DNA from: Dysidea avara
Lineage: Eukaryota > Porifera > Demospongiae > Dictyoceratida > Dysideidae
Reading direction: 5' to 3'
Assembly (NCBI RefSeq): GCF_963678975.1
Contig: NC_089273.1
Coordinates: 7,378,614-7,442,613, forward strand
Length of the DNA stretch: 64,000 nucleotides
The notes below the pieces were generated by a model. That model searched no databases. It worked only from the letters and a program-made list of their open reading frames with translations, and had not been told where the DNA came from. The translations under genes were made by a program, and so were the position numbers. Below, piece by piece: positions 1-64,000 of the stretch (its first letter is position 1; the number at the start of each line of letters is the position of its first letter).

Positions 1-699
1 CTGATTGAAACCAAATTTGCTGCAGAGTTGCCCACCAGCTAGGGAAGTCTACATTCCAAATTTGAAGGAAATCACTCAAGCCATTTCCGAGATACGAGCG
101 GCCAACGTTTCATTTTTTTTCTTCTTCTTCGTCTTTTCGCACACTTGCAAAAAATTGCTATAAAATGCAAACGCGTACTCTGATCGCCTTGAAATTTAGC
201 AGACAGAAAGGGGGTCCAAAGGCGAATCCTAGCATCACATTTGGTGCAAATCCGATGAATTATTCAGGAGTTATGACCGATTATTCGCGTAAAACAAGAT
301 CAATTTGTTGTCACGCCTACAGGGTAAACTGCTTCATGGAATGAGTTGAAAATTGCTATGTAGATGGAGTAACCATCGTAAGAGTGCCTTTTGGTGGCGT
401 GAAAGGAATCGAGATAAAAACCACGGAGATATAACACAAAACCCAACCTGTGTCACAATTACGCTATCAATTTTTAAGAATAAAAAAGGATTAGTTTTCA
501 CGCCTACTAGGCAAACCGCTTAGAGCAATGAGCTGAAAATCGGTGTATAGCTGGAATAATCTTCATTGAAAGTACTTGCAGTAGTATAGAAGAATTGGAT
601 TACAAACCACTGAGTTACGATTCGAAAGCCAACTCCGTGTAGCAAATGCAAGATCGAGATACTCTAATAGAACAGTCACCCTAATAGAGCATTCAGCTA

Positions 700-3600
700 A
701 TTTATTTACTCCATTATAAAATTCTATTACATTACAAGTTATTCTGTAGGGAGTTCAGCTGCAAACAGTTAATCTTATAGACAGTTCAGCAAGAAGCAAG
801 TCACCCTGTGGAAAGTTAAGCTACAAATATATCACTGCAGAGATTCAGAACATTACAAGTCACACTGAAGAGAGTTCAGCTATAAACAAGTCATGCACCC
901 TGTAGAGAATTCACCTACAATTAAGTCACTCTCTAGAGAATTCAGCTACACACAAGTCATTGTGGAGAGAGTTCAGCTACAAACAAATTACCCTGTAGAG
1001 AGATCAGCTACAAATAAACACTTTGCAGAGAGTTCAGCTACAAACAAATCAACCTTTAGAGCGATCAGCAACAAACAAATCAACTTGTAGAGAGATCAGC
1101 TAGAAACAAATCAATCTGCAGAGAGATCAGCTACAAACAAATCAGCTTGTAAAGAGATCAGTTACACACAAAGAGATAAGCTAGAAACAAATCACCCTGT
1201 AGAGAGTTCAGCTACAAAAAAATCACCCTGTAGAGACGTCAGCCAGAAACTAGACACAATGTAAGGAGTTCAGCTACAAGTAAATCACCCTGTAGAAAGT
1301 TCAGCTAAAACAAATCAACCTGCAGAGAGATCAGCTACAAACAAATCACTTTATAGAGAGTTCAGCTACAAATAAATTACCCTGTAGAGACATCGGCTAC
1401 AAACACATCAACCTGCAGAGAAATCAGCTACAAACAAATCACCCTGTAGAGAGATCAGATAGAAACTAGACACAATGAAAGGAGTTCAACTACAAACAAA
1501 TCACCCTGTAGAGCTATCAGCTAGAAACAAATCACCCTGAAGAGAGGTCAGCTACAAACAAATCACCCTGTAGAGAGATAAGCTACAAACAAATCACCCT
1601 GAAGAGAGGTCAGCTACAAACAAATCAACCTGTAGAGAGTCCAGCTACAAACAAATCACCCTGTAGAGACATCAGCTAGAAACTAGACACAATGTAAGGA
1701 GTTCAGCTACAAGCAAATCACCCTGTAGAGAGTTCAGCTACAAACAAATCAACCTGCAGAGAGATCAGCTACAAACAAATCACCCTGTAGAGAGATCAGC
1801 TAGTGGCTAGAAACTAGATACAATGTAAGGGGTTCAGTTACAAGCAAATCACCCTTTAGTGAGTTCAGCTACAAACAAATCAACCTGCAGTGAGATCACC
1901 TACAAAACAGCACCTTGTACAGACTTCAGTTACAAACAAATTACCCTGTAGAGAAATCGGCTAGAAGAATTCACCTTGTAGAGAGTTCAGCAACAAAGAA
2001 ACCACCATGTAGAGAGTTCAGCTGCAAACAAATCAGCCTGTAGAAAATTCAGTCACAAACAAATCGCCCAGTAGAAAGATCAGCTAGAAGAAGTTACCTT
2101 GTAGAGAGTTCAGCTACAAAGAAACCATTCTGTAAAGAGTTCAGCTGCAAACAAATCACCTGTACAGAATTCAGCTACAAACAAATCACCCTGTAGAGAG
2201 ATCAGCTAGAAGAAGTTACCTTGTAGACAGCTCAGCTACAAACAATTCACCCAGTACAGAGATCAGTTAGAAAAAGTTTCCTTGTAGAGAGTTCAGCTGC
2301 AAACAAGTCACCCTGTAGAAAATTCATCTACAAACATATCACTCTGTAAAAAGATCAGCTAGAAGAATTCACCTTGTAGAGAGTTCAGCTGCAAACAAGT
2401 CACCCTGTGGAAAATTCAGCTACAAACAAATCGCCCTGTAGAAAGATCAGCTAGAAGAAGTTACCTTGTAGAGAGTTCAGCTACAAAGAAATCATTCTGT
2501 AAAGAGCTCAGCTGCAAACAAATCACCTGTACAGAATTCAGCTACAAACAAATCACCCTGTAGAGAGATCTGCTAGAAGAAGTTACCTTGTAGACAGCTC
2601 AGCTACAAACAATTCACCCTGTACAGAGATCAGTTAGAAGAAGTTTCCTTGTAGAGAGTTCAGCTGCAAACAAGTCACCCTGTAGAAAATTCATCTACAA
2701 ACATATCACTCTGTAAAAAGATCAGCTAGAAGAATTCACCTTATAGAGAGTTCAGCTGCAAACAAGTCACCCTGTGGAAAATTCAGCTACAAACAAATCG
2801 CCCTGTAGAAAGATCAGCTAGAAGAAGTTACCTTGTAGAGAGTTCAGCTACAAAGAAATCATTCTGTAAAGAGCTCAGCTGCAAACAAATCACCTGTACA
2901 GAATTCAGCTACAAACAAATCACCCTGTAGAGAGATCAGCTACAAACAAATCAACCTGCAGAGAGATCAGCTACAAACAAATCACCCTGTAGAGAGATCA
3001 GCTAGTGGCTAGAAACTAGATACAATGTAAGGGGTTCAGTTACAAGCAAATCACCCTTTAGTGAGTTCAGCTACAAACAAATCAACCTGCAGTGAGATCA
3101 CCTACAAAACAGCACCTTGTACAGGCTTCAGTTACAAACAAATTACCCTATAGAGAAATCGGCTAGAAGAATTCACCTTGTAGAGAGTTCAGCAACAAAG
3201 AAACCACCATGTAGAGAGTTCAGCTGCAAACAAATCAGCCTGTAGAAAATTCAGTCACAAACAAATCGCCCAGTAGAAAGATCAGCTAGAAGAAGTTACC
3301 TTGTAGAGAGTTCAGCTACAAAGAAACCATTCTGTAAAGAGTTCAGCTGCAAACAAATCACCTGTACAGAATTCAGCTACAAACAAATCACCCTGTAGAG
3401 AGATCAGCTAGAAGAAGTTACCTTGTAGACAGCTCAGCTACAAACAATTCACCCTGTACAGAGATCAGTTAGAAAAAGTTTCCTTGTAGAGAGTTCAGCT
3501 GCAAACAAGTCACCCTGTAGAAAATTCATCTACAAACATATCACTCTGTAAAAAGATCAGCTAGAAGAATTCACCTTGTAGAGAGTTCAGCTGCAAACAA

Positions 3601-4077
3601 GTCACCCTGTGGAAAATTCAGCTACAAACAAATCGCCCTGTAGAAAGATCAGCTAGAAGAAGTTACCTTGTAGAGAGTTCAGCTACAAAGAAATCATTCT
3701 GTAAAGAGCTCAGCTGCAAACAAATCACCTGTACAGAATTCAGCTACAAACAAATCACCCTGTAGAGAGATCAGCTAGAAGAAGTTACCTTGTAGAGAGT
3801 TCAGCTACAAAGAAATTCTGTAAAGAGCTCAGCTGCAAACAAATCACCTGTACAGAATTCAGCTACAAACAAATCACCCTGTAGAGAGATCAACTAGAAG
3901 AAGTTACCTTGTAGATAGTTCAACTCCAAACAAATCACCCTGTTGAGAGATCAGCTAGAAGAAGAGTTACCTTGTAGATAGCTCTGCTGCAAACAATTCA
4001 CCCTGTAGAGAGATCAGCTAGAAGAAGTCACCTTGTAGAGTGTTAAGTTACAAAGAAACCACCATGCAGAGAGTTCT
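700..4077 (+). repeat. 30-31 bp satellite array of copy A
   Basis: Tandem units of about 30-31 bp follow the pattern GTAGAGAGTTCAGCTA, then an AAA-rich stretch, then TCACCCT. Variants end ACCTT or ACCAT or carry TAGAAGAAG. There is a higher-order repeat of about 1202 bp: the block beginning TAGTGGCTAGAAACTAGATA occurs at 1801 and 3003. A sub-period of about 367 bp is seen for TAGACAGCTCAGC at 2224, 2591 and 3426. Short frames in the array are chance open frames of the repeat. Confidence 0.95.
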
Positions 4078-4206
4078 GTAATAAATATATGTATTATATT
4101 ATATAATTTGTACATTTACTGATAAATTCAGAAATATTTAAAGTATTTAACATCTGCTTCATCTTTTCTTCTTCATGTGGTAAAGAAAAAAGATAGGTTA
4201 AAAAAG

Positions 4207-4237
4207 CCCCAAAGCCGGCCATAGGCCGACTTTGGGG
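4207..4237 (+). repeat. GC-rich stem-loop in element tail, copy A
   Basis: CCCCAAAGCCGGCC, loop ATA, then the near-perfect complement (one mismatch here) forms a 14 bp stem. It is conserved in the tail of every copy (about 9779, 36252, 52791, 55565). The stem motif CCCAAAGCCGGC resembles CCCAAGAAGCCGGC in the first 45 bases of the element head, a possible subterminal inverted or direct motif. Confidence 0.85.
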
Positions 4238-4261
4238 TATACAAATACAAAAAGAAGTGAA

Positions 4262-4590
4262 ATCTAATCCAAAACAGCCAAGCTGTAAAAAAAAGTGTGT
4301 GGCCCTCAAAAAGGCTATGGTGAAAAAAGATGTGAAATCGAAGGTGGCGGTAAAGAAATGGCTGTGATGGTAGGTTAATGGTAAAAATTTTAATAACGAC
4401 AATTCAGGTGAATTTGGTGCCGCTTGGTCTTGGCACAAAATTCACCTGAATTGTCGTTATTAAAATTTTTACCATTAACCTACCATCACAGCCATTTCTT
4501 GGCCACCACCTTGGATTGCACATCTTTTTTCACCATAGCCTTTTTGAGGGCCGCACACTTTTTTTACAGCTTGGCTGTTTTGGATTAGAT
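4262..4590. repeat. Foldback palindrome at 3' end of copy A
   Basis: Two arms of roughly 150 bp are nearly perfect reverse complements around a short spacer near 4426. The outer tips are ATCTAATCC and GGATTAGAT. The arms contain AGCCAAGCTGT and a GGCCCTC block. The flank beyond 4590 differs from the flanks of the other copies, so this tip is the element boundary. Apparent frames here are palindrome shadows. Confidence 0.9.
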
Positions 4591-4858
4591 ACATATGTGA
4601 CCGAACTTTGGAAAATTACCCATATGGATGCATTTGACACATAAAATATTTAATGATCAAATCACAAACTATATAGTGCAAATCTACTTGTTGATGGTTT
4701 TAAGCAATTCTCAATACGTTAAATTATGACAAGAAAATTCTTGAAATATTTCAAACTGTGCCCTGCTCTTATTAGCAACCCACTAAAAACAGTATTGGGG
4801 CAATTACTTTTTAAAAGTAACTAGTTACATATTACATATTATTTGCAACTGAACTATT
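4591..4858. other. Spacer between copies A and B
   Basis: AT-rich sequence with no credible gene. The first bases (CATATGTGACCG) resemble one end of the TGTGACC MITE family, and the next stretch resembles, inverted, the sequence at about 12065-12100, so a solo MITE end is likely. Copy B is inserted in a run of TTACATATTAC-type repeats. Confidence 0.5.
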
Positions 4859-5689
4859 ATCAAGACACACAGTAGTGTGTCGTGCGGCCCAAGAAGCCGG
4901 CGCGTAACACCCGTGAGTATATTGACAGGAAGAAAGAAAACGCAATTTTCGCACTTCCGTAGCTCTGTGCTGCCTTGATGAAACAAGACGATTTTTGCTG
5001 TGGACACTCCCTCCACCTTCAGCACTCCACATTCCAAATTAGAGCGAAATTGTTTCAAGCGTTCCCGAGATCTGCGACTTCAAAAATTGGCTTAGATTCT
5101 TCGTTGTTTTATTTTTCTTCTCATTTTTCTTCCTCTTTTCGCACACTTACAAAAACTGCTATAAAACGCGAACGCTATATCCGATTGCCTTGAAATTTAG
5201 TACACAGAAGGGGGGTATAAAGGCGAATCTCTGTACCAACTTTGGCTAGGATACGATAAACTGGAAAAGAGTTATGATCGATTATTCACGAAAAATAACA
5301 CCAATATGTTGTCACGCCTACAGGGTAAACCGTGTATGGGAAGAAGCTGAAAATCAGTGGGTGAATAGGTTAACTATTGAACCTTAAAGCTTTTGTGGTT
5401 TGAAAGAAATCGAGCTAAAAGCCAGGAAGATACAACGAAAAAACTAACAGTGTATATCAATTATGCAATCGAGATTAGCTAATAAAAAACGATTATTGCC
5501 ACGCCTACCAGATAAACCGCTAGGGAGAATGCTTTGAAAATCGCTGTATAGAAGGAGTAATCATCTTAGAAAGGCTCTTCAATGGTGTAGAAGAATCAGA
5601 CTTAAAGCCACGGAGTTATAACATGAAATCCAACTTGGTGCAGCAAGTGAGAGATCGAGATACTCTAATAGAGCAGTCACCCTAATAGA

Positions 5690-8600
5690 GCAGTCACCCT
5701 GAAGAGAATTCAAGAGATCAGCTAGAAACAAGTAACCTGTATAGAGATCAGCTAGAAACAAGTCACCTTGTAGAGAGATAAGCTACAAACAATTCACCCT
5801 GTAGAGAGATCAGCTAGAAAATTTACCTTATAGGGAGTTCATGCAACTATGGAAAGGGATAGTTCAGCTAGAAGAAATCACCTTGTAGAGTTCAGCTACA
5901 AAGAAACTACCATGTAGAGAGTTCAACTACAAACAAATCACCCTGTAGAGAGATCAATACCTTGTAGAGAGTTCAGCTACAAAGAAACCATCATGTAGAG
6001 AGTTTAGCTGCAAACAAATCACCTGTAGAGAGTTCAGCTACAAACAAATCTCCCTGTAGAGAGATCAGCTAGGAGAAGTTTCCTTGTAGAGAGTTCAGCT
6101 ACAAACAAATCACCCTGTAGAGAGATCAGCTAGAAGAAGTCACCTTGCAGAGAGTTCAGTTACAAAGAAACCATCATGTAGAAAGTTCAGCTACAAACTA
6201 GTGACCTTGTAGAGACATCAGCTAAAAGAAGTTACCTTATAGAGAGTTCAGCTACAGAGAAACTATCATGTAGAGAGTTCAGCTGCAAACAAATCACAGG
6301 TAGAGAATTCAGCTACAAGCAAATCTCTCTGTAGAGAGATCAGCTAGACGAAGTTTCCTTGTAGAGAGTTCAGCTACAAACAAATCACCCTGTAGAAAGA
6401 TCAGCTAGAAGAAATTACCTTGTAGAGAGTTCAGCTACAAAGAAACCATCATGTAGAGAGTTCAGCTGCAAACAAAATACCTGTAGAGAGTTCAGCTACA
6501 AACAAATCTCCCTGTAGAGAGATCAGCTAGAAGAAGTTACCTTGTAGAGAGTTCAACTACAAACAAATCACCCTGTAGAAAGATTAGCTAGAAGGAGTCA
6601 CCTTGTGGAGAGTTCAGTTACAAAGAAACCATCATGTAGAGAGTTCAGCTACAAACACTGCTTGAAGTACCTTAGTTTACTACAGTGGTATATCCCCAGT
6701 ATATGGAACAGTTAAATTGTTTGTTATTTTAGTAGTTTTTCAGTAAACCCGCATTACTGATGTTTTACTGAGAGTTTAAAACTTAGTAAAATAATTATGT
6801 TCTATATACTTAAGTTTACTGACACTTTACTATCAGTATAACTACAGTAAGGCATCTTAACAAATTAGTAAACTAAGAACCTTCAAGCAGTGAAACTAGT
6901 GACCTTGTACAGACATCAGCTAAAATAAATTACCTTGTACAGAGTTCAGCTACAAAGAAACCATCATGTAGAGAGTTCAGCTGCAAACAAATCACCTGTA
7001 GAGAGTTCAGCTACAAACAAATCTCCCTGTAGAGAGATCAGCTAGAAGAAGTTACCTTGTGGAGAGTTCAGCTTCAAAGAAATCACCTTCTAGAAAGATC
7101 AGCTAGAAGAAGTCACCTTGTAGAGAGTTCAGCTACAAAGAACCATCATGTAGAGAGTTCAGCTGCAAACAAATCACCTGTAGACAGTTCAGCTACAAAC
7201 AAATCTCCCTGTAGAAAGATCAGCTAGAAGAAGTTACCTTGTAGAGAGTTCAGCTACAAAGAACCATCATGTAGAGAGTTCAGCTGCAAACAAATCACCT
7301 GTAGAGAGTTAAGTTACAAACAAATCACCCTGTAGAGAGATCAATAGAAGAAGTTACCTTGTAGATAGTTCAGCTACAAACAAATCACCCTGTAGAAAGA
7401 TCAGCTAGAAGAAATTACCTTGTAGAGAGTTCAGCTACAAAGAAACCATCATGTAGAGAGTTCAGCTGCAAACAAAATACCTGTAGAGAGTTCAGCTACA
7501 AACAAATCTCCCTGTAGAGAGATCAGCTAGAAGAAGTTACCTTGTAGAGAGTTCAACTACAAAGAAACCATCATGTAGAGAGTTCAGCTGCAAACAAATC
7601 ACCTGTAGAGAGTTCAGCTACAAACAAATCTCCCTGTAGAGAGAACAGTTAAAAGAAGTTTCCTTGTAGAGAGTTCAGCTACAAACAAATCACCCTGTAG
7701 AAAGATCAGCTAGAAGGAGTCACCTTGTGGAGAGTTCAGTTACAAAGAAACCATCATGTAGAGAGTTCAGTTACAAACTAGTGACCTTGTACAGACATCA
7801 GCTAAAATAAATTACCTTGTACAGAGTTCAGCTACAAAGAAACCATCATGTAGAGAGTTCAGCTGCAAACAAATCACCTGTAGAGAGTTCAGCTATAAAC
7901 AAATCTCCCTGTAGAGAGATCAGCTAGAAGAAGTTACCTTGTGGAGAGTTCAGCTTCAAAGAAATCACCCTCTAGAAAGATCAGCTAGAAGAAGTCACCT
8001 TGTAGAGAGTTCAGCTACAAAGAACCATCATGTAGAGAGTTCAACTGCAAACAAATCACCTGTAGACAGTTCAGCTACAAACAAATCTCCCTGTAGAAAG
8101 ATCAGCTAGAAGAAGTCACCTTGTAGAGAGTTCAGCTACAAAGAACCATCATGTAGAGAGTTCAGCTGCAAACAAATCACCTGTAGAGAGTTAAGTTACA
8201 AACAAATCACCCTGTAGAGAGATCAATAGAAGAAGTTACCTTGTAGAGAGTTCAGCTACAAACAAATCACCCTGTAGAAAGATCAGCTAGAAGAAATTAC
8301 CTTGTAGAGAGTTCAGCTACAAAGAAACCATCATGTAGAGAGTTCAGCTGCAAACAAAATACCTGTAGAGAGTTCAGCTACAAACAAATCTCCCTGTAGA
8401 GAGATCAGCTAGAAGAAGTTACCTTGTAGAGAGTTCAACTACAAAGAAACCATCATGTAGAGAGTTCAGCTGCAAACAAATCACCTGTAGAGAGTTCAGC
8501 TACAAACAAATCTCCCTGTAGAGAGAACAGTTAAAAGAAGTTTCCTTGTAGAGAGTTCAGCTACAAACAAATCACCCTGTAGAAAGATCAGCTAGAAGGA

Positions 8601-9645
8601 GTCACCTTGTGGAGAGTTCAGTTACAAAGAAACCATCATGTAGAGAGTTCAGTTACAAACTAGTGACCTTGTACAGACATCAGCTAAAATAAATTACCTT
8701 GTACAGAGTTCAGCTACAAAGAAACCATCATGTAGAGAGTTCAGCTGCAAACAAATCACCTGTAGAGAGTTCAGCTACAAACAAATCTCCCTGTAGAGAG
8801 ATCAGCTAGAAGAAGTTACCTTGTGGAGAATTCAGCTTCAAAGAAATCACCCTCTAGAAAGATCAGCTAGAAGAAGTCACCTTGTAGAGAGTTCAGCTAC
8901 AAAGAACCATCATGTAGAGAGTTCAACTGCAAACAAATCACCTGTAGACAGTTCAGCTACAAACAAATCTCCCTGTAGAAAGATCAGCTAGAAGAAGTTA
9001 CCTTGTAGAGAGTTCAACTACAAAGAACCATCATGTAGAGAGTTCAGCTGCAAACAAATCACCTGTAGAGAGTTAAGTTACAAACAAATCACCCTGTAGA
9101 GAGATCAATAGAAGAAGTTACCTTGTAGAGAGTTCAGCTACAAAGAAACCATCATGTAGAGAGTTCAGCTGCAAAGAAATCACTTGTAGAGAGTTCAGCT
9201 ACAAACAAATCACCCTGTAGAGAGATCAGCAAAAGAAATTACCTTGTAGAGAGTTCAGTTACAAAGAAACCACCATGTAGAGAGTTCAGCTTCAAAGAAA
9301 TCACCCTGTAGAAAATTCAGCCACAAACAATTTGTCCTGTAGAAAGATCAGTTAGAAGAAGTTACCTTGTAGAGAGTTCAGCTACAAAGAAATTATTCTG
9401 TAAAGAGCTCAGCTGCAAACAGATCACCTGCACAGAATTCAGCTACAAACAAATCACCCTGTAGAGAGATCAGCTAGAAGAAGTTACCTTGTAGATAGTT
9501 CAGCTATAAACAAATCACCCTGTAGAGAGATCAGCTAGAAGAAGTTACCTTGTAGATTGTTCAGCTACTAACAATTCACCCTGTAGAGAGGGCAGCAAGA
9601 AGAAGTCACCTTGTAGAGTGTTCAGTTACAAAGAAACCACCATGG
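5690..9645 (+). repeat. 30-31 bp satellite array of copy B
   Basis: Tandem 30-31 bp units alternate between CAGCTACAAACAAATC and CAGCTAGAAGAAGTTACC types. A higher-order repeat of 881-882 bp is visible: GACCTTGTACAGACATCAGC occurs at 6901, 7783 and 8664, and GGAGA(G/A)TTCAGCTTCAAAG occurs at 7061, 7943 and 8825. The array is interrupted once by a MITE. Confidence 0.95.
6656..6892. mobile_element. CACTA-like MITE nested in satellite, 3-bp target duplication
   Basis: A 237 bp insert with terminal inverted repeats: CACTGCTTGAAG at the left, CTTCAAGCAGTG at the right, with extended similarity through TTAGTTTACT. It is flanked by AAA on both sides (6653-6655, 6893-6895). Removing the insert and one AAA restores the satellite unit seen uninterrupted at 6190 and 7772 (TACAAACTAGTGACC). 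A CACTG start with a 3-bp duplication suggests the CACTA/EnSpm superfamily. There is no coding capacity. Confidence 0.85.
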
Positions 9646-9832
9646 AGAGTTCTGTAATAAATATATGTATTATACATATAATTTGTACATTTACTGATAA
9701 AATCAGAAACATTTAAAGTACATCTGCTTCATTTTTTCTTCTTCCTGTGGTAAAGAAAAAAAAGACAGGTTAAAAAGTCCCAAAGCCGGCCATAGGCCGG
9801 CTTTGTGGTATACAAATACAAAAAGAAATGAA

Positions 9833-10158
9833 ATCTAATCCAAAACAGCCAAGCTGTAAAAAAACAGTGTGGCCCTCAAAAGGCTATGGTGAAAAAAGAT
9901 GTGAAATCCAAGGTGGCGGCCAAGAAATGGCTGTGATGGTAGGTTAATGGTAAAAATTTTAATAACGGCAATTTAGGTGAAATTTTTGCCAAGACCAAGG
10001 GCACAAAAATTCACCTGAATTGTCGTTATTAAAATTTTTACCATTAACCTACCATCACAGCCATTTCTTGGCCGCCACCTTCGATTTCACATCTTTTTTC
10101 ACCATAGCCTTTTGAGGGCCGCACTGTTTTTTTACAGCTTGGCTGTTTTGGATTAGAT
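9833..10158. repeat. Foldback palindrome at 3' end of copy B
   Basis: Same palindrome as at 4262-4590, with tips ATCTAATC and GATTAGAT and arms of about 150 bp. The tail stem-loop precedes it at about 9779-9808. The centre differs slightly from copy A, containing GCCAAGACCAAGGGC. Confidence 0.9.
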
Positions 10159-11058
10159 TTTAGTTACAGTTACATATTACCCATATAACAAATTAACTAT
10201 AATAATATTACATATTATATTACTTTGTGTCCACAGCCTTAAGTTGTCATGTGTGAAACTACCACCTTATCATGTGACATGATTGCATTGTTGGACAATG
10301 TACAAATCTTGGTTAATAAGCTGGTGAATAAGTTTCATTCAGCTTCATTACTTCATTGTGGCTAAGCAATACTCAGTGGATCACTAACGAGATTAGTAAC
10401 TTCGTTACTTGCAATAATAATATTACACTCATTACAGTAACTTTATTATCATACAGTACAATAGTACTGTATATTAGGGACATCGAAGGTGTGGGGGCGA
10501 TCCGTGATACAATATAATCTAAAAACCTGCCACGATTTTCCTCACAATGACATGACAGTATTGGTTGGGTACAACCAAGCCCAAAAGTGTCCTCAGATCG
10601 ACCCAAAATGTTTGCGTCAAGTTGCTACAGAATTTAGAAAAAAGTTTTTTCAACAGAAATTTCTACTGCCTGCCTGCCTGCCTGATGCCTTCAGTCAAGC
10701 GTAGCGGAAAAGTGGCTACAGCTACAGCCCTAATTCTTTCGCAGAAACGTTTCTAGTTCGCTTAAGAAAAAACCTTTCAAATTGGTATATTGATAAGCAT
10801 ATAATGCTTGCGCTATTGTCTTATCTTTTAACCTTCTTTACCATGGCCATCAGTCAAGGTTCTACCGCTGAGCGTTAATAGACTACTGTATGGCTTCCAT
10901 ACCAGCATATATTGCATCAAACTATTCGAATACACGTGATCGCCAGTTGCACCAAGAACACATGCGTACATGACTCGCTGTTGATATCGATCAGAGAGAG
11001 CAACTCACAGCAAGCTATATAGAAATGTATAAGTCAATAAATATAGTTTATATAGTAA
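10159..11058. other. Intergenic, no gene seen
   Basis: AT-rich at first (ATTACATATT runs), then about 10480-10760 with open short frames on both strands and a TGCC microsatellite at about 10668-10688. I recognise no protein. The segment with the TGCC run reads like an old interspersed repeat. Confidence 0.4.
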
Positions 11059-11460
11059 CAATGTTAAACCGAGTCAGGTCATCCAGGTCCTGCTTTACAG
11101 ATTATTCGGGTCTGACCCCACGTGCTAAATTAAATGTGGATGTGTTACTACACGTCATAGCATTGCTCTGCTTCTTTCGTGAGCCACACCCACTTATGTA
11201 AATTACAGTCTGTAGACATATGGTAGCCATGTCCATTCGTCAGTGTGCAGGTATGCACGAATCCACGCCCACTTACGTAAATTACTGTCTGTAGACATAT
11301 GGTAGCCACACCCATTCATCAGTCTGTAGGTATGCACGAATCCACATCCATTATTGTCTGCAGACTTATGTAGAGCCACGCCCACTAATCAGTTGTTATT
11401 GTAAGAGTCATAATCTAGTATAATAGTGCTGTGAGTAACTCAGCAGGTATTTAGTGGTCA
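11059..11460 (+). mobile_element. Degenerate copy of the GGTC-rich hAT element
   Basis: It aligns by eye with the first part of the element at 14986-15687: a start like CAATGTTAAACC, then GGTCATCC(A/G)GGTC, then GAGCCACACCCACTTA blocks, then a region like AGTCTAG. The 3' terminal inverted repeat is missing, so it is truncated or decayed. Confidence 0.6.
11181..11395 (+). repeat. About 80 bp tandem repeat, 2.5 units
   Basis: Units run from GCCACACCCACTTA through AAATTAC, CTGTAGACATATGGTAGCC to GGTATGCACGAA. They start at about 11181 and 11261, with a shortened third unit. They lie inside the degenerate hAT copy. Confidence 0.75.
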
Positions 11461-11482
11461 TGAGCTTGCAAAAAAACTTCAC

Positions 11483-11899
11483 AAACAGGTATAAGAAAAA
11501 AATTGGAATTTTAAATTAGATTAGGGACAGTGTATAATGCTGCAATAAACAGTACTGAAATAAGCTGGATCGGAGTAGTACGTAATGTCCAAATACTGGA
11601 AAACAATAAGAAGCGAATATCCCTACTGTGCATTGAGTGTAGCACAGTAGGGATATTCACTTCTTATTGTTTTACAGTATTTGGACATTACGTACTACTC
11701 TGATCCAGCTTGTTTCAGTACTTTTTATTGCAGCATTATACACTGAGTGTAGCACAGTAGGGATATTCGCTTCTTATTGTTTTACAGTACTTGGACATTA
11801 CGTACTACTCTGATCCAGCTTATTTCAGTACTTTTTATTGCAGCATTATACACTGTCCCTAATCTAATTTAAGATTCCAATTTTTTCTTATACTTGTTT
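11483..11899. mobile_element. Palindromic MITE with a duplicated right arm
   Basis: The termini AAACAGGTATAAG and CTTATACTTGTTT are inverted repeats that extend through AATTGGAATTTTAAATTAGATTAGGGACAGTG (short pieces matched). The centre is CCCTACTGTGC opposite GCACAGTAGGG. The right arm is present twice, 110 bp apart (AGCACAGTAG at 11641 and 11751), so the element is left arm, right arm, right arm. A related palindrome is at 60237-60541. Confidence 0.8.
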
Positions 11900-12107
11900 A
11901 GGTAATGAATTACATGTGTAAGCAAAGTAACTTGAGTTATATTACCACTTTTTATAGCATACGTATTTCATTATATCACTTTGTTGCCACAAAAGTAATA
12001 ATTATTACATAATGTATTACCCCCAACACTACCCACAAAGCATGAAAATTCTAATTATTTCACATGCACCCATATGGGTGATTTCCCAAAATTGTCAGAT
12101 GTCCATA

Positions 12108-12358
12108 TGTGACTGGGCCTGCGAAAACAGGGCATGTGGGCACATGATTTTTGCCTAATTTTTCAAACTTCCTTGACTCATAACGTTTTATACCACTATA
12201 CTATGTCAATGAAATTTTTAGTACATAGTAAGCATTTAATTGGCTTTATGATGCAAGTTACAGAATGCAAATATTCTGTTCCAGTACTGTGATATGACCT
12301 TTAATGTGACAGAGTGTAGTCTGTGCCCACATGCCCTGTTTTTGCAGGCCCAGTCACA
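12108..12358. mobile_element. TA-flanked TGTGACC MITE, copy 1
   Basis: 251 bp with long terminal inverted repeats: TGTGACTGGGCCTGC and its complement, extending through AAAACAGGGCATGTGGGCACA. It is flanked by TA on both sides (12106-12107, 12359-12360). The TA flanks fit Tc1/mariner-like insertion. There is no ORF. Confidence 0.8.
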
Positions 12359-13120
12359 TATGTGCCAGCTTGTTATGCCACTTCTGGGCTCTTGCTATCA
12401 TTAATGTACACATTTATTACCTCTTTATTTCGTAACACATGGAAGAAGAATATGGCAAAGCCCTAAACATGGAATAAATAGCATGTATTCGCATACATCA
12501 AACAACATAAAGGACTAGTAACATTAATAATGGCATTGTGACTTAGTTTGTTTCCAATAGTAGGAGAATAATCTCAAATTGTTTGTTTATGTAATTGTGC
12601 TGTATTGTAGCCAATGGGATAACAGAATTACAGAAGCCATGGCCATTTAAGCAGAAGAATGAAATGTTGGTCAATAGCATTCCAACAATAAAAGCTGTAA
12701 AAGTAATGATGTTTTGGACAAACAACCAGATTTGCTGGCACAAGAACTCTTTTAAGTACAATATATAAATAACCAATCAGATTCTAAAGCTATTTAAATG
12801 CTGAAATGATAAGATCACCAGTTACAATGGCCACACAGAATTGGATAAATGTGCACTACAAAGCATGAAGAGTAGTTACTATGTATACACACATTTGAGT
12901 GCAAATCTGGAATAATTGCCCTCATAACAGCTAATCTCATTCTGTTACTCATACAATTATCCTCTAACTGCACACATGTAATGTGTGTCATTACCTATAC
13001 TAATTATTCAAATATTGTGAGTGCCATATTTACACAGCCCTTGTATCCATGTGTTGTATGTACACAGCATCAAGAGAGCTGTAAATGTGGCAGAATTATT
13101 GTATATAACAATATAATATA

Positions 13121-14005
13121 TGTGACCGTCTCAGCAAAAATCCAACTTGTTCGCACAAGCATGCGTATTGAGAAAATCGAAATAATAAAATAATTCGTAA
13201 AATTACTCATGCTACAAAAAAAACTGTGCAAGTTTTTATCGGGCCAGTACTTGAAGAAGGAAGACTCAAATTGGTTAAAACTATATGTGACCAGGCCTGC
13301 GAAAACAGGGCATGTGGGCACAAACTACATCCCATCATGTTGCAGATAATATCTCAGTATTGGAATAGAATATGTGCATTCTGTAACTTATATTATAACG
13401 CCAATTAAATGCTGATTAAGTGCTGAAAATTACATTGTCATAGCATAATGGTAGAAAACGTTATGAGTGATGAAACTTTGAAAAAGTAGGTAAAAATCAT
13501 GTGCCCACATGCCCTATTTTCACAGGCCCAGTCACATATACTATCTTATTCGCCTGTTCATGGAGAGTTTGAACATCTTTGTTTCATTTCTATAGCTCCA
13601 ATGGTATGCGTGTCACATGCGTTTGTTTATGATGCTGTAAACGTAAACAAAATCGTCATCATTTTTTCTACCAAACCGCCTTCATATCCATATGTGCAAG
13701 TATCTACAGGGCTAACACTATACCTTGGCTAATGTGCTGATCCACGGTGAATGTTTTAAGCCAAATTGAAACATTGTAGACTAATCCAAACGAAAGTTAT
13801 GGCTGCGAATGTAAGCGCCTGTAGTTTATTTTCAGTATAGTCACTGTACAAATCGATTATCTTACTCTTCCTACTGTCTACTGTTATTATTCCAAAACTA
13901 CAAACCACAGAAGGCTGAAACTTTGGTGGTCCATTTCTTGAATAATGCAGATATTGCTGAGTGAATAAAAAAAATAATGTGCAAACAAGTCATGAGACGG
14001 TCACA
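13121..14005. mobile_element. Larger TA-flanked TGTGACC element containing a nested copy
   Basis: The termini TGTGACCGTCTCA and TGAGACGGTCACA are about 885 bp apart with TA on both sides. The interior has short open frames on both strands but no recognised transposase. Another family member (13286-13536) is inserted in it. Confidence 0.65.
13286..13536. mobile_element. TA-flanked TGTGACC MITE, copy 2 (nested)
   Basis: 251 bp, the same length as the copy at 12108. Inverted repeats TGTGACCAGGCCTGCGAAAA, then CAGGGCATGTGGGCACA, with TA at 13284-13285 and 13537-13538. It lies inside the 13121-14005 element, so it inserted later. Confidence 0.82.
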
Positions 14006-14977
14006 TATGTGGTACGTATTATTTGACCAAATTTTTTAAAGTGTTGATCTAATAAAATTAACTTTTCATCATGAATTGAACCTTTTTACACCACAACTAT
14101 GCCAGTGATTTGCTCAGACTAGAGACATGTACACCTTTGGACAGAAACCCACATAATATGCTCTAGATGTATTTCGTTCACACTGCCTTATATACACAGG
14201 TCAGTGGCGGATACTGGGGGGTTGCATTGGTTTCCCCCTCTGGCAATAAGGCATGCACCTGAATCAGAACAGACACAGGTGGGTGAAACTACCCAGTTTA
14301 CAGACTAGTAGCCAAGTGTGTAAATTGTGTCTGCTATATGTATACCAGTTAATTGATGCCATTCTGGTACCATCCCTGTCAGGTGGCCTCTTCATATGCA
14401 ATAAACACTTCTGTTGTTTTAATGTTTTTGATATTAAGATTGATTAGTACTACTTCTAAAGACTTTACTTGCATTTTCTAAAGGCTTAATGGTATGATTT
14501 ACAAAACATCAAAACTTTCCTGGAAAATGCATTCGGTTGCTTTGCTTTGCCCTCTGCATGTCAGTGTTTAGAATTGTTAGATATTGATAATAAATACCAC
14601 TATGCAGTAATTCATATAGTGTTTATTAAATCAAAAGTGTTTCCAAATTCAATCTCACAATGCTAAACTTTTCTTGTGGGGAGCATGCCCCCAAATTCCC
14701 CTAGTTATCAGTTCATGCTGGGTGTGGCTCACACACTTGTGTGTGATTTGACATAAGAATATCGATATCCTAGATCTGCCCACATTGCCTAAACCTGTCA
14801 TTTAATGTGCATTGTCAATGTCACATGTGCAGTTATCAGAGACGTAACTGTACAATTTGTGACTTCATTTGGGAAAACCATTGATATACACAGATTTAAT
14901 AGATTGTGAGATGTGTACGCAATGTTAAAAACATTTCAATCTTGGGAAAGCGAAAAGCTATGAGTTTGAATTTTTCA
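14006..14977. other. Downstream of the GPCR gene, no gene seen
   Basis: AT-rich sequence without recognised coding content or clear repeat boundaries. Confidence 0.4.
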
Positions 14978-14985
14978 CTGTGCAT

Positions 14986-15687
14986 CAGTGTTGAAACTGG
15001 GTCGGGTCATCCGGGTCAACCAGGTCACATTTTCTCGGATCATCTGGCCAGTCTGATCTGGGCTGACTCTGTCTGACCCAGATTGGATCACGTGAGAAAC
15101 GAAAATGTTTATTTTAAAATGTGGAAACTTATAAATGCTAGTCGCATAGCTCTTTTGTGAGCCACACCCACTTATCACATTACAAACATACACTCAGCCA
15201 TGCCCATTTATTAGTAAGTGCAGTATATAGCATGAAACTGTGTCCGTTGCTGTCTACAAGCTTATGTGGAGCCACACTCACTGATCGATTATGGTACGAG
15301 TTATATATATTATAGTCTAGTCTTGCAGCAGGATAAGTACTTTTGTGAGCCACACCCACTTCAATATATCAGGAAATTGTAATACTAGGTACGCACGAAG
15401 CCACACCCATTTGCTGTCTGTAAACTCATAGTAGCTACACGGAACTAAACCCACTGACTGATTTTAAATTATAAACTTACCGGCTTAGTTATCACCAAAC
15501 TAGTTCGTTTACTCAACATGAATCGAACTCTCAAAATGTAGTCTCGCTCGCTCGAGACTACCTGAAATATAGCTCTTATCGCACGCCTCGGCTTTAAATA
15601 ATCCGGGTCACATCCGGATATGACCCGGATTGCTATCCAGGTCAGTGGGTCGTCCGGGTCAGCAGTAGTGACCCGGTTTCAATGCTG
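14986..15687. mobile_element. Non-autonomous hAT-type element with 8-bp target duplication
   Basis: 702 bp. The left terminus CAGTGTTGAAACTGGGTC and right terminus GACCCGGTTTCAATGCTG are imperfect inverted repeats with further GGGTC/GACCC repeats inside. It is flanked by identical 8-mers CTGTGCAT (14978-14985, 15688-15695). CAG termini plus an 8-bp duplication are hAT hallmarks. The interior has GAGCCACACCCACTT repeats and a short CGAGAC palindrome. No transposase is visible. Confidence 0.88.
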
Positions 15688-16145
15688 CTGTGCATGCATA
15701 CAGGCAACCAAGTTCAACTCACTTAAGTCCATATGAAACTAGCTACTCACATAACCACAGTTTTAAAACTTTTTCATGATGACATCTGTAACACAAGCAT
15801 ACCTTCATAGGTGGTGGTTGTGTAGGTGTTGGATAGGTCATTAAAAAAATTAACCCGGGCTTGATGGACTGCTCTTGCTTACCACCCCAGCACAAAGAAT
15901 GGCACATGCTGGACAACTTAAAGAGAAAAAAAAAGTAGAGTAATGCTGCTAGCATGTTACTCAGACAGGTGGGACTCTACTTGCATTATATCCATTGGTG
16001 GTGGAGCCCTAGTCTAAGCACCAATGGATGAGCATGCACTTTGAATGCATTGAGCCGACTGGAGCAAAGATAAACCAACACAACACCGAAGCCAATCGTT
16101 GGTTAGGGCATTGCATTGGTATATCACCAGAAAGTGGCCAAGCAG

Positions 16146-16523
16146 TAGGCCTGAGTCAAGTATAATGCTTTCAGAAATTTCCCAAATTTTTCACCTATTG
16201 TACTCTTCAGTGTTCCTATTATGCTTCTCGTACATTAGCAACAATCCTTACAGTAATCTCGATCGGTGAATGCTCTATTAGAGTATTTCACTAATTGACT
16301 GTTCTATTAGAGAGTATCTATCTGAGGAGTTATGTGCAATTCAGTAAAGTGCTCTTTTGTAGTCTGTAGTTTTCCACTGACTGTTCTATTAGAGAGTTTG
16401 ATATATTTTCATGGACTTAAATTCCATAGATTGAGGTAGCCACTTAATATGCTAGCATTATATTTGCATAGCACTCCAGCCTATTATGCTTTTTATTATG
16501 CCAGCATATTTGACTCAGGCATA
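16146..16523. mobile_element. hAT-like MITE carrying the CTCTATTAGAG motif
   Basis: The inverted termini are TAGGCCTGAGTCAA and its near complement at 16510-16523, with TATTATGC/GCATA sequence inside. The flanking 8-mers CCAAGCAG and CTGAGCAG match at 6 of 8 positions, a decayed duplication. The interior (about 16262-16400) carries inverted copies of the GATACTCTAATAGA motif also found in the element heads and in the hAT MITE at 50851. It lies just downstream of the last supported GPCR exon. Confidence 0.65.
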
Positions 16524-16856
16524 CTGAGCAGTCCCAAGCCTTACTTATAGGGCTCTCAAGACCACTTGCAGTGGCAGATCTGCAAATTTTTAGAGGGGAA
16601 TTCAGACTTATCTCAGTACACTTGGAAACAACACAAAGATTATCAATTGTCATGGAACAACTTCTGCATTGAGAACATTTTCAGTTGAGCAGTACAAAAA
16701 CATTGAAAGGACTTGGGGAAAAACCTTCACAGTTTCTTAGACCTGAAATAACTGTTCAGACTATTATCATTTCACTGCATTGTTTCAAGTAATCTAAGTA
16801 GCTACTTCACTACTTGCAGTTATAAATTAATGTGACAGCTTTATTAAGTTTTTATA

Positions 16857-17087
16857 TGTGACCAGATCTGTGAAAAGAGGTCTTATTATAGCCTTTCCAA
16901 ATTTCCAAGTTTGACGAGCTATAACTCATCATGTGTTTACTTATTGTCTAAAAATTACATCCAGGAATAGTGCATGTTATGAGTATAGGAAGTGATCAAA
17001 TTTCAGGCTGGTACCATACTCACAAATCAAGTTATGGATTTGCCAATTGGAAAGGCTATAAGACCCCTTTTCACAGATCTGGTCACA
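16857..17087. mobile_element. TA-flanked TGTGACC MITE, copy 3
   Basis: 231 bp, inverted termini TGTGACCAGATCTGTGAAAA and complement, followed by GAGGTCTTAT and GCCTTTCC, with TA on both sides. Its subterminal sequence matches the copy at 23756, not those at 12108/13286, so there are at least two subfamilies. Confidence 0.8.
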
Positions 17088-17212
17088 TATTGAAGTATAC
17101 CAAGCTTACACTACAAAATAAAAGTAGGAGCTCATAGCTCTCCTATCCCCTTTTCTACTACATATTATAATTATGTACAATGATACTCTCTGATAACTAG
17201 TATGTTACTTAC

Positions 17213-17342
17213 TTGTAATGAATTTAATATAGTAAATATCCAGGCAAGTGGTTCAGAATCACTGTCAAACAAGAGGAGTAATCCTAATATCCAAGTACCT
17301 CCGAGTAAGGGCAGAAGAGCCAGAATACTGATCAGTATAGCA
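17213..17342 (-). CDS. Adhesion-type GPCR, exon with TM6 to start of TM7
   Basis: Splice acceptor CTTACAG before 17342 and donor GTAAGT after 17213 enclose 130 bp. The first base completes an Arg codon left open by the exon at 19287-19390. The translation begins AILISILALLPLLGGTWILG, followed by a short extracellular loop and LAWIFTILNSLQ. The LPLLGGTW motif of TM6 and the NSLQ at TM7 are hallmarks of adhesion GPCRs (7TM_2 family). The exon ends in phase 0. The next exon, with the rest of TM7 and the cytoplasmic tail, could not be identified with confidence. Confidence 0.88.
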
Positions 17343-19286
17343 CTGTAAGTAATTGAAAATGTTAAATTGTTATCTATCTGAGTAACACACTTGTATTCTT
17401 GCTAACTAAAGGCCTGCACGAGAATACAAACTATAATTTGAAAACTCAAATACCAACCCATCTTACATTTTGAAACATGGATAGCCAACACAATCTAAAG
17501 GTACTGTAGTCACAGCACAATTATCTACATACTTTCTTACTATGCATGTGTGCATATGTGTGTATGGATGATTCTGTATGCTGCATAATACTGGATAAGG
17601 AATTGAACTGGGTATACCGTAGATACCTTAAAAATTTGGCAAAAAAGAAATTTAATTCCCTTCGTGTCTGGCCGAACAATTAGGAAAAACTATACCAACC
17701 AGGTGCTATTGTCAAATTTTTAGGGATCTATCCCTAATACAGTCTGCACGCTTCATGGCTATGTTATTTGCAATCCATTTACTGCTTACTTTCTGGATTT
17801 CTTTCTACAGGGACCAACAGGAATGCCTTGAAGTGGAGGTGATGATACCACAACACTCACTTGGCCATAGCGCTATACTATATACTGATTGCCTATATTA
17901 TTCAAAAGGATGGTCAATGTCATTACTACATCGCTTTTGAATACTATAACTCAGACATAATAATTATTAAGAATTTCAACAATTAATAAAAAATAGAAAC
18001 CACAATCAATAATATTAAACTATCTTGTGATAAATCTTGCTACAAGATGGTGCATGAAGTGTTCCATGGCTTAATAAAGCATTATCTGAGGGTGTATCAT
18101 GTTACAAGGAGATGTGGGGCCAGGAGAGATTTATATATTCTGTGAACAGAAACGAAGATTATTTTGCAGTAGTCATGATGTCACACGATGATATCATTGG
18201 GTATGTTCCCTGTGGAACAATTTCACACTTGGTGCTTCATCCAGCATCAAGGTAGCATATTGTGTGAGGTTACTGGAAATCCTCAGTACTCAAGAGACCT
18301 TTGTCAACTAGTACTCCAAGTGCTGAAAAATTAGCATGCTTATAATTAGAAACTTTCCTGCGCTCGCCAAAATTTATAGCACATTGTGGGAGTGCCGAAT
18401 ATTTAGAGATGCTGAAATTTTAGGGAATCTACAGTATTACTATTACCCCTGTATTCCAGAAATGGGACCTCCATGGGTGCATGCATTTCAAGATAGACAT
18501 ATCATGATAATAAATTTATGCACAATACTAGAAAAAATAATGATGACTGCATAAAGTATCATGGATATTAGGAATCCTTTGTTTAGGTTAATGGATTATG
18601 GTTGTTGTATTTAAGTCAATGTGACCAGTAAAGTTTTGAGAACAAGATACTGTAATAGAGCAGACACTTATTCAATTGCTCTATTGAATTAGTCACTAAA
18701 CAACCTACTAACAACATACAGTTTTCCTTTGCTACTGTTTCATTGCTGAATGTTTTGATGATGAAAGTGAAGAAGAAATCGGGAACAGTTTTGAGAATGA
18801 TGGGTACATTTTGGGAATAACATACTGTAATTAATGAAAAGCTTTCTTGAGCAGCAGTATCTTGAGTATCTACATCTACAATATATGTAAGTTGAATACC
18901 TGGCGCATGGTATAACATAAATACTGGTCAACCCATTGCCATGTACTGCGGTTGATGTTATCATTCCCCATAAGCTAACTAATAAGATTAGTACCTGACA
19001 GTTCTTGTGTGAAATAACATTGATATTTCACATAGGAATTTCTTGTACTAATGCATTTTTTATAATATTGCTCTTGGTTTGTTTATTATGAGCAATGGTA
19101 ATATCAAATGCAGTACATGGCAATAGGTTCATCGCTTTTTGGTATTCCACTAAGCATTTGTTAAACAGTTTTTGTTACTATAACTTTCTGAATAGGACAG
19201 AATATGAATTCATAGTATTATGAATACATAATAAAAGTGTACTGCACTGTACATGTATGCAATTGTATAACTGGTACATCACCTAC
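17343..19286 (-). other. Intron of the GPCR gene
   Basis: An intron of about 1.9 kb between the TM6 exon and the exon ending in intracellular loop 3. AT-rich, with short open frames on both strands that match nothing I recognise. Confidence 0.7.
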
Positions 19287-19390
19287 CGTGCTGTTTTATA
19301 TTTTGATTGCTGCTCAGCTGTTACTTTCTGCTTGTACATTTTCAATTGATATACCTTAAATACTGATATAATCAAAAAGAAATAATTGAC
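19287..19390 (-). CDS. Adhesion-type GPCR, exon with TM5 and intracellular loop 3
   Basis: 104 bp between acceptor TATAG (before 19390) and donor GTAGGT (after 19287). It is read in phase 0 from the previous exon. The translation starts VNYFFLIISVFKVYQLKMYK and continues into a basic, glutamine-rich loop. It joins the preceding exon to give a hydrophobic TM5, and the last two bases (CG) join the T of the next exon to give Arg. A second possible AG acceptor at TATATCAG inside the exon would give a stop, so it is not used. Confidence 0.87.
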
Positions 19391-19449
19391 CTATACAACA
19401 TACATTCAAATTACAAAACACCATCACACTGTGTTTGTCGTGTACATAC

Positions 19450-19516
19450 CAGAACTATTATGATCATTGGGGCAGTGAAGGCCCATATTGCTCCATTGTC
19501 TTCTGATATCCAACAT
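19450..19516 (-). CDS. Adhesion-type GPCR, exon with extracellular loop 2 and TM5 start
   Basis: 67 bp between acceptor TTTAATAG and donor GTATGT. The first base A completes Ala (GC from the previous exon). The codons then read CWISEDNGAIWAFTAPMIII and onward. The CW pair supplies the conserved extracellular-loop-2 cysteine of the family, and the NGAIWAF-AP motif is typical of adhesion GPCRs. It ends in phase 0. Confidence 0.9.
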
Positions 19517-20816
19517 CTATTAAATATTATGAATGCTAGAACACAGTACTGGTATTGTGTGTATCTTAATTTAGTAGGAACCACATTTTATAATAATGGG
19601 ATGGCATTCAATATTACACCAACAGTTTGAGGATGATGAGATGGTTCACATTTCGTCTTTCTTCATGCATGCATATCAAACACAGTACAACATAGATTAT
19701 ACAAGATGGTTGGGATTCAGATAACAGGAGAGTCCTTAACTCTGAATTTTGTGTATATAGAATGGATGATGTCTACAGACAAGTGTAACTTTATAATAGT
19801 TAGGGAAATGGGCTCATTTCAGCCTGACAGGAGTCTTTTGGCATACTGCAGTATGCAAAATGCACGCTGTCCTCCATTGTGTCTCATTGGTTGATCATGG
19901 TGGCACTGCATGATGGTTTGAAGCAGGAATCGTCTGAGTTTTTTGTTGTGACTGGATTGAGTGCAGAGGCCCTAGTTTTGTAACACAGCATAATGGCTGA
20001 ATATAGTTGAAAATGAAGTGCAATGGCGACTTTGCTATTTCAGTAAGTGATAGTTCGGATGTTTATTCAGACAAAAACAATAAACCTGGTACCATTCTTT
20101 CTTCTAAAATGGTATTCATGGATTCACCAGTGATAAAAATGTTGCAAAAAAGTAAACAAGTACAAGAAAAATTTAATTTTAAGTTCAACATAAAAAGTAG
20201 CCAAATAAGATTGTGTGTAGGTGACCTCCTTGTTTCACTACTTTTCATTTCTTTGATCCCCAATCAAACCTAAATTTCTAAATATTCCTTGTACTTGTAA
20301 AAATCTATTTTAACACAATTACAATTTTTTGACTATCCAATAAAACAGACTACCCTAATATGTAAGATGATCATTATTTATTATAATTGTGATTTGGCTT
20401 GTGTCTACATGTACATATAATGTGAGATTCAGGCAGTGTACTGGGAGATTGCTACATAACTACGTACAGTATTATGTCTCTATTGTTTTAGTTTTCAAAG
20501 AAGAAAATTTTAATTGCCGCAACATCTTGCGAATATTGAACAAAATAATTGTGAAAAATAAAATGTTCGGTGTAACCAGTCACAGGTAGGTCTTCTTTTA
20601 TTTTTTACAGTTATGTATGTATGCATGCTAGAATAACAATGATTAGTCACTACTGAGCAACAAGTGTACCACCCTTATCCTTGCAGATACCTCAGGCTTC
20701 CATTAAGATCATAAATTTGCCTTTGCACTGGGACAATTTACATGCACATGCAATCTAATACTGTGTTGAAAAAATGTGCACAATATATGACTACATAATA
20801 TCTATACACAACTTAC

Positions 20817-20898
20817 GCCCATCTCTCTTCATTATAGTATAGTCCATAATTGTCATGTGATGCAGCGACTGATATTACCACTATTGGAATAGGAAGAC
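20817..20898 (-). CDS. Adhesion-type GPCR, exon with TM4
   Basis: 82 bp between acceptor CCCACAG and donor GTAAGT. The first two bases complete Gly with the G of the preceding exon. The translation is LPIPIVVISVAASHDNYGLY and continues to EERW. The spliced junction reads VGWGLPIPIVV, the conserved TM4 start of adhesion GPCRs. It ends with two bases (GC) of an Ala codon. There are no stops in this frame. Confidence 0.92.
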
Positions 20899-20955
20899 CT
20901 GTGGGTCATAAAACAATTAATTATTTTATAACAAAGACGATACATTTATACTTAC

Positions 20956-21112
20956 CCCAACCAACAGCCATATAGAAGCTCATTTGGTGAAAGAATCCAT
21001 TGTAGAATGGTTTAGTAAACAACGTAAAGACCATCATCCCTTCACACAGTGACAAAGAAAACACAGCCAGGAAGAGGTAGTGCAGTAGAGTTGTGACAAA
21101 TATACAGCCAGG
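20956..21112 (-). CDS. Adhesion-type GPCR, exon with TM3 to TM4 start
   Basis: 157 bp between acceptor TCTTTAG and donor GTAAGT. The translation starts PGCIFVTTLLHYLFLAVFSL and continues through LCEGMMVFTLF and a loop to MAVGWG. The order Cys, LLHY, FLA-F and EG is the TM3 signature of adhesion GPCRs (the Cys pairs with that in extracellular loop 2). It is phase 0 at its start and phase 1 at its end. It joins in frame to the exon at 25230-25341 across a 4.1 kb intron that holds several MITEs and the 24117-25032 element. Confidence 0.93.
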
Positions 21113-22345
21113 CTAAAGAGGATCAATAACAAAGATCTACTCATCTACTGTGATTCTTGAAATTGTGAGGTTAAGGAATTGTGTAGTTTAACCTTCCTTA
21201 GACTGTACACTGTTGATAAATTCTATAAACTGTACCGTAATTTGATTATGATATGTGATTTAGGTTGAGGTTACAAAGTCTGTACACCCATGTAAAATAG
21301 GGCATATGCATACATACAAATTTATATTATATCACTTTACAGCAACTACAAGGACTTCATAATTCTGCTAGCTATGAAATGAACAGTAGAACAAGCTCTA
21401 CCCTGCCATGTGTGCATGCTTCATAATTATATGATTCAGCATTTGTGACCCACTAAGCAAAAAACAGGTCAATTTTTACACATTGCTCAAATTCCATCTC
21501 TGTTATCTATTATAAAGGAGTGGACGGCCATAGTTTCAGCTTTTTGTGATGAGGTAATGTGCTAGACAGTTGGAACAGGAATAAACTCGGTTTGCGCAGC
21601 AACAGTACAGCAAAAATTTTTTTCAGGCATCTATTTATTATTAATAATCAATATTAATTCACAACAGAAACAAACTACAAAGATGGGGTTTGGCTTAGTC
21701 TGTTCACCATGGACTGGCAAATCCTTCAAAATATGGTGTTTCCCTGTACAGCTCTGTATAGACAAAGAAGAAGGCCATTCCAACAATAAAAGAATGATGG
21801 TAAACTTTATTTCTACCACATTGTAAATAAGTGCCCATATCTCATGCATCTTATGCCATACAAATGTGAAACAAAGGGTTTTGTATATACTCCCCTTGAA
21901 AAGACATATCCGTTGGTGTATAGGTTGTATTGACTTGAGCTTGTCTCAGTGCATACCATTGTGATTAAATGTGCATAAATGTTTATGTAGCATACATACT
22001 TTTTAATCAATTTACTTCAATACGTTTTTATTGCAAAATAGAATTTTGCAATTTTTGTTCAGCTTGTCACATCAACGAAAGATGCAAGCTTGTCCCGTAT
22101 CTTATTATGTGCAGTTATCTGAAGACATTTTGTTACTAAAGATAGACAAGCTTGTTTGAATAAACAATGAAGAAAACCAGAAATCTTTATGAAGAAATCA
22201 GCATCCTAAAAAATTAATGATGACACAGTCCCACCCCCATTGCTCACAAACCATCTTTTTGCAAACATCTACTCAATTGCTCAAAACAGCATGCATTTAC
22301 TCTAATAGGATGTACATTCAGCAATGAAAAAACTCTAGAAGAATA

Positions 22346-22544
22346 TGTGACCGGATTTGCAATGAATTTACCAACTTTGACATTCCATAACTTCAGATTG
22401 GAAAAAGTTATTGCTGTCAGTAGTGAGCACCAACGTAGGTGAAACATTTTCAGGTTTGTATCTTTCTTGAACACTAAGTTATGGTCTTCCAAGTTCATAG
22501 AATTGGATGTTTGTGGAAAACCCCTTTTCGCAAATCCGGTCACG
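22346..22544. mobile_element. TA-flanked TGTGACC MITE, copy 4
   Basis: 199 bp, termini TGTGACCGGATTTGC and GCAAATCCGGTCACG, TA at 22344-22345 and 22545-22546. It lies in the large GPCR intron. Confidence 0.78.
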
Positions 22545-22779
22545 TACAGTACAGCTCAAAGGTAACGTCGCGAGTATACACATGCGAGTAATGCTCGCAT
22601 CTTCTCGCGGGATCATTATTTTGCAATGTACTGTACAATACCTGTGGAATATCGCGTGGATATGCACTAGCCGCACCACACATGAGAACACTCGCTACTG
22701 AGTTTAGTAACTTCATACAACACTTAAATCACATAAACGTTTGTGATCGGTCCCATAATTATGTTCGTGCAAGCCTAGC

Positions 22780-23480
22780 TAGTTAATTATACAGTAGAAT
22801 GCAACAAACGCACGCTGGGCCCGCAGAACGAAATGGGTCGAATATTTACGAAAACGAAAAAAATCCATAAATTCTAAAGCGCTTGTTTCACAATGAAGGG
22901 AAGTGATAACACTAAAAACCTTGGTAGCATCGTGAACCCAAAAGTAAGAGGAGTTCCAAAATCTTTGTTTCGTGTCAGTACTCTCAAGGAGACAGAAGAT
23001 ATCAGGGTTAGTCTGCCTTGCGTTGGACGAGCGGTTCACTATCACTTTTTCTCACGTTCATTCGCTTTCGCCGGTCCCCGTGGATGTAGGAAAGGCCTGG
23101 AAGACAAAACTTACCCAGCAATAGATTTGCTTGTTCACTCTGTGGCATTACTTGGCGACCAATCCATCTAGGTTTACGCCTACTGCTAGCTACAGTACTG
23201 ACTGTAGTCCATGACAGAGTCGAGGTCAAGTCAGTAGTTAAGTTACCGAGTATTCGGTTGAACACAGGCATTGCAATAGGAGACTACGCAGCTGGTGGAA
23301 CTGAGCCAGTGCTGCCTCCCAAGACCATAGGTGAGACCTGTTATCTCGTCTTGCGTGATGCTCTCGAGTAAAGTTAGCTATCGTGGAGCATTACTGTAGT
23401 CTTGCTGCATCCATACGGGTCACTCGAGCGCACGTCACGTGCGGCGTGCGTGTACATGCGACGTTACCCGTGAGCTGTAC
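22780..23480. promoter_or_regulatory. CpG-richer island with putative first exons
   Basis: This block is visibly richer in CG dinucleotides than its surroundings (for example around 23420-23470, containing CACGTCACGTGCGGCGTGCG). Both strands have short open frames beginning with ATG and reaching GT donors. On the + strand a 38-codon frame from 22893 ends at AGG followed by GTTAGT. On the - strand a 53-codon, Arg/Ser/Thr-rich frame from 23271 ends at a GGTAAGT donor near 23113. I recognise neither product. It may be a bidirectional promoter inside the GPCR intron. Confidence 0.3.
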
Positions 23481-23755
23481 TGTATATGATCACATTTAGA
23501 ATTTGTCAATTCAAGATGTTCAGAATTTCAGATACTTATGTTTGGATAAACGATAACCAGGAATGCATAAATATTTAACATGTACATGTTAACATGGAGT
23601 GAGATTACAGATGCACCTAGTACATGCTTGCTACATTGTTGCATAAAAATCCTCAGGATATTTGTAATTCATTTTTATCAACGTATAATTCTACAAAATG
23701 ATCACCAGCACAATGTACAGAGTAAAGTAACAAAGTTTTTATCTGCAACTGTAAA

Positions 23756-23999
23756 TGTGACCGGATCTGCAAAAAGAGGTCTTATAGCCTTTCCAATTGC
23801 ATGTACTTGGCAATCCATAACTTGACTTGTGTGTATGGTACCAGCTTGAGGTGTGGTCACCTTACACTTCTAACATAGCACTATTCCTGGATGTACATAA
23901 TTATGAGACAATGGATTAAACACATGAACAATGAGTTACATGTATGACTCGTCAAACTTTTAGAAATTTGGAAAGGTCCTATTTACAGATCCAGTCACA
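23756..23999. mobile_element. TGTGACC MITE, copy 5 (AA-flanked)
   Basis: 244 bp, termini TGTGACCGGATCTGC and complement, then AAAAAGAGGTC and TTATAGCCTTTCC as in copy 3. The flanks are AA and AA instead of TA, so either the TA was lost or the target rule is looser. Confidence 0.72.
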
Positions 24000-24116
24000 A
24001 ATACAACATAACTATACATTCAAGCATTAAGTCTGTGCATGAAAAATCTAGATATGGTACAGTTTCATTATTTTATTAGCGAGCATGAAAGTTTCTTGCT
24101 CTTTTAATGCTGGCTT

Positions 24117-25032
24117 CAGGCCCGTACCCAGGGGGGGCTCGAGGGGGTTTGGTTGAACCCCCTATTTTAGACTGGAAATTTTATTTTTACTGCAAAACGA
24201 TCTTTTCAACTATAATCTGTGTTTTAGCATTCATTACACACCTTCCATGGCTTCTACCAGCTGAACCGCGTGTGGCTTCCAGGTATTAACCTTAGTGCTT
24301 CCAGGTTATCTGTGTACATAGAAACCACTTTAAAGATGCATGAATACAGACAGTGGTTTTCTCTCTGTCGCTAAGGCTTCTACTGTTCTAAGGCTATCCA
24401 TCGAGCCATCCTTGACCATACTGCACTGAGAGCTACTATTATTATTATTTCGATTAATTCCAATCATAACTTGTTACATATTTTCTAATAAGAGCTCGGA
24501 ATAGCAATGATGAGCACCAGACTTGACGGACACTGTGACTGATAGACTGTTAACTATAACAACAACTATTATAATAACACAAGTAAGCCTGGCTTGTTGC
24601 ATCCAGTGATATGAATTCTAAAGTGTCAAGTGTGTGAGCCTGTCAGTTGTTTTCATATTAACGTTATTGTGGTTATCATCCGTGTTTGGACAATGGTGAA
24701 ATGTAAGGTTAGCTTATAGCTGAAATGAATGACTCTGAGCAGTCTTAGAAATGATGGAGTGTACATGCACAACAACCATATTGTAATCTCTTGTTTGCAT
24801 TAGTGTGTGACGGGCCCATGTTGAGAGGTATTTGTTTCAACACAATGATGTGTGAGAAGTTTATTTAATCAATCCATGCATTTTTGCATTTAAGCAATTT
24901 GAGGCTATTCTCAGGACATTGAATATTAAACCTTTCTCAGCGTCTGGGGGCTGCACCCCTAGACCCCCATGTCTGGGATCGCCTACTGCTTCAATTTTGA
25001 ACCCCCTTTTGAAATTCCTGCGTACAGGCCTG
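24117..25032. mobile_element. Element with CAGGCCCGTACCCAGG termini
   Basis: 916 bp. The left end CAGGCCCGTACCCAGG and right end, complement of CAGGCCTGTACGCAGG, are inverted. GGCTT lies directly outside each end (24112-24116, 25033-25037). G-runs and AACCCCC blocks follow each end. The CAGG tips suggest hAT, but only five flank bases match, not eight, so the superfamily is uncertain. An ATT microsatellite is at about 24437. No transposase is visible. Confidence 0.65.
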
Positions 25033-25229
25033 GGCTTTATGCTAGGCATTGCTTGATAGCTGCATTATACTGGAGAAGAAATTCATCAAGAGTAAATAAT
25101 TATTTACTCTTAATTTTATTAAGTACATATCTATTTACAGAAACTCACATGCACAAAAGTATTTATTCAAGCTATACCCTAACCATACTACACTATGTAC
25201 ATAATATCATGAAAAATCCACACACTTAC

Positions 25230-25341
25230 TGTGTTGTTACTAGCAGTTTCTACTCCACTAACAAATACCAACAAAGCTAGGAGGAGAGCAATGGAGAGGT
25301 TTAGATGTACCAAGTGATGCTTCTTTTTGAATGCTTTTTTT
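25230..25341 (-). CDS. Adhesion-type GPCR, first supported exon (end of TM1 to TM2)
   Basis: 112 bp between acceptor GTGTTTTAG and donor GTAAGT. One base completes an upstream codon, then 37 codons follow: KKAFKKKHHLVHLNLSIALL and onward to SNNT. The basic first loop followed by HLNLSIALLLALLVF is the TM2 pattern of adhesion GPCRs. It joins in phase to the TM3 exon at 21112. With the five other exons it gives about 210 residues of a class B2 7TM core, a plasma-membrane receptor acting through G proteins. The TM1, GPS/GAIN and extracellular exons should lie at higher coordinates but were not found before the recombinase relic at 26.1 kb. Confidence 0.9.
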
Positions 25342-26124
25342 CTAAAACACACATAACATATAATTTTGCGAGTAAGCCAAATACACACAGTTGGCATAAT
25401 ATGCTGTACATGCCTACAACAACATTTTCATGGGTGCAAAAAAATTAGCTATGCATATAGTGAGGCCATCATTATTAAATTCCTTGTTTCCCATTACCGC
25501 CAGCATCAATTGTTAGGTACCCACACCAAATTTTAATTAGTTGATTATGGGTCATGTGAATGCACTATTTCATGATTAAAGAAAGCACAGCATGACCCAA
25601 TTTTAAAGTATATGCATTAGCTGTGCATATAGACATAGCAGAAGGGTGAAAGTCCCTCAATTCTTGTTCAACAGGCTGCATGCCTGACAGCTTTCAAGAT
25701 CGAGATACTCTAATAAAGCAGTCAGAGACTGAAATAACAAGAGTCAAGTGTATACTTAATAATGAATAATTACCTCCCGCCCGCATCAGTTTTTGTTCCA
25801 TTTGGTGACAGGAAACAAGCAATATAATAACAATGGCCTTAGGTATACAGTGTACGCTGTCCACTGTATTCTCTCCTTAAAATTAAATATAGACCAGACA
25901 AGGTGACTACACATTATCAGAAAATCAAACTAATTTGAAAGCCAATTCAGTACATCAAATGAAGCACCCTATCAGTGAACAGTTTAATTACTAATGAATC
26001 ACTCAACAATATGCATGGGTATGCATATGCACACAGCAACACATACAGAAAGGACCTACCATTTAAGTTTTTATTTTTAACTATTAGCTATGCTTTTGAA
26101 CAGTGCTTAAAATGTTTGCATAAT
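25342..26124 (-). other. Presumed upstream intron of the GPCR gene
   Basis: No TM1 or GPS-like exon could be supported. A possible exon at about 25773-25876 has an AG acceptor and a GT donor and one open frame, but the phase does not fit the next exon. A stand-alone copy of the GATCGAGATACTCTAATA motif is at about 25699. Confidence 0.4.
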
Positions 26125-27130
26125 ACTCCCTAAATTATAGATGAACCAAACACCGCTCTGGATTGGTCTTGTTTGCATGGTGTACCACTTACTTTGGAGT
26201 TAGCTTGTGATGTTTCAGTCCCCCCTGGTTTGTTTTTGAGATATCTTGTTTGTAGTGAAGGTAAGCTGTACTATTTGGGGGCTCTACCAGTTGAACCTGC
26301 GATGGATAATGCCTCAGTCTTCAATGGTCATCACCACTTCTAAGTGCAAAACATAACCCCATTAAATATACCAACGTATTCACCAGCACCTGTGGTGAGT
26401 GATCACCCAACAATCCATTTTTCCAAAAAATCTCCTCCATTTCAACTGTAATGATGTCAGCTTTTTTCTTGTACACATATTTACCAGTACCGTTCGGTCT
26501 CTTTAATTCGCCATCCATTAGCTCGCGAAAAGGTGTGAATTCCTTGCCATCAAAAAAGTTAATATCAGTGTTACCAGCAGCTCTGATTGCTCTTTGTAGT
26601 CCGCAGCATATCTGGTGCAAGCTATCAGGGGAGTAATGTTCCCCATTACTCTTCCGTGTTTCTAGCACGAATCATTGCAACCAGTGATTAATAGCTGCGC
26701 TACTCATCTTTCTAATGTCCACATGCAGCACTAAATCCACATCCAACACTAAATCACAGTTACCTTCGTTTTCTGCGGTTCTTTGTAGACGTTTGTGGCC
26801 CACTGTTGCCAAACTTGCTGAGCCCAACTGGTGTTTTTCAAAGTATTCTTTGGAACACGGCTTTCTTTAGCTTTTTAATATCAGCATCGCTTTATGGTGG
26901 ACCAAAACGGCTAAGCTTTCGACTATCCGCATTCTCGTCGTTCTCCCGAGATATGAGCTCACTTTCAACCCGCTGAGAGGCTTCAACCAACAGTGCATCC
27001 ATCTCGGGATCCAGCTCATCGTATCATGTCCTCCGTTGCTTATAATAGCTGGTGCCAACAGTTCTGTATAATGCGCCGGGTTGACTGGAACTCCCATCAG
27101 TTCTTCACATCCTATTTGAAACTTCGCAGG
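26125..27130 (-). pseudogene. Crypton-type (DUF3504) tyrosine recombinase relic
   Basis: The longest open piece (26321-26668) reads HYSPDSLHQICCGLQRAIRA, then a NFFDGKEF segment, KKKADIIT, and LLGDHSPQ ending ALRSGDDH. This is the pattern of the DUF3504 domain found in Crypton transposons and in domesticated relatives such as ZMYM- and KIAA1958-type proteins. The reading continues beyond the open piece on both sides. Downstream of a TGA at 26321-26323 come [13 protein letters not shown] and NQGGLKHHK, a TAA at 26189-26191, then NPERC, and a TAA at 26135-26137. Upstream are a TGA at 26672-26674, the NTLKNTSWA motif, a frameshift near 26852-26858 and a TAA at 26892-26894. It is therefore dead. 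The catalytic C-terminal tyrosine region is not identifiable. Confidence 0.82.
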
Positions 27131-27135
27131 AATTG

Positions 27136-29140
27136 GATTATTATTATTATTATTGGGGGTACAGGTAAGGAGGCAAAGCCTGTAAAAACCTGATCTATAC
27201 AATCAAACTACTACAAAAATAACTATACAATATCATACTGGTAATCATAATAAAATCTATCTAGGTGTGTCTTAAACAAATTGGTTGAATGAACATTAAC
27301 TGAGTCATATGGGAGTCCATTCCAATCATTTATAATTCTTACTGAATAAAAGTGACGGCGTGGCAAGCAGGTAGCGTGTGGTTTATAGATCTTTAAATCA
27401 TGACCTCTTGTTATAGAAGATGATCGAAGGGTAAATAAAGATGAGCTATCCATGTCCAGCATGTTATGAAATAGTCTGTATGTGTAAATTAAGTCCCCTC
27501 TACGACGTCGATATCTGAGAGATGGTAAGTTTAGGTGGTTTAATCTGTCAACATATTGCAAGTCTTTAATTTCGCTCACTAACTTGGTAGCTCTTCTTTG
27601 AATTTTTTCAACTGACTGCTGATCGAGTATGAACTGTGGACCCCATATAATATTTCCATATTCTAATATGGGACGAACAAAGGATTTGTACAGTTGGAGT
27701 AACACGTTGGTGTTCAAGTACTCAAACGATTTATTAATCACAGCTAGTATACGATTAGCTCTTGCAGTTACTATAGCAGTATGGTTATGAAACTTCAGAG
27801 AAGAGTCAACGATGATTCCCAAATCTTTGACTGACTCAGTAGATGTTATAACATTACCATCAATACAATAATTTCCATAGGAGTGGGTGAGACCTAAATG
27901 CAAAACATAACACTTGCTAATATTAAAATTAAGCAACCAGGTTCTCGACCATTCAAACAATATATCAATATCCCGTTGAAGTTGTAAGTAATCGGCTTCA
28001 CATCTAATTGATCGAAAGATCTTGGCATCATCAGCAAATAGTAAGATTGAGCTGTCCACAGATAACGGAATATCATTAACATATAATAGAAAGAGCATGG
28101 GGCCAAGGACTGAACCTTGGGGAACCCCACTAGAGACTGTGGACCAACTAGAGTGATCACCATTAAGCACAACTCGTTGCCTTCTACCAGAAAGAAAATT
28201 CTGTACCCATCTTAGTAGAGACCCGCCCATGCCATATGCCTTCAATTTCATCAGTAGTCGATTATGAGGGACAGAATCAAATGCCTTTCGGAAATCTAAA
28301 TATATAATGTCAACAGGATAGCCATCATTAAGTGATTGGGTCCAGTAGTCCATTGCTGTAAGAAGCTGTGTTGTGCACGACCTGCCAGCAATGAAACCAT
28401 GTTGGCTTGGAGAAAATAAACTGTTAATGAGCATGTGGTGTGTGATATGATCTTTAATGATTGACTCCAAAATTCGGACTATAGGTGACGTTAAACTTAT
28501 TGGACGGTAGTTATCAGCAGCAGAACGATTTCCCTTCTTGTGAATTGGTGTGACATGGGCGTGTTTCCAACTACTAGGGAGACAGCTACTACTAAGTGAC
28601 TTTTTAAACAGTATACACAATGGAACACTAAGTTGTAAAGCAGTTTCCTTTAATGAGAGTAGAGGCCAACCGTCAGGTCCTGATGATTTGTTTACATTGA
28701 TTTTCTCTAACCTGTCAAGTACAATGGATGGTGTTATATCGACATCATTAAGTGTTGGTACTGTGTGATCAAGATGAAATGAAGGTACTGAGGATGTATC
28801 CTCTCTAGTATATACACTGGCAAAATGATTGTTGAAAACATTAGCCATCTCAGTGTTGGTGTGTGTCATGGAGCTATCAGCATGTTGTAGACAATTGATA
28901 CTAGACTTTGATTTTAATCTGGAGTTTACATATTTCCAAAATACTTTCTGGTTAGTTTTAATATTGGAGGCGATTTTCTCTTCATATGACTTGCGAAGAG
29001 ACCTTGTCAAACTACGCAGCTCATTTCTGGCTTTGCTATATAGTGAATAGTCTGTCTTTGTGCCAGATAACTTATACTGTTTCCAAAGCTTACATTTTTT
29101 CTTCTTTATACGAAATGCTTCACGTGTCATATAAACGGAT
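27136..29140 (-). mobile_element. 5'-truncated CR1/jockey-group LINE
   Basis: Read on the minus strand, a reverse-transcriptase ORF is followed by a short 3' region with an ACAGG...CCTGT stem and a tail of AAT repeats (ATT run at 27138-27154), typical of CR1/L2-like LINEs. The endonuclease domain expected upstream is absent, and a TGA lies just before the first ATG, so the 5' end is lost near 29130-29140. It abuts the recombinase relic, which it may have interrupted. No target duplication could be seen. Confidence 0.85.
27223..29130 (-). CDS. LINE reverse transcriptase (partial ORF2), 635 codons
   Basis: A non-LTR reverse transcriptase. In residue order: a basic N-terminal linker (1-110), KSSGPDG (148-154), HKKGNRSAADNYRPIS (197-212), LDFRKAFDSV (278-287), GVPQGSVLGP (335-344) and the catalytic FADD (365-368), then DLGIIVDSSL (436-445) and the LYKSFVRPILEYGNIIWGP thumb motif (480-498). 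The frame has no stops, so it is relatively young, but without the endonuclease it is not an autonomous element. The first ATG is only the first after an upstream stop and is probably not a true start. Confidence 0.92.
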   Translation of the reverse strand: MTREAFRIKKKKCKLWKQYKLSGTKTDYSLYSKARNELRSLTRSLRKSYEEKIASNIKTNQKVFWKYVNSRLKSKSSINCLQHADSSMTHTNTEMANVFNNHFASVYTREDTSSVPSFHLDHTVPTLNDVDITPSIVLDRLEKINVNKSSGPDGWPLLSLKETALQLSVPLCILFKKSLSSSCLPSSWKHAHVTPIHKKGNRSAADNYRPISLTSPIVRILESIIKDHITHHMLINSLFSPSQHGFIAGRSCTTQLLTAMDYWTQSLNDGYPVDIIYLDFRKAFDSVPHNRLLMKLKAYGMGGSLLRWVQNFLSGRRQRVVLNGDHSSWSTVSSGVPQGSVLGPMLFLLYVNDIPLSVDSSILLFADDAKIFRSIRCEADYLQLQRDIDILFEWSRTWLLNFNISKCYVLHLGLTHSYGNYCIDGNVITSTESVKDLGIIVDSSLKFHNHTAIVTARANRILAVINKSFEYLNTNVLLQLYKSFVRPILEYGNIIWGPQFILDQQSVEKIQRRATKLVSEIKDLQYVDRLNHLNLPSLRYRRRRGDLIYTYRLFHNMLDMDSSSLFTLRSSSITRGHDLKIYKPHATCLPRRHFYSVRIINDWNGLPYDSVNVHSTNLFKTHLDRFYYDYQYDIV

Positions 29141-29233
29141 GCGAAGGATCAAACTGTTTGATCAGAGAAGGACTAACGATTACTTCATAGCACCGAACGC
29201 AACATCCTTTCTTCGAGCCATTTTCTAAATAAC

Positions 29234-29309
29234 TAAGACACGCATTGCTAGGATTCTTCAGTCGATAAACAACCCGAAGGAATGACGTAACTTAGCACTG
29301 CGTGTCTTA
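29234..29309. repeat. Short inverted repeat upstream of copy C
   Basis: The 11 bp arms TAAGACACGCA (29234-29244) and TGCGTGTCTTA (29299-29309) are perfect complements around 54 bases. Past it, 29310-29439 holds repeated GTGGCTACRCTTACCAT-type sequence, related inverted to about 54330-54370. Confidence 0.6.
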
Positions 29310-30289
29310 CCTATACTTGTGGCTACACTTACCATAATATGGTGTAACTTCTCTAATATACCACACCTGTGGTTGAGATCAAAAGTGCCATGTTGTGATA
29401 TATAATTGATATACCACGCTTTGTGGCTACGCTTACCATATCAAGACACACGATAGTGTGTCGTGCGGCCCAAGAAGCCGGCGCGCCACACCGTGAGTAT
29501 ATTAACAGGAAGAAAGAAAACGCAATTTTCACACCTATGTAGCTCTGTGATTCCTTATCCGATTGCAACCAAATTTACTGAGACGTGCCGCCCAGTTAGG
29601 GGAGTCTACATACCAAATTTGAAGAAAATCGCTCCAGCCATTTCCGAGATACGAGCGAACAAAATTTCGTTTTAATTTCTTCGTTTTTTTCTTCTTCTTC
29701 TTCATCTTCTTCATTTCGCACACTTCGCAAAATTCGCCATAAAACACGAATGCGTGCTCGGATTGGGCTGAAATTTGGCACACTTAAAGGGCTCATTAAG
29801 GCGGATCTCCGTACCAACTTTGGTAGGAATCCGATGAACATTCACGGAGTTATGACTGATTATTTGCGTAAAATAAGGTCGAAGGTCTGTCACGCCTACA
29901 GGATAAACGCCTTGGAGGAATCAGTTGAAAATTGATATGTAGATGGAGCAACCATCGTAGGAGTGCCTTTTTGTGGTTTGAAAGGAATCGGGATAAAGAC
30001 CATGGAGATATGACACGAACCCAACCTGTGTCAAAATTACGCGATCGATTTTTATGAATAAAAAACTATTAGTTTTCGTATCTACCAGGCAAACCGCTTA
30101 GAGCAACGAGCTGAAAATCAGTATGTAGCTGGAATAATCATCATAGAAAGTCCTTGCAGCAGTACAGAAGAATGGGATTACAAATTACTGAGTTATGATT
30201 CGAAAGGCAACTACGTGCAGCAAATGCGAGATCTAGATACTCTAATAGAACAGTCACCCTAATAAAGCATTCAGCTGCATTTAAAATTT

Positions 30290-33200
30290 ACTCAGTTATA
30301 TTACATTGTAAGTTATTCTGTAGGGAATTCAGCTACAAACAAGTCACCCTGTAGTCAGATCAGCTAGAAGAAGGTACCTAATAGAGAGTTCAGCTACAAA
30401 TAAGCCATCATGTAGAGTTCAGCTCAAATAAATCACCCTGTAGAGAATTCAGCTACAAAAAAAATTGCCCTGTAGAGAGATCAGCTAGAAGAAGTTACCT
30501 TGTAGAGAGTTCAGTTACAAAGAAACAATCATGCAAAGAGTTTAGCTGCAAAAAAATCACCCAGTAGAAAGTTCCGCTATGAACAGATCACACTGTAGAG
30601 AGTTCAGTTAGAAAAAAAGTCATCCTGTAGAGAGATCAGCTAGAAGAAGTTACCTTGTAGAGAGTTCAGTTACAAAGAAACAATCATGCAAAGAGTTTAG
30701 CTACAAACAAATCACCCAGTAGAAAGTTCCGCTATGAACAGATCACACTGTAGAGAGTTCAGTTAGAAACAAGTCATCCTGTAGATAGATCAGCTAGAAG
30801 AAGTCACTTTGTAGAGAGTTCACCTACAAAGAAATCACCATGTAAAAGAGTTCAGCTGCAAACAAATCACCTGTAGAGAATTCAACTACAAACAAATCAC
30901 CCTGTAGAAAGATCAGCTAGAAGAAGTTACCTTGTAGAGAGTTCAGCTACAAACAAATCACCCTGTAGAGAGTTCAGCTAGAAGAAGTTACATTGTAAAG
31001 AGTTCAGCTACAAAGAAACTACCATGTAGAGAGTTCAACTGCAAATAAATCGCCCTGTAGAGAATTCAGCTACAAACAAATTACCCTGTAGAAAGATCAG
31101 CTAGAAAAAGTTACCTTGTAGAAAGTTCAGCTACAAGCAAATCACCCTGTAGAGAGTTCAGCTACAAAGAAACTACCATATAGAGAGTTCAGCTGCAAAC
31201 AAATCGCCCTGTAGAGAATTCAGCTACAAACAAATCATCCTGTACAAAGGTCAGCTAGAAGAAGTTACCTTGTAGAGAGTTCAGCTACAAACAAATCACC
31301 CAGTAGAGGGTTCAGCTACAAACAAGTCACCCTGTAGAGACAAACAAGTCACCCTGTAGAGAAATCAGCTAGAAACAAGCCACCCGTAGAGAGTTTAGCT
31401 AGAAGAAGTTACATTGTAGAGAGTTCAGCTACAAAGAAACTACCATATAGAGAATTCAGCTAGAAACAAGTCACCCTGTAGAGAGATCAGCTAGAAACAA
31501 GCCACCTGTATAGAGTTTAGCTAGAAGAAGTTACATTGTAGAGAGTTCAGCTACAAAGAAACTACCATATAGAGAATTCAGCTGCAAACAAATCGCCCTG
31601 TAGCGAATTCAGCTACAAACAAATCACCCTGTAGAAAGGTCAGCTAGAAGAAGTTACCTTGTAGAGAGTTCAGCTACAAACAAATCACCCTGTAGAGAGT
31701 TCAGCTAGAAACAAGTCACCGTGTAGAGAGATCAGCTAGAAACAAGCCACCCATAGAGAGTTCAGCTAGAAGAAGTTACATTGTAGAGAGTTCAGCTACA
31801 AAGAAGCTACCATGTAGAGAGTTCAGCTGCAAACAAATCGCACTGTAGAGAATTCAGCTACAAACAAATCACCCTATAGAAAGGTAAGCTAGAAGAAGTT
31901 ACCTTGTAGAGAGTTCAGCTACAAACAAATCACCCTGTAGAGAGTTCAGCTAGAAACAAGTCACCCTGTAGAGAGTTCAGCTACAAACAAGTCACCCTGT
32001 AGAGAGATCAGCTAGAAGCAAGCCACCCGTAAAGAGTTTAGCTAGAAGAAGTTACATTGTAGAGAGTTCAGCTACAAAGAAACTACCATATAGAGAATTC
32101 AGCTGCAAACAAATCGCCCTGTAGAGAATTCAGCTACAAACAAATCACCCTGTAAAAAGGTCAGCTAGAAGAAGTTACCTTGTAGAGAGTTCAGCTACAA
32201 ACAAATCACCCTGTAGAGAGTTCAGCTAGAAACAAGTCACCGTGTAGAGAGATCTGCTAGAAACAAGCCACCCGTAGAGAGTTCAGCTAGAAGAAGTTAC
32301 ATTGTATATAGAGAGTTCAGCTACAAAGAAGCTACCATGTAGAGAGTTCAGCTGCAAACAAATCGCCCTGTAGAGAATTCAGCTACAAACAAATCACCCT
32401 GTAGAAAGATCAGCTAGAAGAAGTTACATTGTAGAGAGTTCAGCTACAAAGAAACTACCATGTAGAGAGTTCAGCTGCAAACAAATTACCCTGTAAAAAG
32501 ATCAGCTAGAAGAAGTTACCTTGTAGAGAGTTCAGCTACAAACAAATCACCATGTAGAGAGTTCAGCTAGAAACAAGTCACCCTGTAGAGAGATCAGCTA
32601 GAAACAAGCCACCCGTAGAGAGTTCAGCTAGAAGAAGTTATACTGTAGAGAATTCGGCTACAAAGAAACTACCATGTAGAGAGTTCAGCTGCAAACAAAT
32701 CGCCCTGTAGAGAATTCAGCTACAAACAAATCACCCTGTAGAAAGATCAGCTAGAAGAAGTTACCTTGTAGAGAGTTCAGCTACAAACAAATCACCCTGT
32801 AGAGAGTTCAGCTAGAAACAAGTCACCGTGTAGAGAGATCAGCTAGAAACAAGCCACCCATAGAGAGTTCAGCTAGAAGAAGTTACATTCTGGAGAGTTC
32901 AGCTACAAAGAAGCTACCATGTAGAGAGTTCAGCTGCAAACAAATCGCACTGTAGAGAATTCAGCTACAAACAAATCACCCTGTAGAAAGGTCAGCTAGA
33001 AGAAGTTACCTTGTAGAGAGTTCAGCTACAAACAAATCACCCTGTAGAGAGTTCAGCTAGAAACAAGTCACCCTGTAGAGAGTTCAGCTACAAACAAGTC
33101 ACCCTGTAGAGAGATCACCTAGAAGCAAGCCACCCGTAAAGAGTTTAGCTAGAAGAAGTTACATTGTAGAGAGTTCAGCTACAAAGAAACTACCATATAG

Positions 33201-36200
33201 AGAATTCAGCTGCAAACAAATCGCCCTGTAGAGAATTCAGCTACAAACAAATCACCCTGTAGAAAGGTCAGCTAGAAGAAGTTACCTTGTAGAGAGTTCA
33301 GCTACAAACAAATCACCCTGTAGATAGTTCAGCTAGAAACAAGTCACCCTGTAGAGAGATCAGCTAGAAACAAGCCACCCGTAGAGAGTTCAGCTAGAAG
33401 AAGTTACATTGTATATAGAGAGTTCAGCTACAAAGAAGCTACCATGTAGAGAGTTCAGCTGCAAGCAAATCGCACTGTAGAGAATTCAGCTACAAACAAA
33501 TCACCCTGTAGAATGGTCAGCTAGAAGAAGTTACCTTGTAGAGAGTTCAGCTACAAACAAATCACCCTGTAGAGAGTTCAGCTACAAACAAGTCACCCTG
33601 TAGAGAGATCAGCTAGAAGCAAGCCACCCGTAAAGAGTTTAGCTAGAAGAAGTTACATTGTAGAGAGTTCAGCTACAAAGAAACTACAATATAGAGAATT
33701 CAGCAGCAAACAAATCGCCCTGTAGAGAATTCAGCTACAAACAAATCACCCTGTAGAAAGGTCAGCTAGAAGAAGTTACCTTGTAGAGAGTTCAGCTACA
33801 AACAAATCACCCTGTAGAGAGTTCAGCTAGAAACAAGTCACCCTGTAGAGAGATCAGCTAGAAACAAGCCACCCGTAGAGAGTTCAGCTAGAAGAAGTTA
33901 CATTGTAGAGAGTTCAGCTACAAAGAAGCTACCATGTAGAGAGTTCAGCTGCAAACAAATCGCCCTGTAGAGAATTCAGCTACAAACAAATCACCCTGTA
34001 GAAAGATCAGCTAGAAGAAGTTACATTGTAGAGAGTTCAGCTACAAAGAAACTACCATGTAGAGAGTTCAGCTGCAAACAAATTACCCTGTAAAAAGATC
34101 AGCTAGAAGAAGTTACCTTGTAGAGAGTTCAGCTACAAACAAATCACCATGTAGAGAGTTCAGCTAGAAACAAGTCACCCTGTAGAGAGATCAGCTAGAA
34201 ACAAGCCACCCGTAGAGAGTTCAGCTAGAAGAAGTTATACTGTAGAGAATTCGGCTACAAAGAAACTACCATGTAGAGAGTTCAGCTGCAAACAAATTGC
34301 CCTGTAGAGAATTCAGCTACAAACAAATCACCCTGTAGAAAGGTCAGCTAGAAACAAGTCACCGTGTAGAGAGATCAGCTAGAAACAAGCCACCCGTAGA
34401 GAGTTCAGCTAGAAGAAGTTACATTGTAGAGAGTTCAGCTACAAAGAAGCTACCATGTAGAGAGTTCAGCTGCAAACAAATCGCCCTGTAGAGAATTCAG
34501 CTACAAACAAATCACCCTGTAGAAAGATCAGCTAGAAGAAGTTACATTGTAGAGAGTTCAGCTACAAAGAAACTACCATGTAGAGAGTTCAGCTGCAAAC
34601 AAATTACCCTGTAAAAAGATCAGCTAGAAGAAGTTACCTTGTAGAGAGTTCAGCTACAAACAAATCACCATGTAGAGAGTTCAGCTAGAAACAAGTCACC
34701 CTGTAGAGAGATCAGCTAGAAACAAGCCACCCGTAGAGAGTTCAGCTAGAAGAAGTTATACTGTAGAGAATTCGGCTACAAAGAAACTACCATGTAGAGA
34801 GTTCAGCTGCAAACAAATTGCCCTGTAGAGAATTCAGCTACAAACAAATCACCCTGTAGAAAGGTCAGCTAGAAACAAGTCACCGTGTAGAGAGATCAGC
34901 TAGAAACAAGCCACCCGTAGAGAGTTCAGCTAGAAGAAGTTACATTGTAGAGAGTTCAGCTACAAAGAAACTACCATATAGAGAATTCAGCTGCAAACAA
35001 ATCGCCCTGTAGAGAATTCAGCTACAAACAAATCACCCTGTAGAAAGGTCAGCTAGAAACAAGTCACCCTGTAGAGAGATCAGCTAGAAACAAGCCACCC
35101 GTAGAGAGTTCAGCTAGAAGAAGTTACATTGTAGAGAGTTCAGCTACAAAGAAGCTACCATGTAGAGAGTTCAGCTGCAAACAAATCGCCCTGTAGAGAA
35201 TTCAGCTACAAACAAATCACCCTGTAGAAAGATCAGCTAGAAGAAGTTACATTGTAGAGAGTTCAGCTACAAAGAAACTACCATGTAGAGAGTTCAGCTG
35301 CAAACAAATTACCCTGTAAAAAGATCAGCTAGAAGAAGTTACCTTGTAGAGAGTTCAGCTACAAACAAATCACCATGTAGAGAGTTCAGCTAGAAACAAG
35401 TCACCCTGTAGAGAGATCAGCTAGAAACAAGCCACCCGTAGAGAGTTCAGCTAGAAGAAGTTATACTGTAGAGAATTCGGCTACAAAGAAACTACCATGT
35501 AGAGAGTTCAGCTGCAAACAAATTGCCCTGTAGAGAATTCAGCTACAAACAAATCACCCTGTAGAAAGGTCAGCTAGAAACAAGTCACCGTGTAGAGAGA
35601 TCAGCTAGAAACAAGCCACCCGTAGAGAGTTCAGCTAGAAGAAGTTACACTGTAGAGGGTTCGGCTACAAAGAAACTACCATGTAGAGAGTTCAGCTGCA
35701 AACAAATCGCCTGTAGAGAATTCAGCTACAAACAAATCACCCTGTAGAAAGATCAGCTAGAAGAAGTTACCTTGTAGAGAGTTCAGCTAGAAGAAGTTAC
35801 ATTGTAGAGAGTTCAGCTACAAACAAATCACCCTGTAGAAAGATCAGCTAGAAGAAGTTACCTTGTAGAGAGTTCAGCTAGAAGAAGTTACATTGTAGAG
35901 AGTTCAGCTACAAACAAGTCACCATGTAGAGAGTTCAGCTAGAAGAAGTTACATTGTAGAGAGTTCAGCTACAAACAAATCACCCTGTAGAGAGTTCAGC
36001 TACAAACAAGTCACCCTGTAGAGAGATCAGCTAGAAACAAGTCATCCTGTAGAAAGATCAGCTAGAAGAAGTTACCTTGTAGAGAGTTCAGCTACAAACA
36101 AATCACCCTGTAGAGAGTTCAACTACAAACAAGTCATCCGGTAGAGGGATCAGCTAGAAGGACCACCTTGCAGAGAGGTCAGCTACAAAGAAATCACCCT
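30290..36200 (+). repeat. 30-31 bp satellite array of copy C
   Basis: Tandem 30-31 bp units rich in the CAGCTAGAAACAAG(C/T)CACC type. Higher-order blocks repeat irregularly: TACTGTAGAGAATTCGG occurs at 32641, 34238, 34759 and 35464 (spacings 1597, 521 and 705 bp), showing unequal block amplification. Confidence 0.95.
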
Positions 36201-36306
36201 GCTTCATCTTTTCTTCTTCCTGTAGTAAAGAAACAATGACAGGTTAAAAAGCCCTAAAGCCGGCCTATGGACGGCTTTGGGGTATACAAATACAAAAAGA
36301 AGTGAA

Positions 36307-36633
36307 ATCTAATCCAAAACAGCCAAGCTGTAAAAAAAGAGTGCGGCCCTGAGAAAGGCTATGGTGAAAAAAGATGTGAAATCCAAGGTGGCGGCCAAGA
36401 AATGGCTGTGATGGTAGGTTAATGGTAAAAATTTTAATAACAACAATTCAGTGAATTTGGTGCCGCTTGGTCTTGGCACAAAATTCACTTGAATTGTTGT
36501 TATTAAAATTTTTACCATTAACCTACCATCACAGCCATTTCTTGGCCGCCACCTTGGATTTCACATCTTTTTTCACCATAGCCTTTCTCAGGGCCGCACT
36601 CTTTTTTTACAGCTTGGCTGTTTTGGATTAGAT
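36307..36633. repeat. Foldback palindrome at 3' end of copy C
   Basis: Same palindrome as at 4262, preceded by the tail stem-loop (36252-36282, with a mismatched loop side). The arms carry AGTGCGGCCCT and its complement. The block GTGCGGCCC is also present in the element head. Confidence 0.9.
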
Positions 36634-36739
36634 ATGGTTTAACTTCACACATTCCGCAAAAATAATCAATATCTAAATGGTAAACAAGTCTCTAATAACA
36701 AGTAAATCAACCAACAATCATTCACCTCAGGAACTGGAA

Positions 36740-37045
36740 CAAGTTTCGTTGAACATGTGTCTCCTTCGTGGATAACTCACTAATCACTACTATGTGGATG
36801 TGGAACCGCTAAAAGTGTAAAACGTCTGATCCATCAAGAATTTCTATAGATTTCTATCTCCAGGAGGTGCTGTTTCACTATAACGTACTATCTATAATTG
36901 TTTTCATCTACTGGGGTGTAGAATATAACAGTTATAACACGATTACTTGGAATATGACTAAATATACGTACTCTCACTCAAGCGCTGTGCGCTCTTGTGA
37001 ATCATGCATATATTTTAGTCATATCCTTCTTAAGCATGTCATAAC
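36740..37045 (+). repeat. Dispersed repeat, inverted partner at 53940-54240
   Basis: By eye this segment matches the reverse complement of 53940-54240 along its length. Shared pieces include ATGACTAAATATACGT, CATATATTTTAGTCAT, CTATCTATA and CATCTACTG-GGTGTAGAATAT. It lies between copies C and D. There is no gene. Inside it, TATGACTAAATATA and TATATTTTAGTCATAT are inverted, so each copy can form a hairpin. Confidence 0.7.
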
Positions 37046-40000
37046 TATAAATTATATATACTTACCTGTGGTTTGAGGGATAGATGCCAAAATATATACC
37101 TGGAATTGTATTTGAAGCTTCACATCATCCTGGTATATACAGTGTATACAGTACCATGATCACATGAAACTTCAGATGTGCCACCAGGTACATATCAAGA
37201 CACACGATAGTGTGTCGTGCGGCCCAAGAAGCCGGCGCGCCACACCGTGAGTATATTAACAGGCAGAAAGAAAATGCAATTTTCACACCTATGTAGCTCT
37301 GTGATCCCTTATCCGATTGGAACCAAATTTGCTACAGACGTGCCGGCCAGTTATGGGAGTCTACATACCAAATTTGAAGGAAATTGGTCCAGCCAATTCC
37401 GAGATACGAGCGAATAAAATTTCGTTTTAATTTCTTCGTTTTTTTCTTCTTTTTCTTCATCTTCTTCATTTCGCACACTTCACAAAATCTGCCATAAAAC
37501 ACGAATTCGTACTCGGATAGGGCTAAAATTTGGCACACTTGAAGAGCTCATTAAGGCGGATCTCAGTACCAACATTGGTAGGAATCTGATCAACATTCAC
37601 GGAGTTATGACCAATTATGTGCGTAAGATAAGGTCGAAGGTCTGTCACGCCTACAGGGTAAACCCCTTGGAGAAATGAGTTGAAAATTGATATGTAGATG
37701 GAGTAACCATCGTAGGAGTGCCTTTTTGTGGTTTGAAAGGAATTTAGATAAAGACCATGGATATATGACACAAAACCCAACCTGTGTCAAAATTACGCGA
37801 TCGATTTTTCTGAATAAAAAAACTATTAGTTTTCACATCTACTAGGCAAACCGCTTAGAGCAATGAGCTGAAAATCAGTATGTAGCTGGAATAATCATCA
37901 TAGAAAGTCCTTCCAGTAGTACAGAAGAATTGGATTACAAACCACTGAGTTATGATTCGAAAGGCAACTACGTGTTGCAAATGCGAGATCGAGACACTCT
38001 AATAGAACAGTCACCCTAATAGAGCATTTAGCTACATTTATAACTTACTCCATTATAGAATTATATTACATTGCAAGATATTCTGTACGGAATTCAGCTA
38101 CAAACAGTTAATATGATAGACAATTCAGCTACATGTAAGTCAACCTGTAGAGAGTTCATCTAGAAACAAGTCACTCTGTATAAGCTAGAAGAAGTCACCT
38201 TGTAGAGAGTTCAGCTACAAAGAAACTACCATGTAGAGAGTTCAACTGCAAACAAATCACCCTGTAGAGAACCCAGCTACAAACAAACATGCCCTGTAAA
38301 AAGATCAGCTAGAAGAAGTTACGTTGTAGAGAGTTCAGCTACAAAGAAACCACCATGTAGAGAGTTCAGCTGCAAACAAATCACCCAGTAGAAAGTTCAG
38401 CTATGAACAGATCACCCTGTAGAGAGTTCAGCTACAAACAAATCACCCTGTAGAGAGTTCAGTTACAAAGAAACCACCATGTAGAGAGTTCAGCTGCAAA
38501 CAAATCACCCTGTAGAAAGTTCAGCTATGAACAGATCACCCTGTTGAGAGTTCACTTAGAAACAAGTCATCCTGTAGAGAGATCAGCAAGAAGTATCACC
38601 TTGTAGAGAGTTCAGCTACAAACAAATCACCTGTACAGAGTTCAGCTACAAACAAATCACCCTTTACAGAGATCAGCTAGAAGAAGTCACCTTGTAGAAA
38701 GTTCAGCTATAAAGAAACCACCATGTAGAGAGTTCAGCTGCAAATAAATCCCCTATAGAGGGTTCAGCTAGAAACAAGTCACCCTGTAGAGAGATCAGCT
38801 AGAAACAAATCACCCTGTAGAGAGTTCAGCTAGAAGAAGTCACATTGTAGAGAGTTCAGCACAAAGAAACTACCATGTAGAGAGTTCAGCTGCAACAAAT
38901 CACCATGTAGAGAACTCAGCTACAAACAAATCGCCCTGTAGAAAGATCAGCTAGAAGAAGTTACCTTGTAGGGAGTTCAGCTACGAACAGATCACCCTGT
39001 AGAGAGTTCAGCTAAAAACAAATCACCCTGTAGACAGTTCAGTTACAAAGAAGCCACAATGTAGAGAGTTCAGTTGCAAAAAAATCAATCACTCTGTAGA
39101 GAGTTCAGCTACAAGAGGTCACCTTGTAGAGAGTTCAGCTGCAAATAAATCACCCTATAGAGAATTCAGCTACAAACAAATCACCCTGTAGAAAGATCAG
39201 CTAGAAGAAGTTACCTTGTAGAGACTTCAGCTACAAAGAAACCACCATGTAGAGAGTTCAGCTGCAAACAAATCACCCTGTAGAGAGTTCAGCTAGAAAC
39301 AAGTCACCCTGTAGAGAGATCAGCTAGAAACAAATCACCCTGTAGAGAGTTCAGTCAGAATAAGTCACATTGTAGAGAGTTCAGCTATAAAGAAACTACC
39401 ATGTAGAGAGTTCAGCTGCAAACAAACACCCTGTAGAGAACTCAGTTACAAACAAATCGCCCTGTAGAAAGATCAGCTAGAAGAATTTACCTTGTAGGGA
39501 GTTCAGCTACAAAGAAATCATCATGTAGAGAGTTCAGCTGCAAACAAATCATCCTGTAGAGAGTTCAGCTATGAAAAGATCACCCTGTAGAGAGTTCAGC
39601 TAGAAGAAGTCACCTTTTAGAGTGTTCAGCTACAAAGCAACCACCATGTAGAGAGTTCAGCTGCAAACAAATCACCCTGTAGAGAATTCAGCTACAAACA
39701 AATCGCCCTGTAGAGAGACCAGCTAGAAACAAGTCACCCTGTAGACAGATCAGCTAGAAGAAGTTACCTTGTAGAGAGTTCACCTGCAAATGAATCATCT
39801 TGTAGATAATTCAGCTGCAAACAAACCGCCCTGTAGAAAGATCAGCTAGAAGAAGTTACCTTGTAGAGAGTTCAGTTACAAATAAACCATCATGTAGAGA
39901 GTTCAGCTGCAAAGAAATCACCCTGTAGAGCATTCAAATCACCCTGCAGAGAGTTCGGCTGCAAACAGTTCACCCTGTAGAGAGATCAGCTAGAAGAGGT

Positions 40001-40140
40001 TACCTTGTAGAGTGTTCAGCTACATAGAAACCATGATGTAGAGAGTTCAGCTGCAAACGAATCACCCAGTAGAAAGTTCAGCTATGAACAGATCACCCTG
40101 TAGAGAGTTCAGCTACAAACAAATCACCCTGTAGAGAGTT

Positions 40141-43100
40141 CAGTTACAAAGAAACCACCATGTAGATAGTTCAGCTGCAAACAAATCACCCTGTAGAAAG
40201 TTCAGCTATGAACATATGACCCTGTTGAAAGTTCAGTTAGAAACAAGTCATCCTGTAGAGAGATCAGCAAGAAGTATCACCTTGTAGAGAGTTCAGCTAC
40301 GAACAAATCACCTGTACAGAGTTCAGCTACAAACAAATCATCCTGTACAGAGATCAGCTAGAAGAAGTCACCTTGTAGAAAGTTCAGCTATAAAGAAACC
40401 ACCATGTAGAGAGTTCAGCTGCAAATAAATCCCCTGTAGAGGGTTCAGCTAGAAACAAGTCACCCTGTAGAGAAATCAGCTAGAAACAAGTCACCCTATA
40501 GAGAGTTCAGCTAGAAGAAGTCACATTGTAGAGAGTTCAGCACAAAGAAACTACCATGTAGAGAGTTCAGCTGCAACAAATCACCCTGTAGAGAACTCAG
40601 CTACAAACAAATCGCCCTGTAGAAAGATCAGCTAGAAGAAGTTACCTTGTAGGGAGTTCAGCTACGAACAGATCACCCTGTAGAGAGTTCAGCTAAAAAC
40701 AAATCACCCTGTAGACAGTTCAGTTACAAAGAAACCACCATGTAGAGAGTTCAGCTGCAAAAAAATCAATCACTCTGTAGAGAGTTCAGCTAGAAGAAGT
40801 CACCTTGTAGAGAGTTCAGCTGCAAATAAATCACCCTGTAGAGCGTTTAAATCACCCTGCAGAGAGTTCGGCTGCAAACAGTTCACCCTGTAGAGAGATC
40901 AGCTAGAAGAGGTTACCTTGTAGAGTGTTCAGCTACATAGAAACCATGATGTAGAGAGTTCAGCTGCAAACAAATCACCCAGTAGAAAGTTCAGCTATGA
41001 ACAGATCACCCTGTAGAGAGTTCAGCTACAAACAAATCACCCTGTAGAGAGTTCATTTACAAAGAAACCACCATGTAGATAGTTCAGCTGCAAACAAATC
41101 ACCCTGTAGAAAGTTCAGCTATGAACATATGACCCTGTTGAGAGTTCAGTTAGAAACAAGTTATCCTGTAGAGAGATCAGCAAGAAGTATCACCTTGTAG
41201 AGAGTTCAGCTACAAACAAATCACCTCTAGAGAGTTCAGCTACAAACAAATCACCCTGTACAGAGATCAGCTAGAAGAAGTCACCTTGTAGAAAGTTCAG
41301 CTATAAAGAAACCACCATGTAGAGAGTTCAGCAGCAAATAAATCCCCTGTAGAGGGTTCAGCTAGAAACAAGTCACCCTGTACAGAAATCAGCTAGAAAC
41401 AAGTCACCCTATAGAGAGTTCAGCTAGAAGAAGTCACATTGTAGAGAGTTCAGCACAAAGAAACTACAATGTAGAGAGTTCAGCTGCAACAAATCACCCT
41501 GTAGAGAACTCAGCTACAAACAAATCGCCCTGTAGAAAGATCAGCTAGAAGAAGTTACCTTGTAGGGAGTTCAGCTACGAACAGATCACCCTGTAGAGAG
41601 TTCAGCTAAAAACAAATCACCCTGTAGACAGTTCAGTTGCAAAGAAACCACCATGTAGAGAGTTCAGCTGCAAAAAAATCAATTACTCTGTAGAGAGTTC
41701 AGCTAGAAGAAGTCACCTTGTAGAGAGTTCAGCTGCAAATAAATCACCCTGTAGAGAATTCAGCTACAAACAAATCACCCTGTAGAAAGATCAGCTAGAA
41801 GAAGTTACCTTGTAGAGACTTCAGCTACAAAGAAACCACCATGTATAGAGTTCAGCTGCAAACAAATCACCCTGTAGGGAGTTCAGCTAGAAACAAGTCA
41901 CCCTGTAGAGAGATCAGCTAGAAACAAGTCACCCTGTAGAGAGTTCAGTCAGAAGAAGTTACATTATAGAGAGTTCAGCTATAAAGAAACTACCATGTAG
42001 AGAGTTCAGCTGCAAACAAACACCCTGTAGTGAACTCAGCTGCAAATAAATTACCCTGTAGAAAGATCAGCTAGAAGAAATTACCTTGTAGAGACTTCAG
42101 CTACAAAGAAACCACCATGTAGAGAGTTCAGCTGCAAACAAATCACCCTGTAGGGAGTTCAGCTAGAAACAAGTCACCCTGTAGAGAGTTCAGTTACAAA
42201 GAAACCACCATGTAGATAGTTCAGCTGCAAACAAATCACCCTGTAGAAAGTTCAGCTATGAACATATGACCCTGTTGAAAGTTCAGTTAGAAACAAGTCA
42301 TCCTGTAGAGAGATCAGCAAGAAGTATCACCTTGTAGAGAGTTCAGCTACGAACAAATCACCTGTACAGAGTTCAGCTACAAACAAATCATCCTGTACAG
42401 AGATCAGCTAGAAGAAGTCACCTTGTAGAAAGTTCAGCTATAAAGAAACCACCATGTAGAGAGTTCAGCTGCAAATAAATCCCCTGTAGAGGGTTCAGCT
42501 AGAAACAAGTCACCCTGTAGAGAAATCAGCTAGAAACAAGTCACCCTATAGAGAGTTCAGCTAGAAGAAGTCACATTGTAGAGAGTTCAGCACAAAGAAA
42601 CTACCATGTAGAGAGTTCAGCTGCAACAAATCACCCTGTAGAGAACTCAGCTACAAACAAATCGCCCTGTAGAAAGATCAGCTAGAAGAAGTTACCTTGT
42701 AGGGAGTTCAGCTACGAACAGATCACCCTGTAGAGAGTTCAGCTAAAAACAAATCACCCTGTAGACAGTTCAGTTACAAAGAAACCACCATGTAGAGAGT
42801 TCAGCTGCAAAAAAATCAATCACTCTGTAGAGAGTTCAGCTAGAAGAAGTCACCTTGTAGAGAGTTCAGCTGCAAATAAATCACCCTGTAGAGCGTTTAA
42901 ATCACCCTGCAGAGAGTTCGGCTGCAAACAGTTCACCCTGTAGAGAGATCAGCTAGAAGAGGTTACCTTGTAGAGTGTTCAGCTACATAGAAACCATGAT
43001 GTAGAGAGTTCAGCTGCAAACAAATCACCCAGTAGAAAGTTCAGCTATGAACAGATCACCCTGTAGAGAGTTCAGCTACAAACAAATCACCCTGTAGAGA

Positions 43101-44240
43101 GTTCATTTACAAAGAAACCACCATGTAGATAGTTCAGCTGCAAACAAATCACCCTGTAGAAAGTTCAGCTATGAACATATGACCCTGTTGAGAGTTCAGT
43201 TAGAAACAAGTTATCCTGTAGAGAGATCAGCAAGAAGTATCACCTTGTAGAGAGTTCAGCTACAAACAAATCACCTCTAGAGAGTTCAGCTACAAACAAA
43301 TCACCCTGTACAGAGATCAGCTAGAAGAAGTCACCTTGTAGAAAGTTCAGCTATAAAGAAACCACCATGTAGAGAGTTCAGCAGCAAATAAATCCCCTGT
43401 AGAGGGTTCAGCTAGAAACAAGTCACCCTGTACAGAAATCAGCTAGAAACAAGTCACCCTATAGAGAGTTCAGCTAGAAGAAGTCACATTGTAGAGAGTT
43501 CAGCACAAAGAAACTACAATGTAGAGAGTTCAGCTGCAACAAATCACCCTGTAGAGAACTCAGCTACAAACAAATCGCCCTGTAGAAAGATCAGCTAGAA
43601 GAAGTTACCTTGTAGGGAGTTCAGCTACGAACAGATCACCCTGTAGAGAGTTCAGCTAAAAACAAATCACCCTGTAGACAGTTCAGTTGCAAAGAAACCA
43701 CCATGTAGAGAGTTCAGCTGCAAAAAAATCAATTACTCTGTAGAGAGTTCAGCTAGAAGAAGTCACCTTGTAGAGAGTTCAGCTGCAAATAAATCACCCT
43801 GTAGAGAATTCAGCTACAAACAAATCACCCTGTAGAAAGATCAGCTAGAAGAAGTTACCTTGTAGAGACTTCAGCTACAAAGAAACCACCATGTAGAGAG
43901 TTCAGCTGCAAACAAATCACCCTGTAGGGAGTTCAGCTAGAAACAAGTCACCCTGTAGAGAGATCAGCTAGAAACAAGTCACCCTGTAGAGAGTTCAGTC
44001 AGAAGAAGTTACATTATAGAGAGTTCAGCTATAAAGAAACTACCATGTAGAGAGTTCAGCTGCAAACAAACACCCTGTAGTGAACTCAGCTGCAAATAAA
44101 TTACCCTGTAGAAAGATCAGCTAGAAGAAATTACCTTGTAGAGACTTCAGCTACAAAGAAACCACCATGTAGAGAGTTCAGCTGCAAACAAATCACCCTG
44201 TAGGGAGTTCAGCTAGAAACAAGTCACCCTGTAGAGAGAT
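40141..44240 (+). repeat. 2,050 bp tandem duplication inside the array
   Basis: 40141-42190 and 42191 to about 44240 are nearly identical. CAGTTACAAAGAAACCACCA starts at 40141 and 42191, and GAGCGTTTAA at 40841 and 42891, both offset exactly 2050. Only scattered substitutions are seen. Confidence 0.88.
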
Positions 44241-44849
44241 CAGCTAGAAACAAATCACCCTGTAGAGAGTTCAGTCAGAATAAGTCACATTGTAGAGAGT
44301 TCAGCTATAAAGAAACTACCATGTAGAGAGTTCAGCTGCAAACAAACACCCTTTAGAGAACTCAGTTACAAACAAATCGCCCTGTAGAAAGATCAGCTAG
44401 AAGAATTTACCTTGTAGGGAGTTCAGCTACAAAGAAATCATCATGTAGAGAGTTCAGCTGCAAACAAATCATCCTGTAGAGAGTTCAGCTATGAAAAGAT
44501 CACCCTGTAGAGAGTTCAGCTAGAAGAAGTCACCTTTTAGAGTGTTCAGCTACAAAGCAACCACCATGTAGAGAGTTCAGCTGCAAACAAATCACCCTGT
44601 AGAGAATTCAGCTACAACTAAATCGCCCTGTAGAGAGACCAGCTAGAAACAAGTCACCCTGTAGACAGATCAGCTAGAAGAAGTTACCTTGTAGAGAGTT
44701 CACCTGCAAATGAATCATCTTGTAGATAATTCAGCTGCAAACAAACCGCCCTGTAGAAAGATCAGCTGGAAGAAGTTACCTTGTAGAGAATTCAGTTACA
44801 AATAAACCATCATGTAGAGAGTTCAGCTGCAAAGAAATCACCCTGTAGA

Positions 44850-47800
44850 GCGTTTAAATCAACCTGCAGAGAGTTCGGCTGCAAACAGTTCACCCTGTAG
44901 AGAGATCAGCTAGAAGAGGTTACCTTGTAGAGTGTTCAGCTACATAGAAACCATGATGTAGAGAGTTCAGCTGCAAACAAATCACCCAGTAGAAAGTTCA
45001 GCTATGAACAGATCACCCTGTAGAGAGTTCAGCTACAAACAAATCACCCTGTAGAGAGTTCAGTTACAAAGAAACCACCATGTAGATAGTTCAGCTGCAA
45101 ACAAATCACCCTGTAGAAAGTTCAGCTATGAACATATGACCCTGTTGAGAGTTCAGTTAGAAACAAGTCATCCTGTAGAGAGATCAGCAAGAAGTATCAC
45201 CTTGTAGAGAGTTCAGCTACAAACAAATCACCTCTAGAGAGTTCAGCTACAAACAAATCACCCTGTACAGAGATCAACTAGAAGAAGTCACCTTGTAGAA
45301 AGTTCAGCTATAAAGAAACCACCATGTAGAGAGTTCAGCAGCAAATAAATCCCCTGTAGAGGGTTCAGCTAGAAACAAGTCACCCTGTATAGAAATCAGC
45401 TAGAAACAAGTCACCCTATAGAGAGTTCAGCTAGAAGAAGTCACATTGTAGAGAGTTCAGCACAATGAAACTACCATGTAGAGAGTTCAGCTGCAACAAA
45501 TCACCCTGTAGAGAACTCAGCTACAAACAAATCACCCTGTAGAAAGATCAGCTAGAAGAAGTTACCTTGTAGGGAGTTCAGCTACGAACAGATCACCCTG
45601 TAGAGAGTTCAGCTAAAAACAAATCACCCTGTAGACAGTTCAGTTACAAAGAAACCACCATGTAGAGAGTTCAGCTGCAATAAAATCAATCACTCTGTAG
45701 AGAGTTCAGCTAGAAAAAGTCACCTTGTAGAGAGTTAAGCTGCAAATAAATCACCCTGTAGAGAATTCAGCTACAAACAAATCACCCTGTAGAAAGATCA
45801 GCTAGAAGAAGTCACCTTGTAGAGACTTCAGCTACAAAGAAACCACCATGTAGAGAGTTTAGCTGCTAACAAATCACCCTGTAGGGAGTTCAGCTCGAAA
45901 CAAGTCACCCTGTAGAGAGATCAGCTAGAAACAAGTCACCCTGTAGGGAGTTCAGTCAGAAGAAGTCACATTGTAGAGAGTTCAGCTATAAAGAAACTAC
46001 CATTTAGAGAGTTCAGCTGCAAACAAACACCCTGTAGTGAACTCAGCTACAAACAAATTGCCCTGTAGAATGATCAGCTAGAAGAATTTACCTTGTAGGG
46101 AGTTCAGCTACAAACAAATCACCCTGTAGAGAGTTCAGCTACAAAGAAATCATCATGTATAGAGTTCAGTTGCATACAAATCATCCTGTAGAGAGTTCAG
46201 CTATGAAATGATCACCCTGTAGAGAGTTCAGCTAGAAGAAGTCACCTTTTAGAGAGTTCAGCTGCAAAGCAACCACCATGTAGAGAGTTCAGCTGCAAAC
46301 AAATCACCCTGTAGAGATTTCAACTACAAACTAATCGCCCTGTAGAGAGACCAGCTAGAAACAAGTCACCCTGTAGACAGATCATCTAGAAGAAGTTACC
46401 TTGTAGAGAGTTCGGCTGCAAATGAATCACCTTGTAGATAATTCAGCTGCAAACAAACCGCCCTGTAGAAAGATCAGCTAGATGAAGTTACCTTGTAGAG
46501 AGTTCAGTTACAAATAAACCATCATGTAGAGAGTTCAGCTGCAAAGAAATCACCCTGTAGAGCGTTTAAATCACCCTGCAGAGAGTTCGGCTGCAAACAG
46601 TTCACTCAGTAGAGAGATCAGCTAGAAGAGGTTACCTTGTAGAGTGTTCAGCTACAAAGAAACCATCATGTAGAGAGTCCAGCTGCAAACAAATCACCCA
46701 GTAGAAAGTTCAGCTATGAACAGATCACTCTGTAGAGAGTTCAGCTACAAACAAATCACCATGTAGAGAGTTCAGTTACAAAGAAACCATCATGTAGAGA
46801 GTTCAGCTGCAAACAAATCACCCTGTAGAAAGTTCAGCTATGAACATATGACCCTGTTGAGAGTTCAGTTAGAAACAAGCCATCCTGTAGAGAGATCAGC
46901 TAGAAGTATCACCTTGTAGAGACTTCAGCTATAAAGAAACCACCATATAGAGAGTTTAGCTGCAAACAAATCACCCTGTAGGGAGTTCAGCTAGAAACAA
47001 GTCACCCTGTAGAGAGTTCAGTCAGAAGAAGTCACATTGTAGAGAGTTCAGCTATAAAGAAACTACCATGTAGAGAGTTCAGCTGCAAACAAACACCCTG
47101 TAGAGAACTCAGCTACAAACTAATCGCCCTGTGGAAAGATCAGCTAGAAGAATTTACCTTGTAGGGAGTTCAGCTACAAACAAATCACCCTGTAGAGAGT
47201 TCAGCTACAAAGAAATCATCATGTAGAGAGTTCAGCTGCAAACAAATCATCCTGTAGAGAGTTCAGCTATGAAAAGATCACCCTGTAGAGAGTTCAGTTA
47301 GAAGAAGCCTTTTAGAGTGTTCAGCTACAAAGCAACCACCATGTAGAGAGTTCAGCTGCAAACAAATCACCCTGTAGAGAATTCAGCTACAAACAAATCG
47401 CCCTGTAGAGAGACCAGCTAGAAACAAGTCACCCTGTAGACAGATCAGTTGGAAGAAGTTACCTTGTAGAGAGTTCGGCTGCAAATAAATCACCTTGTAG
47501 ATAATTTAGCTGCAAACAAACCGCCCTGTAGAAAGATCAGCTGGAAGAAGTTACCTTGTAGAGAATTCAGTTACAAATAAACCATCATGTAGAGAGTTCA
47601 GCTGCAAAGAAATCACCCTGTAGAGCGTTTAAATCAACCTGCAGAGAGTTCGGCTGCAAACAGTTCACCCTGTAGTGAGATCAGCTAGAAGAGGTTACCT
47701 TGTAGAGTGTTCAGCTACATAGAAACCATGATGTAGGGAGTTCAGCTGCAAACAAATCACCCAGTAGAAAGTTCAGCTATGAACAGATCACCCTGTAGAG

Positions 47801-50390
47801 AGTTCAGCTACAAACAAATCACCCTGTAGAGAGTTCAGTTACAAAGAAACCACCATGTAGATAGTTCAGCTGCAAACAAATCACCCTGTAGAAAGTTCAG
47901 CTATGAACATATGACCCTGTTGAGAGTTCAGTTAGAAACAAGTCATCCTGTAGAGAGATCAGCAAGAAGTATCACCTTGTAGAGAGTTCAGCTACAAACA
48001 AATCACCTCTAGAGAGTTCAGCTACAAACAAATCACCCTGTACAGAGATCAACTAGAAGAAGTCACCTTGTAGAAAGTTCAGCTATAAAGAAACCACCAT
48101 GTAGAGAGTTCAGCAGCAAATAAATCCCCTGTAGAGGGTTCAGCTAGAAACAAGTCACCCTGTACAGAAATCAGCTAGAAACAAGTCACCCTATAGAGAG
48201 TTCAGCTAGAAGAAGTCACATTGTAGAGAGTTCAGCACAATGAAACTACCATGTAGAGAGTTCAGCTGCAACAAATCACCCTGTAGAGAACTCAGCTACA
48301 AACAAATCTCCTGTAGAAAGATCAGCTAGAAGAAGTTACCTTGTAGGGAGTTCAGCTACGAACAGATCACCCTGTAGAGAGTTCAGCTAAAAACAAATCA
48401 CCCTGTAGACAGTTCAGTTACAAAGAAACCACCATGTAGAGAGTTCAGCTGCAATAAAATCAATCACTCTGTAGAGAGTTCAGCTAGAAAAAGTCACCTT
48501 GTAGAGAGTTAAGCTGCAAATAAATCACCCTGTAGAGAATTCAGCTACAAACAAATCACCCTGTAGAAAGATCAGCTAGAAGAAGTCACCTTGTAGAGAC
48601 TTCAGCTACAAAGAAACCACCATGTAGAGAGTTTAGCTGCTAACAAATCGCCCTGTAGGGAGTTCAGCTCGAAACAAGTCACCCTGTAGAGAGATCAGCT
48701 AGAAACAAGTCACCCTGTAGGGAGTTCAGTCAGAAGAAGTCACATTGTAGATAGTTCAGCTATAAAGAAACTACCATTTAGAGAGTTCAGCTGCAAACAA
48801 ACACCCTGTAGTGAACTCAGCTACAAACAAATTGCCCTGTAGAATGATCAGCTAGAAGAATTTACCTTGTAGGGAGTTCAGCTACAAACAAATCACCCTG
48901 TAGAGAGTTCAGCTACAAAGAAATCATCATGTAGAGAGTTCAGCTGCAAACAAATCATCCTGTAGAGAGTTCAGCTATGAAAAGATCACCCTGTAGAGAG
49001 TTCAGTTAGAAGAAGCCTTTTAGAGTGTTCAGCTACAAAGCAACCACCATGTAGAGAGTTCAGCTGCAAACAAATCACCCTGTAGAGAATTCAGCTACAA
49101 ACAAATCGCCCTGTAGAGAGACCAGCTAGAAACAAGTCACCCTGTAGACAGATCAGTTGGAAGAAGTTACCTTGTAGAGAGTTCGGCTGCAAATAAATCA
49201 CCTTGTAGATAATTTAGCTGCAAACAAACCGCCCTGTAGAAAGATCAGCTGGAAGAAGTTACCTTGTAGAGAATTCAGTTACAAATAAACCATCATGTAG
49301 AGAGTTCAGCTGCAAAGAAATCACCCTGTAGAGCGTTTAAATCACCCTTCAGAGAGTTCGGCTGCAAACAGTTCACTCAGTAGAGAGATCAGCTAGAAGA
49401 GGTTACCTTGTAGAGTGTTCAGCTACAAAGAAACCATCATGTAGAGAGTCCAGCTGCAAACAAATCACCCAGTAGAAAGTTCAGCTATGAACAGATCACT
49501 CTGTAGAGAGTTCAGCTACAAACAAATCACCATGTAGAGAGTTCAGTTACAAAGAAACCATCATGTAGAGAGTTCAGCTGCAAACAAATCACCCTGTAGA
49601 AAGTTCAGCTATGAACATATGACCCTGTTGAGAGTTCAGTTAGAAACAAGCCATCCTGTAGAGAGATCAGCTAGAAGTATCACCTTGTAGAGACTTCAGC
49701 TACAAAGAAACCACCATATAGAGAGTTTAGCTGCAAACAAATCACCCTGTAGGGAGTTCAGCTAGAAACAAGTCACCCTGTAGAGAGTTCAGTCAGAAGA
49801 AGTCACATTGTAGAGAGTTCAGCTATAAAGAAACTACCATGTAGAGAGTTCAGCTGCAAACAAACACCCTGTAGAGAACTCAGCTACAAACTAATCGCCC
49901 TGTGGAAAGATCAGCTAGAAGAATTTACCTTGTAGGGAGTTCAGCTACAAACAAATCACCCTGTAGAGAGTTCAGCTACAAAGAAATCATCATGTAGAGA
50001 GTTCAGCTGCAAACAAATCATCCTGTAGAGAGTTCAGCTATGAAAAGATCACCCTGTAGAGAGTTCAGTTAGAAGAAGCCTTTTAGAGAGTTCAGCTACA
50101 AAGCAACCACCATGTAGAGAGTTCAGCTGCAAACAAATCACCCTGTAGAGAATTCAGCTACAAACAAATCGCCCTGTAGAGAGACCAGCTAGAAACAAGT
50201 CACCCTGTAGACAGATCAGTTGGAAGAAGTTACCTTGTAGAGAGTTCGGCTGCAAATAAATCACCTTGTAGATAATTTAGCTGCAAACAAACCGCCCTGT
50301 AGAAAGATCAGCTAGAAGAAGTTACCTTGTAGAGAGTTCAGTTACAAATAAACCATCATGTAGAGAGTTCAGCTGCAAAGAACCCTGCAG
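44850..50390 (+). repeat. About 2,775 bp tandem duplication inside the array
   Basis: CGTTTAAATCAACCTGCAGA is at 44851 and 47626 (offset 2775). GCTATGAACAGATCACC is offset about 2777, and AGCGTTTAAATCACCCT is at 46561 and 49332 (offset 2771), so small indels separate the two blocks. More substitutions are visible than in the 2,050 bp pair. Confidence 0.82.
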
Positions 50391-50850
50391 AGAATCACTG
50401 GGTTCTTAAATCACCCTGCAGAGAGTTTGGCTGCAAACAGTTCACCCTGTAGAGAGATCAGCTAGAAGAGGTTACTTTGTAGAGTGTTCAGCTACAAAGA
50501 AACCATCATGTAGAGAGTTCAGCTACAAACAAATCACTCTGTAGAGAGATCATCTACAAAAAGATCACCCTGTAGAGAGTTCAGCTAGAAGAAGTCACCT
50601 TGTAGAAAGTTCAGCTATAAAGAAACCACCATGTAGAGAGTTCAGCTGCAAATAAATCCCCTGTAGAGGGTTCAGCTAGAAACAAGTCACCCTGTAGAGA
50701 GATCAGCTATAAACAAGTTATCCTGTAGAGAGTTCAGCTAGAAGAAGTCACATTGTAGAGAGTTCAGCACAAAGAAACTACCATGTAGAGAGTTCAGCTG
50801 CAACAAATCACCCTGTAGAGAACTCAGCTACAAGCAAATCGCCCTGTAGA

Positions 50851-51296
50851 TAGGGACCCACCGATTATGCTGGCATAATTATGAGCATAATAGGTGTCTG
50901 AAAGCATTGAGCATAATGCTAGCATAATAGGTAGAATATTTGTGCAATAATATGAATTCTTGCTTATCAAAATAGCTAACACAGAAAGATCGATATACTC
51001 TAATAAAACAGTCAGTAACTCTAATAGAACAATCATATAGATGACTATTCTATTAGAGTATATCGATCTTTTCTGTGATATGCATTTTGACAAGTAAGTT
51101 TGTGCTTCAGCCACTTACTATTTATCCATAATTTGGAAATTATTAGCAGAGCATGAGAACTGAGGCATAAATAATTGGGCATAATTTGAGCATAATGGGT
51201 AAGCATTGAGCATAAATTTAAGCATAAAAGGTAAATTTTTTAGCAGTGCAGCATAGCATATTAGGTAAAATTATGAGCATAATCGGCGGATCCCTA
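50851..51296. mobile_element. hAT-like MITE nested in satellite, 8-bp target duplication
   Basis: A 446 bp insert. The termini TAGGGACCCACCGATTATGC and complement of TAGGGATCCGCCGATTATGC are inverted repeats. Identical 8-mers CCTGTAGA flank it (50843-50850, 51297-51304), and removing one restores the satellite unit. The interior has many GCATAAT motifs plus an inverted pair GATCGATATACTCTAATA / TATTAGAGTATATCGATC at about 50990-51070. An open frame across it is not coding in any recognised way. Confidence 0.9.
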
Positions 51297-52845
51297 CCTG
51301 TAGAAAGATCAGCTAGAAGAAGTTACCTTGTAGGGAGTTCAGCTACGAACAGATCACCCTGTAGAGAGTTCAGCTAAAAACAAATCACTCTGTAGAGAGT
51401 TCGGTTACAAAGAAACCACCATGTAGAGAGTTCAGCTGCAAAAAAACCAATCACTCTGTAGAGAGTTCAGCTAGAAGAAGTCACCTTGTAGAGAGTTCAG
51501 CTGCAAATAAATCACCCTGTAGAAAGATCAGCTAGAAGAAATTACCTTGTAGAGACTTCAGCTACAAAGAAACCACCATGTAGAGAGTTCAGCTGCAAAC
51601 AAATCACCCTGTAGGGAGTTCAGCTAGAAACAAGTCACCCTGTAGAGAGATCAGCTAGAAACAAGTCACCCTGTAGAGAGTTCAGTCAGAAGAAGTTACA
51701 TTGTAGAGAGTTCAGGTATAAAGAAACTACCATGTAGAGAGTTCAGCTGCAAACAAACACCCTGTAGTGAACTCAGCTGCAAATAAATCACCCTGTAGAA
51801 AGATCAGCTAGAAGAAATTACCTTGTAGAGACTTCAGCTACAAAGAAACCACCATGTAGAGAGTTCAGCTGCAAACAAATCACCCTGTAGGGAGTTCAGC
51901 TAGAAACAAGACACCCTGTAGAGAGATTAGCTAGAAACAAGTCACCCTGTAGAGAGTTCAGTCAGAAGAAGTTACATTGTAGAGAGTTCAGCTATAAAGA
52001 AACTACCATGTAGAGAGCTCAGCTGCAAACAAACACCCTGTAGGGAGTTCAGCTAGAAACAAGTCACCCTGTAGAGAACTCAGCTACAAACAAATCGCCC
52101 GGTAGAAAGATCAGCTAGAAGAATTTACCTTGTAGGGAGTTCAGCTACAAACAAATCACCCTGTAGAGAGTTCAGCTACAAAGAAATCACCATGTAGAGA
52201 GTTCAGCTGCAAACAAATCATCCTGTAGAGAGTTCAGCTATGAAAAGATCACCCTGTAGAGAGTTCAGCTAGAAGAAGTCACCTTTTAGAGAGTTCAGCT
52301 ACAAAGCAACCACCATGTAGAGAGTTCAGCTGCAAACAAATCACCCTGTAGAGAATTCAGCTACAAACAAATCGCCCTGTAGAGAGACCAGCTAGAAACA
52401 AGTCACCCTGTAGACAGATCAGCTAGAAGAAGTTACCTTGTAGAGAGTTCGGCTGCAAACAAATCACCATGTAGAGAATTCAACTACAAACAGATAACCC
52501 TGCAGAGAGTTCAGCTAGAGTCAAGTCACCCTTTAGAGAGAATCCTGTAAAGAGTTCATCTACGTACAAGCAAATCACTCTGTAGAGAGTTCAGCTACAT
52601 TTCAAGTTACCCAGTAAAGAGATCAGCTGCAAATTATCCTGTGGGGATTAATTGACATGTAATAAATATATCCATTATATATATAATTTGTACATTTTCT
52701 GATAAAATCAGAATGAGTTAAAGTATTTATAAAATCTGCTTCATCTTTTTTCTTTTTCCTGTGGTAAAGAAGAAAATATAGGTTAAAAAACCCCAAAGCT
52801 GGCCATAGGCTGGCTTTGGGATATACAAATGCAAAAAGAAGTGAA

Positions 52846-53179
52846 ATCTAATCAAAAACAGCCAAGCTGTAAAAAAAAGGAGTGCAGCCCTTGAAAAGGC
52901 TATGATGAAAAAAGTTTTGAAATCCAAGGTGGCGGCCAAGAAATGGCTGTGATGGTAGATTAATGGTAAAAAAATTTTATAACTACAATTCAGGTGAATT
53001 TTGTGCCAATTGACCAAGCGGCACCAAATTCATCTGAATTGTCGTCATTAAAAATTTTACCATTAACCTACCATCACAGCCATTTCTTGGCCACCACCTT
53101 GGATTTCACAACTTTTTTCACCATAGCCTTTTCAAGGGCCGCACTCTTTTTTTTACAGCTTGACTGTTTTTGATTAGAT
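52846..53179. repeat. Foldback palindrome at 3' end of copy D
   Basis: Same palindrome family, tips ATCTAATCA and TGATTAGAT, slightly more diverged (GACTGTTTTTGATTAG). The tail stem-loop is at 52791-52820. Confidence 0.88.
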
Positions 53180-53939
53180 ATATATATATAGGCTTCAAAT
53201 CACATGTGCATGCATATAAGTACGTACAAGTATATATGGAAAATTATATTACATGTAACGCTTTCTCATCTCAAATCAAAGGAGCCACCCTGGCTGCGAT
53301 TATATAAACATTAAGGTCAAAATCAACTGTAGAGATTGATTAATACTCATGTGATTAGTATGCACGACCTGGATTTTGCAATGAAAACCACTCAGATGGA
53401 GAGAGTTTTGTTATCCTCACTATCCTACAAATTGAAAATGTTTCTGAATATGGACTATGCCCCCATCATGAGGTTACCACTCTGCATGAAGTAACCACTA
53501 TACAAGCAAGCTTACCTAAAGTAAACTCTGTGATTATTTCATAAATGATTTAATAGTACTGATTAAAACATTAAACTCACATAACCAAAATTCTCTGTGA
53601 TATCTCTGGAAATACTATGATTTGTCCATTCATCATGACTGAATATAACCAGATCATACTAGCTGCTGACCCATAATCAAAAATTTTAAACGTGCATATT
53701 ATATGCAGTGGCTGCATTCATATTGGCTTGGGTGATTGATCACCCTGTGCAGGCTATCAGCCTGATATGAATGGGAATTGTTAAATATTAGCTGTAACAT
53801 GGGGTGTTTGGGCTCTGCCTGAAATATATTCCCTCTGCACCCGGGCAGTGAGACATATATATATTTCATGCAAAGCTCTCATGCCTGTGTTAGCTACAAC
53901 TACACACATATATATATATACACATTTTATACAGCTATA
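53180..53939. other. Intergenic, no gene seen
   Basis: A TA run at the start and a (TA)n/(CA) tract at about 53885-53925. Otherwise unremarkable AT-rich sequence. Confidence 0.4.
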
Positions 53940-54240
53940 GCATGCTTACGAGGGAAATGACTAAAATATATGCAAGACTCCCAAGAGTGTGCAGCACTGG
54001 AGGGAGAGCACGTATATTTAGTCATATCCTGAATGATCGTGATGTAACTGGTATATTCTACACCACAGTAGATGAAACAACTATAGATAGAAATTTGTGG
54101 TGAAACAGTATCTGTTACAGATCACAATCAGTAGAAATCTGTCATCAATCAGACTTTAGCGATGCCATGCCCATCTACTCGTAATTACTGAGTTACCCAC
54201 AAAGGAGAAAAGAATGAGTTCATAGAAATTCTTTCACTAA
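53940..54240 (-). repeat. Dispersed repeat, inverted partner of 36740-37045
   Basis: The reverse complement aligns by eye with 36740-37045. The two copies lie just outside the two ends of copy D, in opposite orientation. Confidence 0.7.
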
Positions 54241-55211
54241 CTCAGGTGAACAATTGTAGACACTTTTTATCACATAATTGTTTACTGTTTAGGTAAGGAT
54301 TTCATGGAATGTGTAAAGATATACCAAATTACGGTAAACATAGCCACAAAGCATGGTATATCACTTATATAGCACAGTTTGCATTGGAAGATCAGCCACA
54401 GTGCGGCACTTTTTATCTCTATCAAACTAAAAAAATAGAAGGAGAATATATGGTACAGGTGTAGTTAAACCCCAGGAATGGAAGTTAAACCCCACAGCAG
54501 GTCAGAATTCTTAAATATGAAGGACAAGCTGATTTACACATTCAGTTGGATCAAAGGAAACATGAAGCCATATCATAATAAGATGCAAACACAGCAAAAT
54601 TGAAACCATACAAAGTTTCACTAGCCTCATGGTAGTTCTTTACCCTGAATATCAACCACTGAGAAGCCAGCACAGCCCTGTAATCTCATGTTTGAACTTT
54701 AATTGTGCCCATAATATTTGGCGAGAAGCTCTATCAGCAGCTACAAGAACTGGAAATGGTCTGAAAGGTAATAGATTGTTGCATCTTTTATGTAATTTTC
54801 ATACAGATTCTTGCTATCCTTGACAAGTTATACTGAGAAAAATTCTAATTGTCTTCTAAAGTGTGATTTGGATCATTTTCCCAAAATCTTGTCACACAAT
54901 TATGATCAAGAAACAGTAAAAATTAATATATTGTATGGTTCCGGAAGCCAGCACACCATGTTGGCAGGAAGAAAGAAAAATGCAAATAGGAAAGCCACAA
55001 TACATACAGATGTACCAGAGTTGCAAAAACCAAACACTTGGGGCAGAAACTACACAACAGTTCATATATCAATCCTGGATTAGAATAGCTGCATTCATCA
55101 AAGTAGGGTTTTAGGAAAAGGGCACAAATGGAAACTATTAGTTGGGAATTCCTGATTAAGGTCTTCGTGTCATTTTATACACATCGTATTTTATGCATAC
55201 ATTCTATATAT
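54241..55211. other. Intergenic, no gene recognised
   Basis: Two modest + strand open frames (54629-54823 and 54811-55083) overlap but have no recognised motif. 54330-54370 is related, inverted, to 29393-29436 (GCTTTGTGGCTA...TTACC). Confidence 0.35.
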
Positions 55212-55540
55212 ATCTAACCCAAAACAGCCAAGCTGTAAAAAAAGGTTGTGGCCCTCAAAAAGGCTATGGTGAAGAAAGATGTGAAATCCAAGGTGGCGGC
55301 CAAGAAATGGCTGTCTTGGTAGGTTAATGGTAAAAATTTTAATAACGACAATTCAGGTGAATTTTTGTGCCACTTGGTCTTGGAAAAAAATTCACCTAAA
55401 TTGCCGTTATTAAAAGTTTTACCATTAACCTTCCATCACCGCCACTTCTTGGCCGCCACCTTGGATTTCACATCTTTTTTCACCATAGCCTTTTTGAGGG
55501 CCACACACTTTTTTTACAGCTTGGCTGTTTTGGGTTAGAT
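55212..55540. repeat. Foldback palindrome of copy E
   Basis: Same palindrome, tips ATCTAACCC and GGGTTAGAT. Both arms carry the same tip change (C instead of T relative to the other copies), so the two arms changed together. Confidence 0.88.
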
Positions 55541-55739
55541 TTCACTTATTTTTGTATTTGTATACCCCAAAGCCAGCCATAGGCCGGCTTTGGGACTGTC
55601 TTTTTGTCTTTACCACAGGAAGAAGAAAAGATGAAGTGGATGTACTTAAACTATTTCTGATTTTATCAGTAAATGTACAAATTATATATCGAATACATAT
55701 ACTTATTACAGAACTCTCCATGGTGGTTTCTTTGTAACT

Positions 55740-57550
55740 GAACACTCTACAAAGTAACTTCTTCTTGCTGCTCTCTCTACAGGGTGAATTGTTTGTAGCT
55801 GAACAATCTACAAGGTAACTTCTTCTAGCTGATCTTTCTATAGGGTGATTTGTTTGTAGCTGAATTCTGTGCAGGTGATTTGTTTGCAGCTGAGCTCTTT
55901 ACAGAATGGTTGCTATGTAACTGAACTCTCTACAAGGTAACTTCTTCTAACTGATCTTTCTACAGGACAATTTGTTTGTGGCTGAATTTTCCACAGAGTG
56001 ATTTCTTTGCAGCTGAACTTTCTACATGGTGGCTTCTTTGTAACTGAACTCTCTACAAGGTAATTTCTTCTAGCTGATCTCTCTACAGGAAGATTTGTTT
56101 GTAGCTGAACTCTCTACAGGTGATTTGTTTGCAGCTGAACTCTCTACATGATGGTTTCTTTATAGCTGAACTCTCTACAAGGAAACTTCTTCTAGCTGAT
56201 CTCTCTACAGGGAGATTTGTTTGTAGCTGAACTCTATACAGGTGATTTGTTTGCAGCTGAACTCCCTACATGATGGTTCTTTGTAGCTGAACTCTCTACA
56301 AGGTGACTGCTTCTAGCTGACCTTTCTACAGGGAGATTTGTTTGTAGCTGAACTCTCTACATGATGGTTTCTTTGTAGCTGAACTCTCTACAAGATAACT
56401 TCTTCTAGCTGATCTCTCTACAGAGAGATTTGTTTGTAGCTGAACTCTCTACAGGTGATTGTTTGCAGCTGAACTCTCTACATGATAGTTTCTTTGTAGC
56501 TGAACTCTCCACAAGGTACCTTCTTCTAGCTGATCTCTCTACAGGGAGAATTGTTTGTAGCTGAACTCTCTACAGGTGATTTGTTTGCAGCTGAACTCTC
56601 TGCATGATAGTTCTTTGTAGCTGAACTCTCTACAAGGTGACTTCTTCTAGCTGACCTTTCTACAGGGAGATTTGTTTGTAGCTGAACTCTCTACAGGTGA
56701 TCTGTTTGCAGCTGAAATCTCTACATGATGGTTTCTTTTTAGCTGAACTCTCTACAAGGTAATTTCTTCTAGCTGATCTCTCTACAGAGAGATTTGCTTG
56801 TAGCTGAACTCTCTACAGGTGATTTGTTTGCAGCTGAACTATCTACATGATGGTTTCTTTGTAGCTGAACTCTCCACAAGGTAACTTCTTCTAGCTGATC
56901 TCTCTACAGGGAGATTTGTTTGTAGCTGACCTATCTACAGGGTGATTTTTTTGTAGCTGAACTTTCTACATACAAAGTGATTTGTTCTAGCTGGTCTCTC
57001 TACAGGATGACTTGTTTCTAGCTGATCTCTCTGCAGGGTGACTTGTTTCTAGCTGAACTCTACCGGGTGATCTGTTCGTAGCCGAACTCTCTACAGGATG
57101 ATTTGTTTACAGCTGAACTATCTACATGGTGGTTTCTTTGCAGCTGAATTCTCTACAAGGTGACTTCTTCTAACTGATCTTTCTACAGGGAAATTTGTTT
57201 GTGGCAGAATTTTCTACAGGGTGATTTCTTTGCAGCTGAACTCTCTACATGGTGATTTCTTTGTACTGTAGCTGAACTCTCTACAAGGTAATTTCTTCTA
57301 GCTGATCTCTCTACAGGGTGATTTGTTTGTAGCTGAATTCTATACTGGTGATTTGTTTGCAGCTGAGCTCTTCACAGAATGGTTTCTTTGTAGCTGAACT
57401 CTCTACAAGGTATCTTCTTTTAACTGAACTCTCCACAGGGAGATTTGTTTGCAGCTGAACTTTCTTCATGATGGTTTCTTTGTAGCTGAACTCTCTACAA
57501 GGTAACTTCTTTTAGCTGAACTCCCTATATGGTGGTTTCTTTGTAGCTGG
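55740..57550 (-). repeat. 30-31 bp satellite array of copy E
   Basis: Reverse-complement units (TGTTTGTAGCTGAACTCTCTACAGG type) in tandem for about 1.8 kb, most similar in unit mix to copy B (units lacking a C, giving CACCTGTAGAG). Confidence 0.94.
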
Positions 57551-58394
57551 ACACATGTGATTAAAAAGCACAGTCCAGGCATGGCCAGGAATCTATAATA
57601 AAATAAACTATGGTGTTATGCACACAAAAACAAACAAGAACAAGACTAATTAAATTCTTAAAGTGTTCAAATCAGCACAATCACATGCCCAAAAATCATT
57701 AAGAAAACTGATTGCTTTGTGAGCCACATTATCCAGTATAGATTGCTATTTGCTACAGCTATACAAGCCATTATTTTCTTTACACCACTGGTCATTACAC
57801 CTATGTATATTGCAGAAGCCAGCATAAAATTTAATACAGAAGTCTCACTCACTACTATATTAGAGAAAACTGATGCAGAAAAGCTGTCTTCATCATTTAA
57901 GGTGCTATTATAAACCACCAATTACCTGTTAGTAATAATAGAAGGCAATCACAAAGTGAGTAGAGTAGTATAGGAACTAAGTTTAAGGGAATTCATGGCC
58001 ACTGCACAAAATTTTGATGGCACTAAACAATAACAGATTAACAAAGCCTAGAGCTTTATCACACAGTGTGGCCACACAAGTACAATGGCGTGATCTATAA
58101 TAATAATAAAAAAAGTTTAAGTTATGCAACTTGTAATTGTATTGTAATTTAGTCTATTAGCTTATGCCATGATAGTATGCCAAATCTAAGTACCAAGAAA
58201 TTCTTGTGATGACATTATAATCTTTTCATGCGGCTTCCTATTAGATGAGATCCACCTTAAATGGCAAATTCTTTTTAACTCTTGACATTGCAATTTCTAC
58301 AGTACATAGTATACATTAATAAAAATAGTGCTATACCATACCTTATATTGTATCACAGAATCTCCTATTAAGGAAGTCACAAGCAGTCAACCAC
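57551..58394. other. Intergenic, no gene supported
   Basis: 57667-57921 is open on both strands and has one possible + strand exon (57811-57900, acceptor ATTGCAG, donor GTGCTA), but no family is recognised. Confidence 0.3.
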
Positions 58395-58580
58395 AAAACA
58401 ACTTGGAGTATTAATTGACAGTGAGTTTTCATCACATGCAGTCTATTGTCCATAAGCAAATGTAATTTAAGAAAATGTCTTTAATAAAATGTTAAAGCAA
58501 GTCAATGATTATGGTTCATCCCAATCCTTAAATACCCTATCTCTGTTTGGGACCCCACACATTTATGTAAATGATTACAT
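58395..58580 (+). pseudogene. LINE reverse transcriptase remnant (C-terminal part)
   Basis: The + strand reads TKQLGVLIDSEFSSH, matching the LGV-IDS motif that follows the palm domain in CR1/jockey-type reverse transcriptases (compare the motif at residues 436-445 of the LINE here). After stops and a frame change, a VHP...LGPH stretch resembles the VRP...WGP thumb motif. It is too decayed to classify further. Confidence 0.45.
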
Positions 58581-58727
58581 GCTGTCTAACTGCTTATTTT
58601 TATTTCCCATAGTACATGTATGGGAACATGCATGTATGAGCATTATACGTTATCAGTGACAACTGGAATTGTGTTGATGCTATATAACTAGTTCTGAGAA
58701 GTGCTAATGGACTAAGAAATAACATTC

Positions 58728-58833
58728 AAGTGCTATCATCCATATAAATACCTTACCACAAATTTGTTTACAACATTCCAACACTTTATTGGTATAATAA
58801 TAACACTGATGACCCACTTCTTCCTGGAATATC
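58728..58833 (+). repeat. About 106 bp direct repeat, unit 1
   Basis: AAGTGCTATCATCCAT through ACATTCCAACACTTTATTGG to CACTTCTTCCTGGAA. It matches 59409-59516 with about ten differences. Both are preceded by GACTAAGAA. Confidence 0.85.
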
Positions 58834-59408
58834 CTTTTTTATTCATGTGTATCCATGTATCTTTTCTTTCAACCAACTTCCTACTTCCTCCGAAAGGACT
58901 GTCCCTTTCAGGTTCAAAAATTTTATAGCTTCTTGTATTAGGTTGCCTTTTTAAACCATACCAAGAATCTTTGGACAAAACTATTTAAAGTGATTCAACT
59001 TTGTGCTATAATACTAGGGAGTAGATACAAGTAGCTAAACTCATAAAGTGAATGATTGTGACCGCACCCATAAACAATCAGACAACCACACCCTTAAGTG
59101 ATCAGAGCATCATCACCACACCCCTAAATGATCTACACAGCTACAATTAGTTGCAGTTTTGTGGTAAAAAACAAGACATGGAACCACTCCCACTTAATCT
59201 ATTGCATAACACAGTTGACATAAACAGTCAGATCAAGATGCCTTATTTGAGTAATGTATTTATAGAAATAAATACCACTTTAACTACAAAAATAGAGCCA
59301 CAAATATATAATAGTGATAAACCCACCACACACAATGGCTGTATTTCCAAAACTGTCTTAGACAGTGAGTGTATCTATTTACTAGACTAAGAACAATTAA
59401 ATATAATT

Positions 59409-59516
59409 CAAGTGCTATCATCCATGTAACTACTTTACCATAAAGTTGTTTAAAACATTCCAACACTTTATTGGTGTAATAATAACATTGATGACCCACT
59501 TCTTCCTGGAACATCC
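59409..59516 (+). repeat. About 106 bp direct repeat, unit 2
   Basis: Second unit, 681 bp from the first. The interval contains degenerate ACCACACCC-TAA-TGATC repeats at about 59055-59130. Confidence 0.85.
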
Positions 59517-59597
59517 GTTTAAACCACCATCATGATATTCATACAGTGACAAATATTTTTGTGGAGTACAGTTATAGATAGAGTAGCTCACAACATA

Positions 59598-59625
59598 TTT
59601 ATATATATATATATATATATATATA
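59598..59625. repeat. (TA)n microsatellite
   Basis: An uninterrupted TA dinucleotide run of about 14 units. Confidence 0.9.
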
Positions 59626-59755
59626 ATTTGTATTCATAATTGTATTTAATCTTCCACATAAATTAACTTAACAAACAAGCTAGTTGATGTCCCACCTTTG
59701 CAGCAGGTGCTCATGTTTGACACTCACAGACTGACTGATTAGATGGGTGAAAGGT

Positions 59756-60125
59756 CTAAACTACATAGTATTCATCCCTACCATGAGTCATATGATCCCT
59801 CTGATAGGTTGTCATGACTGGTTCAACTGATATATTACTAGAATAATGTTCTAAAATTGTGGATAGTGGTGGTTGAAATAGTGTCAGGTGTGGTGGCTCA
59901 GTACAGTAAGAAAACTGGAGATTAAGTGCTAGGATTGTGTATGCATTACCAACATAGGGTCCTGACTGTTTTAGGAGTGACCATGAAAGTAGATATCCAA
60001 GCTTGTATTCCATGGTGGATGGACCTGTTCCTTTTACAATATGGTTGCCCAATATCTCCCAATAGCTGTCAATGTCAGTGAAATGTGCTGCAGAACTTGC
60101 ATGGTGGGCCAACTTTAAGTCTCAC
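59756..60125 (-). pseudogene. BEL/Pao fragment: peptidase end to RT junction
   Basis: The minus frame reads LKLAHHASSA, then IDSYWEILGNHIVKGTGP and KLGYLLS, matching the conserved end of the BEL/Pao aspartic peptidase domain (GADHYW...GP...GYLLSG in the family). The expected LSG is replaced by LSW. It ends YQRDHMTHGRDEYYVV and then a stop, where the family enters the segment before the reverse transcriptase. No RT follows. It is a separate, fragmentary element lying past the 3' end of the BEL/Pao copy at 60.7-64 kb. Confidence 0.65.
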
Positions 60126-60236
60126 AAATGAGGAAGTGAAGTGAACGAGATTGGAACAGGTGCTGTTATCTGGGGTACTCAAATGCTGAAATTATGCTAT
60201 CACCATAATTTTGTTTCTAGCATGATACTTATTAGT

Positions 60237-60541
60237 AACAAGTACACAGAAAAATTTGGAATTTTCAACTAGGGTATGAACCATAGCACATCAATAAGAA
60301 GTACTGAAACAAGCTGGAGTAGTGCACGATATTAAATCATGGTAAAGCAATAAGAAGTGTTATATCCCTACTGTGCATTTCCATTATATATGGTATCTTT
60401 AGCACAGTAGGGATATAACACTTCTTATTGTTTTACTGTGATTTACTATCATGCACTACTCCAGCTTGTTTCAGTACTTTTTATCGATGTGCTATGGTCC
60501 CTACTCTAGTTGAAAATTCCAAATTTTTCTGTGTACTTGTT
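60237..60541. mobile_element. Palindromic MITE related to 11483-11899
   Basis: 305 bp, termini AACAAGTACACAG and CTGTGTACTTGTT, arms complementary nearly throughout, with centre CCCTACTGTGC opposite GCACAGTAGGG, as in the 11483 element. Arm sequences such as AGTACTGAAACAAGCTGGA are shared with that element. Confidence 0.82.
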
Positions 60542-60563
60542 TGTTAACTTTTTTGTAAAGAAT

Positions 60564-60728
60564 TGTGAGGGAATATCACAATAAGAACACTGGTTCGCTC
60601 AATACTCGTAGGATTACTCAGGAGGAAGACGATACAAATATCACACTACAACTCTTGTTGATCACAGTACAAGCGTGGCATAATCACGTGATTACAATCT
60701 ATAAATAACTTACATTACGTATTCTACA
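60564..60728 (-). repeat. Candidate 3' LTR of the BEL/Pao element
   Basis: Just downstream of the integrase end, a 165 bp minus-strand block begins TGTAGAATACG and ends CCTCACA (TG...CA tips). The matching 5' LTR would lie outside the window, so the boundaries are only a guess. Confidence 0.35.
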
Positions 60729-60756
60729 ATTACTACTAATAATAAATGTTACTAGT

Positions 60757-62157
60757 TCATCTCGACATCCTCGGGGGGGCACGTAGAATTTTGGTCCACT
60801 CTGAAACTCGCATTCTTCCCCTCCTGGCTGCATCTCTCTGAGGACGACTATCAGGTAAAGTGGAGGAGTCGGTAGTACATCTCTTGCTGCTACAAGTAGA
60901 ATCATCAGATACTGCATTGGTCACTTCAGGTACAGTAGAATCCACATTAGTATTGACTTCTAGTGGGTATAACTTAGTGATCGGTCTGTTTGTTTTACCA
61001 GTTGAGGTGCGTATGTTTGCTGCACGAATCAGTCCATCACCACCAGGTATAAACTCTTCAATGACAGCTAATCTCCAGTCCACATGGAGTTTATCATCAT
61101 GTATTAACACAATGTCACCTGTCTTGACCTTCTGTTGGTTGTTGCCGGAAGTCTTAAGGGATTCTCTGAACGATGTCAGATATTCGTGCTTCCATCTGGA
61201 ACGAAAATGTTCTATGATCAGTGCCTGTTTCTTAGCTCTCTTCCGGATTTGTGCTTCATCTCCAATAGTAGGATCTGTCAGTTCATCTTCCTCAACATGT
61301 CTGTAGGGTAGAGAGGTGATACGTCTTCCATAAAGTAAATCAGCTGGTGTTAACGGATCTGGGTCCCGGACATCACTTGAGACATAGGTGAGCGGTCGGT
61401 CATTTAGAATGGCTTCAATTTCTACCACTAGAGTTTGCAGGGTTAGGAGATTAATGTGTGCTCTATTCAAGACTTTCTTAAGGCAGCTCTTCGTTAGCCC
61501 GATCAACCTCTCCCAGAATCCCCCATACCAGGGGGGCCTCTTTGGTATGAACTTCCAGGTTACTCCTTGTTTACTCAGAGTGTTTGCTAGATCTATTGAA
61601 TTGAACAGCTCAGTTAATTCCTCCGCAGCCGACAGGTAAGTGGATGCATTGTCGGAAATAACAATTTGAGGTAAGCCCTTGTGACTGGTAAATCTGCGAA
61701 AAGCAAGTAAAAATGTTTCAGTTGACAAATCGGTGACTACTTCCAGGTGTATAGCTCTGGTTGTGGCACACGTAAATAAACAGATATAAACTTTCACCTC
61801 ATCTCTGCCTTGTTGGACATAGAGTGCCCCAGTGAAGTCTACTCCAGATACTGTAAATGGGGGAAAATCTTGTGTTCTAGATTGCGGAAGAGGTGCTAGA
61901 TCTGGTGCCATGTATGGCTTTCCTTGATGTCTCTTACATATGGTACAGCAGCGCAGTAAGCTCTTAACATATTGTCTTGCTGTGGGAATCCAATACTCTT
62001 GTCTTATAGCAGTAACTGTGCTATTAACACCAGTGTGGTACAGTTTGATGTGAGTACTGAGTACGACGAGGGTAGTAAGATGGTGTTTAGGTGGTAATAG
62101 GTACGGAAACTTGTTAAGTTGACTCAGCGGTGCATTATGAATTCTCCCTCCACATCA
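60757..62157 (-). pseudogene. BEL/Pao integrase region
   Basis: The integrase inserts the element's DNA copy. A minus frame open from 62157 has HTGVN...CCTIC (the zinc-binding His-Cys region, about 61930-62040). From the Met at 61911 it continues with the core: GVDFTG (catalytic Asp25), SDNAS (Asp87) and PPWYGGFWER (Glu134), counted from that Met. The C-terminal part has a GDIVLIHDD motif and ends in a basic tail at 60757. It is open for over 460 codons, but upstream a TGA at about 62155-62157, where the family has Arg before CGGR, cuts it from the rest of the polyprotein. Confidence 0.88.
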
Positions 62158-63330
62158 GCTAAAACCATCATCATCAAGGAAAAGACGTAACTGTCGCAGC
62201 AATGTCAATTGTTTGCTTCTTTTGGAAGTGGACATGAGACTGGATATTTCTTTTCCGTACACTTGAAGTTGACATCTCTTCACCCATTTCATCTTGGCAT
62301 GATATAGTTCTTGTGGTATCAGTGTTCCTGTTTGCTTGGTTACACCAGGTTTACAGTTTGCTATGAAACAGAGGACATAAGCAGTGGTGACAACAAGCTT
62401 ACCAAGGCTGATGAACTTCTTCAGATCAATGACACAGTGTAGTCCCAATGGTTCAGTAGTAGGCTGAGATGGAGTAAATTCTTCAGCAGTGATTACAGCA
62501 GCATGAAGTTGAATATCTGGTGATGACTGCCATGTTGGCCAAAGGATGTCTCTTGTAAGCCATGATGGGCCAGATTACCAAAGTGTAGACGACTTCAGTA
62601 CGTATGAACTCAGTCCCCTGGTCAGAAGGTCAGCCGGATTGTCATCAGTTGGGCAGTATCTCCACGGTGCATTGCTGGTAAGATCCTTAATCTCAGTGAC
62701 ACGGTGAAAAACGAAGGAGGGAAGCTTCTTATTACTTTGAATCCAGTAGAGGACGATCTGACTGTCTGACCAAAGGTGTAGTGGTATGGCCTGTAATGAC
62801 AAGGAGTTAACAATAAACTTGCTTACCCTGCTAGCAAGTACGGCAGCCATCAGCTCCAATCTTGGTAAAGTTAAAGTCTACACTGGTGTTATTCGGGACT
62901 TGGCAATAATGAAGTTTACTTTGTCTCCAGCTGTGAGGTAAGCCACGGTTCCGTAAGCTTTCAAACTGGCATCAGCAAAAACATGTAGTTGTAGACTTGT
63001 ATCAGAACTGTTAGTAGCAGAATAATGTCTCGGCATGGAAACAGTGGTGGCATCTTCAATTTCATGGGCTATGGTAAGCCATTCATCCTTAAGGCTGTTC
63101 TCCAGTGGGTCATCCCAACTGATCTTGTGTTGCCAGAGTTTCTTAAGGAACAGTTTAGCTTGGACTGTGACTGGAGCCAAGTAACCTAAGGGATCAAACA
63201 CTCTTGATGATTGCTGGAGTACCTGACGCTTTGTGATTACAACGACAGTGTGGTTCTGAGGATGGATCATCTTTGGGATAAAGTGAAGTTTATCAGTAAC
63301 GGTGTCCCACTGCAAGCCAAGTACATTGAC
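62158..63330 (-). pseudogene. BEL/Pao region between RT and integrase (RNase H-like)
   Basis: Three collinear open pieces in one frame. 62878-63330 has RVFDPLGYLAPVTVQAK, then LHVFADASLKAYG (RNase H-like Asp). 62575-62877 has PRLELMAAVLASR, LWSDSQIVLYWI and NPADLLTRG. 62158-62574 includes GPSWLT and a DDDGFS end. They are separated by in-frame stops: TAG at about 62878, where the family has Lys before TLTLPRLEL, and TAA at about 62575 before SGPSWL. The domain order matches the BEL/Pao family. Confidence 0.82.
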
Positions 63331-64000
63331 TAAGTAGTGCTATCAGCCACGCTCTCCTGTTGTGCTAGAGTGTTGAGTTGGGTACAATTGGATTCCCAAG
63401 CTTGAAGGTTAAATCTTGCCTCAGACATGATGGATCTAGATTCACGATAAAACTGAGTGGCTTGCTGTGGTGTAGTACATCCTGTGATTATGTTATCAAC
63501 ATACAGATTTCTTAGCATGTTAGCTGCTGTTAGAGTGTGTGACTGTTGTAGATGGTGAAACAGTACAGCATGTAACATAAATGGTGAACTGGTTGCACCA
63601 AAGAATACTACTTTGAAATGGTACACCTTGAACTCACTGTTGGGGTTGGTTACATCTGACAGCCATAGGAATCTTGTGAAGTCCCTGTCATGGGGTGGAG
63701 CTGGACGTGAAGGAAGGCCTTTTCAATGTCTGTTGAGATACCAAAACTGTGACCTCTGAACCTAAAGAGAACAGAACACATGTCAGTAAGATATGTTGGG
63801 CCAATCTCTAAACAATCATTTAAGCTTGGTGAGTCCTTGGATTCATGACAACTACTGTCGTAAACGATTCGTATTGACATTGTAGTTGAGTCCTTTCTGA
63901 CAGCATGATGTGGTATGTAGTGACAATTCTTGGTGAATGTTGGTATTGGTACTTGTTCAATAAAACCTCGTTGTTCTTGTTCATTCAGGATGCTGTCATA
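63331..64000 (-). pseudogene. BEL/Pao reverse transcriptase, cut by window end
   Basis: It enters the window from the right in the finger domain (GFIEQVP, HYIPHHAV, then RIVYDSS and SLNDCLEIGP), reaches DIEKAFLHV, and breaks by frameshift near 63690-63700. It resumes in another frame with FTRFLWLSD and FFGATSSPF. The catalytic box is YVDN at about 63492-63503, the form usual in BEL/Pao where most families have YVDD. A second frameshift at about 63330-63345 leads to the NVLGLQWDT segment. No intact start is in view. Confidence 0.85.

Follow-up and report, generated by a model that had tools for sequence, protein, structure and literature searches.

The locus raises the question of how long arrays of a 30-31 bp satellite come to recur, between the same flanking modules, within 64 kb of the Dysidea avara genome (this whole stretch of 64,000 nucleotides is called the window below). 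Self-BLAST of the window with the satellite masked revealed heads and tail-plus-palindrome units common to the copies, and Tandem Repeats Finder delimited 30-31 bp arrays at 743-4076, 5713-9649, 30318-52540 (interrupted) and 55714-57549. Together with the module map, these results bear out the five copies of one element in the original prediction, four on the + strand (A to D) and one inverted (E), with the module order head, 30-31 bp satellite, AT-rich tail with a stem-loop, and palindrome. The palindrome, predicted at about 330 bp, is near-perfect and measures about 327 bp, and the predicted 14 bp stem-loop is present in the tail of copy A. The features are as follows.

1-4589, + strand: copy A; the head begins left of the window and is followed by satellite 743-4077, tail 4078-4262 and 3′ palindrome 4263-4589
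4207-4237, + strand: stem-loop in the tail of copy A, 14 bp with one mismatch
4860-10157, + strand: copy B, complete, 5,298 bp; head 4860-5712, followed by satellite to about 9653 and tail 9654-9832
4864-4881, + strand: 5′-terminal hairpin of copy B, GACACAC/GTGTGTC, from the fold of the family sequence
9833-10157, + strand: palindrome of copy B, flipped orientation
10134-10157, + strand: 3′ end of copy B, with the small hairpin ACAGC-TTG-GCTGT, then TTTGGATTAGA, then host T
29441-36632, + strand: copy C, complete, 7,192 bp; head 29441-30317, satellite to 36202, shortened tail
36308-36632, + strand: palindrome of copy C
37195-53178, + strand: copy D, complete at 15,984 bp; head 37195-38082, followed by satellite to about 52636
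near 50855-51293, + strand: interruption of the satellite of copy D
52658-52845 and 52847-53178, + strand: tail and palindrome (flipped) of copy D
55213-57553, − strand: copy E, 3′ end at 55213; flipped palindrome at 55213-55540, then tail 55542-55713 and satellite as far as about 57553; no head

The element ends are A|TCAAGACACAC...ATTAGA|T, and in copies B, C and D both the left start and the right end fall at the identical base, as had been claimed. Copy E looks 5′-truncated, because self-BLAST and the module map of the window gave no head-like match beyond its array. Copy B sits inside a palindromic repeat. The element had not been recognised in the original prediction, and the two orientations of its palindrome were not visible at that stage; here it is classed as Helitron-like. 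All in all, we consider it probably a very abundant non-autonomous Helitron-like rolling-circle transposon, moved by a Rep acting in trans, which carries the satellite as cargo and ends in an invertible 3′ palindrome of about 327 bp.

Arrays in the measured copies span approximately 1-14 kb. Among 14 aligned pairs of related copies, identity between the inner copy of L009 and L010 is 98.5% in the heads and 98.8% in the arrays, and between L023 and L024 it is 96.1% in the heads and 94.6% in the arrays; when the four largest gaps per pair are considered, sizes near 30-32 and 61 recur. The arrays are thus colinear between related copies and, judging from these alignments, travel as cargo of the element. 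The earlier proposal that the satellite is moved within a defined element is supported by this colinearity, by the constant ends and by the empty sites described below.

Relative to the rest of the element, the palindrome is found in both orientations. Among 46 palindromes flanked by a single tail, 27 are flipped and 19 are not, and genome-wide exact matches of the two orientations number 523 and 624. Arm marker 37/291 reads CA in 15 and TG in one of the flipped copies, and TG in 13 and CA in none of the unflipped ones, an association with loop orientation at Fisher p=2e-7; the coupling of this outer marker to the loop is kept in 28 of 29 informative copies and lost in one. Because the outer arm marker swaps together with the loop, the palindrome inverts as a unit. 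Mirrored substitutions between the arms are far in excess of expectation (41 observed vs 0.9 expected). The marker at position 85 is mixed with respect to orientation, and variation at positions 134, 136, 142 and 153, near the loop, is almost confined to flipped copies. Inversion is not free at every copying: orientation is more clustered on the tree than under label shuffling, and all seven rows of the short-tail clade (six C-type copies and L026) are unflipped, so that orientation is largely, or at least partly, inherited within subfamilies.

These observations can be accommodated in a mechanism in which the HUH Rep/helicase of an autonomous Helitron, acting in trans, would nick at the 5′ TC, one strand would be displaced through head and satellite, and displacement would stop at the 3′ hairpin. 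Gain or loss of repeat units would alter array length. During replication or transposition the palindrome may fold into a hairpin, in which one arm would at times template the other, and occasional resolution or copying of the hairpin would leave the whole palindrome inverted. This last step alone has a rival, which we put at slightly below even odds: the element would be the same, but its palindrome would be inverted after insertion by host processes unrelated to transposition, either by replication template switching at a cruciform or by recombination between the arms. Long palindromes are unstable in general, largely inherited orientation suits rare host events, and recombination is suggested by palindromes that two different tails have in common, L015 being an example. 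Crossovers along the 150 bp arms, however, would uncouple marker 37/291 from the loop, and the coupling is nearly always kept; switching near the base of the hairpin is compatible with it. L015 itself was considered as an inverted dimer around one palindrome, yet it is not a fresh one, its sides being 77% identical over 657 columns of array and tail. At least three further palindromes with a tail on both sides are present among the matches listed.

A second, improbable alternative is that two ancient subfamilies with opposite palindromes were amplified side by side and that inversion did not recur. Tree supports are low, starred branches alone force only one orientation change, and the C-type clade is uniform in our sample, all of which would suit such a history. 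Against it, the AU test rejects a one-clade origin of the unflipped copies (p=0.0027 with 46 rows, 0.0038 with 36 rows), trees with one orientation change make up 0% of 200 bootstrap trees, and for seven of the 19 unflipped copies the closest tail belongs to a flipped copy. Moreover, the C-type arm motif CCTGAGAAA is found on C1 with both loops, in about 73 of the 95 unflipped and 12 of the 69 flipped rows among the matches listed (counted by eye; three of the 12 flipped ones belong to palindromes flanked by two tails). Genome-wide, C-type unflipped palindromes number 268+240.

Terminal hairpins of parvoviruses contain a terminal palindrome in two orientations (flip and flop), and in the rolling-hairpin mode of replication the terminus is resolved by Rep. 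The sponge palindrome resembles these termini in that it inverts as a unit and in that a HUH Rep belongs to its presumed pathway; unlike in parvoviruses, the palindrome is present at one end only, inheritance accounts in part for its orientation, and it belongs to a transposon that resides in the chromosome. A more far-reaching reading, which we hold to be less likely than not, is that the 3′ end undergoes processing akin to that of a parvoviral telomere, with a HUH Rep nicking both termini, transferring the hairpin and re-forming it inverted. Such a Rep could nick both ends of the palindrome because each bears the full 3′ terminus, on opposite strands (GGATTAGA|T facing outward, GGATTAGA|TTTCACT facing inward). 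If this were true, rolling-hairpin resolution would be part of a eukaryotic transposon cycle and would link Helitrons mechanistically to ssDNA viruses.

The termini of the family were examined at genome scale. Nineteen left ends, defined as BLAST hits reaching the first three bases, all start with TC and are all preceded by A. Of 41 countable right ends, 40 have T as the next base after ATTAGA/G and the remaining one has C (five of 46 right ends, devoid of the ATTAGA/G motif, were left out). All 12 complete copies have A|TC and ATTAGA, the next base being T in 11 and C in one. The 3′ end, ATTAG or ATTAGA, is thus not the CTRR of canonical Helitrons; 11 nt before it lies the hairpin ACAGC-TTG-GCTGT, embedded in the larger palindrome. 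The inverted 9-mer GTGCGGCCC could serve as a subterminal inverted repeat, but 72 of 5,000 shuffles were equally good, which makes the support weak.

Empty sites, which the original prediction had proposed to look for in other individuals, were found as paralogous sites in the locus DNA examined for four of the 12 copies whose joined flanks were compared, the flanks aligning across the junction to an uninterrupted paralogue. Two of these sites are exactly A|T, that of L025 within L015 (79% identity) and that of L009 within another copy of the same element (90% identity). The site of copy C, at only 71% identity, is shifted by one base, and that of copy B, an approximate paralogue in L028, is ambiguous by four bases. 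Insertion between A and T without duplication and duplication of an AT target site lead to the same empty site and the same junctions. Consequently, AT on both sides of 11 of the 12 complete copies (L023 is the exception) fits a cut-and-paste or foldback element with AT target-site duplication equally well. We nevertheless regard such an element as very unlikely, since no terminal inverted repeat is visible between the two ends, the geometry of the 3′ hairpin is Helitron-like, and the long palindrome is present at the 3′ end only, whereas foldback elements have long inverted repeats at both ends.

The element is dispersed in thousands of copies. Exact matches of the 31-nt 5′ terminus number 6,611 in the 551-Mb genome and those of the 25-nt 3′ terminus 5,139+5,159 = 10,298, the backward control giving 0 in each case. 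A whole copy with identical part order was present in nine of the 20 loci fetched first (L009, L015, L016, L018, L019 and L022-L025); in ten others the sequence retrieved did not extend far enough, or lay to the wrong side of the palindrome, and so did not cover the whole copy belonging to it, and L026 has a partial tail and palindrome with no satellite. In 18 of these 20 loci the satellite directly adjoins the tail belonging to the fetched palindrome, the exceptions being L026, devoid of satellite, and L009, in which a nested copy lies between the two. On C1 below 4.84 Mb, an exact 3′ terminus was found 0.3-20 kb away on the expected side for 31 of 50 exact 5′ termini, whereas the wrong side gave 16 of the same 50, and 1,000 circular shifts averaged 11.0 with a maximum of 22. 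The printed flanks appear unrelated by eye, except in nested or tail-to-tail cases. The original prediction had taken separate occurrence of heads and palindromes, or flank homology beyond the boundaries, to indicate segmental duplication; their co-occurrence, the unrelated-looking flanks and the paralogous empty sites argue instead for transposition of a defined element. Segmental duplication of a satellite region, which the closeness of the copies in the window might bring to mind, can be dismissed in view of the constant ends, the empty sites, the unrelated-looking flanks and the thousands of copies.

Among known systems, the canonical Helitrons, including Helraiser, are described as starting with 5′ TC, inserting between A and T, lacking inverted terminal repeats and carrying a short hairpin some 11 nt ahead of the 3′ end (PMC4778049, PMC4067079, in the parts consulted), all of which the sponge element shares. 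It differs from them in its 3′ end (ATTAGA or TTAG vs CTRR), in the location of the terminal hairpin inside a 327 bp palindrome, and in that no coding capacity was found in it. Helentrons, HINE and DINE-1 elements, as outlined in the parts of PMC4067079 consulted, have a palindromic 5′ subterminal repeat lying a few bases inside the end, tandem repeats in their centre and a 3′ stem-loop, again like the sponge element; the latter, however, targets A|T rather than TT, and its 3′ subterminal inverted repeat would be only the 9-mer of weak significance. A parallel in cargo is Cg_HINE of Crassostrea gigas, portrayed in the portions of PMC7492417 consulted as non-autonomous rolling-circle-like elements dispersed in the genome, with satellite-like central arrays and empty sites; no target duplication is reported there. 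Cg_HINE has TT dinucleotide targets and monomers mostly of 140-180 bp, about 2-5 per array on average, whereas the sponge element targets A|T and has monomers of 30-31 bp, arrays of kilobases and a 3′ palindrome in both orientations. In a sponge, remote from the oyster and fly cases, satellite DNA is spread as freight of a rolling-circle-like transposon, with a single copy carrying up to about 14 kb of array. The main text of the D. avara genome paper, as available to us, has 0 occurrences of 'transposable', 'helitron' and 'satellite' (PMC12909245). A literature search yielded no paper with the sequence letters of the satellite and terminus, and no report of palindrome inversion in Helitrons as judged by titles and abstract openings. 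The experimental evidence on termination and copying of the Helitron 3′ end comes, in the sources consulted, from one reconstructed bat element. The terminal palindrome in two orientations provides a readable record of hairpin processing, and with arm and loop markers in thousands of copies, the termination and copying of Helitron 3′ ends become addressable.

As to the source of the Rep, 150 PF14214 matches in the genome were scored, and in the five Rep loci selected from them (L048-L052) no autonomous partner with the termini of the element was found; for L048, L051 and L052 the ends were not located in the 9.5 kb read and may lie outside it. L049 and L050 represent one family and were rejected as partners because their termini, TCTATATTATAAGAG...CTAG|T, are unlike those of the satellite-carrying element; L048 is a relative. 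Another Rep locus, C1:51679543, chosen for a family palindrome about 4 kb downstream, proved to be a Helitron of the L049 type nested at the satellite/tail junction of a satellite-carrying copy. Some of the PF14214 matches lie in open frames of 1,500-1,600 aa, one of them confirmed as Rep + PIF1; Helitrons with open Rep/PIF1 frames hence share the genome with the satellite-carrying element.

Repeat finding, self-comparison and module mapping bore out the original prediction that the window holds five copies of one element with a shared part order and fixed ends. Copies B, C and D, on the + strand, are complete (5,298, 7,192 and 15,984 bp); copy A (+) starts left of the window edge, and copy E, on the − strand, looks 5'-truncated, its array running on into head-less DNA. 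The 5' end, A|TCAAGACACACGGTAGTGTGTCGTGCGGCC, has a hairpin of 7 bp (GACACAC/GTGTGTC) and is followed by a head of about 0.85 kb and an array of 30-31 bp satellite monomers. Measured arrays span 1.1-14.6 kb; that of copy D, which is the longest, has an interruption. The tail of about 180 bp, shortened in copies resembling copy C (C-type), contains a stem-loop. The palindrome consensus (327 bp, n=46, copies turned to a common orientation beforehand) has a short apex, which is asymmetric, between arms that differ only at the pair 37/291, and its predicted DNA fold is a single long hairpin. The 3' end reads ACAGC-TTG-GCTGT-TTTGGATTAGA|T.

The genome of this demosponge, Dysidea avara (550.8 Mb, 108 contigs; the window occupies C2:7378614-7442613), contains 3,368+3,243 exact 31-nt 5' ends and 5,139+5,159 exact 25-nt 3' ends, with 0 matches for either backward control. 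One palindrome can contribute two 3' ends, either arm being able to carry one: the first 100 3' ends listed belong to 64 palindromes, of which 36 contribute an end from each arm and 28 from a single arm, a ratio that would scale to about 6,600 palindromes in the genome. In 6 of the 36 pairs among the matches listed on contig C1, the exact 3' termini lie 179-204 bp apart, not ~296-311, as in the following examples.

C1 372081/372269, 4163261/4163460 and 4204145/4204344: shorter palindrome variant (exact 3' terminus pairs)

Two 5' termini also occur in tandem, 55-263 bp apart, at one fetched locus (L012, 7735-8617) and at C1:3043190/3043259 and C1:4878982/4879037, resembling the end duplications known in other Helitrons.

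That the satellite is moved as cargo was likewise upheld, array identity following head identity in 14 copy pairs (global alignment, gaps excluded). In the closest pair, the inner copy of L009 and L010, arrays are 98.8% and heads 98.5% identical; L023 and L024 give 94.6% and 96.1%, and the remaining twelve pairs 82.6-94.0% and 91.1-97.3%. The four largest alignment gaps listed for each pair repeatedly measure close to 30-32 or 61, along with long ones. Thus, arrays are inherited together with the element, not created afresh at each site, and their length varies partly by whole repeat units.

The base preceding the 5' TC is A in 19/19 left ends. At the right ends, counted with the two-tailed L015 omitted, ATTAGA/G is followed by T in 40 cases and C in one, the motif being absent in 5/46. 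Searched against 20 loci and the window, 4/12 joined flanks aligned across the junction, all four empty sites being paralogues and none alleles. Those of L025 (in L015, ...TA|TT...) and L009 (in other element copies, ...TA|TA...) have junctions without added bases; that of copy C is only 71% identical and one base off, and that of copy B has a junction position ambiguous by four bases. Functionally, the element resembles a non-autonomous Helitron loaded with satellite, and the oyster Cg_HINE elements (PMC7492417) are closest to it. Because it lacks the CTRR 3' end of canonical Helitrons and the TT insertion of Helentrons, we class it as neither, and describe it as Helitron-like, its terminal trait being new.

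This trait concerns the palindrome, which occurs in two orientations. Relative to copy A, 27 palindromes are flipped with respect to the tail and 19 unflipped, L015 left out. This sample is blind to tail side because the query was the palindrome alone; it comprises the top 40 of 1,059 candidates together with palindromes lying beside those or in the window. Across the whole genome, exact matching of tail edge, gap and loop gave 624 unflipped and 523 flipped matches (controls 0), a two-tailed palindrome scoring once in each class. Inversion carries the arms along with the loop: the pair 37/291 is TG in 13, CG in 4, TA in 2 and CA in 0 unflipped copies, and CA in 15, TA in 6, CG in 5 and TG in 1 flipped copies (TG vs CA, Fisher p=2e-7). 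The odd base at position 135, where present, lies in the left arm of 6 unflipped copies and the right arm of 1, and in the right arm of 6 flipped copies and the left of 1; the left-arm unflipped cases are not independent, since 5/6 are C-type. Elsewhere the picture is less sharp: positions 77 and 89 swap arms in the few copies with variants, and position 85 is mixed. Variation near the loop (positions 134, 136, 142 and 153) is almost confined to flipped copies, a pattern to which alignment to the unflipped loop may contribute. Mirrored substitutions in both arms number 41 vs 0.9 expected under independent change, so one arm is at times copied from the other; the total mixes common ancestry with separate events (11 come from one change at position 33; 27 vs 0.76 without C-type copies).

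We read palindrome inversion as recurrent yet rare. A tree of tail and arms (loop and marker masked; arms set to a common orientation beforehand, assuming whole inversion) needs 9 orientation changes vs 14.9 with shuffled labels, with a bootstrap range of 8-11 that is not fully settled; 0% of 200 bootstrap trees allow a single change, and the starred branches by themselves force one. The AU test rejects unflipped copies as one clade with 46 rows (p=0.0027) and with the 36 left after removal of L033, two rows of D-type and the seven with short tails (p=0.0038). Tails alone need 12 changes vs 14.8 shuffled, so their signal is weak; the closest tail belongs to a flipped copy for 7/19 unflipped copies. 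Counting against frequent flipping, short-tail rows are unflipped in 7/7 cases. Even so, the C-type arm motif accompanies a flipped loop in 12/69 flipped rows and occurs in ~73/95 unflipped rows (C1, by eye, among the matches listed).

In the reconstructed Helitron Helraiser, according to PMC4778049, the hairpin acts as terminator, the RTS is cleaved on both strands of single-stranded substrates, and targets are AT. Rolling-circle transposition in this manner would account for the ends and target of the element. At its inner edge the palindrome has another 3' terminus, in inverted sense: the sequence at the tail edge is GTGAAA|TCTAATCC, and its opposite strand GGATTAGA|TTTCAC, T again next. 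Two opposed 3' termini flanking the hairpin are what an HUH nickase would require, and could serve it, for hairpin release and re-forming in either sense. Host template switching at the hairpin base would also invert the palindrome and is about as likely as the nickase route, the data fitting both.

A PF14214 profile search of the genome gave 230 candidates, of which 150 were scored. L048 encodes a 1,594-aa Rep+PIF1 frame and L051 a 1,822-aa Rep+PIF1 frame with an OTU domain; L049 and L050 have termini TCTATATTATAAGAG...CTAG|T, with a hairpin ahead of the 3' end. The element's own termini are absent from the five Rep stretches fetched (L048-L052, three without located ends), and therefore we infer, rather than have found, an autonomous Rep/helicase partner. 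An L049-family Helitron is nested in one element copy (C1 about 51677680-51683650) at a TA-rich point at the satellite/tail junction, and in L009 an element copy is inserted in another copy's tail, at its TA-rich start.

Two other palindromic repeats of ~300-400 bp, at window 11483-11899 and 60237-60541, are about 71% alike, and self-comparison of the window did not pair them with the element's palindrome; they form another family, foldback/MITE-like, with related pieces in L016, L022, L026 and L028. Further features of the window include a retroelement stretch, which we take to be BEL/Pao.

12105-12361 and 13283-13539: inverted repeat pair, 257 bp, 84% complementary, 921 bp apart
27223-29130, − strand: LINE-like open frame of 635 aa containing a reverse transcriptase domain (PF00078), close to the left end of copy C
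60757-61911, − strand: first frame of the retroelement stretch, PF00665 + PF18701 (domain search)
62878-63315, − strand: second frame of the retroelement stretch
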